A DNA stretch of 64,000 bases. It comes from Desmonostoc muscorum LEGE 12446. Lineage in GTDB: Bacteria > Cyanobacteriota > Cyanobacteriia > Cyanobacteriales > Nostocaceae. Made by a program: the position numbers and the translations under genes. The stretch lies in contig NZ_JADEXS020000001.1 in the NCBI RefSeq assembly GCF_015207005.2, positions 6,347,001 to 6,411,000 on the forward strand, read 5' to 3'. Below the pieces are notes generated by a model. The model worked only from the letters and a program-made list of their open reading frames with translations. It searched no databases and was not told the origin of the DNA. Below are positions 1-64,000 of this stretch, piece by piece. Position 1 is the first letter of the stretch; each line of letters starts with the position of its first letter.

Positions 1-3000
1 AAAACCAATATTTTGACAATCTTCAAAAAACTGATATTGTCTTTGTGGGTCTAGCTCATGACTGGGTAAAATATCGTTAGGAGTTACGCTCCAGAAATGT
101 GCGATGATCGCTTGGCTAATCCAATTCTGTTCTTGCAGTGCTTTAAATAAACTATCATAGTCATCTCTTTGTTGGGGATTGATTGTATAACTAAAGTCAT
201 CAAGTTTAGCAAATTTATCTCCAACCCTCACAAAAATCACATCTTGACTCTGTTGTTTGAGTCGTTCGGCAATTTCGGCTCCTACTCCATAACTATCAAC
301 AAAAATTAACCAACTTAACTTTTCTTTTAGCAGTTTTTCGTGTTGAAATACCTCAACTGGTGTAGATTCTTTCCAGCGAGGAACATAAAACCAGTCAGCA
401 ATATCTGGCTTTTTATCTGAAGTTTTGGGCGACATCATTGCCAAGGTGGCATTTCGATTTACTTCAATCCAATAACGCTGACGCTCAAAGGGATAAGTAG
501 GTAAAGGTAGGCGATGACGCTTTTCATGTGCATAAAAACCAGACCAATCAATTTTAATTCCAACTAACCAAAGCCTACCCAAGGTATTAACTAAAAACCC
601 TACATCTGATTGCTGCTCTTGAGGATGTCTTATAGATGTTAATGTTATTACATCTGTTTGATGTTGTTTAGCCAAACTACTTAGCGTCCGCCCCGGTCCA
701 ACTTCTAACAATATTCGCTCTGGCTGTTTCAACAACTCAGAAATGCCTAAATTAAAGCATACTGGTTGCCTTAAATGCCTTGCCCAGTATTTAGGATTTG
801 TTGCTTGAGTTGCAGTAATCCAAGTTCCACTAATATTGGATATAAAAAGAATTTTTGGAGTATGAAGTTTTACTTTTTCTAATAACTGAGTGAAAGTCTC
901 AATGATGGGTGACATCATTTCGGAATGAAAGGCGTGAGATGTATGCAAACGCCTACAATTAACACCTATTTGTTCTAGCTTTTCTTGCAATTTATCTATT
1001 GCTTCTTGTGAACCAGACACTACACAAGAACAAGGTGCATTAATCGCAGCTAAAGAGATTTCTTTTTCTAGCAATTGTTGTATTTTTTGTTCTGGAAGCT
1101 GAACCGAAAGCATAGCACCACCAGGCAACTCTTGCATGAGTTTTCCTCGCATTGCTACTATCATCAAGGCATCTTCTAAAGCGAAAACTCCCGCTATAGT
1201 TGCAGCTACATACTCTCCGATACTGTGACCAATCATTACCTCTGGACTCACACCCCAAGCCATCCACAACTTAGCCATAGCATATTCAATTACAAACAAC
1301 GCTGGTTGAGTAATTGCTGTTTGCTGTAATTTTTGTGTTGCTTCTAAAACTTCTTCTTTGCTGGGATAAAGAACTGTACGCAGGTCTATTTCCAAGTAAG
1401 GTTTAAGCAGTTTGCAGCAGTAATCAATTTGCTCTTTAAATACCCTTTCATTTTCATATAATTCTCGACCCATATTTACATATTGTGAACCTTGTCCGGA
1501 AAACATAAACACAACGGAGCGATTACAAGGTTCTTGGTAATAAGTGAAAGCTCTTTGAGGATCTTGCAATGCGTTAATTGCATCTTCTTGGTTTTGACAA
1601 ACTACCATTCGGCGATGATTGAAAGTCCAGCGACCCACTTGCAAAGTATGAGCAACATCCGCAAGATTTACATCTAGATGATTTTGCAGATGATTAGTTA
1701 GATTTTCTGTAGCAGTTTCTAGTGCTGTATTCGTCTTAGCTGAAAGTAGTAATAATTGCCAAGTTCGAGAAGGACTAGAGGATTTAATGATGGGAGCTTC
1801 TTCTAAAATTATATGGGCATTTGTCCCACCAAAACCAAAGGAACTAACACCCGCACGGCGAGGAGTGCCGTTTGTTTTCCACTCTGATAATTGATTATTT
1901 ACATAAAAAGGACTATTGGCAAAATCAATTTTTGGTGATGGTTCTTCAAAGTTTAAACTGGGGGGAATTTGTTTATGTTTGAAGGCTAAAACAGTTTTAA
2001 TTAAACCTGCTACACCAGCAGTTGCATCTAAATGCCCAATGTTGGTTTTTACAGAACCAATGCCACAAAATCCTTTTTTCTGAGTTTTAGTACGAAAAGC
2101 TTGTGTTAACGCAGCGATTTCAACAGGGTCACCTAAAGAAGTTCCGGTTCCATGTGCTTCAATGTAGCTAATAGTATCGGGTTCAACTTCAGCCATCACT
2201 TGAGCTGCTCTGATTACCTTCGCTTGACCATTGACGCTGGGTGCGGTGTAGCTAACTTTATCTGACCCATCATTATTAATAGCGGAGCCTTTGATAATAG
2301 CATGGATGCAATCTCCATCTGCGATCGCTTCTTCTAACCGTTTTAAAACTACAAGACCTAAACCTCTTCCTTTTACGGTTCCCGCAGCCTTAGCATCAAA
2401 AGCACGGCAATGTCCATCAGGAGATTCAATTCCTCCCTCTTGATATAAATAACCGTCTGCTGTTGATATTGAAACTCCTCCTGCTAAAGCAATATCACAC
2501 TCACCACTCAGCAAACTTTGGCAAGCTAAATGTACAGCAACCAATGAACTTGAACAAGTAGTTTGAACTGCATAACTTGGGCCTTGCAAATTTAATTTAT
2601 AAGAAACAAGCGTAGTCACGTAATCTGGAGAAGTTGCTTTTTCTATTTGCTTATCACCCACAGAGGCTATCAGATCATAATTAGAATAAATATTAAGTAG
2701 GTAACTGCCAAAACTTGTACCAGCGTAAACTCCAATAGGTTTTTTATATATCTGTGAACTATAGCCAGCATTCTCAAGTGCTTTCCATGAATGCTCTAAG
2801 AAAAAACGCAGTGAAGGGTCCATGACTTCAGCTTCTCTAGGGCTAAAGTCAAAGAATGAAGCATCAAACAAATCTATACCTTGGACTAGACCTTCTGCTT
2901 TCACATAATTTGGGTCACCTAGTAATGCCGCATCTACACCTAAATCTTTTAATTCTTGGTCAATAAATCTGTGGATTGACTCTACTCCGTCTCGGAGATT

Positions 3001-3105
3001 TTGCCAAAATTGCTCGATATCTTCAGCTTCAGGAAAACAGCCACTCATGCCAATAATAGCTATTTCCAGACCAGTTGTATTATTGAAATATTCTGAATCT
3101 TTCAT
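1..3105 (-). CDS. Modular type I PKS, KS-AT-KR region (3' end outside window)
   Basis: Last visible gene of the cluster; it runs off the left edge, so about 1035 codons are seen. It starts at the ATG at 3105 (MKDSEYFNN), 21 bases after the stop of the NRPS gene at 3127-5892. My reading of the minus strand gives a ketosynthase with the active Cys in TTCSSS, then an acyltransferase with GHSIG near residue 623 and HAFH downstream, a pair typical of malonyl-CoA specificity. The stretch at about 1-500 matches the region before the KR Rossmann fold in the two paralogous PKS genes of this window (shared DWFYxPxWK motif), so a KR probably follows. Whether it also ends in ACP-E, or in a release domain, cannot be seen. 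Inferred role: one malonate extension after the diaminobutyrate module. Confidence 0.93.
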   Translation of the reverse strand, partial: MKDSEYFNNTTGLEIAIIGMSGCFPEAEDIEQFWQNLRDGVESIHRFIDQELKDLGVDAALLGDPNYVKAEGLVQGIDLFDASFFDFSPREAEVMDPSLRFFLEHSWKALENAGYSSQIYKKPIGVYAGTSFGSYLLNIYSNYDLIASVGDKQIEKATSPDYVTTLVSYKLNLQGPSYAVQTTCSSSLVAVHLACQSLLSGECDIALAGGVSISTADGYLYQEGGIESPDGHCRAFDAKAAGTVKGRGLGLVVLKRLEEAIADGDCIHAIIKGSAINNDGSDKVSYTAPSVNGQAKVIRAAQVMAEVEPDTISYIEAHGTGTSLGDPVEIAALTQAFRTKTQKKGFCGIGSVKTNIGHLDATAGVAGLIKTVLAFKHKQIPPSLNFEEPSPKIDFANSPFYVNNQLSEWKTNGTPRRAGVSSFGFGGTNAHIILEEAPIIKSSSPSRTWQLLLLSAKTNTALETATENLTNHLQNHLDVNLADVAHTLQVGRWTFNHRRMVVCQNQEDAINALQDPQRAFTYYQEPCNRSVVFMFSGQGSQYVNMGRELYENERVFKEQIDYCCKLLKPYLEIDLRTVLYPSKEEVLEATQKLQQTAITQPALFVIEYAMAKLWMAWGVSPEVMIGHSIGEYVAATIAGVFALEDALMIVAMRGKLMQELPGGAMLSVQLPEQKIQQLLEKEISLAAINAPCSCVVSGSQEAIDKLQEKLEQIGVNCRRLHTSHAFHSEMMSPIIETFTQLLEKVKLHTPKILFISNISGTWITATQATNPKYWARHLRQPVCFNLGISELLKQPERILLEVGPGRTLSSLAKQHQTDVITLTSIRHPQEQQSDVGFLVNTLGRLWLVGIKIDWSGFYAHEKRHRLPLPTYPFERQRYWIEVNRNATLAMMSPKTSDKKPDIADWFYVPRWKESTPVEVFQHEKLLKEKLSWLIFVDSYGVGAEIAERLKQQSQDVIFVRVGDKFAKLDDFSYTINPQQRDDYDSLFKALQEQNWISQAIIAHFWSVTPNDILPSHELDPQRQYQFFEDCQNIGF

Positions 3106-3126
3106 AATTAAGTTGACTGCTTGCTG

Positions 3127-5892
3127 TTAAACATTTTGTTGTCTCTTTTGCAAAAAGCGTTGCTTTAATCTAGCTTTACCAGCTTCTAATTGTTCATTTA
3201 ATTCATTGCTTTGATTTTCAAAGCTATCATCTTCTTCTTGACTTAAATATCTAGATATGGAAGTGATTGTTGGATATTTAAACAAGTCAGTTATTGCTAA
3301 GTCTGGTTTAAAAATTTCTCGGAGTTTGCTGTAAACTTGAAGTACATTTAGTGAATGACCGCCAAGGTCAAAAAAGTTATCTTGAATGCCGACTTTCTCC
3401 ACCTTGAGGATTTTTTGCCAAATATCCGCAATCGTGTGTTCCATCTCATTTCGCGGCAATACGTAAGCTGTTTCTAGTACTGGGCGAAGATTATCTGGTT
3501 TTGGTAGAGCTTTCCGGTCTACCTTCCCGCTAGGTGCTAGGGGCAGATTTTCTAGCATCACAAAGGCAGAAGGTAACATGTGGTCAGGTAACTTTTCTTT
3601 TAAGAAATTACGCAATTCACTAATACTAGGAACTGGTTCTATTTTCGGAACTACATAGGCAACAATTAGCAAGTTACCCGGTTCATCTTCTTGAACTATT
3701 ACTACATTTTCACGTACATTCGGATGTTGATTTAAAAATGTCTCAATTTCGCCAAGTTCAACTCGGAAACCACGAATTTTTACTTGATGGTCAATCCGTC
3801 CCAGGAATTCAATATTTCCATCAGGCAGCCACCTGCCTAAATCTCCAGTTTTATAGATTAAATCCTGGCGATTTGGTGGTAACTTTTTCCTCGCATCAGG
3901 AAATGGGTTGGGAACAAAACTTAAATTAGTTTTTTCTTGATTTTTCCAATACCCCGCACCTACACCAATTCCCGACACACAAATCTCTCCAGGAGCGCCA
4001 ATAGGTAATAGTTGCATTTGCTCATCAAGAATGTAGAGATTTAAGTTAGCTAATGGTTTACCAATTGGCACCGTTCGCTGATTTTCACCAAAAGGCTGGT
4101 TAACAATAAACTGAGTAATATCATCAGCAGCTTCGGTAGGCCCATAAGCGTTAACAATTTTAATTTCAGGATATATCTGGAGCCACTTATTTACCCAACT
4201 TACTGATACTGGTTCTCCTACAACCATCATCCATTTCAGATGAGGTAATTCTCTTTCCTGAATTTCCAGATGGAAAGTATATTCAAGTAAGCCGCCAAAT
4301 AATGCTGGTACTAATTCAACTACTGTAATTTTTTCTGATTGAAGTACTTTAAGTAGTTTATCAGGAATCGCAACAGTTTCTACATCTACTATTACTGTCT
4401 TGCCACCAATTAAAAGCGGTGCTAAAAATTGCCATACGGAAATATCTGTCGAAGAAGGAGCGCTTTGGAGAAAACAAAATTCTTCTGTTAATTGCAATTC
4501 ATCGAATTGGGCATAAATATGATTAATTGCACCATCATGTCTGACAATTGCCCCTTTTGGTAATCCTGTAGACCCAGAAGTATAGAGCATATAAGCTGGG
4601 TCAGTAGCATCATTAATAGATTTTATATTATCACTTGGTAAATGTTCAAAATCTAATTTATTATATATCTTTAATCCAGGGCGATCGCCAAGCACAGTCT
4701 GATCATTGATCAAACTATCTAAACAAATAATAGATGATAATTGTGAACAATCTTCTACTAAGTATGACAAAATATTTAATAACGAAGAATCTGTTAATAA
4801 AAACCTCACTTCGCTATTAGACAGCATATACTTAATTCGATTCGCTGGGTAAGTACTATCAATAGGTACATAAGCTCCACCTGCTTTGTAGATAGCAAGG
4901 ATAGCAATGAGAAAATTAATATCGCGGTCTTTAAAAATCCCTATAAACTCTCCTTTGCCAATTCCTAATTTCCGCAATAATGCAGCTAGCTGATTAGCTC
5001 GATGATTGAGTTCTTGATAAGTTAATTTTGTTTGTTCATGAACGACAGCTATATTGTTTGGAGTCTCAGATACTTGCTTTTCAAATAACTCATTTATTGG
5101 TTGCTCAAGTGGATAGTCTTTAGTATTCTTGTTATATTTTTTTAATAAAATTTCTTGTTCAGAGTCTTTTAAGAAAACAATATCAGAAATTTTAACATTA
5201 ACGTTGTCCAGACAACTTTCAAGAACATTAACATAACATCTGCTCATCAATTTGATATTTTTATCTTGAAACAGATATTCACTATATTCTATATTTAAAC
5301 TAATATTTTCACCGTTAACTGTAAAAGAAATTGTGATGTCATTAGTGAGTTGATTTAACTTTGTTTTCTGATGAATATTTTCTAGTAAGACTACTATATC
5401 AAAAATTGGGCATCGATTAGGAATTGTTGGTATTTCTAATAAATTAATTAATTGATTAAAATCATATTTATGATGACTGTAAGCAGCTATGGTAGCATCT
5501 TTAACTCGTAAAACAAAATCTTTGAATGAAAGCTCAGGTGCGACTTGGGTACGCAAAGGAATTACTTTGCTATTTACGTCATCTGTCGCAATTTTCTCAT
5601 GTACTGGTATGCCAAGAATTAGATCATTGTTTCGCGTATATTTTGGCAGCAATATCTTCAATGCAGATACAAGTATTAAATAGATTGAAAAGTAAGAACC
5701 TTTAGCAAGTTTAATGATTGCTTGAGATAAATCATTTGATAAATCAAAGCTCAGAGATTTTTTCTTACCACTGGAAAATAAAGGTCTTACATAGTCCAAC
5801 ATCAAATTTGTTTCTGGTAGTTCCCCTGAGAGTTTGTTTATCCAATAAATTTTTTCAGAGAATGTGTCATTTGATTGTAGATGTATACCCAT
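3127..5892 (-). CDS. NRPS: C-terminal half of a C domain, A (2,4-diaminobutyrate), PCP
   Basis: 921 residues. Residues 1-240 match only the C-terminal lobe of a condensation domain; no HHxxxDG is present and the protein starts in the middle of the fold. An adenylation domain follows (YTSGSTGLPKG near 439), then a PCP with the Ser in GGHSL near 847. I derived the ten-residue specificity code by aligning to GrsA-type motifs: D-I-W-E-M-V-A-D-D-K. The known pyoverdine/syringomycin Dab code is DIWELTADDK, so Dab is the likely substrate. The neighbouring gene at 5942-7198 encodes an EctB-like transaminase that would make Dab, which supports this independently. The missing C activity may come from the free-standing C protein at 8132-9535. 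The substrate call is inference from motifs. Confidence 0.92.
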   Translation of the reverse strand: MGIHLQSNDTFSEKIYWINKLSGELPETNLMLDYVRPLFSSGKKKSLSFDLSNDLSQAIIKLAKGSYFSIYLILVSALKILLPKYTRNNDLILGIPVHEKIATDDVNSKVIPLRTQVAPELSFKDFVLRVKDATIAAYSHHKYDFNQLINLLEIPTIPNRCPIFDIVVLLENIHQKTKLNQLTNDITISFTVNGENISLNIEYSEYLFQDKNIKLMSRCYVNVLESCLDNVNVKISDIVFLKDSEQEILLKKYNKNTKDYPLEQPINELFEKQVSETPNNIAVVHEQTKLTYQELNHRANQLAALLRKLGIGKGEFIGIFKDRDINFLIAILAIYKAGGAYVPIDSTYPANRIKYMLSNSEVRFLLTDSSLLNILSYLVEDCSQLSSIICLDSLINDQTVLGDRPGLKIYNKLDFEHLPSDNIKSINDATDPAYMLYTSGSTGLPKGAIVRHDGAINHIYAQFDELQLTEEFCFLQSAPSSTDISVWQFLAPLLIGGKTVIVDVETVAIPDKLLKVLQSEKITVVELVPALFGGLLEYTFHLEIQERELPHLKWMMVVGEPVSVSWVNKWLQIYPEIKIVNAYGPTEAADDITQFIVNQPFGENQRTVPIGKPLANLNLYILDEQMQLLPIGAPGEICVSGIGVGAGYWKNQEKTNLSFVPNPFPDARKKLPPNRQDLIYKTGDLGRWLPDGNIEFLGRIDHQVKIRGFRVELGEIETFLNQHPNVRENVVIVQEDEPGNLLIVAYVVPKIEPVPSISELRNFLKEKLPDHMLPSAFVMLENLPLAPSGKVDRKALPKPDNLRPVLETAYVLPRNEMEHTIADIWQKILKVEKVGIQDNFFDLGGHSLNVLQVYSKLREIFKPDLAITDLFKYPTITSISRYLSQEEDDSFENQSNELNEQLEAGKARLKQRFLQKRQQNV

Positions 5893-5941
5893 AATTTTTT
5901 CCTAATAATCAATTGCTTGGCGAGTTAGCTAGTATGTAAAT

Positions 5942-7198
5942 CTATTTTGATATACATTCATCGAAGGCTGTTTTAATAATTGAACAACCCTTTTGTAAAC
6001 TGGACATATCAATTACTAAAGGGGGCAAAATTTTAATTACGCTATCATTTCTGCCTGCTTTTTCAATGATTAATCCTAGTTCAAAACAGCGGGATGTGAT
6101 ACGTTGAGATAAATTGCGATCGCCTAAATTTTTCACATCAATTCCCCAAATCATTCCAATTCCCCGAATTGCGATTTTTTCACTAATTGATGCTATTTCT
6201 TGAGTGAGAAAATTTTTCAAAAAAAGCTCTTTAACTTTCACATCCTGTTCAAAATCATAACTTTCTCGATACTCCAGAGCCGCTGTTGCTCCGATAAATG
6301 CTAATTGATTACCTCTAAAAGTACCATTATGTTCACCTGGTTTCCAAATATCCAACTCTGGTTTAATTAATAATAGTGACATGGGAAACCCATACCCGCT
6401 AATTGATTTAGAGAGTACTACCATATCGGGAACGATGTCTGCTCTTTCAAAAGAAAAGAAAGACCCAGTTCGACCGCAGCCTACTTGAATATCATCGCAG
6501 ATTAATAAGATATCATTTTCATCACACAACTTTCTTAATCTTTGCATCCATTCAGTGGGAGCCACAATAACTCCACCTTCCGCTTGCACCGTTTCAAAGA
6601 TTATTGCTGCTGGTTTTTCAATTCCAGAATTAATGTCATTTAAAACCGATTGTATATATTCTATTGTGTCAAAACTTTCCATGAATCCATAAGGATAAGG
6701 TATAAATGTTACATTACTTGATGTCCCAATTGCACCTGCTCGAATTCCGGTATTACCACTAATTGATAGGCTGCCCAAAGTCATTCCATGATATGCTCCC
6801 ATGAATGAGAATATACCCGGTCTTTGCTTAACTTTTCTGGCTAATTTTAAAGCAGCTTCCACAGCATTTGTTCCTGTTGGGCCGCAAAATTGAATGCGAT
6901 AATCTAGTTTTTTGGAACTGAGTACTACCTCATCAAACTTGGCTAAAAACTTTTCTTTTGCCGAAGTATACATATCCAATCCGTGTGCAATTCCATCGGC
7001 ATCTAAATATGAAATAACTTTTTGTTTTATATAGTCATGATTATGTCCATAATTTAAAGCCCCTGCTCCTGCAAAAAAATCAAGATATTCTTTCCCTGAT
7101 TCTGAATAAATTATAGAACCTTTAGCTCTATGAAAGATATCCGGAAAATTATGGCAATAGCTTCTGACGTTAGATTCACGCTTTTCAAATATGTTCAT
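5942..7198 (-). CDS. EctB-like diaminobutyrate-2-oxoglutarate transaminase (class III, PLP)
   Basis: 418 residues, close to the usual EctB length. It would convert L-aspartate 4-semialdehyde to L-2,4-diaminobutyrate with glutamate as amino donor. Seen: the EctB-type N-terminal pattern GALNYGHN followed by DGIAHGLDM, GPTGTNAVEAA for cofactor phosphate binding, GAYHGMT, the DDIQVGCGRTG segment, and the PLP lysine in SKSISGYG near residue 262. No ectA or ectC gene is nearby, so ectoine synthesis is not the role. It lies 49 bases upstream of an NRPS gene whose A-domain code points to Dab, so it probably supplies that precursor. A related Dab transaminase with slightly different substrate use cannot be excluded. 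Confidence 0.93.
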   Translation of the reverse strand: MNIFEKRESNVRSYCHNFPDIFHRAKGSIIYSESGKEYLDFFAGAGALNYGHNHDYIKQKVISYLDADGIAHGLDMYTSAKEKFLAKFDEVVLSSKKLDYRIQFCGPTGTNAVEAALKLARKVKQRPGIFSFMGAYHGMTLGSLSISGNTGIRAGAIGTSSNVTFIPYPYGFMESFDTIEYIQSVLNDINSGIEKPAAIIFETVQAEGGVIVAPTEWMQRLRKLCDENDILLICDDIQVGCGRTGSFFSFERADIVPDMVVLSKSISGYGFPMSLLLIKPELDIWKPGEHNGTFRGNQLAFIGATAALEYRESYDFEQDVKVKELFLKNFLTQEIASISEKIAIRGIGMIWGIDVKNLGDRNLSQRITSRCFELGLIIEKAGRNDSVIKILPPLVIDMSSLQKGCSIIKTAFDECISK

Positions 7199-7238
7199 GA
7201 GATTTTTGTATTGGAATTACAAACGGAGCTTATTCTTT

Positions 7239-8120
7239 TTAGGAAACATAATTAAGATAAGATTTATAGAATTTAAAAATTATCTGAGGAGGTACTTTAA
7301 ATACTAAGCCCATCGTTAATAACCAGTTATAGTATAAGTTTGGAACTGGCATTCCTTTTTTTATAGCTGCTAGAGCCGTTAGTGAAGTTTTTTGAGTATG
7401 CCAATCGATATTAAAAGAAATCGACATATCTAAACTCCTAACATGATGCAGCGTTCCAGGAGGCATATATAAAATCTCTCCAGGATTGACAATAAATTTA
7501 ATCGGTCTGGCGTTTTTGTAGTCAGGATATTTATTGAAATCTGGATTTTCTGGATTAACAAGAAACCATCTCCAGCCTTGGCGATAACAATATTTAGCAT
7601 CTTCAGGTAATAAGATAGTAAATTGTTTGCGTCCAACAATTTGGAAAAAAATATTGTTAGTCAGAAGGCAATCAAAATGTAGTGGTGTAATACTATTAGA
7701 AGAACCTAAGAAAAATTGGCAGTAACGCCACCACTTATACCGATACCATTTTGGTAAATATTCAAATGGAAATGGTTTAACATCTTCTATTAGTGAAGGT
7801 ATTAAGCTAAATAAAGGTAGATCATGGCAATATGGCGGTAGAGGATGATTTTTAGCATCTTTTTCATAATTTTCTATTAATTCTATATATTTTCTCATTG
7901 TCAAACGACATATCTCGATTTGTTTATTGCTAAATTTTTTAGCATAAATATTTAGGTCAGGAGATAAATTATTGAGGTATTTTAAAGACCATTTATCAAA
8001 GCCGTTCCAGTTAGATACTACTCCGGAAATTATGACTGGTCTACCTAGTTCAACATAATTATTCTTAAATTCATCACTTGAGAGTTTATACCTTCTTTCT
8101 ATTGCAGATGAAACAATCAT
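7239..8120 (-). CDS. Cupin_8/JmjC-like Fe(II)/2-oxoglutarate oxygenase
   Basis: 293 residues with the cupin-like (cupin_8, FIH/JMJD-type) layout. The N-terminal region has RPVIISGVVSNW, which corresponds to the family's usual 'P-hhh-G--W' start. The metal-binding HxD lies in PLHFDC near residue 148 and the distal His in PPGTLHHV near 225. Members of this family hydroxylate side chains, often at the beta carbon. It is one of three cupin_8 genes in the cluster. It lies 12 bases from the free C-domain gene and 40 bases from the transaminase gene, so it is probably co-transcribed and may act on a residue bound to the Dab or preceding module. Substrate is unknown. Confidence 0.85.
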   Translation of the reverse strand: MIVSSAIERRYKLSSDEFKNNYVELGRPVIISGVVSNWNGFDKWSLKYLNNLSPDLNIYAKKFSNKQIEICRLTMRKYIELIENYEKDAKNHPLPPYCHDLPLFSLIPSLIEDVKPFPFEYLPKWYRYKWWRYCQFFLGSSNSITPLHFDCLLTNNIFFQIVGRKQFTILLPEDAKYCYRQGWRWFLVNPENPDFNKYPDYKNARPIKFIVNPGEILYMPPGTLHHVRSLDMSISFNIDWHTQKTSLTALAAIKKGMPVPNLYYNWLLTMGLVFKVPPQIIFKFYKSYLNYVS

Positions 8121-8131
8121 ACTTTAATCCT

Positions 8132-9535
8132 TTAAACTGTCGGAACTAGTTCCCAATTAAATGAAGCTTGTTTTTCTAAAGCAGTTGATATTTGCTGTTG
8201 TTGTGGCGTGGAAAGTGATAATTCCTTAATTGGAACATCAGGATGATTGATTATTTCTTGTAGGAGTACTTGAAAATCTCTAATTATCCCAGTAATTGTA
8301 GCAATATCAAATCTAGAAGCATTGTATGAAATTGCTACTATAATTTCCGATTCTGGATAGATAACTAAATTCAACGGATAGTTGTTCCTATAATAAGTTC
8401 CAGTCGGTTCAAATTCTATATTTCCTTTCCAGTTTCTAACAAATTGACTGACTGGAAGGTTCTCAACTACAACAATTGTTTCAAACAATGGTAAATTTCG
8501 GGGTACTTCACTCCAGCCTTGAATTTGTGTTAGTGGAGTATATTCATGATGACGTGCTTCTACTAATTGGGTCTGAAAATGTTGTAGCCATGACAATACT
8601 TGTTGGTCAGTATTTAACTTGACATTAATTGGTAATGTATTGATAAACATACCGACCATTGAATCTACTTCGGCTAAGTCTACTGGTCTTCCTGTAACAG
8701 TACATCCATAGGTAATGTTGTCACGACGAGTATAACGACCCAGGAGAATAGACCAAATTCCATGAACTAATGTGGCAAGAGTTAGACGATTTTTTGCAGC
8801 AAAAGATAGAAGTGCTTTTGTAGTTGCTTCTGATAATTGAATTTTTTCTTCATCATACCTTTCTTTTTGGTCAGGTAATTGGTTATTTTCTATATAAGTT
8901 AGGGGAGTTGGTGCTTTTACTCCTTGTAGTGCTTGCCGCCAAAAACTTTCGGTCTTAGCTATATTTTGTTGCTGTAACCAGTCGATATAATTCCTAAAAG
9001 GCCGGGCTGGCGGTAAATTAGCTTCTTTGGATTCGCAAAGTGCTGCGTAAATCTGTAAGCATTCTTCTAATATTATTGGAGTTGTCCACCCGTCTATAAT
9101 TATATGATGATTGCTCCAAATAAATTCATAGTAATTATCAGCAATACGAATTAAGGATAGACGCATTAAACATGGTTGGGAAAAATCAAAACATAATTGG
9201 CGATCGCTCTCTAAAAATTCTTTCAATCGCTCTTGTTGTTCTGCTTGCTCAATACCACGCCAATCATATTGATTTAGACTAATTTTTACTTGTTTATAGA
9301 CAACTTGTAATGGATTATCAATGTCTTCCCAATAAAAACCTGTACGCAAAATTGTATGTCTATCTACAACTTGCTGCCATGCTTGTTCAAAAGCTTCTAT
9401 ATTTGGATGACCATGTAAAGTTAAGGTATGGTGAAAGAAATATAATGCTGACTCTCTTGCATACAAACAGTGGAAAAGCATTCCCTTTTGGACGGGTGTA
9501 AGCTCATATATATCCTCTACATTTTCTGGTTTCAT
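8132..9535 (-). CDS. Free-standing NRPS condensation domain (DCL-like)
   Basis: 467 residues making a single full C domain with no A or PCP attached. It starts with YELTPVQKGMLFH, a signature of C domains that follow epimerisation domains (DCL or dual type), and has an intact catalytic HHIIIDGW near residue 140. The start ATG overlaps the stop of the upstream E-domain fragment (9532-9535), as expected if the ancestral PKS-E protein handed its chain directly to this C domain. The next NRPS gene (3127-5892) carries only a C-terminal half C domain, so this protein probably supplies the Dab-joining condensation in trans. The link is inference from order and domain content. Confidence 0.93.
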   Translation of the reverse strand: MKPENVEDIYELTPVQKGMLFHCLYARESALYFFHHTLTLHGHPNIEAFEQAWQQVVDRHTILRTGFYWEDIDNPLQVVYKQVKISLNQYDWRGIEQAEQQERLKEFLESDRQLCFDFSQPCLMRLSLIRIADNYYEFIWSNHHIIIDGWTTPIILEECLQIYAALCESKEANLPPARPFRNYIDWLQQQNIAKTESFWRQALQGVKAPTPLTYIENNQLPDQKERYDEEKIQLSEATTKALLSFAAKNRLTLATLVHGIWSILLGRYTRRDNITYGCTVTGRPVDLAEVDSMVGMFINTLPINVKLNTDQQVLSWLQHFQTQLVEARHHEYTPLTQIQGWSEVPRNLPLFETIVVVENLPVSQFVRNWKGNIEFEPTGTYYRNNYPLNLVIYPESEIIVAISYNASRFDIATITGIIRDFQVLLQEIINHPDVPIKELSLSTPQQQQISTALEKQASFNWELVPTV

Positions 9536-10844
9536 TGTGCTTTTTTCTCACCTAATCGGTTAATTTTTGCCAGAAATTTATCTAGACTTTGTTGACTCAA
9601 ATTGGCTCTGGGAAAGTCAGAGGGTGTATATTTTTCTGCTGACAATGACTGACAGTGGTCAATGATGCTTCGTATAGCTGCAATGAAGCTAGTGGCTAAA
9701 GTTTCAATTGTTTCTCGACGATGAACTGCTGTGCTATAAATCCAATTAAGTTGCAGTTTATCTTGGATAATAATTCCGTTGATTTCTAGTAAATAAAATC
9801 GATTTGCACTTGCATCTTGACTGAGTTTAAAAGACTGACTAGTTAAATCAAATAAAGATGACTGTGATATGACAGAGCTAAAATTACCTAAGTAATTAAA
9901 ACTTACCTGCGGTTGGGGAAAATATTTGAACTTGGAATTTATTTCTGGATCACTGATTATATAGCGCAGTATATCGTATCCAATACCTTTATTGGGAATA
10001 CTGCGTAAAAACTCTTTGATTGCTATCAACACACTTCCTAAATCACCAGCTTCTGTAATATCTAAAATTACTGGAAAGCGTGTTGTCAATAAACCAACTG
10101 TACGAGAGAAGGATACATCATTGAAATCTTTAAAGATGATATCCCGACCATTATCTTCAACATCTACCCATAATTGCCACTCTCCTGTCCACTTTGCAAA
10201 AGCTTGCACTAAGGCTGTTAGTAGAACATCGTTTATTTGGGTGTTGTAAGCCTTATTGACATTGTTTAATAAGGCTTGGGTTGCTTTTTTATCTAGAGAA
10301 ATTGATACGATATCAGCATTAGCTACTGTATTTTCATCGCCAGAAAAGTCAACAGGTAAGCTGTAAAAAGGTATTTGAGCTTTTGCTAACCAGTAGTCTT
10401 CTTCCTGCATCATTTCTGAAGTCTGAGCATACTTTTGGATACACTCTGCCCACTGCTTGAATGAAGTGGTTTTATCAGATAAATGTATTGCTTTATCTTG
10501 ACTGAGTTGCTGATAAGCTGTTTGTAAATCTTCTAGCAACATCTGCCAAGAAACAGCGTCTACTAAAAGATGGTGGATATTAATTAGTAGGTAGCTATTC
10601 TGTGGCGATCGCAATTTAATAAAAGCAACTTTTACCAGCGGAGTTTCACTTAAGTGAAAGCTACTTTGTACTTCTGTAATTGCAGACTCTAAAGCATGTT
10701 TTTGCTCATTTTGTGAAATTGAAGACAAATCCACATGCTCGTATACTATTATATCACTATTATGAGCTTTAATTTGCCGTAAACCAGATTTTTCTTGAAT
10801 AAAATGTAGATGAAAAACATCGTGATATTCAATTACATATCTTA
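9532..10844 (-). pseudogene. 3' fragment of IS-split PKS gene: most of the epimerisation domain
   Basis: The frame is open from the insertion junction at 10844 down to the stop at 9532, although the first internal ATG is only at 10734. Translation from the junction aligns with the E domain of the paralogue at 26325-32291. Seen: HHLLVDAVSW (active His pair and SW), an EDNGRD version of the EGxGRE motif, SRTVG, FNYLGN, and the terminal TPSDF. Joining 10841 to 12443-12445 in the ancestral order gives a continuous AVRYVIEYHD reading, so this is the 3' end of the gene that now starts at 17162. A protein from the internal ATG would lack the first ~75 residues of the domain and is unlikely to fold as a full E domain. 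It is still directly followed by the free C-domain gene with a 4-base overlap. Confidence 0.92.
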
Positions 10845-10870
10845 GGGACTTCCAAAGAATAAATTATTCC
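10845..10870. repeat. Left terminal inverted repeat of the ISAzo13 element
   Basis: 26 bases starting GGGACTTCCA and ending TATTCC. It matches the reverse complement of 12417-12442 at 23 of 26 positions by hand alignment, and a solo copy at 55339-55364 at 24 of 26. The target duplication TTA is at 10842-10844. Confidence 0.93.
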
Positions 10871-10899
10871 AAGAAAAACAAGAAATATGTTTTCTCAAG

Positions 10900-10912
10900 A
10901 ATGATAATCATT
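10900..10912. promoter_or_regulatory. Fur-box-like palindrome inside the left IS end
   Basis: The 13-bp perfect palindrome AATGATAATCATT equals the core of the classical Fur consensus (GATAATGATAATCATTATC); with flanks, about 15 of 19 positions agree. A partner site lies at 12395-12407 in the same relation to the other end, so a transposase-binding role is equally possible. Iron-regulator binding is inference only. Confidence 0.5.
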
Positions 10913-10923
10913 TTAAGGGGGGG

Positions 10924-10962
10924 GGGAGAAAAGGGGTTGCCCTCGGCAACCCCTTTTCTCCC
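10924..10962. terminator. 18-bp GC-rich hairpin inside the left IS end
   Basis: A perfect 18-bp stem (arms 10924-10941 and 10945-10962) with a CTC loop. The arms share the AAGGGGTTGCC-like core with the hairpin near the right end. It may insulate the transposase gene from transcription of the host gene, or take part in transposition. There is no clear T-run, so intrinsic termination is not assured. Confidence 0.6.
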
Positions 10963-11063
10963 GATCATCTATGCATGAAGAATCTATACACTTGTCATCT
11001 ATTTTAAAGTTAAACAGTGTAGGATTAGTATGTTTTGTAGCTAAATAAATGCTGTTATTAAAA

Positions 11064-12313
11064 TCAAATAACTTTTGTTTTACTACAACAAATATCAATA
11101 AACCAATTACCTAAATTTGGGAAAACTTCATGAGTAGAATCGGTTAGCCGCTCAATCTGTTTTTCAATTTGAGCCATAGCTTTTTTTGTAAGCTTGACCC
11201 CATTCTCATAAGTTTCGTGTACTAACTTAACGACTGGATGTTTCCCGTTCCATGTCATAGTGCTGGCAAAATTTAGAGCCGTTTCTAGTTCATCTAAAAT
11301 GCTACCATTCCAGTGATTTTCTAGTACTGCCCACGTCCTTTCTATCGGATTATATTTACTATGATAGGGCGGATAGTAAGCTAAACGTATATTTACTTGA
11401 TGTTTTTGCACAAACTCTACTATACGTTTCATAAATTGAGTACGCCGTGAGCTATTCTGTGGCCCGTTATCTTGATTGAGAAGTAGGGTTTGAATATCAG
11501 AAAAACGATGCTTTTCTTCTAACCAAAAATCTTCTAGAATATCAACAATAAAATCGCTTGTAGCTTTCGATTCCGTAAAGTATAAAAATAGCTCATCAAG
11601 CTCTGGAAGAAAGATACCATAAGGAGTTACAGTTGTCTTCGGATTATAATCATGGTCGTCAGCCTTCGCTCCATCCCTGCTTTTACCCCCTCGGTCAAAT
11701 GAGCCGATCTTAACACGGGCTTTTCCGTCCATGCTTAGACGTAAAACACTCTTATCTTCTGAAGCATCTTTATTTACAATGTCTAATTGCTCAAAGATTG
11801 CATCAGTTTGTGGAATTTTTTTTGAGGTTGAACTTTCTTTACCCTTCTGAGCTTGTAACCTAAATTATTTAATTTGACTCGAATTGTTTCTGATGTATGT
11901 AACTTTTCATCGCTGTAACCATACTTTTCGATTAATTGCTTTCTGACTTCGGCTGCACTGAGTCTAGTATATAGTCTTTGACTTTTAAAACTCGGATCTG
12001 TTTGACTATAAAAGTCAACTAAATTTTTTATATCTTCTAAAAGATTTGGTAGGTGTTCTTCTGCTTTATAACGTCCTTTGCCACTCATGTTATCAACACA
12101 AGTAATACCGCTTTTTAATTCTCTTGTCCCTTTCCGAATTGTGTCTCTATTCCATCCTAGTTCTGATTGTGCAAGCCTTTGCCCTCCTAAACCTAAGCCC
12201 TGAACTGTCTGTGCCATAAATTTACGCTTTTCAGCACCTTTTAATTGAGATGCAGTTTCAATCAACAACTTTTTAAGAGAATCAGTTAATACTATAGTCA
12301 CCAGTTGCCACAC
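11064..12313 (-). CDS. ISAzo13-family DDE transposase, two frames joined by a -1 slip
   Basis: The first frame runs from 12313 to a stop at 11783 (176 codons) and holds the N-terminal helix-turn-helix-like region. The second frame is open before and through 11732 to 11064 and carries the catalytic core: the DGKARVKIG segment with the first Asp, LNQDNGPQ with the second, and YNPIERTWAVLENHW with the Glu. At 11816-11823 the coding strand has eight A in a row after CCTC. Shifting back one base there gives KKIPQTDAIF leading straight into DGKARVKIG, the continuity expected for the family. So the gene is either a programmed -1 frameshift (or polymerase slippage) or a simple one-base mutation. The clean A8 run at the fusion point favours programmed slippage. 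Confidence 0.88.
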
Positions 12314-12346
12314 TCAAAAACTCAATCATTATTCAAATTACTACAA

Positions 12347-12391
12347 AAGGGGGATGAAGGGGCTGCCGTCGGCAGCCCCTTCATCCCCCTT
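12347..12391. terminator. 21-bp GC-rich hairpin inside the right IS end
   Basis: Arms 12347-12367 and 12371-12391 pair over 21 bases with a GTC loop. It lies between the right terminal repeat and the transposase start, so read-through from the PKS promoter would meet this stem first. It probably insulates the transposase from impinging transcription, a known feature of some insertion sequences. Polarity on the downstream cluster genes is likely. Confidence 0.6.
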
Positions 12392-15300
12392 AAAAATGAT
12401 TATCATTATTGCTAATGGAATAGTTTATTTTCTGGAAGTCCCTTACAGCCTGCTCTAATATTTCAGGATTGCATCTTTGTTGTATTTCGAGGAGTAAAGA
12501 CTGGTTAAATGAATGTTCATACGACTGATTTTCAGCAACTAATCGATGCTGGATGGGTGTAAGCTCGATTTCTCCAGTTCTGGTATGATTTTTGATTTGG
12601 TTATTTTCAATTAAACCCGCTGCTGTTGCTAATTCAGCAATAGTCTGGTGCAAAAACATTTGTTGAGAAGTTAGCTTTAAACCTAATTGATTAGCCTTGG
12701 CAACAATTTGAATTGTAATAATCGAATCTCCTGCCAACTCAAAAAAGTTGTCATAAATACCGACCTTTTCAATTCCTAGAAATTGTTGCCAAATATTAGC
12801 TAAGGTTTGCTCAACTTCTTTACGAGGAGCAACATAAGCATTTGCCAAATTTGGACGTGGATGGCTGAGTTGGGCAAGATTTGTTTTTGATGTGTCTGAT
12901 AAAAGCTCTAAATCTTGGTCTAGATAACTGAAAGAATTGTTTTGTTCAATTACTTTTTTAAAGTCTTTAGTTGAAACAATAACACGAGGTAAACTACTTA
13001 ATAAAATGCGATTAAAAGCTTCAGCACCTTCTTGAGGTAGTATTCCTTTTTTGATTTCTTCTTGACGTTGCAGTTTTAATTGTTCTGGTAGTATTGTCTC
13101 TACTGCCATCCCTACTTCTTGCCAAGTATCCCAGTTGATTGCTACTGTAAATTCGTCAGATTGGGAAGTACGATAATTTGCATAAACGTCCAGAAATGCA
13201 TTAGCGGCACAATAATCTACTTGTCCAAATTCACTCAAGATAGAACTTTGGGATGAGCAAAGCACCAAGAAATCTAAAGTAATATTTTTTAAGTTTAAAA
13301 TCTGCTCTAATACTAATGTGCCCTTGACTTTTGGTGCTAAGACACTGTTTGCTATATCCTCTGTTTTGAGTTGAATCATTCCACCGCCAGCAATACCCGC
13401 TGCATGGATGACACCATTAATTTGACCAAATTTTTCTAAAGCTTCAGTAATGGCTACCTGCATTTCTTCGTAGCTGGCGACATCAGCAGTTTTAACCTCA
13501 ATCTCTGATCCCAATTTTTCAAGTGCCAGCATTTTTTGGATCTTGCGGCTAACACTATCTTGATTATCATGAGTTTCTAGCCATTGTTGCCACTGCGATC
13601 GCTCTGGTAATCCCTTCCTACCAATTAAAATTAACTTAGCTTGTACTGTCTTCGCTAAATATTCCGCCAGTACCAAACCTATACCGCCAAGTCCACCAGT
13701 AATTAAGTAAACTCCTGCTTTTTTTAACTTAGTTTTACGTGGGATATTTTCATCTAAACAGACATTTTCAAAAGTTTCAATCCAGCGATGAGATCCACGA
13801 TAAGCAACTAAATTTTCGGGTTGTTGGGTTGTTAGTTCGGTAATTAGATAGTCTACAAACTTTGGTGTTAATGAGATTTTAGCAGCAGGAATTACAACAT
13901 CAATCAGACAGGAATTAATGTTTGGATATTCCTTTGGAATTACCTTACAAGCCCCCAATATCGTTGCCTTTTCTGGGCATAATTTTTCATCACCGATGAC
14001 ATTATATACATTATTAGTTACAACCCTTAACTTCAGAGAATCGCTGATATTGTGCTTTCCTAATGCTTGGGTCAAATACAACAAACTCCAAAAGCCGAGA
14101 TTCTGGCAATTTTCAAAAGTGGGTAAAGTATCATTTGGTGTAATGCTCCAAAAGTGAGCGATCGCATTTGGAATTAAACTCTGTTTTTTGAGTAGTTTCA
14201 ACAAAGCATCGTAGTCATTTTTTTGCTGAGGGTTAATAGTATATGTATATTTATCTATCTGAATAAATTCATCTGCAATCCTAACTATGATAATATTTTG
14301 GCTTTGCTGTTCCAGTCCTTTAGCAACTGCACTTCCAATTCCATAATCATCGATAAAAATTAACCAGCAGGTATTTATTTCAGATGCTTGAAAGAATCCA
14401 ATTGGTGGAGATTGTTTCCAGATTGGCATATAAAACCAATCGGCAATATTTGTTTTTTTATCTAATGATTTTGGCGATATTGTTGATAATGCAGCTTCAG
14501 AATCAGCCTCAATCCAATAACGTTGACGCTCAAAAGGATAAGTAGGCAAAGGAATATGTCTGCGTTGTTCGTGAACATAAAAGCCTGTCCAATTTATTGG
14601 CAATCCTGTTAACCAAAGCCGAGAGAGAGTATTGAGTAAAAATGCCACATCAGAAACTTGCTCTTGGGGATGTCGCAGCGAAGTTAGTACCACAGTTTGT
14701 GAAGCTAACTGTCGTTTAGCTAGGGTAGTTAATGTGCGTCCTGGACCAACTTCTAAAAATATTTGCTCTGGTTGTTGCAGGAGTTCAGCGATTCCTTCCT
14801 TAAACAATACTGGTTGCCGTAAATGTTTAGCCCAGTATTCAGGGTCAGTTGCCTGCTGTGCTGTAATCCAAGTTCCGGTAATATTAGATACAAAAGCAAT
14901 TTGAGGGGATTTCAGGTTAACTTTTCTAACATGTTGCACAAATGGCTCTAAAATCGGCTCCATCATTTGGGAATGAAAAGCATGAGATGTATGCAGACGG
15001 CGACAATCTATACCTTGCTCATTCAAATGATTTTGTAATGTTTCTATCGCTTTTGTAGCACCTGAAACCACACAAAGAAACGGTGCATTGCTAGCTGCTA
15101 AAGAAAGTTCTGATCCCAACATTGGTTGTATTTCTTCAGCAGAAATAGAAACAGAAAGCATCGACCCAGATTCGAGTTTTTGCATTAATTGTCCGCGAAT
15201 CGCAACTAAAGTTAGTGCCTCTTCTAAAGAAAAAACACCCGAAATACAAGCCGCTACATACTCGCCAATGCTGTGGCCAATCATGGCTTGCGGATGCACA

Positions 15301-17162
15301 CCCCACAACATCCAAAGTTTAGCAAGGGCATATTCAATTACAAATAATGCAGGTTGGGTTAAGGAAGTTTGTTGGAGTTGTTCCTCTGTAGTTTCTAATT
15401 TTGGGGGATAAAGTATATCCTTAAGGTTTAACTTTAAATGTGGTTTCAGGAATTCACAACACTTATCAATTTCTTGCCGAAACATTAATTCTGTTTCATA
15501 TAATTCCCGTCCCATATTTACATACTGCGCTCCCTGTCCAGGAAACATAAATACAATGGGATGATTACGGGTTTCTGAACAATTATTCAAAACTCTGTGA
15601 TTATTTGGTGTTGTTAATATTTTTATAGCATCTGAAATATCCCGACATAATAATACTCGGCGATGGTTAAAATTTCGGCGACCAACTTGCAAGGTATAAG
15701 CTACATCAGCAAGATTAATCTCAAGATGCTGTGCTAAATAATTAGCAAGATTAGTTGTAGCAGATTCCAAAGCTGTTGGAGTTTTGGCAGAGATAGCCAA
15801 CAGATGCCAGGGGCGAAAAACACTTTCTTTGATTATAAAAACTGGAGCTTCTTCTAATATTACATGGGCATTAGTACCACCAATCCCAAAAGAGCTAACT
15901 CCTGCACGTCTAGGATGTTTGTCTGCTTTCCATTCAGAAAGTTTATTGTTGACATAAAAAGGACTATTGGCAAAATTAATTTGAGGATTTGGTTCCTCAA
16001 AATGCAAGCTGGGAGGAATTTGTTTATGTTTAAGAGCTAAAACTGTTTTAATTAAACCTGCAACACCAGCAGCTGCATCTAAGTGACCAATATTTGTTTT
16101 TAAAGAACCAATTCCACAGAAATTTTTATTTTTTGTACTAGTTTGGAATGCTTGAGTTAGCGCAGCAACTTCAATCGGATCTCCTAAGGAAGTTCCTGTT
16201 CCGTGAGCTTCAATATAAGTGATTGTTTCTGGTTCTACTTCTGCAATAATTTGAGCAGTTTTGATAACTTTAGCTTGACCTTCTATGCGAGGTGCTGTGT
16301 AACTAACTTTATTTGAACCGTCATTATTAATAGCAGAACCTTTAATCACAGCATGAATAAAATCTCCATCATTTAAGGTATCTTGTAATCTTTTTAGAAC
16401 AACTATTCCTACACCTTCCCCACTCACAGTTCCCTGTGCTTTAGCGTCAAAAGCACGGCAATGTCCGTCCGGAGATTTAATACCTCCTTCTTTATATAAA
16501 TAGCCAGCTTTTCTTGACGCGCCGATAGAAACACCGCCAACCAAAGCAATATCACATTCGCCATTTAGCAAACTTTGGCAAGCTAAATGTACGGCTACTA
16601 ATGAGCTTGAGCAAGCTGTTTGAACTGCATAACTAGGCCCTGTTAAATTAAGTTTGTAAGAAGTACGTGTTGCTAGATAATCTTTATCGGCAGCAATTGT
16701 TAGTTGATGTTCGTCTATTGAGTTTCTAATATTTTGATTAAAATAAATGTTTAGTAAATAGCCGCTTAAGTTAGAACTAGCAAAAACACCTATAGAACCA
16801 TTATAGGTTTCAGAATTATACCCTGCGTTTTCTAATGCTTCCCAAGCACACTCTAAAAAAATCCGGTGTTGGGGATCAGTTATTTCTGCATCTCTAGGAT
16901 TAAAACCAAAAAAGGTAGCATCAAAAAGTTCTGCATCTTCTAGAACAGCATTGGCTTTCACATAATTCGGATTACTGAGAAGTGCTGGTTCTACTCCTGA
17001 TGCTAACAGTTCTTCGTCACTGAAAAAAGAAATTGATTCTACGCCATTTTGCAGATTATGCCAAAATTCATCAAGATTTTTCGCTCCAGGAAATCTTCCA
17101 GTTAATCCGATAATTGCGATTTCTGAACCGTTAGTAGAATATGTTTCACTTGGAATATTCAT
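12390..17162 (-). CDS. Type I PKS KS-AT-KR-ACP plus start of E domain, truncated by IS
   Basis: 1590 codons as it stands; the last 18 or so residues are encoded by the insertion sequence. Domains: KS with TACSSS, AHGTGT and the NIGH histidine; AT with GHSIGEY near 626 and HAFH (malonyl type); KR with TGGLGGIG near 1156, an SSQSS serine and the YCAAN Tyr/Asn pair, so probably active; ACP with LAGDS near 1476; then the first ~45 residues of an E domain (LTPIQH) before the break. The ancestral gene spanned 9532-17162 minus 1601 bases, which is 2009 codons and close to the intact 1988-codon paralogue at 26325-32291. It receives the chain from the Thr module encoded 14 bases upstream. The ACP should still load, but the E step is probably lost. 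Confidence 0.95.
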   Translation of the reverse strand: MNIPSETYSTNGSEIAIIGLTGRFPGAKNLDEFWHNLQNGVESISFFSDEELLASGVEPALLSNPNYVKANAVLEDAELFDATFFGFNPRDAEITDPQHRIFLECAWEALENAGYNSETYNGSIGVFASSNLSGYLLNIYFNQNIRNSIDEHQLTIAADKDYLATRTSYKLNLTGPSYAVQTACSSSLVAVHLACQSLLNGECDIALVGGVSIGASRKAGYLYKEGGIKSPDGHCRAFDAKAQGTVSGEGVGIVVLKRLQDTLNDGDFIHAVIKGSAINNDGSNKVSYTAPRIEGQAKVIKTAQIIAEVEPETITYIEAHGTGTSLGDPIEVAALTQAFQTSTKNKNFCGIGSLKTNIGHLDAAAGVAGLIKTVLALKHKQIPPSLHFEEPNPQINFANSPFYVNNKLSEWKADKHPRRAGVSSFGIGGTNAHVILEEAPVFIIKESVFRPWHLLAISAKTPTALESATTNLANYLAQHLEINLADVAYTLQVGRRNFNHRRVLLCRDISDAIKILTTPNNHRVLNNCSETRNHPIVFMFPGQGAQYVNMGRELYETELMFRQEIDKCCEFLKPHLKLNLKDILYPPKLETTEEQLQQTSLTQPALFVIEYALAKLWMLWGVHPQAMIGHSIGEYVAACISGVFSLEEALTLVAIRGQLMQKLESGSMLSVSISAEEIQPMLGSELSLAASNAPFLCVVSGATKAIETLQNHLNEQGIDCRRLHTSHAFHSQMMEPILEPFVQHVRKVNLKSPQIAFVSNITGTWITAQQATDPEYWAKHLRQPVLFKEGIAELLQQPEQIFLEVGPGRTLTTLAKRQLASQTVVLTSLRHPQEQVSDVAFLLNTLSRLWLTGLPINWTGFYVHEQRRHIPLPTYPFERQRYWIEADSEAALSTISPKSLDKKTNIADWFYMPIWKQSPPIGFFQASEINTCWLIFIDDYGIGSAVAKGLEQQSQNIIIVRIADEFIQIDKYTYTINPQQKNDYDALLKLLKKQSLIPNAIAHFWSITPNDTLPTFENCQNLGFWSLLYLTQALGKHNISDSLKLRVVTNNVYNVIGDEKLCPEKATILGACKVIPKEYPNINSCLIDVVIPAAKISLTPKFVDYLITELTTQQPENLVAYRGSHRWIETFENVCLDENIPRKTKLKKAGVYLITGGLGGIGLVLAEYLAKTVQAKLILIGRKGLPERSQWQQWLETHDNQDSVSRKIQKMLALEKLGSEIEVKTADVASYEEMQVAITEALEKFGQINGVIHAAGIAGGGMIQLKTEDIANSVLAPKVKGTLVLEQILNLKNITLDFLVLCSSQSSILSEFGQVDYCAANAFLDVYANYRTSQSDEFTVAINWDTWQEVGMAVETILPEQLKLQRQEEIKKGILPQEGAEAFNRILLSSLPRVIVSTKDFKKVIEQNNSFSYLDQDLELLSDTSKTNLAQLSHPRPNLANAYVAPRKEVEQTLANIWQQFLGIEKVGIYDNFFELAGDSIITIQIVAKANQLGLKLTSQQMFLHQTIAELATAAGLIENNQIKNHTRTGEIELTPIQHRLVAENQSYEHSFNQSLLLEIQQRCNPEILEQAVRDFQKINYSISNNDNHF
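12395..12407. promoter_or_regulatory. Fur-box-like palindrome inside the right IS end
   Basis: AATGATTATCATT, the reverse complement of the left-end site, matching about 16 of 19 positions of the classical Fur consensus with flanks. It overlaps the last codons of the truncated PKS reading frame. Symmetry with the left end suggests that it belongs to the element; whether Fur binds it is unknown. Confidence 0.5.
12417..12442. repeat. Right terminal inverted repeat of the ISAzo13 element
   Basis: Reverse complement of the left end, with three mismatches in 26 bases. It is followed at 12443-12445 by TTA, the second copy of the target duplication. Because it lies within the truncated PKS frame, it encodes the foreign residues that end that protein. 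Confidence 0.93.
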
Positions 17163-17176
17163 GATTTATAAATTCC

Positions 17177-20100
17177 CTAATTATTTTCAACTGATTTTAT
17201 TTTTTGCAAACGTTTTCTTTGTTGCGCTTTACCATCTGAAATTTTCTCTATTTGGATATCAGTTTCCTGTAAAAATGCTGTTTGATTTGCAGACGAACTT
17301 AAATACTCTGCTAAAGAATTGATGGTAGGATATCTAAACAAATCAAGGGTTGATAGTTCTGCATTTAATATTTCCTGCAATTGGCTGTGAACCGTAACTA
17401 AAAGTAATGAATGACCACCAATTTCAAAGAAATTGTCGTGAATGCCTATTTTTTCAATATTCAAAGCTTTCTGCCAAACAGAGGCTATTGTTTTTTCTAC
17501 CTCAGTTTGTGGTACCACATAAGCAACTTCTAATTCTGGGCGCAGAGCATCTGGCATTGGTAATGCTCGATGATCTATTTTACCATTAGATGTTAATGGA
17601 AAGGCTTTTAATATCATAAACGCTGTTGGTACCATGTGGTCAAGCAATTTATTTTGTAAGAAGCGACGCAGTTCAGGAATTGTTAATGTTTTGTCTGGGT
17701 GGAGAATTATATAGGCTATTAAACTTTGATTTCCTGGTTTATTCTCCCGAAGCATAACTACACTTGCAGATACCGATGGATGTTGAATAATAGTCGCTTC
17801 AATTTCTCCCAACTCAACACGGAAACCACGTATTTTAATTTGGTTATCGATGCGACCGATATACTCCATATCTCCATTCGGTAAAAAGCGAACTAAATCA
17901 CCTGTCTTGTAAAGGCGATCGCCTTCTTTGTCACTGAAGGGATTGGGGATAAACCTCTGCGCTGTTAATTCAGGTTGATTTAAATAACCTCTGGCTAATC
18001 CAACTCCGCCAACGTGCAATTCACCGGGTATTCCGATCGGTACTGGCTGCTGATAGCTATCTAGTAAGTAAACTTGCAAGTCAGGAATTGGACGACCAAT
18101 TACACTTGCTGATGCTAGTTCTAAGTCTGCCATTGTTAGCGGACGATAAGTCACATGCACGGTTGTTTCTGTAATGCCGTACATATTTACTAATTGTGGA
18201 AACTGGTCGCCATGACGTTCAAACCAAGGTCTTAAACTCTCAATTTGCAAAGCTTCCCCACCGAAAATAACTGCTCGCAGCTTTAAGTCGTTATTATTTC
18301 CTAGAGATTCCTCTACCTGTATCAGTTGGCGAAAAGCCGAAGGTGTCTGGTTCAGTATTGTGACTTGCTGGGTTAATAACAATTGATAAAAGTCTTGAGG
18401 TGAACGACTCAACAAGTATGGTACTACTATCAACTTTCCGCCATATAGCAAGGCTCCCCAGATTTCCCAAACAGAAAAATCAAAGGCTATTGAATGGAAT
18501 AGTGTCCAAACATCCTGTTGATTAAAGTTATACCAGGAATCAGTTGCAGCTAACAGACGGACTACATTAGCGTGATTAATTAAGACTCCTTTGGGTTGAC
18601 CTGTTGAGCCAGATGTATAGATGATGTAGGCTAAATTATCAGCTGTGCAGTTACTAATTGGGTTTGTTTGGCTTTGTTGAGCTATGGTTTGCCTATCTGT
18701 CTCTAGACAAACAACTTGAGTCTGATGTTTTGGTAAATTTTCTATCAGGTGCTGCTGTGTTAGTAACACAGACACTTGAGATGACTGCAATATCAAGCCT
18801 ATACGTTCTGCTGGATAGGCTGGATCTATCGGTACGTATGCACCACCAGCTTTGAGGATGGCTAATAATGCGATAATCATAGACAGCGATCGCTCTACAC
18901 AAATTCCCACCATCACATCTGGCTTGACACCTAATTGTTGTAGGTAATGAGCTAGTTGATTAGCACGAGTGTTTAATTCTTGGTAGCTTAGTTGCTGATT
19001 ATTATAAATAACAGCAATGTTGTCTGGTGTGCGATCGCACTGCTCCTCAAACCAATGGTGAATACACTTATATTCTAGCTCTGCTGTCTTAGTATTATTG
19101 AATGTAAGTAACAGTTTTTCTCGTTCTTGTTCACTGAGAATGTCTAATCGTGATATCGCTAAAGAAGGATTATTAATAATGCTGCTTAACAAAGTTTGCC
19201 ACTGACTCGCCAAATTTTCAATATCTTCTTTATGGAAAAGTTTGGCATCATAGTGAAATTCTACTTTGACTAAATCATTTTGTGTACGGACACAAGAAAG
19301 CTTTAGTTTAAATCGGTCAACGCAGACGTAATGCTGATGAATGGAAAATGATACTTGAGGAGCATAATAATTAGCAATTGTTTCCTCAAAATCATAACAA
19401 AATGGTAAAAATGCCTGTTCTATATCATCTGTATCTGTTTTACCAAATGCGTTCCAACTAAAACTATCTTGCCATTCAAGCATTTCATCTGTTAACTTTT
19501 TAACCTGTATTAAGGTATCACTAAATGTATAATTTTCTTGCAGATGATAAACAAGCGGTAAATATTTGCCAAATAAACCTAGTGCTGCTTTTAATTCTTC
19601 ATAATTGCGACCATCACAGCCTACACCTACAATTAAATTTGATTGCCCACTAAGACGCCAAAGTAGAATTTGCCAACAAGTAAGGAAAAATATATTTATC
19701 GATATTTGATATTTTTGGATAATTTCTTCAATTTTAGTCAGTAAATCGCTGTGAATGACTAACTTAATAACTTGAGGATCAAATTCTGATTCTTGAGAAA
19801 AGCAATTCTCAAAAGCAAGCTTTAAGTTATCTAGAGCCGAAAAATCTACTTGCTGCCAGAAATTTGTTCTTGTTGTAGTTTCTTCTGCTTCAAGTAATTC
19901 ATTTTGCCATGTAGCGACATCAGCGTATTGTAGTGTTTCTTCGTCTATTTCGGTATTCTGCAAGCAGGCAGTGTAATACTGACTAATTTGATAAACTATA
20001 TTTTTGAATGTTTTATAGTCGGTACAAATAGATGGTAAATTGATAAATAAAACATATTTTTTTGCGGAACATTTGACCAAATCTATCTTTAAGAGTTGCC

Positions 20101-20443
20101 CTTTCTCTAATTTGACAGAGTGGTCCCTGATTTTATCGAAAAGGGCTTCTATTTCTTCATCTTGAGAATAGTGATTTCCTAAATCATACTCATTGAGAAA
20201 TATCTTGCTATTAGTATCTATTACTTGAATAGGTATTTTTAAACCACGCGGACGATGAATATTTGTGCGAAGAATCTCGTTTCTAGCAATAACTTTCTCT
20301 AACGCTTCTTTCAATATCTCTACCTGTAAATCTCCTTCAATTAGAACAGCACATTGATTCCGATATAAATTACTACCTTGCTGTACTAACCAAAGGTGCT
20401 TTTGTTGAGGAGATAGTGGAAAACCCTGAATTTTTTGTTGCAT
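17177..20443 (-). CDS. NRPS: catalytically degenerate C-like domain, A (Thr), PCP
   Basis: 1088 residues. The N-terminal ~430 residues have a condensation-domain fold pattern (LSPQQKHLWL start, ARNEILRT) but the HHxxxDG site is replaced by LPSICTDYK near 139, so it should not condense. The preceding protein (20708-25339) ends in an extra intact C domain that can do the bond formation. This C-plus-degenerate-C arrangement resembles the 'interface' domains known to recruit stand-alone beta-hydroxylases in siderophore NRPSs. The A domain (YTSGSTGQPKG near 613) gives the code D-F-W-N-I-G-M-V-H-K, the canonical threonine code. The PCP Ser is in GGHSLL near 1011. Interface function is inferred; threonine is a strong prediction. 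Confidence 0.95.
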   Translation of the reverse strand: MQQKIQGFPLSPQQKHLWLVQQGSNLYRNQCAVLIEGDLQVEILKEALEKVIARNEILRTNIHRPRGLKIPIQVIDTNSKIFLNEYDLGNHYSQDEEIEALFDKIRDHSVKLEKGQLLKIDLVKCSAKKYVLFINLPSICTDYKTFKNIVYQISQYYTACLQNTEIDEETLQYADVATWQNELLEAEETTTRTNFWQQVDFSALDNLKLAFENCFSQESEFDPQVIKLVIHSDLLTKIEEIIQKYQISINIFFLTCWQILLWRLSGQSNLIVGVGCDGRNYEELKAALGLFGKYLPLVYHLQENYTFSDTLIQVKKLTDEMLEWQDSFSWNAFGKTDTDDIEQAFLPFCYDFEETIANYYAPQVSFSIHQHYVCVDRFKLKLSCVRTQNDLVKVEFHYDAKLFHKEDIENLASQWQTLLSSIINNPSLAISRLDILSEQEREKLLLTFNNTKTAELEYKCIHHWFEEQCDRTPDNIAVIYNNQQLSYQELNTRANQLAHYLQQLGVKPDVMVGICVERSLSMIIALLAILKAGGAYVPIDPAYPAERIGLILQSSQVSVLLTQQHLIENLPKHQTQVVCLETDRQTIAQQSQTNPISNCTADNLAYIIYTSGSTGQPKGVLINHANVVRLLAATDSWYNFNQQDVWTLFHSIAFDFSVWEIWGALLYGGKLIVVPYLLSRSPQDFYQLLLTQQVTILNQTPSAFRQLIQVEESLGNNNDLKLRAVIFGGEALQIESLRPWFERHGDQFPQLVNMYGITETTVHVTYRPLTMADLELASASVIGRPIPDLQVYLLDSYQQPVPIGIPGELHVGGVGLARGYLNQPELTAQRFIPNPFSDKEGDRLYKTGDLVRFLPNGDMEYIGRIDNQIKIRGFRVELGEIEATIIQHPSVSASVVMLRENKPGNQSLIAYIILHPDKTLTIPELRRFLQNKLLDHMVPTAFMILKAFPLTSNGKIDHRALPMPDALRPELEVAYVVPQTEVEKTIASVWQKALNIEKIGIHDNFFEIGGHSLLLVTVHSQLQEILNAELSTLDLFRYPTINSLAEYLSSSANQTAFLQETDIQIEKISDGKAQQRKRLQKIKSVENN

Positions 20444-20707
20444 TTTGATTATTCAATCCTAATTAAAAATTTTAGTCGCAATTTGTCAGACATTCTATTT
20501 CAATGCCCATACAAAATCTCAAGTTTTACTAAAACGCAGGGTAAAAAACGGGAGTATAAACTTTACCACTTAAAGTTTCGCGGGGATGTTCACCATTTTC
20601 ATTATTTATCTATTTTGATTAATTCAGGTTGTAAATTGATAGATTTTCTGCCAACTTTATCTAACTTATCCTTTAAATTGGAATTATTTATTTTTATCTG
20701 TTTCATT

Positions 20708-23700
20708 TTAATCCTCAACTTGAGTTATTGTTTCAATTACTTTTCGCTTAATTAGGCTTAACTTTTGTTGATGTTCCTGTTTTCGCTTTGCTTCTTTCTT
20801 TAACTTATATTCTTTGTCTGTTTTGGTGAGAATTGCTTCTATCTCACTCAATTTGATGTCAGGTTGGACAACAATTTGAGACAAAATTATTTCAAAACTA
20901 TTGAGTAACTGGTCTATGTTACTAGCATCAAATAAGTCTTGATTATATTTGAATAACCCAACTATTCCTTGCTGTGTATCCGTTAGTTCTAGAAGAAGAT
21001 CAAATCTTGGTACTATATTTTCTAAATCATCTAAACGAGTCAAAGTTAAATCTGAAAGTGCTAAAGGATGTGTAGGAGCATTTTGCAGGATAAACTTGAC
21101 TTGAAATAGAGGAGTTTGGCTTAAGTCTCTTTTCGGATTAAGAGCGGTAACTAGTTTTTCAAATGGTAAATCTTGGTGAGCATAGGCTTCTAGGCAAACT
21201 TTACGTATGTGTTGCAAAAATTCGCTAAAAGTAGGGTTACCAGATAAGTTACTACGCAACACCAATTGATTAACAAAAAATCCAATTAAATTCTCTATTT
21301 CTATACGATTCCGGTTAGCTATATCAGTACCAATAACAATATCTTTGTCACCTGTATACCAAGATAATAAAACCTTAAATGCTCCAAGTAACGTCATAAA
21401 TAATGTCGTTTCCTGGCTATCACCTAGCTTCTTAATCCCTTGGGATAATGTCTGAGAAAACATCAAAGCTTGCCTTCCTTCTTGAGATGTTTTCCCTTTG
21501 GAAACTTGAGGAATCGTAGGTAATTGTAAAACGGGTAAATTATCTCCTAATTGTTTTTCCCAATATGTAAGTAAGGTATTAAGTACCTCACCCTGCAAGC
21601 ACTTTCTTTGCCAAGCAGCAAAGTCTGCATACTGGATATTTATCTCTGGAAGCGGTGAAGGTTTATCACTAGAGAAAGCTTCATAAAGTACTGATAATTC
21701 TCGGATAAACACTCCTTCTGACCAAGCATCAAAGATAATATGATGCATAGTTACTAACAAAATATATTCCCTAGTTTTCAATCGTAAAAGAGTTAACCGT
21801 AGCAATGGAGCTTGTCTTAAATCAAATGGTTGCTGGTAATTTGCTAACCTTAAGGCTTCTACCTGTGCTTCACGTTCATTGTCAGGTAAATGTTGTAAAT
21901 CTACTATTGCTAAGGGTATCTGTAAAGCAGGAGCAATGATTTGAATTGGTTGCCCATTTACAATGTGTAAACATGTTCGTAAAATTTCATGTCTTCGCCC
22001 TATTTCATTAATACTTTGCTCCAAGGCTTTGACGTTGAGCGAACCTTCTAACAGTACTGCGCTAGAACCATTGTAAATATATGATTTTGGATCTAACTGA
22101 TGTAGAAACCACAATCTCTGCTGTGCAAAAGATAGTGGTAATTCTATCTCTCGTGAAACTCGTTCAATTGGCAGCAGTGACTTAAAGATGATCTGTTTTT
22201 CTTCTATAATTTTGGCGAACTTTGCTATTGTTGACAGTTCAAAAATTTTGCGTATTGGTAACTCGATATCAAGATTTTTATTAATACGGGATATAACTTG
22301 GGTTGCTAAAAGTGAGTGTCCGCCCAATTCAAAAAAATTGTCGTTTATTCCTATCTTTTCTAAGCCAAGTACTTCCATCCAAATCGTCGCTAATTGTTTT
22401 TCAATGGAGGTTTGAGGTGCAACAAAGCTTTCTTCAAATTCTGTTATTACTATATTAAGTGCAGGCAGCGCCTTACGGTCAACCTTACCATTAGGTGTTA
22501 GTGGGAGTGCCTCTAAAATTACAAAATTTGTTGGTATCATGTAGCTTGGCAATTTTGACTCCAAAAAGCTACGCAGTTCAGGAATTGTTAATGTTTGTTC
22601 GTTTTCAGGGACTAAATAAGCAACTATTCGTTGAGAGTCTACTGAATCTTTGCGTACTACAACTACAGCTTCTCGAACTGTGGAATTTTGGGCGAGCAGT
22701 GCTTCAATTTCTCCTAGTTCAATACGAAAACCACGGACTTTTACTTGGTGGTCAATTCGACCAATGTACTCTATTTCTCCATTTGATAGATAGCGGGCTA
22801 AATCTCCTGTTTTATATAAACGCGTAGCTTTTTCACTAAATGGATTTGGTATAAATTTCTCTGCTGTCAAGTCAGGACGGTTCAAATAGCCTCGTGCAAG
22901 TCCATCGCCACCGATGTGTAATTCTCCTGCTACACCCACAGGAACTAACTGGTTGTATTGATTTAGGATGTAAAGTTGCGTATTAGCGATCGCCTGATTA
23001 ATTGGTACAATTTTGCTGTCAGTTTCTATCTGAGATGCTGCTGACCAAATAGTGGTTTCTGTAGGGCCGTACATATTCCACAGCGAGGCACACCGATGCA
23101 ATAATTGATTGGCTAAGTGTCCAGGTAAAGCTTCTCCACCACAGAGAATTTTTAATTGATGATTCCCACTCCAGCCTGCTGTTAAAAGTAATTGCCAAGT
23201 CGCTGGTGTGGCTTGCATGACTGTTGCTTTTGAGTCTGTCAATTTTGCTGATAGTTGGATTCCGTCTGACGCTATTTCCCGACTAGCAATTACCAAACGA
23301 CCACCAACTATAATTGGCAGAAAAAGTTCTAAGGCAGCAATATCAAAGGAATAAGTCGTAACTGCTAGTAAGGTATCGTGTTGGGTTAATCCTGGCCTTT
23401 CCTGCATGGAGTACAAAAAGTTACTTAAAGCGCTGTGAGGAATTTGTACGCCTTTCGGTTTGCCTGTAGAACCAGAGGTATAGATGACATAAGCTAGGCT
23501 ATCAGTAGTTAGTTCAGAAAATAAATTTTCCTGACTTTGTTGTGCAATTTTCTGCCAATCTGCATCAAAACAAACAACTTTAGCTTTGTTTTGCGGTATT
23601 GCTTCTAACAAGAATGTTTGAGTTAACAATACTGGCACTTGGGCATCTTCTAAAATAAATCTTAATCGCTCTTTAGGATAACTAGGATCTAGTGGAATGT

Positions 23701-25339
23701 ATGCTCCACCCGCTTTGAGTATCGCTAATAATCCAATGAGCATATTCAGCGATGCCTTCGGCAACGTCTTCGACGAACGCTCTACACAAATTCCCACTAA
23801 AACTTCTGCTTTTACTCCCAATTCTTGCAAATAATGTGCAAGTTTATTTGCTTTTGTGTTCAGTTCAGAATATGTTAATTGTTGATTTTCAAATATTACT
23901 GCTACTGCGTCAGGTGTTTTTTTTACTTGCGCTTCAAATAACTGATGAATGCACTTTTGAGGATAGTCAATTTGGGTATTATTCCAATCTATCAATAATT
24001 TGTGATGTTCTTGTGCAGTCAGCAATGGCAAATCTTTAACACGCTGTTGTTGGTTGGCTGTCATACCCAATAATAATGTACAAAAGTGCCCCAACATCCG
24101 CTTAATTGTAGTTGACTCAAACCTAGAGCTTTCATAGAAAATTTCTAATAATAATTCCGAATCCACCTTCACTGACACAGTGAGGGGATAATGAGGATGC
24201 ATAAAACTACGAATATTAGATATTTTTAAGTTACTGACTTCCTGTAATTTAGAAAAATCTGTTGGGTAATTCTGAAAATTAACTATACTTTCAAACAAAG
24301 GTTGCCCAGCGGGTATATCACTGCACTTTTGAATTTTGATTAATGGACATTGCTCATACTGTCGTGTTTCATTTTGCTGTACTTGGAGTTGTTTTAACCA
24401 AGAGACAACAGATTCTTCTGGATTTATACACACTCGCACTGGCAGAGTGGTGATTAACACCCCCACCATTGATTCGGTTCCGGCTAAACTACCCCGACCA
24501 GAAACAACAGTTCCAAAAACAACATCATTCTCTCCATTGTAACGGTTTAAAAGGATAGCCCATGTACCTTGTATTAAAGTATTTAAAGTTAGCTGTTGCT
24601 GTCGTGCAAAAGACTGCAATGCTAATGTTTCGGCGATTGATAGTTTAATTTTTTGTTGTTTATATTGTTTATTTTCATCAGATAAATTACTAGAAGGATG
24701 GTCTACGATCAAAGGAGTAGTTCCTGTAAATTCTTGCAAATATTTTCGCCAGAAAGTCTCACTCTTGGATATATCCTGCTGTTGCAGCCAAGCTATATAA
24801 TCTCGGTAAGGACGAGGTTTTTTTAAAGATAAATTTTGATTTTGGCTAAATGCTTTGTAAAATGCAAAAACTTCATCCATAACCAAAGATGAAGACCATC
24901 CATCTAGTAACAAATGATGTTGGCTCCAGACAAATTGATAGTTATTTTTGATTAATTTAATTAGAGTTAAGTGCATCAAAGGTGCTTGAGAAATATTAAA
25001 ACTTCGCTGTTGTTCTGCGGCTAATAAAGTTTCGATACGCTTTTGTTGGGTAATACTTTCAATTCCAGACCAATCTTCTTCGTCCCAAGGCAATTTAACT
25101 TGCTTATGTACAATCTGAGCAGGTTCTTTTAAACCTTCCCAAACAAAAGATGTTCGCAAAATTGGGTGGCGTTCTAGCAATTGCTCCCAAGCTTGCTTGA
25201 ATGCTGAAATATTAAGTTCTCCCTGGATATTACAACTGAAAACTTCGCAATAAACTGCTGAGTCTGGGGCATAAAGACTGTGAAATAGTATGCCCTGCTG
25301 TGTCGGTGAAAGTGGATAAAAATCTTCAATACTTTTCAT
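20708..25339 (-). CDS. NRPS: C (DCL-type), A (Gly), PCP, C
   Basis: 1543 residues. The first C domain starts FYPLSPTQQGILFH, the form that follows E domains, with intact HHLLLDGW near 143. The A domain (YTSGSTGKPKG near 623) has the derived code D-I-L-Q-L-G-M-I-W-K, very close to the glycine code of Nostoc NRPSs. The PCP has GGHSLL near 1007. A second C domain of the ordinary LCL kind (LPLSFAQQRLWFL; HHIIFDAWS near 1200) closes the protein and should act with the Thr module encoded next. Between A1 and A2 there is an eight-residue insert caused by a 24-bp repeat at 23754-23777. A 264-base gap without a clear gene separates it from the next cluster gene. Confidence 0.95.
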   Translation of the reverse strand: MKSIEDFYPLSPTQQGILFHSLYAPDSAVYCEVFSCNIQGELNISAFKQAWEQLLERHPILRTSFVWEGLKEPAQIVHKQVKLPWDEEDWSGIESITQQKRIETLLAAEQQRSFNISQAPLMHLTLIKLIKNNYQFVWSQHHLLLDGWSSSLVMDEVFAFYKAFSQNQNLSLKKPRPYRDYIAWLQQQDISKSETFWRKYLQEFTGTTPLIVDHPSSNLSDENKQYKQQKIKLSIAETLALQSFARQQQLTLNTLIQGTWAILLNRYNGENDVVFGTVVSGRGSLAGTESMVGVLITTLPVRVCINPEESVVSWLKQLQVQQNETRQYEQCPLIKIQKCSDIPAGQPLFESIVNFQNYPTDFSKLQEVSNLKISNIRSFMHPHYPLTVSVKVDSELLLEIFYESSRFESTTIKRMLGHFCTLLLGMTANQQQRVKDLPLLTAQEHHKLLIDWNNTQIDYPQKCIHQLFEAQVKKTPDAVAVIFENQQLTYSELNTKANKLAHYLQELGVKAEVLVGICVERSSKTLPKASLNMLIGLLAILKAGGAYIPLDPSYPKERLRFILEDAQVPVLLTQTFLLEAIPQNKAKVVCFDADWQKIAQQSQENLFSELTTDSLAYVIYTSGSTGKPKGVQIPHSALSNFLYSMQERPGLTQHDTLLAVTTYSFDIAALELFLPIIVGGRLVIASREIASDGIQLSAKLTDSKATVMQATPATWQLLLTAGWSGNHQLKILCGGEALPGHLANQLLHRCASLWNMYGPTETTIWSAASQIETDSKIVPINQAIANTQLYILNQYNQLVPVGVAGELHIGGDGLARGYLNRPDLTAEKFIPNPFSEKATRLYKTGDLARYLSNGEIEYIGRIDHQVKVRGFRIELGEIEALLAQNSTVREAVVVVRKDSVDSQRIVAYLVPENEQTLTIPELRSFLESKLPSYMIPTNFVILEALPLTPNGKVDRKALPALNIVITEFEESFVAPQTSIEKQLATIWMEVLGLEKIGINDNFFELGGHSLLATQVISRINKNLDIELPIRKIFELSTIAKFAKIIEEKQIIFKSLLPIERVSREIELPLSFAQQRLWFLHQLDPKSYIYNGSSAVLLEGSLNVKALEQSINEIGRRHEILRTCLHIVNGQPIQIIAPALQIPLAIVDLQHLPDNEREAQVEALRLANYQQPFDLRQAPLLRLTLLRLKTREYILLVTMHHIIFDAWSEGVFIRELSVLYEAFSSDKPSPLPEINIQYADFAAWQRKCLQGEVLNTLLTYWEKQLGDNLPVLQLPTIPQVSKGKTSQEGRQALMFSQTLSQGIKKLGDSQETTLFMTLLGAFKVLLSWYTGDKDIVIGTDIANRNRIEIENLIGFFVNQLVLRSNLSGNPTFSEFLQHIRKVCLEAYAHQDLPFEKLVTALNPKRDLSQTPLFQVKFILQNAPTHPLALSDLTLTRLDDLENIVPRFDLLLELTDTQQGIVGLFKYNQDLFDASNIDQLLNSFEIILSQIVVQPDIKLSEIEAILTKTDKEYKLKKEAKRKQEHQQKLSLIKRKVIETITQVED
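23754..23777. repeat. 24-bp dispersed repeat inserted in frame into a HIP1 site within the Gly A domain
   Basis: The segment begins GCCTTCGGCAACG and is flanked by GCGAT on one side and CGC on the other; removing it rebuilds GCGATCGC exactly. The homologous A domains in this window read VERSLSM or QRSLEM, while this one reads VERS-SKTLPKAS-LNML. It resembles the very small (about 24 bp) dispersed repeats described in Nostoc genomes. Confidence 0.8.
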
Positions 25340-25373
25340 TTCATCAATACTAATAAACTCTATTTTTTCTCAA

Positions 25374-26294
25374 TTATTTTGTAGGATCATCAATTATAGG
25401 AAATTTAAATCCTAATTTTTCCGCTGAATCTATACCAATTTCTTCTAAATATTCCGCTCTTAATGTATTATGTTCCATCACATTACCTGATTCTGTATTA
25501 TTTCCTTTATAAATAAAAATTTGATTGCGATAAAAGTGGATGCCAACGATATTTTTATCAAAATAATTAGGTAAATACCCAGGATTGAAAAATTCCTGAT
25601 GACTTAAACAATCAACTAGTCTTTTAAAAAAGTTCATCATCGTTTTCTGGTCGTATAAATCTAAGCTTCCCCCATACTGTGACCATTCGGGAGGCTCGGT
25701 ATCATCAGAAAAATTAGACCAATTTTCGTAACTAGGTATATAAGAAGTATGAGTATCTTCAATTATATAAATTCCACCATCATTGAGTTCTGGAAACAGA
25801 ACTTTGAATGTTTTAATTACATGGTCATTGTGATGACTACCATCATCAATGATGATGTCTAATTTGCCTGTTTGTTGGATAACATTTTTCAAAAAAACCT
25901 CATCATCTTGGCTTCCTTGAAAAATTTTAATTCTGTTTGACTCTAAAGCTGTTTTATCTACAATATCAATACCATAAATCATACTATTAGTAAAATAGTT
26001 CTTCCACATTCTTAAAGATTCGCCACCAGAATATGGGTCATCAGCATAACTACCCGATACGCCAACTTCGAGACCACCTATACCTATTTCCAAAATTTTT
26101 AATTTTTTAGTTCTTAAAGGTGCAAAATGAAATTGATAATGCTGACCGAACAAATGAGGATTCCATTTACAGTCATATAACTGCAATAATTTAGTTAAAT
26201 CCTTACGGTGGATAAATAGCATTAACTTATGGTACAAATTTTGCAAAATTGTTCTGGGATATGTATCTTGCTTCACTACGATCGCTCCTATCAA
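25374..26294 (-). CDS. Class I SAM-dependent methyltransferase, MycE/TylE-like
   Basis: 306 residues. The region around ILEIGIGG (SAM site, near residue 70), SLRMWKNYF, IYGIDIVDK and IIDDGSHHNDH, plus GGIYIIEDTHTSY, matches the family of MycE (mycinamicin O-methyltransferase) and cephalosporin-hydroxylase-like proteins. The Asp and His of IDDGSHH are metal- and substrate-binding in that family. Known members methylate sugar hydroxyls on macrolides, but no glycosyltransferase or sugar gene is seen here, so the target may be a hydroxyl put on by the cluster oxygenases. It lies 30-35 bases from both neighbours and is clearly part of the operon. Confidence 0.82.
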   Translation of the reverse strand: MIGAIVVKQDTYPRTILQNLYHKLMLFIHRKDLTKLLQLYDCKWNPHLFGQHYQFHFAPLRTKKLKILEIGIGGLEVGVSGSYADDPYSGGESLRMWKNYFTNSMIYGIDIVDKTALESNRIKIFQGSQDDEVFLKNVIQQTGKLDIIIDDGSHHNDHVIKTFKVLFPELNDGGIYIIEDTHTSYIPSYENWSNFSDDTEPPEWSQYGGSLDLYDQKTMMNFFKRLVDCLSHQEFFNPGYLPNYFDKNIVGIHFYRNQIFIYKGNNTESGNVMEHNTLRAEYLEEIGIDSAEKLGFKFPIIDDPTK

Positions 26295-26324
26295 TAATGA
26301 GTATATTTTTGTAAAAATAAAACT

Positions 26325-29300
26325 TTAAGAGTTATCAATTTTTGCCAGAATATTATCAATATCAGCTTGACTCCATTGACTGGATTTAAATTCTGCAAAG
26401 TCAGAAGGTGTGTAATTTTCTAATGAAGAAGGCTGACAATCATTAATTAGCGATCGCAAAGTTTCTACAAAGTCTTCAATCAATTGTTTCACCGTCTCTG
26501 CTCGATGCATATTTGTGCTATAAGTCCAATCTACTTTTAACTTATTATCAGCAATCAAACTATTAATTTCTAACAGATGGCTGCGCTTTCCTTGCAAACT
26601 AACAACATGTCCAAAAGATTTTTGAGATAGCTTCCACAAAGGAGATTTTGGTAAGGTTTCTTCTAAGTTACCAAGGTAGAGAAAAATGATTTCTGCTGGT
26701 TGTAACAAACGTATTTTTTCAGTAATTATTAAGTCATCACTCAAATATCGCAGCACACCATAACCAAGACCTTGATTTGGAAAATTACGTAGTTGCTCTT
26801 TCACTAATTTCAATGCTTCTCCTGGCTGATAAGTTTCCTCTAAATCCAAAAATACAGGAGCAATATTAGTAAACCAACCCACAGTCCGACTTACGTCTAT
26901 ATCATCAAAAATTACCTCCCTACCATTTCCTTCTAAATCAACCAACAGCGATTCTGTTCCAGTCCATTTACTAATTACTTGTCTTAAGGCAAATAGTAAA
27001 ATTTCCTCCATTTGAACTCGATAGGCTACTGTCACTTCTTCTAGTAGTATTTGGGTTTCTGCAACACTTAATGTTATTGATATAGTCTCTGCTGATGCTA
27101 CAGTGTTCGCGCCTTGTGGATAATCTACGGGTAACGGTGATACCGACTCACGAGAAGCTGACAACCAATAAACTTCTTCCCATTGCAATTCAGTTGATTT
27201 AGCATATTTAATTAAACGTTCTGCCCACTGTTTGAAGGAGGTTGTTTTGGCTGGCAATTTAATTGCTTTGCCTTCATTTAACTGTTGGTATGCTGTTTGC
27301 AAATCATCAAGTAAAATTCGCCAAGAGCCAACATCAACTGCTAAATGATGAATCACAAATAGTAATCTTTGAGGTTGCTGTGTCCCTAATTCAAAAAGAG
27401 CAACCTGTAAAAGGGGACCGGATAAAAGATTTAAAGATGCTTGCAACTCATTAGCAGCTGATTCAAAAGCAGATTCTTGCAATAAATCTGGTACTGCTGA
27501 CAAATCTATTTGCACAAAGGGCACAAATTCATCAGGAAGGGTATTAATCTGCTGGACGCCAGATTCATTTTCGACGTAACGTAAACGCAAGGCATCATGA
27601 TGTCCGAGCAAATATTGTATTGCCTGAGCTAGTAAGCCTGGAACAATAGGTTGTTGTACTTCTAGTAAAATAGCTTGGTTCCAATGATGTTTATCGACTA
27701 AATTCTGTTCAAAAAACCAGTGTTGGATAGGTGTTAAAGGGAGTTCTCCCTGTATTAATCCTTGTTCGCTCAAAACACTCTGAGTTCTGGTTGCTACTTC
27801 TGCTAATTCTGCAATCGTTGGGTATTCAAATAAATGTTGATTATTAAGACGTAACCCCGCTTTATTTGCCCTAGCTGTAACTTGAATACTGAGAAGAGAA
27901 TCCCCTCCTAACTCCAAAAAGTTATCGTATATACCTACTTGTTCAAATCCCAAAGCTTCTTGCCAAATGTTAGCAATGATTTGCTCTGTTTCATTTCTAG
28001 GAGCAACATATATATTGTGTAACTTTGGTCTAGAGTGGAGCGATTGGGAATTTTCTGGCAGCAAAGATTTGGTATTTTTTAATGATTCATGTCCAACCCA
28101 GCGTTTGATTCTAGCTGGTAAATTAGTCGTTGAAACAACTACTTGAGTTAGATTTTTCAGAGTTAAGACACCTTTAAATACTTCTATTCCTTCGCTAGCT
28201 GTCATGAATACGTCATTCGCAGTTTCTTGTTTACCAGCCAATTCTCCAGCTAATTGATTTGTGAGCCAATTATCCCAATTTACACTTATCCAAGGTGTCG
28301 AGTTTGTCTGATTATGTTTATAAACAAAGGCATCAGTAAATAAATGCGCTGCTGGGTAAGCTGCCATGCCTAAAGCACCCAACATTGATGATAAAGAAGA
28401 TATCAATATACAAAAATCAAGCTCTATCCCTTGCAAAATTTTTTCTAAAACAAACAGTCCCTGACCATTTGCTTGTAGTTGCTTTTCACATTCACTGCGA
28501 TTTATTTCTCGAATAGTTCCAAATAATTTGATGCCTGCTGCATGGATAACTCCGTTAATTTTACCAAAGCGATCGCCACTTTGAATAATTACTGCTTGCA
28601 TTTGCGCTTCATTGGCAACATCAGCGCTTTCTGCAATCACCTCTGCACCAAGTTTTTCAAGTTCCTCGATTTTCAATATCTTCCGGCTTACCTCATCTGT
28701 CTCACCATGAGTTTTTAGCCATTGCTGCCATTCCTCGCGCTGGGGAAGAAACGATCTTCCGACCAAAATCAGCTTTGCTTTTACTGTTTTTGCTAGATAT
28801 TCAGCCAGTTCAAGGCCTATACCACCCAAACCACCAGTAATTAGGTATACACCAGATTCTTTGAGAGTACAATCCAAGTTGAATGTAGAATCATCCCCAG
28901 GAATTGGCTCAAAAGTCTGTATCCAACGATGATGTCTGCGGTAAGCAATCACCAAATCCGATGATTCGTGGCATACCTCCGCCATTAGTTGGTCTATATT
29001 TTCTTCAATCCTACCGACATCTATACTCCGACAACTAATATTTGCATACTCTTGGGGAATGACTTTACACATTCCTAATACAGTTGCCTGTTCTGGATTT
29101 AAGCTCTCAACACCCGTCACGTCGTGTATATTGTTTGTTACGACAAAAATCTTTATTGGTTGAGTAATATCCTGTTTTTCAAGAGACTGTGCCAGAAATA
29201 ATAAACTATAAAAACCCAGATTTTGACAATTTTCAAAATACTCTATTCTTGGTTGTGTCTGTTCGTCTGCTGTGATACTCCACAAATGAATAATTCTGTC

Positions 29301-32291
29301 GGGAATTTTACCTAATACTTGTAATTGTGTTAGTAAAGTATCATAATCTTCTGGCTGCTGGGGATTAAGATTAAATTGGCGATCGCTAATTTGATGAAAC
29401 TGTTCTTTTGCCTCTACAGTAATAACATCATGACCGCTACTTTCCAGGCGTTGGGCGATTTGTCTGGCGAACTTATCTGTATCTCCAAAAATTAACCAAC
29501 ATAATTTTTTATCTACTCTTTCCCCTGATTTGACACTTGAAGATAAAATCGCTTGTTTCCACACAGGAGCATAAAACCAGTCTGAAATATTTGGCTTTTT
29601 GTGATTTCCTTCAACCAAATCATTGGAAGTTTTCTCACGTTCAATCCAATAACGTTGGCGCTCAAAAGGATAAGTTGGCAAGGGAATTCGGTAAGGAAAT
29701 TCATTAGCACAAAAACCAGACCAATTTATGTCAACTCCAGCTAACCAAAGACGGCCTAATGTGTTTAATAAAAAGGCAACATCTGACTTTTGTTCTTGCG
29801 GATGACGTAATGAAGTTAATACTATTTCCCCAGTAGCAGGAGCGCTTTTTTTAGCAAAGGTAGATAAAGTCCGCCCTGGCCCCACTTCTAACAAAATACG
29901 ATTTTTTTCTCGTAATAATTGGGAAACTCCACCACTAAAGTTAACTGTTTGCCGTAAATGCCCCGCCCAATAATTTGCATCTATAGCTTGTTCTGCTGTA
30001 ATCCAAGTTCCCGTAACATTTGATATAAAAGGAATTTGGGGAGAATTTAATTTAATTTTTTTAACTTCCTGAATGAATCGCTCCTTCACTGGTTCCATCA
30101 TGTGAGAATGGAAGGCATGGGAAGTATGTAGACGACGATATTCTATACCTTTAGCTGTCAGTTTTTCTTGGAGTGCATCTACAGCTGCATCAGTTCCCGA
30201 AACTACACAATAACCAGGAGCATTGATGGCAGCTAAAGATAAATTTGCATTTAGTAGACTAATAACTTCTGCCTCTGGTAATGAAACCGAAAGCATAGCT
30301 CCTGGTGACATTTCTTGCATTAATCGCCCACGCATGGCAACCAAAGCTAAAGCATCATCAAGAGACATCACATTTGCCAGAGATGCTGCTATATATTCCC
30401 CGACACTATGACCAATCATTGCACTAGGAGAAATACCCCAGGATATCCACAACTGAGCCAAAGCATATTCAATTACGAATAGTGCTGGCTGAGCGATATC
30501 AGTCTGTTTTAATTTCTCTGTCGTCGCTTCAACTTCACTTTCCTCAGGATAAAGTAATGAACGCAAATCTATTCCCAAGTGAGGTTTTAAAATTGAGCAA
30601 CAACGGTCTACTTCTTCGCGGAATATTGCCTCATTTTGGTAAAGTTCTTTACCCATATTCACGTACTGAGCGCCCTGCCCAGGAAACATAAAGGCAATAG
30701 TAGGATGGGTACTTTGTTGAAAGTCTGTAAAAACTCTTTGGGAAACTTGTTCTTGAAATGCGCTCAGTGCATCTTGACTATTTTCACACACTAATATCCG
30801 ACGATGATTGAACTGTCTGCGACCGACTTGCAGCGTATAAGCCAAATCTGCAAAGTTAATTTCTGGGTGCTGTTGCAGATGATTAACCAAATTTTTAGTC
30901 GCCGTCTCTAAAGCAGAGTTTGTTTTGGCAGAAAGTACCAACAATTGATGCTTTCTTCCCTGGTTTCTTATTTTAGAAACAGGCGCTTCTTCAAGAATTA
31001 CATGGGCATTAGTGCCACCCATACCCAAAGAACTTACACCAGCACGGCGAGGGGTTATTCCTTGTTTCCATTCAGTCAGTTTTGTATTGACGTAAAACGG
31101 ACTATTAGCAAAATCAATTTGTGGGTTGGGTTGCTGAAAATTTAAGCTAGGTGGTATTTGCTTGTGTTTGAGGGCGAGAACAGTTTTGATTAACCCTGCA
31201 ACTCCGGCGGTAGCATCGAGGTGACCGATATTGGTTTTCACAGAACCAATGGCACAGAAACCTTTCTTATCGGTACCGGCGCGAAAAACTTGGGTCAGTG
31301 CAGCTATCTCAATGGGGTCGCCTATAGGTGTGCCAGTACCGTGAGCCTCAATGTAGCTGATTGTATCAGGTTCAACTGAGGCAAGCATCATTGCTTCGGC
31401 GATCGCCTCTGCTTGACCATCTACACTAGGCGCTGTAAAGCCGACTTTCGCAGAACCATCATTATTAATAGCTGCACCTTTAATTACAGCATGGATGCAA
31501 TCACCATCTGCGATCGCTTCACTCAGTCGCTTGAGGACAACAACTCCTACACCATTACCAATAGTAATACCCTGCGCCTTGGCATCAAAAGCATAGCAGT
31601 GACCATCTGGGGATAAAGTTCCCCCTGGTTCATGTAAATAACCAGTTTTTTGTGGAACATTAATAGAGACTCCTCCCGCCAAAGCCATATCACATTGATA
31701 ATTCAACAAGCTTTGACAAGCAAGGGAAACCGCAACTAATGAAGTAGAACAAGCTGTTTGAACCGTTAAACTCGGCCCAGTAAGATTTAATTTGTAAGAT
31801 ACACGAGTAGTGAGAAAATCTTTTTCATTGCCAATAGAAGTTTGATAGCATTTTGCCGAACCAACACTATCAGTATATAAATTGAAGGATAAATAGTTAT
31901 TTTGGCTTGCCCCTGCATAAACCCCAATCCGACTTTCACATCTAGTGGAGTCATAACCAGCATTTTCTAGAGCCTCCCAAGCACATTCTAGAAACACACG
32001 GTGTTGTGGGTCAGTCGTTTCAGCTTCCTTAGGATTAAAATCAAAAAATGCCGCATCAAATAATTCAATATCTTCTAATATAGAGCCTGATTTTATATAA
32101 TTTTTATCATTGAGTAACGCTGAATTAATTCCAGCAGATACTAACTCCTCATCCGTAAAAATAGAGATAGATTCCACACCAAATTGTAAATTATGCCAAA
32201 ATTCTGCAATATTTTTCGCACCAGGGAAACGCCCCGCCATACCAATAATAGCTACCCCTTCTATTAATTCACTCGTTTCTACCCTACTCAT
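26325..32291 (-). CDS. Type I PKS KS-AT-KR-ACP with C-terminal epimerisation (E) domain
   Basis: 1988 residues, intact. KS: TACSTS, AHGTGT, NIGH. AT: GHSVGEY near 624 and HAFH, pointing to malonyl-CoA. KR: TGGLGGIG near 1150 and the SSLSS serine, but the catalytic YxxxN reads YPAAH, so Asn is His and activity is uncertain. The ACP has LGGDSL near 1462. The last ~455 residues form an E domain: LTPIQHWF, HHLAVDVGSW near 1647, EGNGRE, SRTVG, FLYLGN and TPSDF. The next NRPS protein starts with a DCL-type C domain, as expected after an E domain. A malonate extender gives no alpha stereocentre to epimerise, so the E substrate is not obvious (see findings). It follows the loading/first-residue protein. 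Confidence 0.96.
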   Translation of the reverse strand: MSRVETSELIEGVAIIGMAGRFPGAKNIAEFWHNLQFGVESISIFTDEELVSAGINSALLNDKNYIKSGSILEDIELFDAAFFDFNPKEAETTDPQHRVFLECAWEALENAGYDSTRCESRIGVYAGASQNNYLSFNLYTDSVGSAKCYQTSIGNEKDFLTTRVSYKLNLTGPSLTVQTACSTSLVAVSLACQSLLNYQCDMALAGGVSINVPQKTGYLHEPGGTLSPDGHCYAFDAKAQGITIGNGVGVVVLKRLSEAIADGDCIHAVIKGAAINNDGSAKVGFTAPSVDGQAEAIAEAMMLASVEPDTISYIEAHGTGTPIGDPIEIAALTQVFRAGTDKKGFCAIGSVKTNIGHLDATAGVAGLIKTVLALKHKQIPPSLNFQQPNPQIDFANSPFYVNTKLTEWKQGITPRRAGVSSLGMGGTNAHVILEEAPVSKIRNQGRKHQLLVLSAKTNSALETATKNLVNHLQQHPEINFADLAYTLQVGRRQFNHRRILVCENSQDALSAFQEQVSQRVFTDFQQSTHPTIAFMFPGQGAQYVNMGKELYQNEAIFREEVDRCCSILKPHLGIDLRSLLYPEESEVEATTEKLKQTDIAQPALFVIEYALAQLWISWGISPSAMIGHSVGEYIAASLANVMSLDDALALVAMRGRLMQEMSPGAMLSVSLPEAEVISLLNANLSLAAINAPGYCVVSGTDAAVDALQEKLTAKGIEYRRLHTSHAFHSHMMEPVKERFIQEVKKIKLNSPQIPFISNVTGTWITAEQAIDANYWAGHLRQTVNFSGGVSQLLREKNRILLEVGPGRTLSTFAKKSAPATGEIVLTSLRHPQEQKSDVAFLLNTLGRLWLAGVDINWSGFCANEFPYRIPLPTYPFERQRYWIEREKTSNDLVEGNHKKPNISDWFYAPVWKQAILSSSVKSGERVDKKLCWLIFGDTDKFARQIAQRLESSGHDVITVEAKEQFHQISDRQFNLNPQQPEDYDTLLTQLQVLGKIPDRIIHLWSITADEQTQPRIEYFENCQNLGFYSLLFLAQSLEKQDITQPIKIFVVTNNIHDVTGVESLNPEQATVLGMCKVIPQEYANISCRSIDVGRIEENIDQLMAEVCHESSDLVIAYRRHHRWIQTFEPIPGDDSTFNLDCTLKESGVYLITGGLGGIGLELAEYLAKTVKAKLILVGRSFLPQREEWQQWLKTHGETDEVSRKILKIEELEKLGAEVIAESADVANEAQMQAVIIQSGDRFGKINGVIHAAGIKLFGTIREINRSECEKQLQANGQGLFVLEKILQGIELDFCILISSLSSMLGALGMAAYPAAHLFTDAFVYKHNQTNSTPWISVNWDNWLTNQLAGELAGKQETANDVFMTASEGIEVFKGVLTLKNLTQVVVSTTNLPARIKRWVGHESLKNTKSLLPENSQSLHSRPKLHNIYVAPRNETEQIIANIWQEALGFEQVGIYDNFLELGGDSLLSIQVTARANKAGLRLNNQHLFEYPTIAELAEVATRTQSVLSEQGLIQGELPLTPIQHWFFEQNLVDKHHWNQAILLEVQQPIVPGLLAQAIQYLLGHHDALRLRYVENESGVQQINTLPDEFVPFVQIDLSAVPDLLQESAFESAANELQASLNLLSGPLLQVALFELGTQQPQRLLFVIHHLAVDVGSWRILLDDLQTAYQQLNEGKAIKLPAKTTSFKQWAERLIKYAKSTELQWEEVYWLSASRESVSPLPVDYPQGANTVASAETISITLSVAETQILLEEVTVAYRVQMEEILLFALRQVISKWTGTESLLVDLEGNGREVIFDDIDVSRTVGWFTNIAPVFLDLEETYQPGEALKLVKEQLRNFPNQGLGYGVLRYLSDDLIITEKIRLLQPAEIIFLYLGNLEETLPKSPLWKLSQKSFGHVVSLQGKRSHLLEINSLIADNKLKVDWTYSTNMHRAETVKQLIEDFVETLRSLINDCQPSSLENYTPSDFAEFKSSQWSQADIDNILAKIDNS

Positions 32292-32367
32292 TACTTTCTT
32301 TTCCCTTAATCAGCACTTCTAAAAATTATAAAATTACCTAGAGCTTAGACAAAAAACTCTTAAACTC

Positions 32368-33282
32368 TTATTCCTCCGTGTCCTCTGCGTTCTCTGCGGT
32401 TCGTTCCTCATAACTTCCTTTAATATCACTAAGTAAAGTCACAATTCTCCGACGCTTATCATTAAAAGATTTTCGCCCATGTAAAAATCTGGAATTATCA
32501 ATCATCACCAAATCTCCAGACATCCAGGGAATAAAACCAGTCAAATTATCCATGATTTTCTGGATTTCATTGATAACTTTTACAGGAATTGCAGAGCCAT
32601 CTGCAAAAGTTACGATTCCTCTAGGATTTCTGTATTCCGAAATTATGCTATTAGCAAATGCATCTTGATGACCATACTTTGTTTTGATGACACCAGAGCA
32701 AACGTATTCTAAAATAATTGAGTCATCTTGATTAATTTTGTAACTTAAACTTTCGATAGATTCTAATGTTTTTGTGACATCATCTATCGTAGCATTTGCC
32801 CCTAAAAATTGCTGCCAATGAGAAGCAAGAAATTTTTGGACATAGCGAATTTTTTGGGAAAGGAATAATTGTCTCAATTCTTCACTCATTGCTTTCCATA
32901 CTTCAACACCATCCCAAAATAAAGTTTCACCACCTTCTGCTGCTGGCACAGCACAACAAAACCAAACTACATCAGGCCTAAAAGGAGAATTAGCATTTTC
33001 ACAATGGGGAGCAATATAATGCATTCCTGAATCTACTAAGGTGATAAACTGATTGTTTAAATCAACAATCGGTCTACTGTATTGACCCATGAATGTAGAA
33101 CTAAATTGCTCCGCAAATGCTTTCATTTTTTCATAATTCACATGAAATCCTCGAAACATAAGCATACCAGATGATTTGAAATTTTCTAAAATTTTTGATA
33201 CTGGTAATTGCAGAATATCTTGCCCAGTGTCATTAAAGATAATATTTCCGCTACTATTTTTTAACAATTCTGCTGCGATCAT
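32368..33282 (-). CDS. TauD-family Fe(II)/2-oxoglutarate oxygenase
   Basis: 304 residues of the TauD/TfdA (clavaminate-synthase-like) fold. The metal triad is visible as HCE in PHCENA near residue 93 and His in FLHGRKSF near 267, with the 2OG-binding Arg probably in RRRIVTL. Related NRPS-associated enzymes hydroxylate Asp, His, Asn or Arg at the beta carbon, often on a carrier protein. It is the only TauD-type gene in the cluster and could partner with the interface-like domain of the Thr protein. The last 13 residues (EERTAENAEDTEE) come from a common dispersed repeat rather than family sequence, so the original stop was probably lost. Confidence 0.9.
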   Translation of the reverse strand: MIAAELLKNSSGNIIFNDTGQDILQLPVSKILENFKSSGMLMFRGFHVNYEKMKAFAEQFSSTFMGQYSRPIVDLNNQFITLVDSGMHYIAPHCENANSPFRPDVVWFCCAVPAAEGGETLFWDGVEVWKAMSEELRQLFLSQKIRYVQKFLASHWQQFLGANATIDDVTKTLESIESLSYKINQDDSIILEYVCSGVIKTKYGHQDAFANSIISEYRNPRGIVTFADGSAIPVKVINEIQKIMDNLTGFIPWMSGDLVMIDNSRFLHGRKSFNDKRRRIVTLLSDIKGSYEERTAENAEDTEE

Positions 33283-33314
33283 TTAAGTTACCTCCTAAAT
33301 TATGTAAATCAATA

Positions 33315-34022
33315 TTATTTAACAGCTAAAATAGGCTTCTCAATAAATCTAATTAGCCAAGGAAATTCCAAGAACAAGCCTAAAAGATTACCTATTATGA
33401 TATTTGCCTCACTTGCTGCATCTAAGACCATCTCTAAATTCCACTCATTAACTGTGTTGAAGCCCAAGGCAATGCTGTTTTCCAAGTTTTCAGCTTGATG
33501 CCACCACATAGAAGGAATATAGAGAATTTCTCCAGAATTTAAGAGAAATTCCACTGGTTTTGCATTAGCGTACAATGGGAATTTTTCTAAATCTGGCTTG
33601 AAAGCATCAACTTGCCCATCGTATACAAATTTTTGTTGATCGGGTGATAACAAAACAAATCGCTTACTTCCAGAAATTACTCCCAACCATCCTTGTGTAC
33701 AAAATGAATCAATATGGAGACCTAATGATGATTCTTTGCGACCGATAATCAGATAAATATATTGCTCGAAACCATATTTATTCAACAATTCTTCTGGCAA
33801 GTTTTGTAATAAATTATCGCAGTAAATTGGAACTTCATAATCTTCGTAAAGCTCAGGATGTTCAAACATTGTCCATATTAAATTACGTTTATTTCTGAAC
33901 CATATTCTTCTCAAAAAATATGTACTTATTAGTATGATTAAAATCAATGCTAATATCGCAAAAGCTGAATCAACGATCGTGAGTAATGAATGAGAAATTG
34001 TAGCTAACTTTGCTGTCTGCAT
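33315..34022 (-). CDS. Membrane-anchored cupin_8/JmjC-like protein
   Basis: 235 residues. A hydrophobic stretch near residues 18-42 (FAILALILIILIS) followed by RRIWFRNKR looks like a single membrane helix with a positive cytoplasmic border. The catalytic part has HxD in LHIDSF near 103 and the distal His in MWWHQAE near 171, so the iron triad is complete, but the usual N-terminal cupin_8 segment is missing and replaced by the helix. It lies 23 bases downstream of the FAAL megasynthase gene and 32 bases upstream of the TauD gene. A membrane location may suit hydroxylation of an acyl chain or a lipidated intermediate; this is inference. Confidence 0.82.
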   Translation of the reverse strand: MQTAKLATISHSLLTIVDSAFAILALILIILISTYFLRRIWFRNKRNLIWTMFEHPELYEDYEVPIYCDNLLQNLPEELLNKYGFEQYIYLIIGRKESSLGLHIDSFCTQGWLGVISGSKRFVLLSPDQQKFVYDGQVDAFKPDLEKFPLYANAKPVEFLLNSGEILYIPSMWWHQAENLENSIALGFNTVNEWNLEMVLDAASEANIIIGNLLGLFLEFPWLIRFIEKPILAVK

Positions 34023-34044
34023 ATTTCTGCTGAAAGTTCTGAAT

Positions 34045-37000
34045 TTATTTACGTGATTTATGAGCTTGTTTTTGTCGGTTTAAAGCCAATTTTTGTTTTT
34101 CAGAGCGATTACGAAGTTCTTTAAACGAAGGTTGCTCTTGTTGCTCTTTATTAAGATATTTTGCTAACAAACTGATGGTAGGATATTGAAACATTTCTAC
34201 CACTGAGATATCACGTTGCAGCTGTTCTCGTAGTTGTGTGTTTACCTGAGAGATCAGTAAAGAATGTCCGCCCAGATCGAAGAAATTATCGTTAATACTA
34301 ACTTTCTCGATACCAAGTACTGTTTGCCATGTACTAGCAATTGTCTCTTCTAACTCTGTTTCAGGAGCTACATAGAGGTTGTTTTGGGTAGAGTAACTCT
34401 CTGGTAACGGTAAGGCGCGACGATTGACTTTGCCATTGGGGGTTAAAGGAAGTGCGTCTAAGAAGATAAAAGCCTTTGGCACCATGTATTCAGGTAGTTT
34501 TTCTCTGAGAAAATCTCGGAGTTGAGGCACTCTTTCACGAGCTAAACTTCCTTGCCAGGGAGTATTAGCATAGTCGCGCCAAGGACGGGACAATGAAGGT
34601 AGAGCATTAGGTAAGGAAAAACACTGTGCAACATTAGGCGTAGAACGCTTGAAGATAACGTCATAGCTGCCTACACTATTCCAAGTAATATGAACTGAAT
34701 AAGGTAGGTCTTTTTCTAATGCCCAGAATGCTTCTGGCTCTACGCTCCGACCTTCAAAGGAGTTTAAGACCTGTTTCATCTCACCTACAGTTTCCGGTGG
34801 CTCATTATTTGTTAACCACTGCACAATCTGAATATCTGCAATGACGCGAGCATTCGGTACATGGGCAAGACTTAAAATTTGGGGTGCAGTTTCTTCGAGC
34901 ATTTGGCGGACATCAGAAACGGTTACCTCTTCCTTGTTCCAATCCAACGAAGGGATATCCGCCGTTGGAACTGGTTTATTGTCCACATGCAGAATCACGT
35001 CGTAACGGAATTTAGTTAGTTCATTCTGGGAGCAACCGCGCTCTAGTAAAATATCAACATGACTAATTTTAGGTAGATGCTGTTTGAGAGCAGTAAAGAA
35101 AGCGGGATCGATGACTAATTGTTTTTCCTCAAACAACTGTTTCTGCACACGTTGTTGCAAGGTTTCTCTAGAAAGAGTCTCTGGTGCCCGATAAAGTTGA
35201 ACTGAAGCGTGGAATGCTTCTAATAAGGGCAGACTGCGAACATCTCCCAGAAAAATGAAGCCGCCTGGTTCTACAGCTTTGACTGCTTTCTCCAAAACCT
35301 GGAGCAAATAATCAATGCTTGGGAAGTACTGAGCCACAGAGACAATTAACACGCTATCAAAGCTATTCTCTGCCAGATCATCAAAATCTATAGCACTTCT
35401 TTGGCTGAGTGTGACTCCTGTTAATGGCTGTTCTAAAGTATCTAACTGCTGTTGGAGGATTTGCAGGGCATTTTCTGAGGGGTCTGTTGCCCAGTACTGC
35501 TGGCAATGAGGGGCAATGTTGAAAAGCATCAGGCCGCTACCACCACAACCTATTTCTAAAACCCGCCTGGGCTGCAAACCTAAGATGCGCCCGGTGGTTT
35601 GCTCCATCCACTCGCGCACTTGTTCGTCTGGAATCGATGCTCCTGTGTAGCTACTTTCCCAACCTTTAATATAGAAGCCGGAATTTTGAGTACTATCAAA
35701 CTTTTTATAGAGGCTATCAAAGACAGTTTGCCACTCTAAGGTTTGTTGAGTGTCTAAGGCTTCTAGTGTTTCTAGCTGATACTGCCCGACCACATAAGCA
35801 ATCAAGCGCTGGTGGTCTGAATCATCGTTATGAGCAACAACCACAGCTTCTCGAACAGCCGGGTGTTGATTCAGTAAGGCTTCTATTTCTCCTAATTCAA
35901 TGCGAAAACCCCGAATTTTGATTTGGCGATCGCTACGTCCAACAAATTCCAGGTTACCATCCCTGAGGTAGCGAACTAAATCGCCTGTTTTGTAAAGACG
36001 CTCCCCAGGTTTTGAACTGTAGGGATTAGGAATAAACTTTGCTGCTGTTAAGTCCGATCGCTCCAAATAACCCCTAGCAACACCAACACCCCCAATATAC
36101 AATTCGCCAGGAGTTCCTACAGGCACGAGTTGCAGTCCGGGATCGAGGACGTAGGTTTCAACTTGGGGAATGGCTTTACCAATGGGCACTTCATCAGCCG
36201 GCGATACTGATATGTCACAGACTGTGGCCACAATTGTTGTTTCTGTAGGACCATAAGTGTTGACAAGGCGTACCCGTTGACCTACTTGCTCCTGCCATGT
36301 TGTCAGGTGTTTTCTATCGGCTCTTTCACCCCCAATAATTACTAATCGCAGAGTATCAGGAAGCACCAAATTTATTGTTGCTAATTCAGCAGTTAGTTGA
36401 TGCCAAAAGGCCGTAGGCAAATCTAAGACTGTTATCTCCCAATCACCACAATGCTGTAAAAATTGAGGCATCGAACTGATTGTCTCATCTGTACGCAGTA
36501 TGAGAGTAGCACCGCAGATCAGACAGGGAAAGATTTCTTCGGCAGCGGCATCAAAGCTGATGGAAGCAAATTGCAGCACCCTATCGCTTGCTTGTAGTCC
36601 GTACTCTAAACAAGCAATCTTGGCATAACTGGCTAAAGACTGATGCTGAATCGTTACACCCTTGGGAGTTCCCGTGGAACCAGAGGTGTAAATAATATAG
36701 ACAAGATTTTCTGGTTGGGTGTGATTGACAAGATTTTCCTGACTTTGTTGGGCGATCGCGTTGTCTGTATCCACGCAGACGATTTGCGACTCCAGCGGAG
36801 GCAGAACAGCTAGCAGTGATTTTTGGGTGAGAAGCACTGGCACTTGAGCATCTTTCAAAATTAGAGCGAGGCGTTCTTTTGGATAAGCCGGATCTAAAGG
36901 TACATAAACTCCTCCGGCTTTGAGGATTCCTAAAAGTGCGATCGCCATTTCTAAGGAGCGCTGTATGCAAATACCAACTCGCACTTCTGCACCAACTCCC

Positions 37001-40000
37001 AAGGAACGCAGATAATGTGCTACTTGATTCGCACGCTGATTCAATTCTCTGTAGGTTAAATGCTGGTTTTGAAAGACTACTGCAACTGCATTTGGTGTCC
37101 GCTCTACTTGTGCTTCAAATAGTTGATGAATGCATTGTTCGGAGAAATTGGGAATTGGAGATTGATTTCTACTCAGTTGTAGTAAATCCTGACAATCTGC
37201 CGCGTTCAATAGTGGTAAGTTGGATAGCCGAGCTTGAGGATTAGCAGCAATGCCTGAGAGTAAATTCTGAAAATGCCTCAGCATCCGGCTAATGGTAGCA
37301 GCATCAAATAAATCAGTATTGTAATAGAAGGATGCTGCCACTTCTTGCTTTGTAATCTCAATGGACAAGCTCAAATCAAACTGCGCTGTTTCGGTTTCTA
37401 TTTTTACCAAGCTCAATGCCAAACCAGGTATTTCTGGTAACTGTGAGTAATCTTGAACATTGAACATGACTTGAAACAGCGGTGTCCGACTTGTATCCCG
37501 CTCTGGTTGCACTGCTTCTACCAGTTGATCGAAGGGCAAATCCTGATGTGTGTAAGCTCCTAAAGCTACCTTTTTCACCCGCGTCAGCAACTCATCAAAA
37601 GTTGGGTTACTGCTGATATCTGTACGCAGTACTAAGGTATTGACAAAAAAGCCAATTAACCCTTTGATTTCATCACGATTGCGATTAGCGATGGGTGAAC
37701 CGACGGCAATATCATCTTGTCCTGTGTAACGGTAGAGGAAAGTCTGAAAGGCTGCCAATAGCAACATAAATAAGGTTACACCCTCTTGACGAGCGATCGC
37801 CTTGAGTTCTTTAATTACTTCTTCAGATAACTCAATAGATTGTTGAGCGCCGTGTGAGGTTTGCACCACCGGTCTTGGTCGGTCAGTAGGTAATTTTAAT
37901 GCTGCTGGTATACCCTCAAGTTGTTGCTTCCAATAAGAGAGTTGACTTTGGAGAATTTCCCCTTGTAACCATTGTCGCTGCCAGTGTGCAAAGTCTTTGT
38001 ATTGGATAGAGATTTCTGGTAATGGTGAAGCAGTTCTAGTTAAGAATGCTTTGTAAAATAATGCAATCTCTTGTAAAAATACTTCAGTAGACCAGCCATC
38101 AGAGATGATGTGGTGCATCTCTAGCAAAAGAATATGCTCTTGCTGTGCTAGGCGCAAAAGTTTAGCACGGAACAATGACCCTTGGGTTAAGTCAAAAGGT
38201 CGTTGACTTTCTTGAGTCAAAAATTCTTGAACTACAATATCGTCGTGTGGTTCTATATTTATTACTGATAAAGATAATTTTAGGGAAGAGGCAATAATTT
38301 GTCCTGGCTGTCCATCGATTTTTGTAAATGTAGTTCTTAAAGTTTCATGTCGCCGGATAATTTCATTCAGACTTTCTTCTAGTAAAGTAATTTCAAGTTG
38401 ACCTTTGAGATTGACAGCTAAAGAAATATTATAAGCTGGATTACCTGGTTCTAATTGGTCAAGGAACCATAGTCGCTGCTGGGCAAAAGATAGGGGATAA
38501 ACTTCTGCTGGCTGGATTTGGATCAGAGACTTTGAAGGGATGAAAGCTTCTGTGGTCAGTTGAGCGAGTATTTTTGTTGCGAGCGATCGCAAACTCATTC
38601 CTTCAAATAAATCTGCTATAAAAACTTCTATTTCTAAGTCAATTTCAATCCGATTTTTTAATTCAAATACTTTTAAAGAATCCAGTCCCAGGGTGCTTAA
38701 TGGTTCTTGTACATTAATATCATCTGCTGTAATTGAAAGTAGTACCGCAAATAATTCAATTAAATAACCTTCTAAAACAGGTTGACATTCTCTTGGAGAA
38801 AGTGCCAACAATTCAGAACGCTGTAATCGAGTTTCTTTTCTGGCAATATCACTAATTTTCAGAATATTACTTGCAACTATATTCAGTTCACCATTTTCAA
38901 ATTGAACGCGAGTTGCACGACGTTGAATCTTTCCGCTAGAAGTTTTAGGAATACTACCTGGTTTAATTAAAACTACGCCATAAACTTGTACTTCATGTTC
39001 TTCAGTAATTGCTTGGCGAATTGCACTAGTTACTTCTGGTAAATTTGGCTTGGCGCGAAACTCTAATTCTTGTACAACTACTAATCTTTCTTCGTTATTA
39101 ACTTCTACTGTAAATGCTGCATTAGCACCGGAACGCAATGATGGATGACTGCGTTCTGCGGTTAATTCTATATCTTGCGGGTAAAGATTGCGACCACGAA
39201 TAATAATTAAATCTTTGGCTCTACCTGTAATGAAAAGTTCGCCATTGTCCAAAAAACCTAAATCTCCCGTCCGGAGAAAAGCACCTTTACCTGTGTCTGA
39301 TAAATAAGCGCCGAAGGTTTCTTCTGTCTCTTGCAAACGATTCCAATAACCTTGACCAACACTCGGTCCAGATACCCAAATTTCCCCGATTTCATCCAGT
39401 TGACAAGTATTGAGTGTTTCCGGATTGGCAATTACAATCTCTTGTTTTGGTATGACTCGACCACAACTGACAAAATGACAAATATTCTCATCTTCAGGAG
39501 ATGATTGAACTACGCGATCGCATTCTAATGCAGACTTCTGGACTGTTTTGATTGTCGGTGCTGTTGCCTTCTCTACGCCAGAAACCATGAGAGTTGTTTC
39601 AGCCATTCCATAACAAGGATAGAATGCCTCTTTGCGGAAGCCACACTCGGCAAAAGCTGCGGCAAACCGTTCTAAAGTATCATGGCGAATCGGTTCAGCG
39701 CCGTTAAACGCCACACTCCAACTACTCAAGTCAAGAGTTTGTTTTTGTTCAGGGGTAATTTTTTGAGTACATAATTCATAGGCAAAGTTAGGCCCGCCAC
39801 TGGTTGTCCCTTTGTACTCAGAGATAGCCTGCAACCAACGATATGGACGTTGGAGAAAGGAGGCTGGAGGCATGATGATGCAAGGAAAACCTCCATACAA
39901 AGGTTGCAATATTCCACCAATCAGACCCATATCGTGGTACATCGGTAACCACGTCACGAACTTACTTTCTGGGGAATGCTCCATGAATTGGTAAGTCGTA

Positions 40001-40605
40001 GCAGCATTGTGCAATAGGTTCCTATGACTAATCATTACACCCTTGGGTGTGCCTGTAGAACCAGAGGTGTATTGTAGAAAAGCTAAGGTGTCTTGATGAA
40101 TAGAAGGTTGTTGCCAAGTATCTTCTATTCCCTGTGCAAGGTTATCTGTAGTCAACCACTGCAAAGATTCTAAGTCAGTCTTTTGTGTCATTAAAGACCG
40201 GACTGTTGGTAAAATTTCTGTTGTTGTTAGAGCGATTGCTGCTTGTGCATCTATGGAAATCGCCTTGATTCTGGGTGTATTACGCTCATTTCGCGGTGGA
40301 TATGCAGTTACTGCCACAACTCCCGCATACAAGCAACCGAAAAAAGCAACTAAAAAATCTAGTCCTGCTGGATAAAGCAGTAAAGCCCGTTCTCCAGTCA
40401 AACCCAATGCTTGCAATTGAGCTGCTATTCGACGCGATCGCCTATCTAATTCTTGGTATGTTAGTGTCGCTTTTTCTGTTTCCCCATCTAATAAAAAGGT
40501 AAAAGCGTCTCTGTCTGGTTGCGTTGAGCTTCTAAAACGCAGTAATTCGACAACTGTACAAAAGTTGTCCAAAGAATTAAATAAGCTCTGAGAAAATTTA
40601 TTCAT
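34045..40605 (-). CDS. Loading megasynthase: FAAL-ACP-C-A-(N-methyltransferase)-PCP
   Basis: 2186 residues. Residues 1-590 are a fatty acyl-AMP ligase (YTSGSTGTPKG, PMYHDMGLIGG, YGMAETT, KDLIIIRGRN), which loads a free fatty acid onto the ACP that follows (LGLDSLK near 643). Then a C domain (HHIISDGWS near 833) and an A domain (YTSGSTGTPKG near 1312). Its derived code is D-A-E-D-I-G-T-I-V-K; the acidic residues at 239 and 278 recall Lys/Glu/Gln-type pockets but I cannot name the substrate. A methyltransferase is inserted between A8 and A10 (VLEIGCGGSG near 1687), the usual place for N-methylation. A PCP (GGHSL near 2110) ends the protein. It should start the assembly line by making an N-acyl, N-methyl aminoacyl thioester. 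Confidence 0.96.
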   Translation of the reverse strand: MNKFSQSLFNSLDNFCTVVELLRFRSSTQPDRDAFTFLLDGETEKATLTYQELDRRSRRIAAQLQALGLTGERALLLYPAGLDFLVAFFGCLYAGVVAVTAYPPRNERNTPRIKAISIDAQAAIALTTTEILPTVRSLMTQKTDLESLQWLTTDNLAQGIEDTWQQPSIHQDTLAFLQYTSGSTGTPKGVMISHRNLLHNAATTYQFMEHSPESKFVTWLPMYHDMGLIGGILQPLYGGFPCIIMPPASFLQRPYRWLQAISEYKGTTSGGPNFAYELCTQKITPEQKQTLDLSSWSVAFNGAEPIRHDTLERFAAAFAECGFRKEAFYPCYGMAETTLMVSGVEKATAPTIKTVQKSALECDRVVQSSPEDENICHFVSCGRVIPKQEIVIANPETLNTCQLDEIGEIWVSGPSVGQGYWNRLQETEETFGAYLSDTGKGAFLRTGDLGFLDNGELFITGRAKDLIIIRGRNLYPQDIELTAERSHPSLRSGANAAFTVEVNNEERLVVVQELEFRAKPNLPEVTSAIRQAITEEHEVQVYGVVLIKPGSIPKTSSGKIQRRATRVQFENGELNIVASNILKISDIARKETRLQRSELLALSPRECQPVLEGYLIELFAVLLSITADDINVQEPLSTLGLDSLKVFELKNRIEIDLEIEVFIADLFEGMSLRSLATKILAQLTTEAFIPSKSLIQIQPAEVYPLSFAQQRLWFLDQLEPGNPAYNISLAVNLKGQLEITLLEESLNEIIRRHETLRTTFTKIDGQPGQIIASSLKLSLSVINIEPHDDIVVQEFLTQESQRPFDLTQGSLFRAKLLRLAQQEHILLLEMHHIISDGWSTEVFLQEIALFYKAFLTRTASPLPEISIQYKDFAHWQRQWLQGEILQSQLSYWKQQLEGIPAALKLPTDRPRPVVQTSHGAQQSIELSEEVIKELKAIARQEGVTLFMLLLAAFQTFLYRYTGQDDIAVGSPIANRNRDEIKGLIGFFVNTLVLRTDISSNPTFDELLTRVKKVALGAYTHQDLPFDQLVEAVQPERDTSRTPLFQVMFNVQDYSQLPEIPGLALSLVKIETETAQFDLSLSIEITKQEVAASFYYNTDLFDAATISRMLRHFQNLLSGIAANPQARLSNLPLLNAADCQDLLQLSRNQSPIPNFSEQCIHQLFEAQVERTPNAVAVVFQNQHLTYRELNQRANQVAHYLRSLGVGAEVRVGICIQRSLEMAIALLGILKAGGVYVPLDPAYPKERLALILKDAQVPVLLTQKSLLAVLPPLESQIVCVDTDNAIAQQSQENLVNHTQPENLVYIIYTSGSTGTPKGVTIQHQSLASYAKIACLEYGLQASDRVLQFASISFDAAAEEIFPCLICGATLILRTDETISSMPQFLQHCGDWEITVLDLPTAFWHQLTAELATINLVLPDTLRLVIIGGERADRKHLTTWQEQVGQRVRLVNTYGPTETTIVATVCDISVSPADEVPIGKAIPQVETYVLDPGLQLVPVGTPGELYIGGVGVARGYLERSDLTAAKFIPNPYSSKPGERLYKTGDLVRYLRDGNLEFVGRSDRQIKIRGFRIELGEIEALLNQHPAVREAVVVAHNDDSDHQRLIAYVVGQYQLETLEALDTQQTLEWQTVFDSLYKKFDSTQNSGFYIKGWESSYTGASIPDEQVREWMEQTTGRILGLQPRRVLEIGCGGSGLMLFNIAPHCQQYWATDPSENALQILQQQLDTLEQPLTGVTLSQRSAIDFDDLAENSFDSVLIVSVAQYFPSIDYLLQVLEKAVKAVEPGGFIFLGDVRSLPLLEAFHASVQLYRAPETLSRETLQQRVQKQLFEEKQLVIDPAFFTALKQHLPKISHVDILLERGCSQNELTKFRYDVILHVDNKPVPTADIPSLDWNKEEVTVSDVRQMLEETAPQILSLAHVPNARVIADIQIVQWLTNNEPPETVGEMKQVLNSFEGRSVEPEAFWALEKDLPYSVHITWNSVGSYDVIFKRSTPNVAQCFSLPNALPSLSRPWRDYANTPWQGSLARERVPQLRDFLREKLPEYMVPKAFIFLDALPLTPNGKVNRRALPLPESYSTQNNLYVAPETELEETIASTWQTVLGIEKVSINDNFFDLGGHSLLISQVNTQLREQLQRDISVVEMFQYPTISLLAKYLNKEQQEQPSFKELRNRSEKQKLALNRQKQAHKSRK

Positions 40606-40692
40606 TTTTATATGAAACTTAACACCCTGTACAACTTAGTATTCTCAGCAAAATATCAATCAAACATCGTCTTCAAAAATCCCATAAAATCC

Positions 40693-41610
40693 TTACTTCA
40701 TTTGAAAAAATTTCAATACACTGAAATCCCCAGCAGAAATTGAATGATATAAATAATGAGGTGCGGTGTGAAAAAAAACTGATAACATCTTTTTTTGCCA
40801 GAAAAAATCTTGAATTTTCACATAATACCAAAATGATAGTGATATATTATCATCTACTGCGGTCATGTGATGCCACCAAAAAGGAGGTAGGTAGAGTATT
40901 TCTCCCGGTTGAAGTACAAATTCTATTTTTTCTTGCCAAGGGAATTTCGGAAATAATTCCAAATCTAAAGAATCCGGATTTACCTTGCTACCATATAGTG
41001 CGCCAGAACGATCTTCTAGAGGTGGATAGAATGATAAATAATTTGTAGGTGGATATAAAAGTATTCTTTTTCTCCCTCGAATTTGAGCAAAAATATTATG
41101 TTCTGCGTCAAAGTGAAGGCTACTATTTGAAGAAAAATGTTTTTTTGATAAACCAAACCACAACCTAACTAATGGCTTACTATTGAAGTATTGTGGATAA
41201 TTTATATCTCCAACAATTTCAGGAAAACGCTCTTCAAAAACTGCCTCATTTAAATAACATTCTACCCTGTTTTGAGTATTGGTATCTTCTATATAGTTAT
41301 TTATATACTCCGCCAATTTCATTTCTTTATGAGGTTCGTAACTACCTTCATAAGCAAAGTTCTTATAATCATTCCAAAAATCTTGTTTAAAAAATCGCAC
41401 TGGAACTATATTATTTCCACACTTTTCTATCAGATAATCATTTGACCAATGCTTATAAGCACCCCAATATTTAGCAACATCTTCAATTATAAAAGGCTGA
41501 TATTGTTTCGCTATCTCTGAAAATTGCTTTCTACTAGGATTTTTGATTCTTAGAATTGATTTACTAGCTTGAACTTGCATAAAAACTCCAACATCTTTAC
41601 TGGTTTTCAA
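40693..41610 (-). CDS. Cupin_8/JmjC-like Fe(II)/2-oxoglutarate oxygenase
   Basis: 305 residues, first gene of the minus-strand cluster. The N-terminal part has QPFIIEDVAKYWGAYKHWS, the usual cupin_8 opening. The iron ligands are HxD in LHFDAEH near 164 and His in FWWHHMTA near 246, and RGRKRILLYPP is the typical strand between them. Family members include FIH-like asparagine/aspartate beta-hydroxylases and tRNA-modifying enzymes; being in an NRPS operon suggests a tailoring hydroxylase. It lies 87 bases upstream of the loading gene, and its promoter must be in the 888-base gap shared with the divergent receptor gene. Confidence 0.87.
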   Translation of the reverse strand: MKTSKDVGVFMQVQASKSILRIKNPSRKQFSEIAKQYQPFIIEDVAKYWGAYKHWSNDYLIEKCGNNIVPVRFFKQDFWNDYKNFAYEGSYEPHKEMKLAEYINNYIEDTNTQNRVECYLNEAVFEERFPEIVGDINYPQYFNSKPLVRLWFGLSKKHFSSNSSLHFDAEHNIFAQIRGRKRILLYPPTNYLSFYPPLEDRSGALYGSKVNPDSLDLELFPKFPWQEKIEFVLQPGEILYLPPFWWHHMTAVDDNISLSFWYYVKIQDFFWQKKMLSVFFHTAPHYLYHSISAGDFSVLKFFQMK

Positions 41611-42498
41611 TCGAAGTTTGACGCTGTTTTATTATTGCCACATACAATGAATGTTAATTTTTAATTCATTGATGAAGGCTCGGAGCAGTTTATTAGCTAA
41701 CTTCGTCTTTTTGACTCATAATTAATATTCCCGACGTGTCTAATCAGACATTTTTCCCAGTCAAGCCTAATGTTTTTAATTGAGCAGCTATTTGATGCGA
41801 TCGCCAATTCTTTAGCAGAATCCAGAAGTCAGGAATAAAAAAGGCTTTTTATCTGGCTTATAGACCAAAATACTGAAAATCACTAACTTGTAAGCCAACC
41901 ACTGAGATTGTCTCAACGCTAAATAATAGTGATTTACCTGGATAAATATCTAGGTTATTGCAACTAATTTTTATTTATCCTTGATTACACTAACGAGAAT
42001 GAGTTGCTTTAGCAAGAGTACAACTATAGATATTTATTTTCGATACAGCTATAAACATTAGTTTTACTTATGAAAGTTTTACTTTGTTAGATAAACGAGT
42101 ATTTTCACCTCATGACAATCAATCACAAGCTGTTTGCCCACAATCAGGGCATGGAAACTTCCGGACTCCTAACACCGATTCGCTACTCTACACTGACACT
42201 CAATTGTTTCTGATTGGGCGCATTTTCCTAATTAAAGAGGCTATTTTGGGTTTTTAAAATATTTTTTAGACAAGTATTTTTAAATACTGGTATTTTAATC
42301 AAATATTTATCAAGCAAATAAATGCTCAAGAAAAGTTATTGATTGTCATGCAAATTAAATAAAAAAAATTATGAATTATCTTGTGTCTGGTATCACTTCA
42401 TAATATGATTCAACTAATTTAAATGACAATCTTTTTCAAACTTTGTCATTGCGTGTTCAGGTGTGGTCAAAGTAGTGCGATCGAGTGTAAGCGGATAA
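41611..42498. promoter_or_regulatory. 888-base divergent control region between the biosynthetic operon and receptor gene
   Basis: AT-rich, with no convincing gene apart from the FAAL relic at 41755-41812. It must hold the promoters of the leftward synthase operon and the rightward TonB receptor gene. An inverted repeat AATGACAA/TTGTCATT (42422-42429 and 42443-42450) lies 49 bases before the receptor start and could be a regulator site or a leader hairpin. I see no strong match to the classical Fur consensus here. Co-regulation by iron is expected from gene content, not proven by a site. Confidence 0.55.
41755..41812 (-). pseudogene. Short relic of a FAAL/adenylation N-terminal segment
   Basis: About 51 bases align with 40392-40442 inside the intact FAAL (about 41 of 51 identical by eye), and after a 5-base gap seven more bases match. 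Read on the minus strand it gives QIAAQLKTLGLTG, against RIAAQLQALGLTG in the intact protein. The frame breaks on both sides. It is either a leftover of a duplicated loading gene or debris from rearrangement upstream of the operon. Confidence 0.6.
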
Positions 42499-45318
42499 AT
42501 GAAGTTAGATAGATTTTTTCAAAGCCTGCTGCTAACAGGTGCGGTTGTTGTTTTTATAAACACTCCTGCTAAAGGTGAGCAAGTACGAGAGGATGTTCAA
42601 GGCGAATCTTCTACCCAGAGGGTAGGGAAATCTAGATTTGATCGGAAGGTTGCAGTTACAGATAAAGAATTTGTCATCAGCAAATCTCAAGTATCAGCCC
42701 CCAGTACCAGGAAACCCCGACTCTTGAAGTTTCAGCTTGGAAGTCCACTACAACGACCAAAGTCGGATGAAACAACTAAAAATATCCTTCAACTAAGCGA
42801 AATTGAACTTCCTGGTACTAGCGCCCAAATGCTGGTACAGTCACCCACACCAACCAATCCTCCTAACCCAGAACAAACAAGTGGGGATCAAGTCATACCA
42901 ATCACGGGAGTGAAAGCAAATCCCACACAGACTGGTGTGGAGGTAATTTTAGAAACACCTCTTGGAGAACAACTGCAAGTTACAAATCGCAGTACGGATA
43001 AGAATTTTATTGCCGATATTCCTAATGCTCAGTTGCGTTTACCTAACGGCGATGCTTTTATATTTCGTTCGGAAAAACCAGTTGCGGGAATTACGGAAAT
43101 AACGGCTACGAATGTTGATGCAAATACTGTTCGGGTGACCGTGGTAGGTGAGAATGCTTTGCCAACGGTTGAGTTGTTTGATGATAATACAGGGCTGGTT
43201 TTTGGTGTAACTTCTGCCCCTGCAACAGCAACGCAACCACCACAGCAGCCTGAAACACCACAAGCACAAGAGCCAGCCAATCAGACACCGCAACAGGAAC
43301 CAGCTGCACAGCAGGATGAACCAATTGAGTTGGTGGTGACGGGGGAGCAAGATGGTTATCGGGTAACGGATACTACGACTGGGACAAAAACCGACACACC
43401 TTTACGTGATATTCCCCAATCGATTCAGGTGGTACCACAACAAATATTGCGCGATCAACAGATTACCGGTTTGGATGATGCCCTGAGAAATGTCCCTGGT
43501 GTAACTGAGAGTTTTAGTTCTGCTGCAAGTAACTTCTTTTCAATTCGTGGTTTTGAAGCAGCAGCTACAAATCTTCTCCGGGATGGGCTAGTTGACCCTT
43601 TAGCTGGACAACTGACTGAATTAACCAGTATTGAGCGAGTCGAAGTTCTTAAAGGGCCAGCATCCGTATTATTTGGTTTGGGTAATCCGGGGGGAGTTAT
43701 CAACCTAGTATCCAAACGTCCCTTAAGCGACCCTTTTTACGCCATTGATGCGACCGTTGGCAGTTATAGTTATTATCGAGGTGCCCTTGATTTATCGGGG
43801 CCATTAAATGAGTCAAAGACAGTATTGTATCGTCTCAATACTGCCTACAGAAATAGAGGTAGTTTTATCGATTTCTATAGTGGCGAGCAATTTAATATAT
43901 CACCCGTTGTCACTGTGGCGATCGGCGACAAGACTAATGTGACTTTAGAGGGAGAATACATCGATAGTAGAGATTCTTACATATCTGGTGTGCCTGTTAT
44001 TGGCACTATATTACCTAACCCCAATGGGGAAGTGTCGCGCAACCGCAGCTTTGGTGAACCTTCTGATGAAATCAGACAAACTATTACAAGGCTTGGCTAT
44101 CAACTAGAACATAAGTTAAGCGACAATTGGTCGTTACGTAATGCTTTTCGGTTTACATTTCGTGATTATGTTGACAAAGTAACGATTCCTCTAAGTTTGG
44201 ATGCAGACAATCGAACTTTCAATCGTTTCTATCGAGAATACGAGTTGGAAAATGAAAATTACACGCTGACGACAAATTTGACTGGCAAGTTCTCCACCGG
44301 TTCAATCGAGCATCAGTTACTATTTGGGGTTGATTGGAATCGTTTGGTAAACTTCTCACCAAGATATATCGAACGCCAAGCAGAATCAATCGATATCTTT
44401 AATCCTGTATATGGTTTACCACTAGGTGAGATTACTTTCGATGAGTTTAGTGAGAAATCCCAGACGAACTCATTAGGAATTTATCTCCAAGACCAAATTG
44501 CACTAACGGACAACTTCAAGCTGTTGTTAGGTGGGCGGTTTGATACTTATGACCAGAAATATCAAGGTTTCACCAATAATACAGAAAGCAGTGGGTCAGA
44601 TAGTGCATTTAGTCCTCGATTTGGGATTGTCTATCAACCAACTCCAGCTATTTCACTGTATGCCAGTTATACGCGTTCATTTACTCCACCAAATGGTACA
44701 TCCTTTTTTAGCGTTGACTCTTCCTCACAGCCAGAACGGGGTACTCAATATGAGGTTGGGGTGAAAGCAGATTTGAATAGTCGCCTTTCAGCAACACTAG
44801 CATTCTTTGATTTGACTCGTACTAATGTCTCAACAGCAGACCCCAATAATGAAGGGTTTACTATCCAAGTAGGTGAGCAAAACAGCCAAGGTATTGAATT
44901 GAGTCTGACAGGCGAAATTTTACCAGGATGGAATATTTTTGCAGGATATGCTTATATCGATGCACGGATTACTGAAGATAATACTTTTGCAGTTGGGAAT
45001 CGATTACCAAATACCCCAGAACATTCTTTCAATTTATGGACAGCTTACGAAATTCAAGAAGGTGAATTAAAAGGTTTAGGGGGAGGAATTGGCTTATTTT
45101 TTGTTGGCGATCGCGCTGGAGATTTAGACAATACTTATGATGTGCCTAGTTATGTCCGGACTGATGCAGCTATTTTCTATAACAGAGATAGATTCCGAGT
45201 TGCACTCAACTTCAAAAATTTATTTGATGTAGACTATTTTGAAAGTGCGCTGAGTTCTAGTCGTGTTTACTACGGACAGCCATTTACTGTGCAAGGAACT
45301 ATATCATGGCGATTTTGA
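42499..45318 (+). CDS. TonB-dependent siderophore receptor with AMIN domain
   Basis: 939 residues. N-terminal signal peptide (hydrophobic LLLTGAVVVFI, cleavage near AKG). Residues ~130-255 form the AMIN domain common in cyanobacterial receptors (ITGVKANPTQTGVEVIL). A proline/glutamine-rich linker follows, then the plug (RDIPQSIQVVPQQIL, IRGFEA, IERVEVLKGPASVLFG) and a 22-strand barrel ending in the aromatic C-terminus TISWRF. Receptors of this type (FhuA/FecA/IutA relatives) bring ferric siderophores through the outer membrane using TonB-ExbBD energy. It is divergent from the NRPS/PKS operon and followed by a binding protein, so it is the likely uptake receptor for the cluster product. Confidence 0.96.
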   Translation: MKLDRFFQSLLLTGAVVVFINTPAKGEQVREDVQGESSTQRVGKSRFDRKVAVTDKEFVISKSQVSAPSTRKPRLLKFQLGSPLQRPKSDETTKNILQLSEIELPGTSAQMLVQSPTPTNPPNPEQTSGDQVIPITGVKANPTQTGVEVILETPLGEQLQVTNRSTDKNFIADIPNAQLRLPNGDAFIFRSEKPVAGITEITATNVDANTVRVTVVGENALPTVELFDDNTGLVFGVTSAPATATQPPQQPETPQAQEPANQTPQQEPAAQQDEPIELVVTGEQDGYRVTDTTTGTKTDTPLRDIPQSIQVVPQQILRDQQITGLDDALRNVPGVTESFSSAASNFFSIRGFEAAATNLLRDGLVDPLAGQLTELTSIERVEVLKGPASVLFGLGNPGGVINLVSKRPLSDPFYAIDATVGSYSYYRGALDLSGPLNESKTVLYRLNTAYRNRGSFIDFYSGEQFNISPVVTVAIGDKTNVTLEGEYIDSRDSYISGVPVIGTILPNPNGEVSRNRSFGEPSDEIRQTITRLGYQLEHKLSDNWSLRNAFRFTFRDYVDKVTIPLSLDADNRTFNRFYREYELENENYTLTTNLTGKFSTGSIEHQLLFGVDWNRLVNFSPRYIERQAESIDIFNPVYGLPLGEITFDEFSEKSQTNSLGIYLQDQIALTDNFKLLLGGRFDTYDQKYQGFTNNTESSGSDSAFSPRFGIVYQPTPAISLYASYTRSFTPPNGTSFFSVDSSSQPERGTQYEVGVKADLNSRLSATLAFFDLTRTNVSTADPNNEGFTIQVGEQNSQGIELSLTGEILPGWNIFAGYAYIDARITEDNTFAVGNRLPNTPEHSFNLWTAYEIQEGELKGLGGGIGLFFVGDRAGDLDNTYDVPSYVRTDAAIFYNRDRFRVALNFKNLFDVDYFESALSSSRVYYGQPFTVQGTISWRF

Positions 45319-45361
45319 TAGTTGATTTCAGATAAAGTCTGTAGTCATTCACAGAAAATAT

Positions 45362-45439
45362 GTAGGGTGTGTTAGCGACACGGTAACGCACAATTTTTAA
45401 GAATTTGTGCGTTACGAACTTCATTCTAACGCGCCCTAC
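45362..45439. repeat. Nested inverted repeat between receptor and binding-protein genes
   Basis: Inner arms 45383-45393 and 45405-45415 pair perfectly over 11 bases (GTAACGCACAA), and outer arms 45362-45375 and 45426-45439 pair over 14 bases with G-T pairs. This is a typical cyanobacterial intergenic palindromic repeat. It could end or attenuate the receptor transcript, but has no T-run. Confidence 0.7.
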
Positions 45440-45465
45440 AATACTGTTATATAAAGCAGGCAATA

Positions 45466-46416
45466 ATGCGAAAATTTTTCTGTTGGCTAATATTAGGTAT
45501 TTTAGGATTTATTTTGATTGCAGCCTGCAACTATAAAATTCCTAAAACTGTATCTTCCCTTCCTCATGCGTCACCCGTCGAATGCCATATAGTTAAACAT
45601 ACAATGGGAGAAACCTGTGTTCCCAATAAACCCCAGCGTATTGTTACTTTATCTTTGTCTACTTTAGGCAATGTGCTGGCGCTTGGTGTTAAACCAATTG
45701 GCACTACGAATGAATATTACCGGGAAGAAAACTTTTTAAACTCCTCATATAAAACAGATGAAATAAAATTAATTGGATTTGATAAACCAAATTTAGAAGC
45801 AATATTACTACTCAAACCAGATTTGATTATCGGTGTAGATTGGTTCAAGTCAGTTTATCCTCAATTGTCTGAAATTGCTCCGACAGTTTTGGGTGAAATG
45901 GATTATTCAACCTGGCAAAAACATCTGAGTTTTGTGGCTGAAGCATTAGGAAAGCAAGAAGCTGAAAAAATGCTTTGGAATCGCTACTATCAGCGAATAG
46001 AAAGGCTAAAATTAGCATTAAGAACTCACCATCAAGACAAAAAAATATCCTTGATCTATGTTAGTGGCGATCGAATATTAATTGATGTCAAAAACTCATT
46101 TGCTGGTTCTATTATAAGTAATGCTCGTTTGCAGCGTCCAGCCTCACAAAATATCGAGTCACCTTATGGAGCAGTCAGTATTTCCCTAGAGGAATTAGAA
46201 AAAGCTGACGGCGATATTTTATTTGTGGCTACTTTTGCCAATGGTGGAAATCAATTTCTAGAAAAAAAACAACAAAGTCCTCTTTGGAAACAGCTAAAAG
46301 CTGTTCAAAAAAATCATGTTTATCATGTCAACATTACATCCTGGTCTGCGACACATATGATTGCCACTGATGCAGTAATTGATGATTTATTCAAATACCT
46401 TGTCAACACTCCCTAA
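45466..46416 (+). CDS. Iron-siderophore ABC transporter substrate-binding lipoprotein
   Basis: 316 residues of the FecB/FhuD (periplasmic binding protein, TroA-like helical backbone) family. The N-terminus is a lipoprotein signal: hydrophobic LILGILGFILI followed by the lipobox AAC, which places it on the outer face of the inner membrane. Seen: PQRIVTLSLSTLGNVLALGVKPIGT, the usual first strand and helix, and a later LEAILLLKPDLIIG. It lies 147 bases after the receptor gene in the same direction and would pass the ferric siderophore to the FecC/FecD permease encoded at 50671-52758. Confidence 0.93.
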   Translation: MRKFFCWLILGILGFILIAACNYKIPKTVSSLPHASPVECHIVKHTMGETCVPNKPQRIVTLSLSTLGNVLALGVKPIGTTNEYYREENFLNSSYKTDEIKLIGFDKPNLEAILLLKPDLIIGVDWFKSVYPQLSEIAPTVLGEMDYSTWQKHLSFVAEALGKQEAEKMLWNRYYQRIERLKLALRTHHQDKKISLIYVSGDRILIDVKNSFAGSIISNARLQRPASQNIESPYGAVSISLEELEKADGDILFVATFANGGNQFLEKKQQSPLWKQLKAVQKNHVYHVNITSWSATHMIATDAVIDDLFKYLVNTP

Positions 46417-46420
46417 CTCT

Positions 46421-46798
46421 ATGTCTAAACACACCATATTTGTATGTAAATCCTGTCACCGTTCATCTGAAGAACGTCCAAAAAATCCGCCTTTTGACGG
46501 CGATATTTTACTTGACGAATTAAACAGTTTATGTGTTGACAAATTACCTCATAACGAACTTGAAATTCAGCCAGTTGGATGTTTGTGGGCTTGCGATCAA
46601 GGCTGTGTTGTAGCTGTATCGAGTGAAGAGAAACCAACGTATCTGTTTGTTAAACTTATCCCAGAAGAAAGCGCAGCAGCCTTACTGGAATTTATGCAAA
46701 TCTATATCAAAAGCCGTAAAGGCGCTGTAGTTTGGGAACAGCTTCCGCAAGTTTTAAAGTCTGCTATTTTCGCGCAAATTCCATCTGTAAAATCATAA
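46421..46798 (+). CDS. DUF1636 ferredoxin-like protein
   Basis: 125 residues if started at the ATG at 46421 (MSKHTIFVC), four bases after the stop of the binding-protein gene; an upstream ATG at 46379 in the same frame overlaps that gene and is less likely. Cysteines are arranged as CKSC near the N-terminus and CLWACDQGC in the middle, as in thioredoxin-fold [2Fe-2S] proteins and the DUF1636 family of predicted metal-binding proteins. Coupling to an iron-siderophore binding protein gene suggests a role in reducing or handling released iron, which is inference. No enzyme activity is established from sequence. Confidence 0.85.
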   Translation: MSKHTIFVCKSCHRSSEERPKNPPFDGDILLDELNSLCVDKLPHNELEIQPVGCLWACDQGCVVAVSSEEKPTYLFVKLIPEESAAALLEFMQIYIKSRKGAVVWEQLPQVLKSAIFAQIPSVKS

Positions 46799-46828
46799 CT
46801 ATAAGTTATTCCAAGTAATAGCGATACC

Positions 46829-46910
46829 TTCTCTACGAGACGTTACGCGTAGCTTGCTTCCCGTTCGCCCTTGGCGTCCCGTAGGGAAGGGTACGTGATC
46901 GCACTTGCCT
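46829..46910. repeat. Cyanobacterial dispersed repeat array
   Basis: The stretch with TCTCTACGAGACG, GCGTAGCTTGCTTCCCG and CCCGTAGGGAAGGG is one of the recurring intergenic repeats of Nostoc-type genomes. Related pieces are visible near 49640, 53125-53180 and 63560-63600. No coding potential. Confidence 0.65.
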
Positions 46911-46925
46911 TAAACCCAATTTAAT

Positions 46926-47798
46926 TTATCTTGCTACTAACCAAGCTTCTAAATCAGCCGAGCTGGTAAAATCTAACAATGCTTCGCTCAAATCTTCCAG
47001 AACAGGCAAAGGTAAACCATAAATTGAGGAGCGCATTTCCTCGGTAAGTTCTCCAAACCGCTTAGTCAACAGTCGGATAATCAAGTTAGCAGCCTCTTCT
47101 TGTCGCCCTTCTTGTCGTCCTTCTTGTCGTCCTTCTTGTCGTCCTTCTTCCTTAATTTCGCGGTAAACCCTTGTTTCCTTGAGTGTGATTCCTAGCATCG
47201 ACTCTACCTCTGTTCGACTTAATTGTTCAAACCTGTACACCATTATGGTCGTGACTAACTCCATTATGACGCCAGTTGATGGTTGAGGTTGTTCTTGGCG
47301 CGATCGCTCCAGCAAATATCTAGCTTCTTGTGGTGCTTGTTCTTCCTCCACAGTAGTTAACACCATCAATGCTACCCATAAAGGTAATTGACGAATATCA
47401 CCCAATTCATCCAAATAAACCCGATGCACTTGTCCACCATTCAACAATGAGCGATGGGGATAAATATCGCTTTGTTCAACACTGCGTGATGGATAAATTA
47501 TTACTGTCTGCCAATCCCTGAATCTAGCACGGTTGCGATAGAAATATAACGAGGATTCTGCAAATACTCTTTCGTAAAGTTGTTCATCTTTTTGAAACTG
47601 CACCTCACAGAAATATACAACTCCTACACCTTCGTTTTCTGGTGGGAGAAATACCCCATCTATTTCAAATTTGGGTTCTTTGACAGCTACGGAATCAAAT
47701 CGGTAAGCGTCTGCATTTGTCGGGGGATTTGTCAATAGTTCAAATAGCAAAGTGGGGTATTGTTGAAAAAGTTTGTAGAAAATTGAGTCTCGCCGCAT
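46926..47798 (-). CDS. Rpn-family (DUF2887-like) nuclease/transposase-related protein
   Basis: 290 residues. The N-terminal half has the PD-(D/E)XK-like pattern of Rpn/DUF2887 proteins: FDSVAVKEPKFEIDGVFLPP and VYFCEVQFQKDE, followed by YFYRNR. These proteins are abundant in filamentous cyanobacteria and related to recombination-promoting nucleases. Near residues 215-235 there is a perfect tandem GRQE repeat from 12-base DNA repeats at about 47098-47150. The C-terminus has the LLTKRFG and LEDLSEALLDF pattern common to this group. It is on the opposite strand to the binding-protein gene and is probably a passenger rather than part of iron uptake. Confidence 0.85.
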   Translation of the reverse strand: MRRDSIFYKLFQQYPTLLFELLTNPPTNADAYRFDSVAVKEPKFEIDGVFLPPENEGVGVVYFCEVQFQKDEQLYERVFAESSLYFYRNRARFRDWQTVIIYPSRSVEQSDIYPHRSLLNGGQVHRVYLDELGDIRQLPLWVALMVLTTVEEEQAPQEARYLLERSRQEQPQPSTGVIMELVTTIMVYRFEQLSRTEVESMLGITLKETRVYREIKEEGRQEGRQEGRQEGRQEEAANLIIRLLTKRFGELTEEMRSSIYGLPLPVLEDLSEALLDFTSSADLEAWLVAR

Positions 47799-47810
47799 AA
47801 ATAATTCAAC

Positions 47811-49604
47811 TCATTTCACTCCAGATTGCACCTGCCATAAACTAGCATAAATCCTATTCTTATCTAACAATTCCTCATGGGTTCCCGACTCAACCAACTC
47901 CCCGTATTCCATCACATAAATGCAATCAGCATTGCGGATAGTCGAAAGACGATGAGCGATCGCTATTGTGGTTCGATTCACAGTAATCCGTTCTAAGGAA
48001 CGCTGAATAGCAGCTTCAGTTTCATTATCCACCGCTGATGTAGCTTCATCTAAAATCAAAATGGGTGGGTTCTTCAAAACAGCCCTGGCGATCGCAATTC
48101 TTTGACGTTGTCCACCAGATAATTTTTGTCCTCGTTCTCCAACAATTGTTTCATAACCTTGGGGTAGCCGCATAATAAAATCATGGGCTTCGGCAATTTT
48201 ACTAGCTGCAATTATTTCTTCATCCCTCGCATCAAAGCTACCATAGGCGATATTTTCAGCAACAGTACCATGAAATAAGAATACATCCTGGCTCACCAAG
48301 CCAATACTGCGACGCAAATCACCTAAATTTAATTCTTGGATATCAATACCATCAATAGTAATTTTGCCAGCAGAAATTTCATAAAATCGGAATAATAATT
48401 TCACTAATGTACTTTTACCAGAACCTGTAGAACCAACAATGGCGATGGTTTTACCTGCGGGTATATGTAAAGATAGTTTTTTAATTACTGGCTCCCTGTT
48501 GGCATAAGCAAAAGTGACTTGTTTAAAGTCAATTTCACCACGTACTTGCTCAATAGGTAAAGATTTATCTCCTGGAATAATATTGATGGGAGCATCTAAT
48601 AAATCCATGATGCGATTAGTAGAAGCCATTGACCTTTGATATTTGTCAAATATTTCTCCTAATGTTACTAATGGCCACAACAATCTCTGTACTAAAACGA
48701 GTAAAACACTATAATTACCAATAGATATCTTACCCGAATATGTTGCCATGCCTCCTCCAAATAATAAGGCGGTAAATCCTACTAAAATTAGCATTCTAAT
48801 TAAAGGATTAAATGCGGCAGAAAGTTTAATTGCTTTATTGTTACTTTTTCTATATGCTTCGCTTTCTCCGGCAAATCTAGCACTTTCATAAGCTTCAGCA
48901 GTAAAACTTTTAATTGTGGTAATCCCACTGAGGTTATTTGCCAATCGTGAGTTAAGAAAACCTACTCTTTCTCGCACTTCGGCGTAACGATCTTCTAGCA
49001 GCTTTTGATAAGTAAAGGAACCCCAAAGAATAAAGGGCATCGGCAACATTGTTACCAAGGTAATTGAGAGGGGTAAAATCCAGAAAGCACCACAAATTAA
49101 AATAATAACTGAAGTAGTAATTTGGATAATTTCACTAGCTACAAAATTCAGGAAATCTTCCAATCTATTGATATCATCATTCAAAATTGACATCAACCCG
49201 CCAGTACTACTTTCTTCAAAGTAAGCTGAATCTAATTCTTGTACATGATTGTAGGCATCCACGCGTAAATCATGCTGGATATTTTGGGCTAAATTCCACC
49301 AAAGTCTATTATAAGCGTACTCAGAAGCTGATTCTAGTATCCAGATAATGATGGTGACGACTGAAAGCAAGAAAAATTGCCAAATTATCTCTTTGACACC
49401 TAATTTGGCAATGAAGGAATTCTGCTGTTCTACGAGAATATCTACCGCAACACCAATTAACCACGGCGGTGCTAAATCTAAAATCGTATTGATGATAGTA
49501 AATAATGTTGCCTGCCAAATTTGTAGGCGATATTGGCTGCCATAATTGAGCAAGCGTTTTAGAGGATTACCTGAATTTTTAGGCTTGTGAGATACTCTTG
49601 TCAC
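47811..49604 (-). CDS. ABC exporter (fused membrane and ATPase domains), candidate siderophore exporter
   Basis: 597 residues. The N-terminal ~320 residues hold six hydrophobic segments of a type I exporter. The ATPase part has Walker A GSTGSGKST, the signature LSGGQRQR, Walker B ILILDEATS and the switch His in IAHRLST. This is the MsbA/SyrD-like layout of half-transporters that work as homodimers. In siderophore loci such proteins often move the finished lipopeptide out of the cytoplasm. It lies between the Rpn gene and the FecE-type ATPase gene on the same strand. Substrate assignment rests on context only. Confidence 0.93.
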   Translation of the reverse strand: MTRVSHKPKNSGNPLKRLLNYGSQYRLQIWQATLFTIINTILDLAPPWLIGVAVDILVEQQNSFIAKLGVKEIIWQFFLLSVVTIIIWILESASEYAYNRLWWNLAQNIQHDLRVDAYNHVQELDSAYFEESSTGGLMSILNDDINRLEDFLNFVASEIIQITTSVIILICGAFWILPLSITLVTMLPMPFILWGSFTYQKLLEDRYAEVRERVGFLNSRLANNLSGITTIKSFTAEAYESARFAGESEAYRKSNNKAIKLSAAFNPLIRMLILVGFTALLFGGGMATYSGKISIGNYSVLLVLVQRLLWPLVTLGEIFDKYQRSMASTNRIMDLLDAPINIIPGDKSLPIEQVRGEIDFKQVTFAYANREPVIKKLSLHIPAGKTIAIVGSTGSGKSTLVKLLFRFYEISAGKITIDGIDIQELNLGDLRRSIGLVSQDVFLFHGTVAENIAYGSFDARDEEIIAASKIAEAHDFIMRLPQGYETIVGERGQKLSGGQRQRIAIARAVLKNPPILILDEATSAVDNETEAAIQRSLERITVNRTTIAIAHRLSTIRNADCIYVMEYGELVESGTHEELLDKNRIYASLWQVQSGVK

Positions 49605-49677
49605 GACTGTTTATTTTTTGTATTTAAGAAACGCTGCATATAGCTTGCTTCCCCGTAGGGTTCCAATTTAGTAGACT

Positions 49678-50550
49678 TCAATTAGTGGGGAATTCAAGCT
49701 CGCCACTAATTGATTCTGAATTCTGAATTCTATATTCTGTATTCTTCTTTATTTTCCCCTTGCGTCCTATTGGTACGCACATAGGAGTCTCCACAACAGG
49801 ATCGAGAATAATACGACACTCCAATCCAAAAACCTCCTGAACCATTTCTTTATTCATCACTAGGTTTGGTTCGCCAGCAGCAAAAATTCGACCATCTTTA
49901 ACAGCAACTAAGTAATCAGCATATCGACATGCCTGATTTAAATCATGGAGTACCATGACAATTGTTCGTCCTTGAGTTTGGTTCAAATCATACAATAAAT
50001 CTAAAATCTCTATTTGGTGTGCCAAATCCAAAAAAGTAGTTGGTTCATCTAACAGTAAAATATCTGTATCTTGAGCCAGCGCCATAGCAATCCAAGCTCT
50101 CTGTCTTTGTCCACCAGACAAAGTATCTAATGCTCTATCTGCCAACTTCAATAAATCTGTAATCTCTAGCGCTTGCTGTACGATTTTTTCATCTTTTGCC
50201 GACCATTGTTGTAACCAATTTTGATAAGGATAACGTCCTTGTGCTACTAAATCTCGTACTGTTAAACCTTCCGGTGCTACTGGCCCTTGGGGCAAAATAC
50301 CCAACTGCTGTGCTACTTCTTTGGTGGAAAGATTCAAAATAGAAGTTCCATCAAGATATACTATACCGCCATGCGGTTTTAGCAATCTTGCCAAACCTCT
50401 TAACAATGTTGATTTACCACAACCATTGGCACCAACTAAAGCACTAATTTGTCCGCTGGGAATTGCCAAATTCAGGTCACGGATAATGGTAGCACCATCG
50501 TAAGCTAAAGATAGACTTTTGGTTGACAATCCTTTCATAAGTGAAACCAT
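49678..50550 (-). CDS. Iron-siderophore importer ATP-binding protein (FecE/FhuC type)
   Basis: 290 residues, with Walker [10 protein letters not shown], signature LSGGQRQR, Walker B ILLLDEPT and the switch His in VLHDLNQA. The ATPases of FecCDE/FhuBC importers have the same layout. The last ~25 residues ([11 protein letters not shown] and so on) look like intergenic repeat read-through, as other repeats here encode 'aattctgaattc' strings. It is transcribed after the two permease genes at 50671-52758 and would energise import of the ferric complex delivered by the lipoprotein at 45466-46416. Confidence 0.94.
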
Positions 50551-50670
50551 TTTAGATTTTAGATTTTAGATTTTGGATTTATGAAAATCTGATTTGTTAG
50601 TTGATAAAATATCCTTTTTCCCAGTCCCCAATCCCCAATCCCCAGTCCCCAATCCCCAGTCCCCAGTTCC
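50551..50670. repeat. Heptameric short tandem repeats between FecE and FecD genes
   Basis: Two heptamer-type arrays: TTTTAGA units near 50553-50575 and alternating CCCCAGT/CCCCAAT units at about 50620-50668. Such STRR arrays are characteristic of filamentous cyanobacteria. They separate genes that are otherwise in one operon. Confidence 0.85.
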
Positions 50671-51711
50671 TTATTTTTTCCGATTACGAATTAATAAATA
50701 CAGAAAATAAGGAGCGCCAATGGCAGCAGTTACCACCCCACAAGGAAGTTCGATAGGTGCAAACAATGTTCTGCCTAAGAAATCTGCTATCACAACAATC
50801 ACTCCCCCCAACAGTGCAGAAGTAGGAATCAAGCCTTCGTGGGTTGTACCTACTAACTGTCGTCCTAAATGGGGTGCAATTAAACCTACAAAACCAATAT
50901 TGCCGGCGGTGGCGACTCCAGCACCCGCTAAAGCTACTCCCACCAAAACGAGTAAACCACGTTGCCATTCCACCCGACTACCTAGACTTTTAGCAACATC
51001 ATCTCCCAAGTTGAGAGCGTTCAAATGTCTTGCCAATGTCAAAGCCATTGGGACAAAAATAACTAACCAAGGTAATAGAGAAAAGACTTGCTCCCAAGTA
51101 CGTCCATAGACACTTCCAGCTAACCAAACTAAAGCATTGCTAACGTTATAAATTTCGCCGAAGGTAATCATTAAGCTGGTTATGGCACTGGCGATCGCAG
51201 ATAACCCAATACCCATTAAAATTAACAGAATCGGCGAGCTACCGTTATTCCAAGCCAGGGAGTAAATTAAAATCGCCATCAGCAAAGCACCAGCAAAAGC
51301 CGATAACGGCAAGGTGTAAATTGGTGCTGATGGAAATAAGACAATTACGCTAACTGCTGCTAGACTCGCCCCAGCATTAATCCCAATAATACTGGGATCT
51401 GCCAATGGATTGCGTGTCAGTCCCTGAAAGATAGTGCCAGAAATTGCCAGCGCCACCCCCACCATCAAAGCTACAAGGGTGCGGGGTAGACGCAAATTGT
51501 AAATCACGAATGTATGGTCTGGGTTTCCCGTATCTAAACTCAATAAAGTTTTCACGATATCCCCAGGCGAAATTGGATATTCACCCCGCCCTAAATTCAT
51601 CACCATTGCAACTACAATCGCTACTGCCAAACATAGCACCATGATTGGTACACGTCGGTCTATACGAAAGGATATCGTCTGGGAACGAATGACTAGCCAA
51701 TCAAAATTCAT
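50671..51711 (-). CDS. FecCD-family siderophore permease (second subunit)
   Basis: 346 residues with nine or ten hydrophobic segments. Family motifs: [40 protein letters not shown] near residues 95-115, and [14 protein letters not shown]. FecCD permeases form heterodimers, and the partner gene ends one base upstream (51712). Some 40 N-terminal residues (ending before RRVPIM) form a longer cytoplasmic start than usual. It imports the ferric siderophore across the inner membrane. Confidence 0.95.
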
Positions 51712-52758
51712 TTATTTTTTCACCTTTGACTTAGCCAGGTAGACAAAAAAGGGCGCACCAACAAACGCTGTCATCACTCCTACAGGTAACTCCTGTGGTT
51801 TGAGCAACACACGGGCGCCAATATCTGCAACCAAAAGTAAAATAGCCCCCAAAACTGCACAATGAGGTAATATCCAACGGTAATTGGCTTTAATGTAAAA
51901 TCTCACGATGTGGGGAACGACTAAACCAATAAAGCCGATTGGCCCAGCAATGGCGACGGAGCTTCCTGCTAGTAAAACTACGCTGATAGCAGTTGCAATT
52001 TTTACCCAGGCTGTTTTTTGACCTAAGCCTTTAGCTACGTCTTCACCCAAACTCATGGTAGTAATTTGTCTACCAAGGGCAAAAGCCATGACTAATCCAA
52101 TAAGGACGAAGGGCAATGCTTGGAAAAACATATTGATATCGCCGCCAGCTAGTGAACCAGCTAACCAAAATCTAATTTCTTCTAGGGTGCGTTGGCTGAC
52201 AATCAGAATGGCAGTGGTGATAGAAGAGATCAGAGCAGTTAAAGCTGCACCTGCTACCGTCAAATTTAATGGAGTGGCTCCTCCTCGTCCTAAAGAACCA
52301 AGGAAGTAAACTAATATTGCCGTGGCTCCTGCTCCCAGAAATGCCACAATCGTGTAAACATTTAGGGATGGGCTGCCAAATACAAAAGTCGCTACAACCA
52401 CCGCTACTGCTGCACCCGACTGAATACCCAAAATCCCCGGATCTGCTAAGGGGTTGCGTGTTAAGCCTTGCATTAACGCTCCGGAGACTGCCAAGGCTGA
52501 TCCTACAAGAATAGCAATAAGCGATCGCGGTAATCTCACAGTCTGGATAACTAAGTGATCGTAGGAACCATCAAAGGCTATAAAAGATGTCAAAATCTTA
52601 CCTAGAGGTATTTCTGCTGCACCCAGCGTCACACTGTACACCAAACAAATTAGCAGCATACAAAGTCCCAAAATCAGACCAGATAAGGCTGACATTTGTG
52701 GCTTTTTCAATCCTCTAGGTAACACCATGCTGGCTTTTATCATGTTTCTTGCTGGCAT
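51712..52758 (-). CDS. FecCD-family siderophore permease (first subunit)
   Basis: 348 residues; same fold as its neighbour. Visible motifs: [39 protein letters not shown] and PIGFIGLVVPHIVR. Adjacent coding regions without a gap suggest translational coupling with the second permease gene. The first gene of the importer operon, its promoter should lie in 52759-53220. Alternative starts (Met6, Met11) are possible because no strong ribosome site fixes the start. Confidence 0.95.
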   Translation of the reverse strand: MPARNMIKASMVLPRGLKKPQMSALSGLILGLCMLLICLVYSVTLGAAEIPLGKILTSFIAFDGSYDHLVIQTVRLPRSLIAILVGSALAVSGALMQGLTRNPLADPGILGIQSGAAVAVVVATFVFGSPSLNVYTIVAFLGAGATAILVYFLGSLGRGGATPLNLTVAGAALTALISSITTAILIVSQRTLEEIRFWLAGSLAGGDINMFFQALPFVLIGLVMAFALGRQITTMSLGEDVAKGLGQKTAWVKIATAISVVLLAGSSVAIAGPIGFIGLVVPHIVRFYIKANYRWILPHCAVLGAILLLVADIGARVLLKPQELPVGVMTAFVGAPFFVYLAKSKVKK

Positions 52759-53220
52759 CTGGAAATATTAGGCTCTGCTGGTTATCTGTTTTTTACACTG
52801 TTTTTCCGGTAATTAAATCGTTATGGTAGGGGCGCACAGATGTGCGCCCCTATTGTGGTTCAAATAGATGAAAAATACTGTAAATTACCACTCTCAACAT
52901 TTAGGAGCTTCTAGTTATTAAATTGATAATCTTTCTTGATAAATATATAGATTACATTATCATGCAACCATTTCACTATTTTTTAACCGAATAAAAGATA
53001 CTCATAAAGTTTTGATATATTTTCTCAATAAAGTGGTATTGTTTAGAACAACCTGAATCTACCTTGTCAAGTTCCTGCCATAGACTTCTGCCTCCTCCTG
53101 ACAAAGGACAAATGACCAATACTTCTCTACGAGAGGCTGCGCCCTAAGCGTAGCTATGCCGCAGGCTTTACGGCTTTGCTCAGTACAAGTGACGAATGAC
53201 ACAGGCGTTATACCTCACAC
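52759..53220. promoter_or_regulatory. 462-base divergent gap between importer and acylase genes
   Basis: No gene seen. It must hold the promoters for the leftward permease operon and the rightward acylase gene. It contains a perfect 12-bp-stem palindrome at 52827-52852, an AT-rich middle with a weak GATAATG-like motif on the minus strand near 52960-52975, and a dispersed cyanobacterial repeat at about 53125-53180. No firm promoter can be assigned. Confidence 0.5.
52827..52852. repeat. Small perfect hairpin repeat
   Basis: Arms TAGGGGCGCACA and TGTGCGCCCCTA with a two-base GA centre. This palindrome type recurs in Nostoc intergenic DNA and here sits just upstream of the first permease gene. 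Confidence 0.8.
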
Positions 53221-55338
53221 ATGGTGGTGTTAATGAGGATTGATATTTTACTCAAGGTTTACAGAAGGAAACCAATACGTGTTTTACCCTTAATACTCAG
53301 TTTGATACTAGTTTTGTTCATGGGCAGCCAAACTATAGCTGTACCAACAAAATCCACAGAGATATTATGGGATACCTATGGTATTCCGCATATTTACGGT
53401 AAAGATGACCAGAGTGCATTTTATGCCTTTGGTTGGGCACAAATGCAAAGTCATGGAGATTTGCTTTTGCGTCTTTACGGCCAAGCACGGGGACGCGCGG
53501 CCGAATACTGGGGAGAGGAATATCTAGAGTCAGATCGTTGGGTACTGTCTATGGGAGTACCAGAACGCGCTCGTGATTGGTACAAGGCACAGAATCCAAG
53601 TTTTCGTAGTTATCTGGATGCTTTTGCTGCTGGGATCAATGCTTATGCTGACCAAAATCCTAAGTTGATTGACGATCGCTTTGAGGCAGTCCTACCAGTC
53701 AAAGCAGAAGATGTGATGGCTCACTTACATCGCGTACTCAATTTCACCCTTGTGGTCGATCCGGAGTTAGTATTCGACCTGGGCAAAAAAAAGTTGCAGC
53801 CAGGATCTAATGGTTGGGCGATCGCACCAACTCATTCTGCCGGTGGGAACGCCATGTTACTAGCCAATCCACATCTACCTTGGTCGGATTTATTTTTGTG
53901 GTACGAAGCTCAAATCACCACACCGGGAATTGATGCTTATGGAGCAACACTCGTGGGTATTCCCGTATTGGCGATCGCTTTTAACAACAATTTGGGTTGG
54001 ACTCACACCGTTAACACCTATGACGGTTGGGATTTGTATGAACTCGCCCTGGCAGATAATGGCTACCGCTTTGATGGCAAAGTTCGCAAATTCCTTGCCA
54101 AAACCCTGTCGTTGAAGGTGAAGCAGAAAGATGGCTCTTTACAAGAACAACGGTTACTAGTCAAGAGTTCCATCCACGGGCCTGTGGTAATCGAGAAAAA
54201 TGGTAGAGCTTTAGCACTGAGAGCTGTTGGTCTTGACCGACCAGGTGTACTCCAACAGTGGTGGGATATGGCACGAGCAAAAAACCTCAACCAATTTGAA
54301 AACGCACTCAAGCGCTTGCAACTATCGATGTTTACGGTGATGTATGCCGATAGAGAAGGACATATTATGCACCTATTCAACGGTCAAGTTCCAGTACGTC
54401 AAGAAGGAGATTTTGCATATTGGCAAGGTGTGATTCCTGGCGATACATCTAAAACTTTATGGACAAAAATTCATCCATACCAAGATTTACCCCGCATAGT
54501 CGATCCCAAGAGTGGTTGGTTGCAAAATGCTAACGATCCACCTTGGACAACCACCTTTCCAGCCGCCATTAAAGCAGATGATTACCCGTCTTACATGGCA
54601 CCTCGTTTCATGGATTTCCGCTCACAACGTTCTGTGAGAATGTTGGCTGAGGATGACAAAATCTCTTTTGATGAAATGATTGCATACAAGCACTCGACCC
54701 GTATGGAAATGGGCGATCGCCTGTTGGATGATTTAATTCCTGCTGCCCGCAAGTACGGCCAGGACTTGGGACAAAAAGCAGCTAATGTTCTGGAAACCTG
54801 GGATCGGCAAGCCAATGCAGATAGTCGAGGAGCAGTACTATTTGCCTTTTGGGTTCAACAGCTCGACTTAGATAAGACATTTAGTCAACCTTGGAGTGAA
54901 AAATCTCCACGCACTACACCCGATGGTTTAGCTGATCCCCAAAGTGCAGTTGCAACACTCGAAGCAGTAGCAGCAGAGATAGAAAAAACCTATGGAACTA
55001 TTGATGTGGCATGGGGAGATGTTTTTCGGCTACGTTATGGCAACATAGATTTACCTGGCAATGGTGGCCCAGATCCTCTTGGCATCTTCCGAAACCTCTA
55101 TTCATCACCGCAGTCAGATGGGAAGTTTAAATCCGAGGCTGGCGATTCCTATGTTGCGGCCATTGAATTTTCTAACCCTGTACGAGCAATGGCACTCACC
55201 AGCTACGGCAATGCAACTCAACCGGGATCGCCCCACATTGGTGACCAGTTAAACATGTTCGCCAAGAAAAAATTGCGTCCTGTGTGGCGCGATCGCTCTG
55301 ATATCCTTGCTCATCTGGAAGCACGAAAAGTTTTCTAA
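53221..55338 (+). CDS. Secreted penicillin-acylase-family (Ntn-hydrolase) protein, PvdQ-like context
   Basis: 705 residues. An N-terminal hydrophobic segment ([13 protein letters not shown], residues ~21-33) after KVYRRKPIR looks like a signal peptide. The chain then has the alpha-subunit opening [13 protein letters not shown]. The autocatalytic site is GSNGWAIAP with the nucleophile at Ser196, followed by NPHLPW. Such enzymes split amide-bound acyl chains; PvdQ in Pseudomonas removes the fatty acid from the pyoverdine precursor, and related cyanobacterial enzymes cleave acyl-homoserine lactones. Here it lies beside a siderophore importer and a FAAL-started lipopeptide cluster, so deacylation of the precursor is an attractive inference. 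Start could also be the ATG at 53233. The stop codon TAA directly abuts an IS terminal repeat (55339). Confidence 0.93.
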
Positions 55339-55364
55339 GGGACTTCCAAAGAAAAAAATATTCC
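55339..55364 (+). repeat. Solo ISAzo13-type terminal repeat directly after a TAA stop
   Basis: 26 bases starting GGGACTTCCA; 24 of 26 match the left terminal repeat at 10845-10870. It is preceded by TAA, the same target triplet as the complete element, and this TAA is the stop codon of the acylase gene. No transposase or second end is seen nearby. Confidence 0.82.
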
Positions 55365-55392
55365 ATCCCTGCGGGACGCACTCGCGTTCGTA

Positions 55393-55414
55393 GGGTAGCA
55401 CAGCTGTGCTACCC
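55393..55414. repeat. 22-bp perfect palindrome
   Basis: GGGTAGCACA/TGTGCTACCC arms around a central GC form a complete palindrome. A further looser inverted repeat (GAGTGGGA/TCCCACTC, about 55437-55480) follows. They may end transcription of the acylase gene. Confidence 0.75.
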
Positions 55415-56047
55415 GAAAAATGTACAAATAAAAAGAGAGTGGGAGGAAGCATATCAGTTAGCTTTCAGACTCCCACTCTACCATTTGCTACTGAAGTGGA
55501 CAGGAATGTATACAGACTTTGCTTGTGATTTGGGGGCTAATGCGTAGTTCAACAACAATGCCCATATACATTTAATATTCCTGTTGTAGCAAATGTCAAA
55601 CTTAATTATTGATATTTATCCGTCAAAAAAATCCTTTCATAATAATTTTTTGAGATGGTTTTTTCTCTGGAAATCACTTAGTAAATAGTGTTTTTACAAA
55701 AAAACCTTGCTTGGTAGTCCCTGATAACAACACCCTTGAAGTCGTTTATCTTCATATAATTTAGCCTGGTTAATCAAAAGCTGGTTGCCATTTTGGCAGA
55801 TTTATAACTTTCCTAATTGCTCATATCTCAATACGTTTGGATTCAGCCCAAAAAATAAATCGTGTAGATTTGAGAGTCGGTCTTTTGGTTTGGTTCCCAA
55901 GGTTTTAGCAACGAAACCCAATCTACAAATCCAAAATCTAAAATCCAAAATAATATAAAATTCCTGACTTCTTAGAGAAATCAGGAATCTTAGTCACCTT
56001 AATTTAAAAAAAGTATTAATTTGACAGGCTTTTACTTTACTGTATTA
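55415..56047. other. Gene-free interval with terminator-like hairpins
   Basis: About 630 bases with no ORF that I can support. It contains the GAGTGGGA/TCCCACTC hairpin near 55437-55480 and an ATTCCTGA/TCAGGAAT hairpin near 55961-55989, either of which could act as a terminator of the acylase gene or of the minus-strand gene ending at 56048. The rest is low-information AT-rich sequence. Confidence 0.5.
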
Positions 56048-56698
56048 TTAATACTGGCGTAAAATCGCAGATAATGAACTGTCTTTACGAAGATCCATCA
56101 AGTCTGCTAAAGATTCTGGGCGCGTGTCCAGGTGGTGCTTGTGTTCTGCTGGTAGAACCGTCACCAAATGCTTTGTTTTAGGTAGTGTCTGCATCACAGG
56201 CATTAGTTGTCGCTGGGGCACAAAAATTGGCTGGTTTTTGGGAAGGCTCGGTTCCAATCTTGTGTAGCGAGCTTCTGCTAAGCGTGCGTGATGGCGGTTA
56301 ACCTGTTTTGGGATTTTTTGGGGTTGCGTTTTCCGGTTGAGCATTCGGAAAATCACCAAGCAACCACTACCACAACTGAGGGCGATCGCAGCCACCATCC
56401 ATAAAGGTGTAGCATTACTATTCTCAGAGGGCGTATTGATTGGTTCCTCAATGATAACTGGAATTTGTTCTGGTTCTTCTTGTGCTACCTGTCCAGGATT
56501 ACCTAAGCTGTACAAGGCAAAGGTGCCACCCCCGATAAACATAGCTAAAGACCCAGTTAACAATAGCCAAGGATGATGTGCAACCAAATATATCAGACCA
56601 TTTGAGCTTTTTCTTAATCTCGATTTTTTGTTTGTCAGCTCTGGAGTGGCCCCTATTAGTTGGGTTGGCTCGTGCTGTACACTCTGACTTTTTTCCAT
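56048..56698 (-). CDS. Hypothetical protein with two membrane segments
   Basis: 216 residues that I do not recognise. Two hydrophobic stretches are seen, WLLLTGSLAMFIGGGTFAL near residues 45-65 and PLWMVAAIALSCGSGCLVIF near 98-118, separated by an acidic, proline-rich loop (EEPEQIPVIIEEPINTP). The C-terminal part is basic and soluble, with AEARYTRLEPSLPK and a final DLMDLRKDSSLSAIL. The design suggests a small inner-membrane protein with a cytoplasmic tail. It stands alone between the acylase and ddl genes. Confidence 0.8.
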   Translation of the reverse strand: MEKSQSVQHEPTQLIGATPELTNKKSRLRKSSNGLIYLVAHHPWLLLTGSLAMFIGGGTFALYSLGNPGQVAQEEPEQIPVIIEEPINTPSENSNATPLWMVAAIALSCGSGCLVIFRMLNRKTQPQKIPKQVNRHHARLAEARYTRLEPSLPKNQPIFVPQRQLMPVMQTLPKTKHLVTVLPAEHKHHLDTRPESLADLMDLRKDSSLSAILRQY

Positions 56699-56901
56699 GA
56701 TTACTTTCAGATTTGTACCCCTCTAGTCCATAAATTGTACTGGAGGAGCTAAGCATCAGGTATCCGTAACAAAAGTTCAGATTTGAGTAACTTTTTTGTA
56801 AAACAAAGGCTACTAAATCTGGCTAACTTTTGCCCAAATTCTGTATTTGTTGCTACTTTTTGCTGTAATCAGAAAGCAAATCAGCGAGTTTATTTTTTTT
56901 G

Positions 56902-57999
56902 TTAGCTAGGAGAATATCTTTCAACAGCAAGTTGAATTAATCGATCAACTAATTCTGGAAAAGAAACTCCACTATGCGCCCAGAGTTGAGGATACATACT
57001 AGTTGCAGTAAAGCCTGGTAAGGTGTTGATTTCGTTAATCAAAACTTCTTGTGTGGCTTCCACGTAGAAAAAATCTACCCTTGCCAACCCTGCCGCGTCA
57101 ACAGCGGCAAAAGCTTGTAAAGCCATGTCCTGAATTTGACGAGCGATGGCATCTGGAATCGGTGCAGGTATCAGTAAATCTGCCCTACCTTCAGTATATT
57201 TAGTTTCATAATCATAAAAATCGCTATCATATGTAATCTCTCCAACGACAGAGGCTTGGGGTTGGTCATTACCTAAAACGGCACACTCTACTTCTCTGGC
57301 TACCACACCAGCTTCTACAACTAGCCGTCGGTCATAACTAGCGGCATTATCTAAAGCAGCCTCTAATTCTGGGCGCGATCGCACTTTAGCAATGCCCACT
57401 GATGAACCTAAATTAGCAGGCTTAACAAAAGCAGGATAACCCAGCGTTGCCTCAATTTCATCACAGAGTTTCGGAAAGACACAAGGATTAGACCAAACTT
57501 GCGCCCTAGTTATTGCCTTGTATTTCACCTGTGGTAGTCCCGCTTGCTCGAACGCCATTTTCATGGCAATTTTATCCATCCCCATAGCCGAACCTAACAC
57601 CCCAGAACCCACAAAAGGCACTTGCATCAAAGTGAGTAACCCTTGAATTGTCCCGTCTTCACCGTTGGGGCCGTGGAGAATCGGAAACCAAACATCCACT
57701 TGGGCAACTTGAGAGGGTGATTGCCATTGGCTGAGGGTTTGGGTTTGAGGGTTGGATGTCAGTCCCTCAGAAGTTGATTCTTGGGATTCCAGTAACGGGA
57801 CGCCGGTTTCTAAAACCTTTTGGGGTGCTTCCCCCGCTAGCCAGCGTCCATCTTTTTGGATGTAAAAAGGCAATATTTCGTACTTACTAGTATTTTGCTC
57901 TGCACTTAAGGCTTTAGCGATCGCCCGTGCTGAGTTAATGGAAACTTCATGCTCTCCCGAACGACCACCAAACAATAACCCCACGCGCAGTTTAGTCAT
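56902..57999 (-). CDS. ddl: D-alanine-D-alanine ligase
   Basis: 365 residues from the ATG at 57999, which has a GAGG ribosome site eight bases upstream; a TTG at 58023 would add eight residues. It makes the D-Ala-D-Ala dipeptide for peptidoglycan in the cytoplasm using ATP. Motifs seen: [13 protein letters not shown] at the N-terminus, the ATP-grasp elements [13 protein letters not shown] and VVEAGV, ARVDFF, and the metal/substrate segment [18 protein letters not shown]. Length agrees with the family. Single gene, no operon partner. Confidence 0.97.
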
Positions 58000-58317
58000 T
58001 TTCAGTACCTCAACACTCCTCAAGCAGATAGCGTATCACAACCTACAAAAGTTGCCATGTTTTTCCATATTATTGTCTGTTCAAACTTCTGGTGATTTTT
58101 GCACCACGGTTAACCTAGTGGTTTTAATTTCTGAGAAACTTAAAAAGGGAGTTCGTAATTGTCACAATCTCTGAAGATAACTCAGTTTTGACACTCCCAG
58201 ACTAACCCCATAGCAAAATGGGGCGATTGAAATCCAGAATCAAAAGTCAACAGTCTTGCAATCAAGGGCTAATTAAAAGGATTGTTTGACCTTTACCAAT
58301 GCTGTTAGAATGCATCG
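58000..58317. promoter_or_regulatory. 318-base divergent gap between ddl and acyltransferase genes
   Basis: No convincing gene. It should contain the promoters of both divergent genes. A CCCCAT/ATGGGG hairpin is visible at about 58207-58224. No operator recognised. Confidence 0.45.
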
Positions 58318-59166
58318 ATGTTAAAAAAGCAACATCTCTTAAACAAAAAACCCGGTTGGTCTTTAGATGAACGAGATCCGAAGTTCATCGAATCTCTAAT
58401 GCCCTTGTTTAGCTTTTTGTATCACTACTATTTCCGAGTTCAAACTAGTGGTTGGGAGAATATTCGACCTGAAGAAAAAGTTTTGTTTGTCGGTTCGCAC
58501 AATGGAGGACTCGCTGCACCAGATATGACAATGATGATGTACGACTGGTTCCGACGCTTTGGTGTGGAGCGACCCATTTATGGTTTGATGCATCCCAAAG
58601 CCTGGGACGTTAGCCCGCCCCTAGCGCAACTAGTTGCTAAAGCTGGAGCTATCATGGCTCATCCGAAAATGGCTTACACTGCTTTGCGCTCTGGAGCTAG
58701 TGTGTTAGTTTACCCAGGCGGAGCCGAAGATGTCTTTCGACCGCATCATTTGCGTAACAAAATTTATTTTGCCGGACGACAAGGATTTATCAAGTTAGCC
58801 TTGCGGGAAAATGTGCCAATTGTGCCTGCGATTTCTTGGGGTGCCCACGATACGCTGATTGTGCTTGCCGACTGCTACAAAATTGTGAAGCAACTCCACG
58901 AATGGGGAATGCCTTGGCTATTTGGAATTGACCCGGAAGTTTTTCCCATTTATCTGGGGTTACCTTGGGGATTAGCAATTGGGCCACTGCCAAACATTCC
59001 CTTCCCTGTGACCTTGTACACGCGGATTTGTTCTCCCATTGTGTTTGAACGGTACGGTCGGCAAGCAGCCAGCGATCGCCAATATGTCAATCAATGTTAT
59101 GAATTAGTTGTTAGTCAGATGCAGCAAGAGTTAGACAATCTAATAAAGCTCTCTGCTAAGTCATAG
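58318..59166 (+). CDS. PlsC/DGAT-like acyltransferase family protein
   Basis: 282 residues of the lysophospholipid acyltransferase (PlsC-like, also DGAT2-like) superfamily. The active-site block is HNGGLAAPD near residue 61, a variant of the HX4D motif; the second block is YPGGAEDVFRP near 140, and IVPAISWGAHD follows. No strong N-terminal membrane segment apart from LFSFLYHYYF. It probably transfers an acyl chain to a lipid or quinol/alcohol acceptor at the membrane; the acceptor cannot be told from sequence. Relatives occur throughout cyanobacteria, including DGAT2-like proteins of Synechocystis. Confidence 0.85.
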   Translation: MLKKQHLLNKKPGWSLDERDPKFIESLMPLFSFLYHYYFRVQTSGWENIRPEEKVLFVGSHNGGLAAPDMTMMMYDWFRRFGVERPIYGLMHPKAWDVSPPLAQLVAKAGAIMAHPKMAYTALRSGASVLVYPGGAEDVFRPHHLRNKIYFAGRQGFIKLALRENVPIVPAISWGAHDTLIVLADCYKIVKQLHEWGMPWLFGIDPEVFPIYLGLPWGLAIGPLPNIPFPVTLYTRICSPIVFERYGRQAASDRQYVNQCYELVVSQMQQELDNLIKLSAKS

Positions 59167-59348
59167 CGGACTTACAGGCTTAAGGGCACAATTTGGAAGC
59201 ATCCAATTTTATCAAATTGAGATGCTCCCAGTAATGAGTATAAGTTTGCTAACTTGCCTGCGCGGCATTCTTAGCTCACATTGTTTAACCTTTGTTTGAT
59301 TTAACAGCCATGAATCAGTAAACTCATACTGACTGCTAACTTTTTTAA

Positions 59349-59420
<72 letters not shown>

Positions 59421-59563
59421 TCACCCACGATTTATAATATTAAGGTAAAGGATAGGATTTGGCAAGTACTTTGGCTAAATTTTTTTTCTTAGATTTTTAA
59501 TTATAGATTTTTGCAGATGAAACCCGCTCTACAGGCTAAACAGAGACTTTTGCATACTAATAT

Positions 59564-60115
59564 CTACTGTAATCCCATTCGTAATTCAGCCAGACGCTGC
59601 CGTGCCTTGGCGTCGATCGCATTCGCTAAAAATCTACTCTTTGACTGTTTGCGTGTATGATACTTTTGTCGCATCCGACAGACGGTAGCTTCCACCTCAC
59701 CACAGAGTTGTTGTGCGGACAACCATTCAGCCCCATACCCCTGCACCATCAACTGCTGCGCTCGGTCTGATGTGGCAACAATCACACGAGAAATCAAAGA
59801 TTGAGCTATTTGCTGGCGAAAAGACGCACACGATTTTTCAATATAAGTATCTGCTGTTTGTCCAAAATCAGTGTAATAAACAGATAAAAGCTCTGTAATA
59901 ATCTCTTTATTACTAGAAGAATTTTGATATTGGGCATCAAAAACTATTTGAGTTGCATAACCTTGAAACGCACTATAACCAGTCATTGCTTCCACAAGTT
60001 CGCTACGTGCAGCCTCTAGTCCAACGCTATCACGGGTTTTTTTCAAGCAAGGCCAAGCGCCTATTATGTTGTAGCCGTCCACTAACAAAACGGCTTGGAG
60101 TAACGAACGGGGCAT
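59564..60115 (-). CDS. NYN-domain (YacP/Rae1-like) ribonuclease-family protein
   Basis: 183 residues of the YacP-like NYN family (PIN-related RNA-binding or nuclease fold). Seen: LLVDGYNIIGAWP at the N-terminus, VVFDA-like IVFDAQY, the acidic TADTYIEK and VIVATSDRAQQ, then basic C-terminal segments. Bacillus Rae1 of this family cleaves mRNA in the ribosomal A-site; whether this protein does so is unknown. It lies alone, between the tRNA and a repeat-rich gap. Confidence 0.92.
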   Translation of the reverse strand: MPRSLLQAVLLVDGYNIIGAWPCLKKTRDSVGLEAARSELVEAMTGYSAFQGYATQIVFDAQYQNSSSNKEIITELLSVYYTDFGQTADTYIEKSCASFRQQIAQSLISRVIVATSDRAQQLMVQGYGAEWLSAQQLCGEVEATVCRMRQKYHTRKQSKSRFLANAIDAKARQRLAELRMGLQ

Positions 60116-60442
60116 GGTTTTTAATCACAATTTTCTAGAGTTAGCAAAATTCATTCATAATTTTTATAATAATTGATGCATTGTATGTAACACTATGTTA
60201 CACAAAACAAAAAATACTCCAGGTTCATAAAACTAACCTGAAGATAGAGGTAATAACATAAAACGCGCCTTTATTAAAAAGGCGCGTTTCATATCAACAG
60301 TGCTGAGTAATGAGTGGGGAGATGGGGAGATGAGGGAACGGAAAGTGTGGGAAGCATGGGGGGATGGGGGAGTGTGGGGAGATTATAAAAAAGCTTCCTA
60401 ACCTCCCACACCTGTCACACCCCCCACACCTCCCAATGCCCA
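60116..60442. repeat. Repeat-rich gap with terminator-like hairpin
   Basis: No gene seen. The region holds a hairpin (60261-60289) and G-rich/C-rich short tandem repeats of heptamer type (GGGGAGA, GTGTGGG and CCCACAC units) at about 60310-60440, as found in filamentous cyanobacteria. Confidence 0.7.
60261..60289 (-). terminator. Terminator hairpin of the UPF0367-ABC gene pair
   Basis: Arms AAACGCGCCTTT and AAAGGCGCGTTT pair perfectly over 12 bases around ATTAA. On the minus strand a short TTTT follows, fitting an intrinsic terminator for the operon ending at 60443. Confidence 0.7.
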
Positions 60443-61120
60443 TCAAGAGGCTTCAGTGTGTACTTGCATCAGACGTTGTTTAAGGCGTTCGGCTTCACCC
60501 CTATCTACAACAGAACCTTTTTCTAATAAAAAAGCGCCGTCACAGTAATTTAGCTCGTCTAATCGATGAGTCACCCAGAGGGCTGTGATACCTCGACTTT
60601 TAACCAGGCGACGGACACCAGCCACTAAATCCAGCTGGCTATCTGGATCTAATAAGGCAGTGGGTTCATCTAATAATAAGACTTCACAGCGACGGGCGAT
60701 CGCACCAGCGATCGCTACTCGCTGCTTCTGTCCCCCAGAAAGTGCATATATAGGGCGCCGTTGTAGGCTAAGCAAATTCACCGCCCCTAGCGCCTCCTCA
60801 ACTCTTGCTCTCACAGCAGCAGGTGGCAACTTTTCTTCCACCAATCCAAAAGCCACGTCAGCGCCGACTGTTGGCATCACCAATTGATGATCCGGATTTT
60901 GGAAGACAAAGCCAACGGGGTGCAAAACCCCAATTTCGCCAGACTCCGGAGCTAATAACCCCGCCACCAGCCTCAGTAAGGTTGATTTACCGCTGCCGTT
61001 TGTACCCAAAAGCATCCAAAATTCACCCTTGGGAACTTCTAAAGAGCAAGATTTAATAACTTTCTCTCCATTAGGCCAACTGAAATTTAAATCCTTTACC
61101 TGAATGCCCACTTGAGACAT
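60443..61120 (-). CDS. ABC transporter ATPase, ECF/CbiO type
   Basis: 225 residues with Walker A GTNGSGKST, VGFVFQNPDHQLVMPTVGADVAFG (Q-loop region typical of CbiO/EcfA), signature LSGGQKQR, Walker B VLLLDEPT and switch His VTHRLDE. Such ATPases energise cobalt, nickel or vitamin uptake with an EcfT/CbiQ partner, which is not in this window, so the transported substrate is unknown. The gene is 13 bases downstream of the UPF0367 gene and probably co-transcribed with it. Confidence 0.93.
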   Translation of the reverse strand: MSQVGIQVKDLNFSWPNGEKVIKSCSLEVPKGEFWMLLGTNGSGKSTLLRLVAGLLAPESGEIGVLHPVGFVFQNPDHQLVMPTVGADVAFGLVEEKLPPAAVRARVEEALGAVNLLSLQRRPIYALSGGQKQRVAIAGAIARRCEVLLLDEPTALLDPDSQLDLVAGVRRLVKSRGITALWVTHRLDELNYCDGAFLLEKGSVVDRGEAERLKQRLMQVHTEAS

Positions 61121-61133
61121 TTGTCAACCTTGG

Positions 61134-61406
61134 TTACTCAGCAGCTAGAGCGAAAAAGCCAGGTGGTCTACCACTAGCAGTGGTTACACCATCTTTCTGA
61201 ACAATCTGCACCCCAGAAATTTCACTAGCACGGACGGCAATCTTCTTCTCTGTTTTGCCTTCACACTTTAGTTCTACTATGTCAGGATTGCCAGAACGTA
61301 TCGCTGCCAAAATTAGCTGATAGACAGCCTCAGCATCCTCTGCTGACTTACGTTGCACTGAGATTGGGAAAGCAGTGTTTCTGATGCTTAGGTCGATGGT
61401 AAACAT
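61134..61406 (-). CDS. UPF0367 family protein
   Basis: 90 residues, the standard length of this cyanobacterial family of unknown function. Motifs seen: SVQRKSAEDAEAVY, ILAAIRSGNPDIVEL, and the conserved C-terminal SGRPPGFFALA. It is immediately upstream of the ECF-type ATPase gene. Confidence 0.93.
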   Translation of the reverse strand: MFTIDLSIRNTAFPISVQRKSAEDAEAVYQLILAAIRSGNPDIVELKCEGKTEKKIAVRASEISGVQIVQKDGVTTASGRPPGFFALAAE

Positions 61407-61469
61407 TTAGCATTAATCAAATTTAACTGTAGCACCCATTTTAGCGTCAGCTGACTGATTCTAGGGAAA

Positions 61470-61590
61470 AGGGCATTGGGCATTGGGCATTGGGCATGAG
61501 AAGAGGACAAGGGGGACATGGCAGCAATTTTTCTCCCTCATCCCCCTCATCTCCCTCATCCCCCTCATCTCCCTCATCTCCCCATGCCCC
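61470..61590. repeat. Heptamer repeats in the psbD upstream gap
   Basis: GGGCATT units repeated three to four times at about 61471-61497 and a CTCATCCCC/CTCATCTCC array at about 61533-61590. The other parts of 61407-61787 carry no gene; the psbD promoter lies at the right end. Confidence 0.85.
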
Positions 61591-61712
61591 ATCTCTATCA
61601 ATAGTTAAATTTTATGACAAATCCCCTAGAAAAATTAGAGATTTACACTTACTATGATTAAAGGTTAGTAAAAAATTGTAAACTAGGTTAACGACTTGGT
61701 TAACTTTCTGCA

Positions 61713-61777
61713 TTGTAGAGAAGCTCCTGAATAGCTATCTATAATACAGATACAACCTGTACTTATAACATTTGGAG
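61713..61777 (+). promoter_or_regulatory. Putative psbD promoter and ribosome site
   Basis: A perfect -10 hexamer TATAAT at 61740-61745, 43 bases before the start. The best -35-like hexamer TTGTAG at 61713 is 21 bases away, too far for a strong class 1 promoter, so the -35 element is unsure. GGAG at 61774-61777 is the ribosome site. A direct repeat GGTTAAC occurs near 61688 and 61698. Confidence 0.55.
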
Positions 61778-61787
61778 ATTTGCTCTA

Positions 61788-62846
61788 ATGACCATCGCAG
61801 TTGGACGCGCCCCAAGTACAAGAGGGTGGTTTGACGTAGTAGACGACTGGCTCAAGCGCGATCGCTTTGTATTCGTAGGTTGGTCAGGGTTACTACTGTT
61901 CCCTTGCGCTTACCTAGCACTAGGCGGTTGGCTGACAGGCACAACCTTCGTCACCTCTTGGTACACCCACGGTTTAGCCTCCTCCTACTTGGAAGGCTGT
62001 AACTTCTTGACAGTGGCAGTATCTACCCCAGCAGACAGTTTAGGACATTCCCTATTGCTGTTGTGGGGACCAGAAGCCCAAGGCGACCTCACCCGTTGGT
62101 TCCAATTGGGTGGATTGTGGCCATTCGTAGCCCTACACGGAGCCTTTGGTTTAATTGGCTTCATGTTGCGGCAATTTGAAATTGCGCGGCTAGTAGGAAT
62201 TCGTCCCTACAACGCTTTGGCATTTTCAGCCCCCATCGCGGTATTCGTCAGTGTATTCCTGATGTACCCCTTGGGACAATCATCTTGGTTCTTTGCCCCC
62301 AGCTTCGGTGTGGCAGGAATCTTTCGGTTTATTTTGTTTGTCCAAGGATTCCATAACTTCACCCTCAACCCCTTCCACATGATGGGTGTAGCAGGTGTGT
62401 TGGGTGGTGCGCTGTTGTGTGCGATTCACGGAGCCACCGTCGAAAACACCTTGTTTGAAGACGGTGAAGCAGCTAACACCTTCCGGGCATTCAATCCCAC
62501 CCAATCAGAAGAAACCTACTCAATGGTGACCGCAAACCGTTTCTGGTCACAGATTTTCGGTATTGCTTTCTCCAACAAGCGCTGGCTGCACTTCTTCATG
62601 TTATTTGTGCCAGTTACAGGCTTGTGGATGGCAGCGGTTGGTATTGTTGGTTTGGCACTCAACCTGCGGGCTTATGATTTCGTCTCCCAAGAATTGCGGG
62701 CGGCGGAAGACCCAGAGTTTGAAACTTTCTATACCAAAAACATTTTGCTGAATGAGGGTATCCGCGCTTGGATGGCTCCTCAAGATCAGATCCACGAACA
62801 ATTTGTATTCCCTGAGGAAGTTCTACCTCGCGGTAACGCTCTCTAA
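61788..62846 (+). CDS. psbD: Photosystem II reaction centre D2 protein
   Basis: 352 residues, the exact family length. D2 binds the P680 chlorophylls, pheophytin and plastoquinone QA in the thylakoid membrane together with D1. Seen: the N-terminus [29 protein letters not shown], the [15 protein letters not shown] helix with the chlorophyll/iron histidine, [15 protein letters not shown] and the C-terminus PRGNAL. In the usual psbDC operon psbC overlaps the psbD end; here there is no psbC, so this is a monocistronic copy. Filamentous cyanobacteria commonly have a second stand-alone psbD. It ends at a clear terminator (62967-62996). Confidence 0.99.
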
Positions 62847-62966
62847 TCACAAAAGCCGACCATAACCAGAATCAGGGTTGTGGTTGGCGATATATTGACA
62901 CCACCCAGATGAAATAATCTCCTTGGCTGATGCCAAGAAGGTGTTAATATTCTTCATTCTCCAGTC

Positions 62967-62996
62967 ATCTCCTGCCTTTTAGTGGGAGATTTTTTT
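62967..62996 (+). terminator. Intrinsic terminator of psbD
   Basis: ATCTCCT pairs with GGGAGAT around a ten-base loop, followed by a run of seven T. Confidence 0.85.
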
Positions 62997-63114
62997 GTAT
63001 TTATGGCTAATACTCTAAATTTATGTGTTATGTTAGGTACAGGTTATAAACCCGGAGCGAAATGCTCTGTCCCTTTGAGACTAAGACCGCTTAGGCAACA
63101 AGGAGGTGATGCCC

Positions 63115-63186
63115 ATGATAGAAAGTAGTAAAAGCATGGGTCATCAGGTTGCAGTTAGCCGGCTGTGTGCCGGGGCTGTTCTCTAA
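63115..63186 (+). CDS. Short ORF (23 residues) with a full-length Shine-Dalgarno
   Basis: Begins MIESSKSMG and ends RLCAGAVL. The upstream AAGGAGGTGAT (63100-63110) is complementary to eleven bases of the usual 16S rRNA 3' end, with eight bases between GGAGG and ATG, far better than any other ribosome site in the window. The coding region itself is part of a long-range base pairing with 63267-63276. It may be a leader peptide or a small functional protein. I do not recognise the peptide. Confidence 0.6.
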   Translation: MIESSKSMGHQVAVSRLCAGAVL

Positions 63187-63288
63187 AAGTTAGCCTTAGT
63201 CATCTTGAGAGACTAAGTTAGCTCAAGTAGCTAGGCTAAGCTCGGAGTTCCTTCCGGCAGTCTGGTTGCAACCTGAAGACCCGCTAGA

Positions 63289-63336
63289 CCGCTCTGACTT
63301 AGATCTCCCGATCTAAATCAGAGCGGATAGTTTTTT
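63289..63336 (+). terminator. Strong intrinsic terminator
   Basis: CCGCTCTGA-TTAGATC pairs with GATCTAA-TCAGAGCGG through about 17 base pairs with a short loop, followed by six T after ATAG. It closes the structured RNA region. Confidence 0.88.
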
Positions 63337-63801
63337 ATGGGTAATTTTTGTTTTATCGAAACACAATAGAGGCGTCAGTCGTCAGAATTCAGAATGAATA
63401 ATGAATTTTGTGCAACTGGTGGATAGTGGAGCGTTAGCGAGTACTCGAGCGTCGCGTCTGAATCCAGTGGTTTAAGACCCCCACTAAATCTGCATATTTA
63501 GTGGTCAACAAGACAGTGGTGGGTCTGAATCCCCCACTGATAGCTAGCTCCCGCCGAGTCTTCTCCCAAAGGGAGACGCCAAAGGCGAACGAGCGTCTTC
63601 ATTCTGACTCCTGAATTCTGACTTCTGAATTCTTCTTCAACAGTGGTTGCTTTTGAAAGCTCAGATACCATCGTCTTATAGTTTTTTCCGAAGCTTAAAT
63701 TAGTGAAGTTTCACCCTCCCATCCTTCTGTGTGCAGAATCAAAAAGGTTTGGTTTCATGATATCCAATATGTAACCAACATATAGCTAGGAATTTTTCAA
63801 T
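63337..63801. repeat. Repeat-rich gap before the PCD gene
   Basis: No gene seen. It has GAATTCTGA/TCAGAATTC-type strings near 63388 and 63600-63635, a CCCCCACT/AGTGG repeat pair near 63478-63535, and an AGGGAGACGCC-type dispersed repeat near 63570-63600. A promoter for the next gene is expected in the last 150 bases but not identified. Confidence 0.55.
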
Positions 63802-64000
63802 ATGGCAGAACTACTAACTGAAGCGGAAATTCAAAAACAGGCAAAGCTTCTTTCAGGTTGGGCAGTTGAAGGGGCAAAGTTGCAGATCACTCGCAAATTT
63901 CAGGATTTTATCCAAGCAATTGAGTTTGTCAATAAGCTAGTGGAACCTGCTGAATCATCAGGACATCATCCAGACATAGAGATTTCTTACAACAAAGTCA
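63802..64000 (+). CDS. Pterin-4a-carbinolamine dehydratase (partial, right edge)
   Basis: The first 66 codons are seen: MAELLTEAEI, SGWAVEG, ITRKFQDFIQAIEFVNKL and the active-site histidine pair in SGHHPDIEISYN. The enzyme dehydrates 4a-hydroxytetrahydropterin in pterin recycling, and the fold is also used in DCoH-like regulators. The start is supported by a typical N-terminus. The 3' end lies outside the window. Confidence 0.95.
   Translation, partial: MAELLTEAEIQKQAKLLSGWAVEGAKLQITRKFQDFIQAIEFVNKLVEPAESSGHHPDIEISYNKV

Follow-up and report, generated by a model that had tools for sequence, protein, structure and literature searches.

A Desmonostoc muscorum lipopeptide synthetase, probably of siderophore type and from a mosaic Nostocales family, with threonine in place of an Asn/Asp-type module

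The window (the whole stretch analysed, 64,000 nucleotides of Desmonostoc muscorum LEGE 12446) contains a hybrid NRPS/PKS cluster that is probably a siderophore-type lipopeptide synthetase, belonging to a mosaic Nostocales family akin to beta-hydroxyaspartate clusters and having had its Asn/Asp module swapped to Thr. Siderophore type is the best reading because a TonB gene lies beside or inside 15 of the 18 loci viewed (in one as fragments), with TonB identity falling as low as 40%; no TonB gene was found in the 70 kb viewed in G167. Judged by their sequences, the Nostocales relatives are a mosaic family with parts of a FAAL, PKS-E, TauD and TonB core in common, and a degenerate condensation (C) domain with TauD upstream occurs in 11 of the 17 that were viewed, mostly ahead of an Asp/Asn-type adenylation (A) domain. 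The sequence-only reading had proposed a lipopeptide with siderophore-type transport and kinship to the cyanochelins; the common core and the pairing of degenerate C with TauD speak for both, while metal binding and iron regulation stay putative.

Pfam scans and aligned A-domain positions returned the same domain order, from acyl start to last visible malonate, that had been read from the sequence, and the line, which had been expected to extend beyond the edge, runs on left of position 1 to a beta-Ala module and thioesterase (TE) about 17.4 kb away, with P450s, an SDR and a MATE left of the TE. The A-domain codes below were computed; we take DILQLGMIWK to denote Gly, DFWNIGMVHK Thr and DIWEMVADDK Dab. 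Features are given in the order of the line, with L001 positions for those beyond the window edge:

40693..41610, minus strand: Cupin_8 (JmjC-like) oxygenase A, in which an HxD...H triad was spotted by eye; 86-96% in G278, G644 and G706
34045..40605, minus strand: FAAL-ACP-C-A(DAEDIGTIVK)-N-methyltransferase-PCP, which opens the line; 97.6% in same-species G706
33315..34022, minus strand: short Cupin_8 gene B, inside a 0.74-kb stretch absent from G706
32368..33282, minus strand: stand-alone TauD oxygenase; 48-67% in 8 named loci
26325..32291, minus strand: PKS1, KS-AT(malonyl type)-KR-ACP-E, with the E domain at residues 1514-1958
25374..26294, minus strand: putative methyltransferase (weak PF13578 match, below cut-off)
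20708..25339, minus strand: NRPS2, DCL-type C-A(DILQLGMIWK, Gly)-PCP-C (domain scans)
18050..22092, no strand: replaced segment, 4.0 kb against 4.9 kb in G706 (blastn)
17177..20443, minus strand: NRPS3, degenerate, interface-like C-A(DFWNIGMVHK, Thr)-PCP, A core swapped
12390..17162, minus strand: PKS2, KS-AT-KR-ACP followed by the first part of an E domain
10844..12442, no strand: insertion sequence, its DDE_Tnp_ISAZ013 transposase split over two frames
9532..10734, minus strand: remainder of the PKS2 E domain; 93.5% to the intact PKS2 of G706
8132..9535, minus strand: stand-alone DCL-type C domain
7239..8120, minus strand: Cupin_8 oxygenase C; 85-97% in G278, G644, G655 and G706
5942..7198, minus strand: EctB-type diaminobutyrate transaminase (TIGR02407, 574 bits, cut-off 552)
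3127..5892, minus strand: NRPS4, half C-A(DIWEMVADDK, Dab)-PCP
1..3105, minus strand: PKS3, KS-AT, continuing to L001:16453 (domain scans)
L001:16429-14762: PanP
L001:14629-10277: PKS4
L001:10243-5657: PKS5
L001:5563-4790: methyltransferase
L001:4690-581: C-A(beta-Ala)-PCP-TE, with the TE at L001:581

In the predicted line, the FAAL would load a fatty acid, to which N-methyl-X, malonate, Gly, Thr, malonate, Dab, the polyketide units of three further PKS modules and beta-Ala would be added before the TE releases the product; X is probably cationic, akin to Orn or Lys. The supply genes fit the codes, EctB matching Dab and PanP (615 bits against a cut-off of 606) matching beta-Ala. Three Cupin_8 genes, one TauD, EctB and a methyltransferase had gone unnamed in the sequence-only reading. 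In the stand-alone TauD, H93, E95 and H268 are the likely metal ligands; we rejected a plain Asp hydroxylase as its simple reading because it has 23-25% identity to the Asn/Asp-module TauDs of G644, G278 and G655 and stands before PKS1.

The replaced segment spans the last C domain of NRPS2, the lost TauD, the degenerate C and the A core, and identity to G706 on its two flanks, outside the breaks at 18050 and 22092, is 96.1% and 96.7% (blastn). At the same place G706 has a C domain, a fused TauD, a degenerate C and an Asn/Asp-type A core, DLTKIGEVGK, which presumably selects Asn rather than Asp; to our knowledge, beta-hydroxyasparagine is no classic chelator. The NRPS2 counterparts in G278, G644, G704 and G706 end in a fused TauD that window NRPS2 does not have, and a TauD, fused or free, precedes the interface-Asp module in G706, G278, G644, G704 and G655 but not in the window; the genome has nothing close to the missing TauD, the best match reaching 30%. 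From these comparisons it seems that one recombined segment exchanged the Asn/Asp-type A core for Thr and took out the fused beta-hydroxylase. This replacement in the window strain accounts for the absence of an Asp code, earlier noted for the visible modules and now seen to extend to the whole line, in which no Asp-type A domain was found among the five amino-acid codes (the four listed above and VDWIISLANK).

The C domain of NRPS3 reads LPSICTD at the HHxxxDG place, and a loose-pattern HHxxxD match in it proved to be a chance NHxxxD elsewhere in the domain. C domains of the interface type are generally defined as those without HHxxxDG, and the NRPS3 C domain has none. In the 11 fetched relatives, all 13 degenerate C domains are preceded by a TauD gene or fused TauD (directly in 12, with a cupin ORF between in one), against none of one in the window; among the best 120 of 1303 relatives of the NRPS3 C domain, the 120 downstream A codes include 100 that are Asn/Asp-like and one for Thr, the window's own. 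Since Thr already bears a beta-hydroxyl, the swap may have retained this group without a hydroxylase. A receptor covarying with the Thr swap found no support, the receptor barrel being G644-like although G644 has an Asn-type module. Two genomes of one species, with near-identical lines and one swapped segment, constitute a natural experiment in which an Asn/Asp module with its hydroxylase gives way to a Thr module; should the line yield its product, NRPS engineering would have a working example.

Two PKS modules have a C-terminal epimerization (E) domain, which the sequence-only reading missed: PKS1, where it is intact, and formerly PKS2, which now stops 47 positions into its E domain, cut by the insertion sequence (four full copies in the genome, 100% identical after rounding); the site is uninterrupted in G706, with a 4-base overlap there. 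The PKS1 E domain is one of 35 members of a clade in which pocket residues have changed and which is mostly joined to a KR whose Asn has become His. His, Asp, Glu and Tyr have roles in E-domain catalysis. With the motifs IHHLAVD, LEGNGRE and FLYLGN, the PKS1 domain has the catalytic residues of a canonical E, but it stands behind KR-ACP rather than A-PCP and has EGNGR and FLYLGN for EGHGR and FNYLGQ. More generally, PKS-linked E domains share full-length homology, HHxxxD and Glu with the canonical NRPS E domains of PvdL, GrsA and TycA, yet differ in lying behind KR-ACP, in the His of EGHGR (Asn in 36 of 39) and in the Asn of FNYLGQ (Leu in 35 of 39).

There is a serious possibility, if short of a likelihood, that these domains perform no chemistry and are inherited attachments for docking to the DCL-type C domain that follows. 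In all 19 PKS-E genes with visible downstream sequence, a C domain matching a DCL-type profile built in this analysis comes next, although three of these C domains built that profile and the HHxxxD pattern was not found in three (G300, G659 and G413); no alpha stereocentre is expected because the AT is of malonyl type, and G644 and G704 are without any PKS2 E domain. Docking alone fits poorly with the 39 PKS-linked E domains compared, all of which have retained the catalytic His, Asp and Tyr and 36 of which have retained Glu, and with purifying selection on the PKS1 E domain (omega 0.15-0.24, where AT has 0.12-0.41 and KR 0.08-0.20). We more tentatively entertain, as a possibility open to considerable doubt, a repurposed epimerase clade acting on a polyketide intermediate, extending E chemistry beyond amino-acid modules: such a domain might invert an alpha-hydroxylated acyl-ACP supplied by a partner TauD or cupin oxygenase, or else, if the Asn-to-His change in the KR leaves a beta-ketone, the ketone-activated former amino-acid alpha carbon. 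A Cupin_8 or TauD enzyme may or may not be an obligate partner of PKS-E: in G659, no intact gene of either kind lies beside the PKS-E gene, TauD fragments lying about 24 kb off. A search light on subscription papers and made partly with exact strings found no publication on PKS-linked E domains, and the clade poses a testable question, the role of an epimerase after a polyketide module.

The TonB receptor, FecBCDE-type importer and exporter that had been read beside the cluster were all found between 42499 and 55338, providing the adjacent TonB/ABC siderophore transport of a cyanochelin-type cluster:

42499..45318, plus strand: TonB-dependent siderophore receptor that includes an AMIN domain and is oriented divergently to the cluster (TIGR01783, 441 bits, cut-off 223.5)
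45466..46416, plus strand: FecB-like periplasmic binding protein (domain scan)
46379..46798, plus strand: DUF1636 protein (domain scan)
47811..49604, minus strand: MsbA-like ABC exporter, 597 aa
49678..50550, minus strand: FecE ATPase
50671..51711, minus strand: FecD permease
51712..52758, minus strand: FecC permease
53221..55338, plus strand: Ntn acylase (PF01804), nearest to cephalosporin/GL-7-ACA acylases

The ABC or MATE exporter would carry the product out, the acylase may trim its acyl chain, and TonB-FecBCDE would re-import it. The gene described as a PvdQ-like acylase is indeed an acylase, but its best solved matches are cephalosporin/GL-7-ACA acylases (675 and 670 bits) and its likeness to PvdQ is distant (best 217 bits); PvdQ as an exact label was rejected at 254 bits against the NCBIfam cut-off of 950.

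A non-siderophore lipopeptide, for example antifungal or signalling, with transport genes that are mere neighbours or import for another reason, strikes us as unlikely. It would suit the predicted line, in which we find no hydroxamate, catechol or beta-hydroxyaspartate step and whose product has no known chelator, and laxaphycins, as described in part of PMC7524897, are cyanobacterial lipopeptides that are membrane-active. Regulatory scans point the same way: the 888-bp intergenic region gave no significant site with an E. coli-type Fur box, a consensus from E. coli (P 0.08), or with a cyanobacterial FurA matrix (P 0.45), and no convincing one emerged upstream of TonB in 11 loci (lowest per-locus P 0.05, at L061, with no correction for the number of loci). 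The one E. coli Fur consensus match with 3 mismatches in the whole window, at 12392 (0.03 expected), was set aside as lying inside the insertion-sequence end repeat. The recurrence of TonB genes across diverging loci, and Asp-type modules with TauD hydroxylases in several relatives, argue instead for the siderophore-type reading. It is improbable that the cluster is decaying and yields no full-length product, its line broken by the insertion in the PKS2 E domain and by the swap with loss of TauD: the interrupted site, a truncated PKS4 AT and the PKS5 KR motif GGLESIE would fit, but the AT truncation is common to G644, G278, G655, G706 and G704, G644 and G704, which have no PKS2 E domain at all, keep open the other line genes seen in them, and the other genes compared are 93-100% identical to G706 except NRPS2, NRPS3, TonB and cupin B, the last absent there (MATE, SucFer and SDRb lie outside the stretch fetched for this comparison).

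Among known systems, the cyanochelin B cluster of Leptolyngbya NIES-3755, as described in part of PMC12628792, resembles the window in its FAAL start, PKS/NRPS hybrid and adjoining transport cassette, and has fused and free Asp hydroxylases, as do the window's relatives; the window differs in having no Asp code or hydroxylase beside that module, in ending with beta-Ala-TE rather than a reductase, and in showing no Cys cyclization domain. The antiSMASH NRP-metallophore rule, according to part of PMC12971057, takes a CyanoBH_Asp1/2, IBH or TBH profile hit. In Anabaena PCC 7120, all2649-all2641 is a nine-gene siderophore NRPS/PKS cluster under FurA (part of PMC4005646), and the genome has a receptor-FecB-E-D-C gene group (part of PMC3610870); the window, likened to the former by description alone, has no significant FurA site. 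The fatuamide A cluster, too, encodes a PKS/NRPS line for a metallophore and has TauD, TonB and ABC genes, but differs in its salicylate start and Cys heterocycle (part of PMC11877528). Nostopeptolide/minutumamide mosaic clusters likewise show that clusters mix and A cores are swapped in Nostoc; they are not presented as siderophores in parts of PMC12184294, whereas the swap in the window is coupled to hydroxylase loss within a species.

Our results are best read as describing a siderophore-type lipopeptide assembly line of mosaic make-up, with a module swap peculiar to this strain and, in addition, an insertion. When tested for membership, the cluster falls outside the cyanochelin group, which the sequence-only reading had offered as its nearest idea. 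The window spans C1:6347001-6411000 of a 9.6-Mb cyanobacterial genome, and the NRPS/PKS line, read with the left flank (L001, the sequence beyond window position 1), occupies its left part on the minus strand, starting with a Cupin_8 gene (41610) and ending with a C-A-PCP-TE gene at L001:581.

Order of the assembly line, and one gene outside it
Minus strand: cupinA; FAAL-ACP-C-A(DAEDIGTIVK)-NMT-PCP; cupinB; TauD; PKS1 (26325-32291), KS-AT-KR-ACP-E
Minus strand: methyltransferase; DCL-type C-A(Gly)-PCP-C (20708-25339); degenerate C-A(Thr)-PCP (17177-20443); PKS2 (12390-17162), KS-AT-KR-ACP-E, interrupted
Minus strand: DCL-type C; cupinC; EctB; half C-A(Dab)-PCP; PKS3; PanP; PKS4; PKS5
Methyltransferase; C-A(VDWIISLANK, beta-Ala)-PCP-TE; beyond the TE, P450s, SDR and MATE
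61788: psbA-type gene

The amino-acid names attached to the A-domain codes, and the DCL or LCL class of the C domains, are those we take to apply. Supply genes for Dab (EctB) and beta-Ala (PanP), found independently and both above NCBIfam cut-offs, agree with the codes. Among relatives of the FAAL protein, DAEDIGTIVK is seen again alongside DAEDIGSIVK and the Orn code DVGEIGSIDK, company that leads us to guess at a cationic residue. A half C domain precedes the Dab A domain (3127-5892) in this cluster and in relatives G078, G278, G300, G644, G655 (twice), G704 and G706, most of these loci having a stand-alone DCL-type C gene upstream. The AT of PKS4 (L001:10277-14629) lacks its middle part and reads GEGIG instead of GHSIG; since the profile matches of G644, G278, G655, G706 and G704 have the same gap (slightly larger in G704), it is probably old, and PKS4 could be loaded in trans or be a module without extension. 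The KR of PKS5 (L001:5657-10243) reads GGLESIE where GGxGxxG is expected, and no KR was found in the PKS5 gene (1076 aa) of G644 and G704, so that a beta-ketone would be expected at this step.

The module swap is delimited by blastn against G706, a genome labelled as the same species, which gave 97.7% identity over 1-10844, 96.1% over 12442-18050, 96.7% over 22092-32415 and 95-98% over three further pieces up to 56000. Between 18050 and 22092, which takes the place of 4.9 kb in G706, the matches listed, whose lower limit was 400 bits, include none. A 0.74-kb stretch (33308-34046), which contains a short Cupin_8 gene along with an N-terminal hydrophobic segment, is also missing in G706. The C-terminal part of the Gly protein in G278, G644, G704 and G706 consists of a C domain and a fused TauD hydroxylase; next in line come a degenerate C domain, which lacks HHxxxDG, and an A domain of Asn/Asp type. 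In G655 the Asn/Asp-type module is preceded by a C domain and a TauD that are both free rather than fused. Among all fetched relatives, TauD preceded the degenerate C domain in 13 of 13 cases (one with an intervening cupin ORF), a layout we take to be that of interface domains in beta-hydroxylating modules. The window lacks this TauD, and the A code of this module is Thr; a search of the genome for a close copy of the missing TauD found none, the best match reaching 30%. A comparison in 60-residue windows with G655 and with four proteins from among the nearest gave 60-91% identity over the degenerate C domain and a drop to 18-50% over the A core; behind the core, identity returns to 78-98% in G655, P0243 and P0246, and not in P0242 or P0256. 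Among the best 120 of 1303 proteins matching the degenerate C domain, a sample biased to close relatives, 100 A codes were Asn/Asp-like, 19 were of other kinds and one, the window's own, was Thr. As DLTKIGEVGK, the code of G706 at this place, corresponds to Asn in code tables, the ancestral residue may have been beta-OH-Asn. Because Thr brings its own beta-hydroxyl, the A-core change and TauD loss together may preserve this group. For Nostoc, PMC12184294 already describes mixing of clusters and swapping of A cores, which makes the general phenomenon a known one.

Judged by sequence, PKS1 has an E domain at its C-terminus, which scores 387 bits with PvdL and 313 with gramicidin S synthase 1. 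We collected 239 E domains, 39 behind a KR and 179 behind an A domain; the other 21, with another or no visible upstream domain and including the window's split one, were excluded from residue counts. Among PKS-linked E domains, the three fixed residues of HHxxxD (two His, one Asp) and the Tyr are conserved in 39/39 and the Glu in 36/39. The His of EGHGR is Asn in 36/39 (His in 175/179 NRPS-linked domains), the Asn of FNYLGQ is Leu in 35/39 (Asn in 175/179), and HHxxxD is followed by Val or Ile in 33/39 (by Gly in 135/179); the split PKS2 domain retains FNYLG but reads VEDNGRD. The neighbouring KR has His for the Asn of YxxxN in 33/39, the exceptions being three PKS2-type, G167, P0017 and one gap. 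Our tree places 35 PKS-linked E domains in one clade (support 0.955) and four PKS2-type domains, including the split one, in another (1.0), with one E domain on its own; that the whole set arose only once is not supported (0.36). In the open-licence literature we found no published account of this PKS-E clade or of hydroxylase loss coupled to a swap.

Nei-Gojobori omega for the PKS1 E domain is 0.15-0.24 (10 pairs, four with saturated dS), beside 0.12-0.41 for its AT and 0.08-0.20 for its KR. The PKS2 E domain, at 0.28-0.33 (3 pairs), lies above its AT (0.18-0.27) and KR (0.11-0.19). In the window it is interrupted by a 1.6-kb insertion sequence, which has four full copies in the genome at 100% (rounded); the uninterrupted site in G706 shows a 4-base overlap at the insertion point. 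This domain is intact in G278, G655, G300 and G706, and missing from the PKS2 genes of G644 and G704, which stop behind the carrier protein. Its loss thus seems to be tolerated, and the insertion may leave the assembly line able to work.

As for what the PKS1 E domain acts on, the AT motifs of PKS1, 2, 3 and 5 are of malonyl type, presumably signifying malonyl specificity, so that no alpha substituent would be expected from the extender unit. One candidate substrate is an alpha-hydroxylated acyl chain, proposed because TauD adjoins PKS1 here and in G644, G706, G704, G078, G634 and L060-L064 (G278 has only cupinA, ahead of the FAAL gene); G659, with no intact oxygenase adjoining its PKS-E, counts against this as a general rule. 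Another candidate is a beta-keto chain, if the altered KR does not reduce. The main rival is that these domains serve docking without chemistry, in favour of which a C domain of DCL-type profile comes next in 19/19 PKS-E genes with visible downstream sequence, three of these C domains having built that profile.

Across an 888-bp gap, and divergent from the cluster, lie genes for a TonB siderophore receptor, a FecB-like binding protein and DUF1636, followed by an MsbA-like exporter, FecE, FecD, FecC and an Ntn acylase; the cassette flanks the cluster in identical order in G644, G704 and G706. A TonB gene stands beside or within the cluster in 15 of 18 loci, our own and 17 relatives (G644, G278, G706, G704, G078, G655, G634, G300, G659, G167, G413 and L060-L065), as fragments only in G634; none was found within 70 kb in G167, and G413 and L065, both without TonB, are short contigs. 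Named relatives include Scytonema hyalinum, Mojavia pulchra, Chlorogloeopsis fritschii PCC 6912, Anabaena lutea, A. azotica, Coleofasciculus, Nostoc sp. JL34 and Richelia sinica FACHB-800. The acylase (53221-55338), whose closest solved relatives are cephalosporin/GL-7-ACA acylases, is present in 39/60 family genomes at E <= 1e-100. Among the matches listed, counted by eye, it lies within 60 kb of a PKS1-like match, near FAAL/PKS clusters, in 10 of the 17 Nostocales genomes with both places listed (draft contigs hide distances). This points to an association with clusters of this kind, perhaps in acyl trimming. The TonB receptor (42499-45318) is itself recombined, with ~300 N-terminal residues 96-100% identical to G706 and the remainder 56-85%; against G644 it is 86-98% identical along its full length. 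A DUF2887/DUF4351 gene (46926-47798) lies within the transport cassette, as in G644 and G706.
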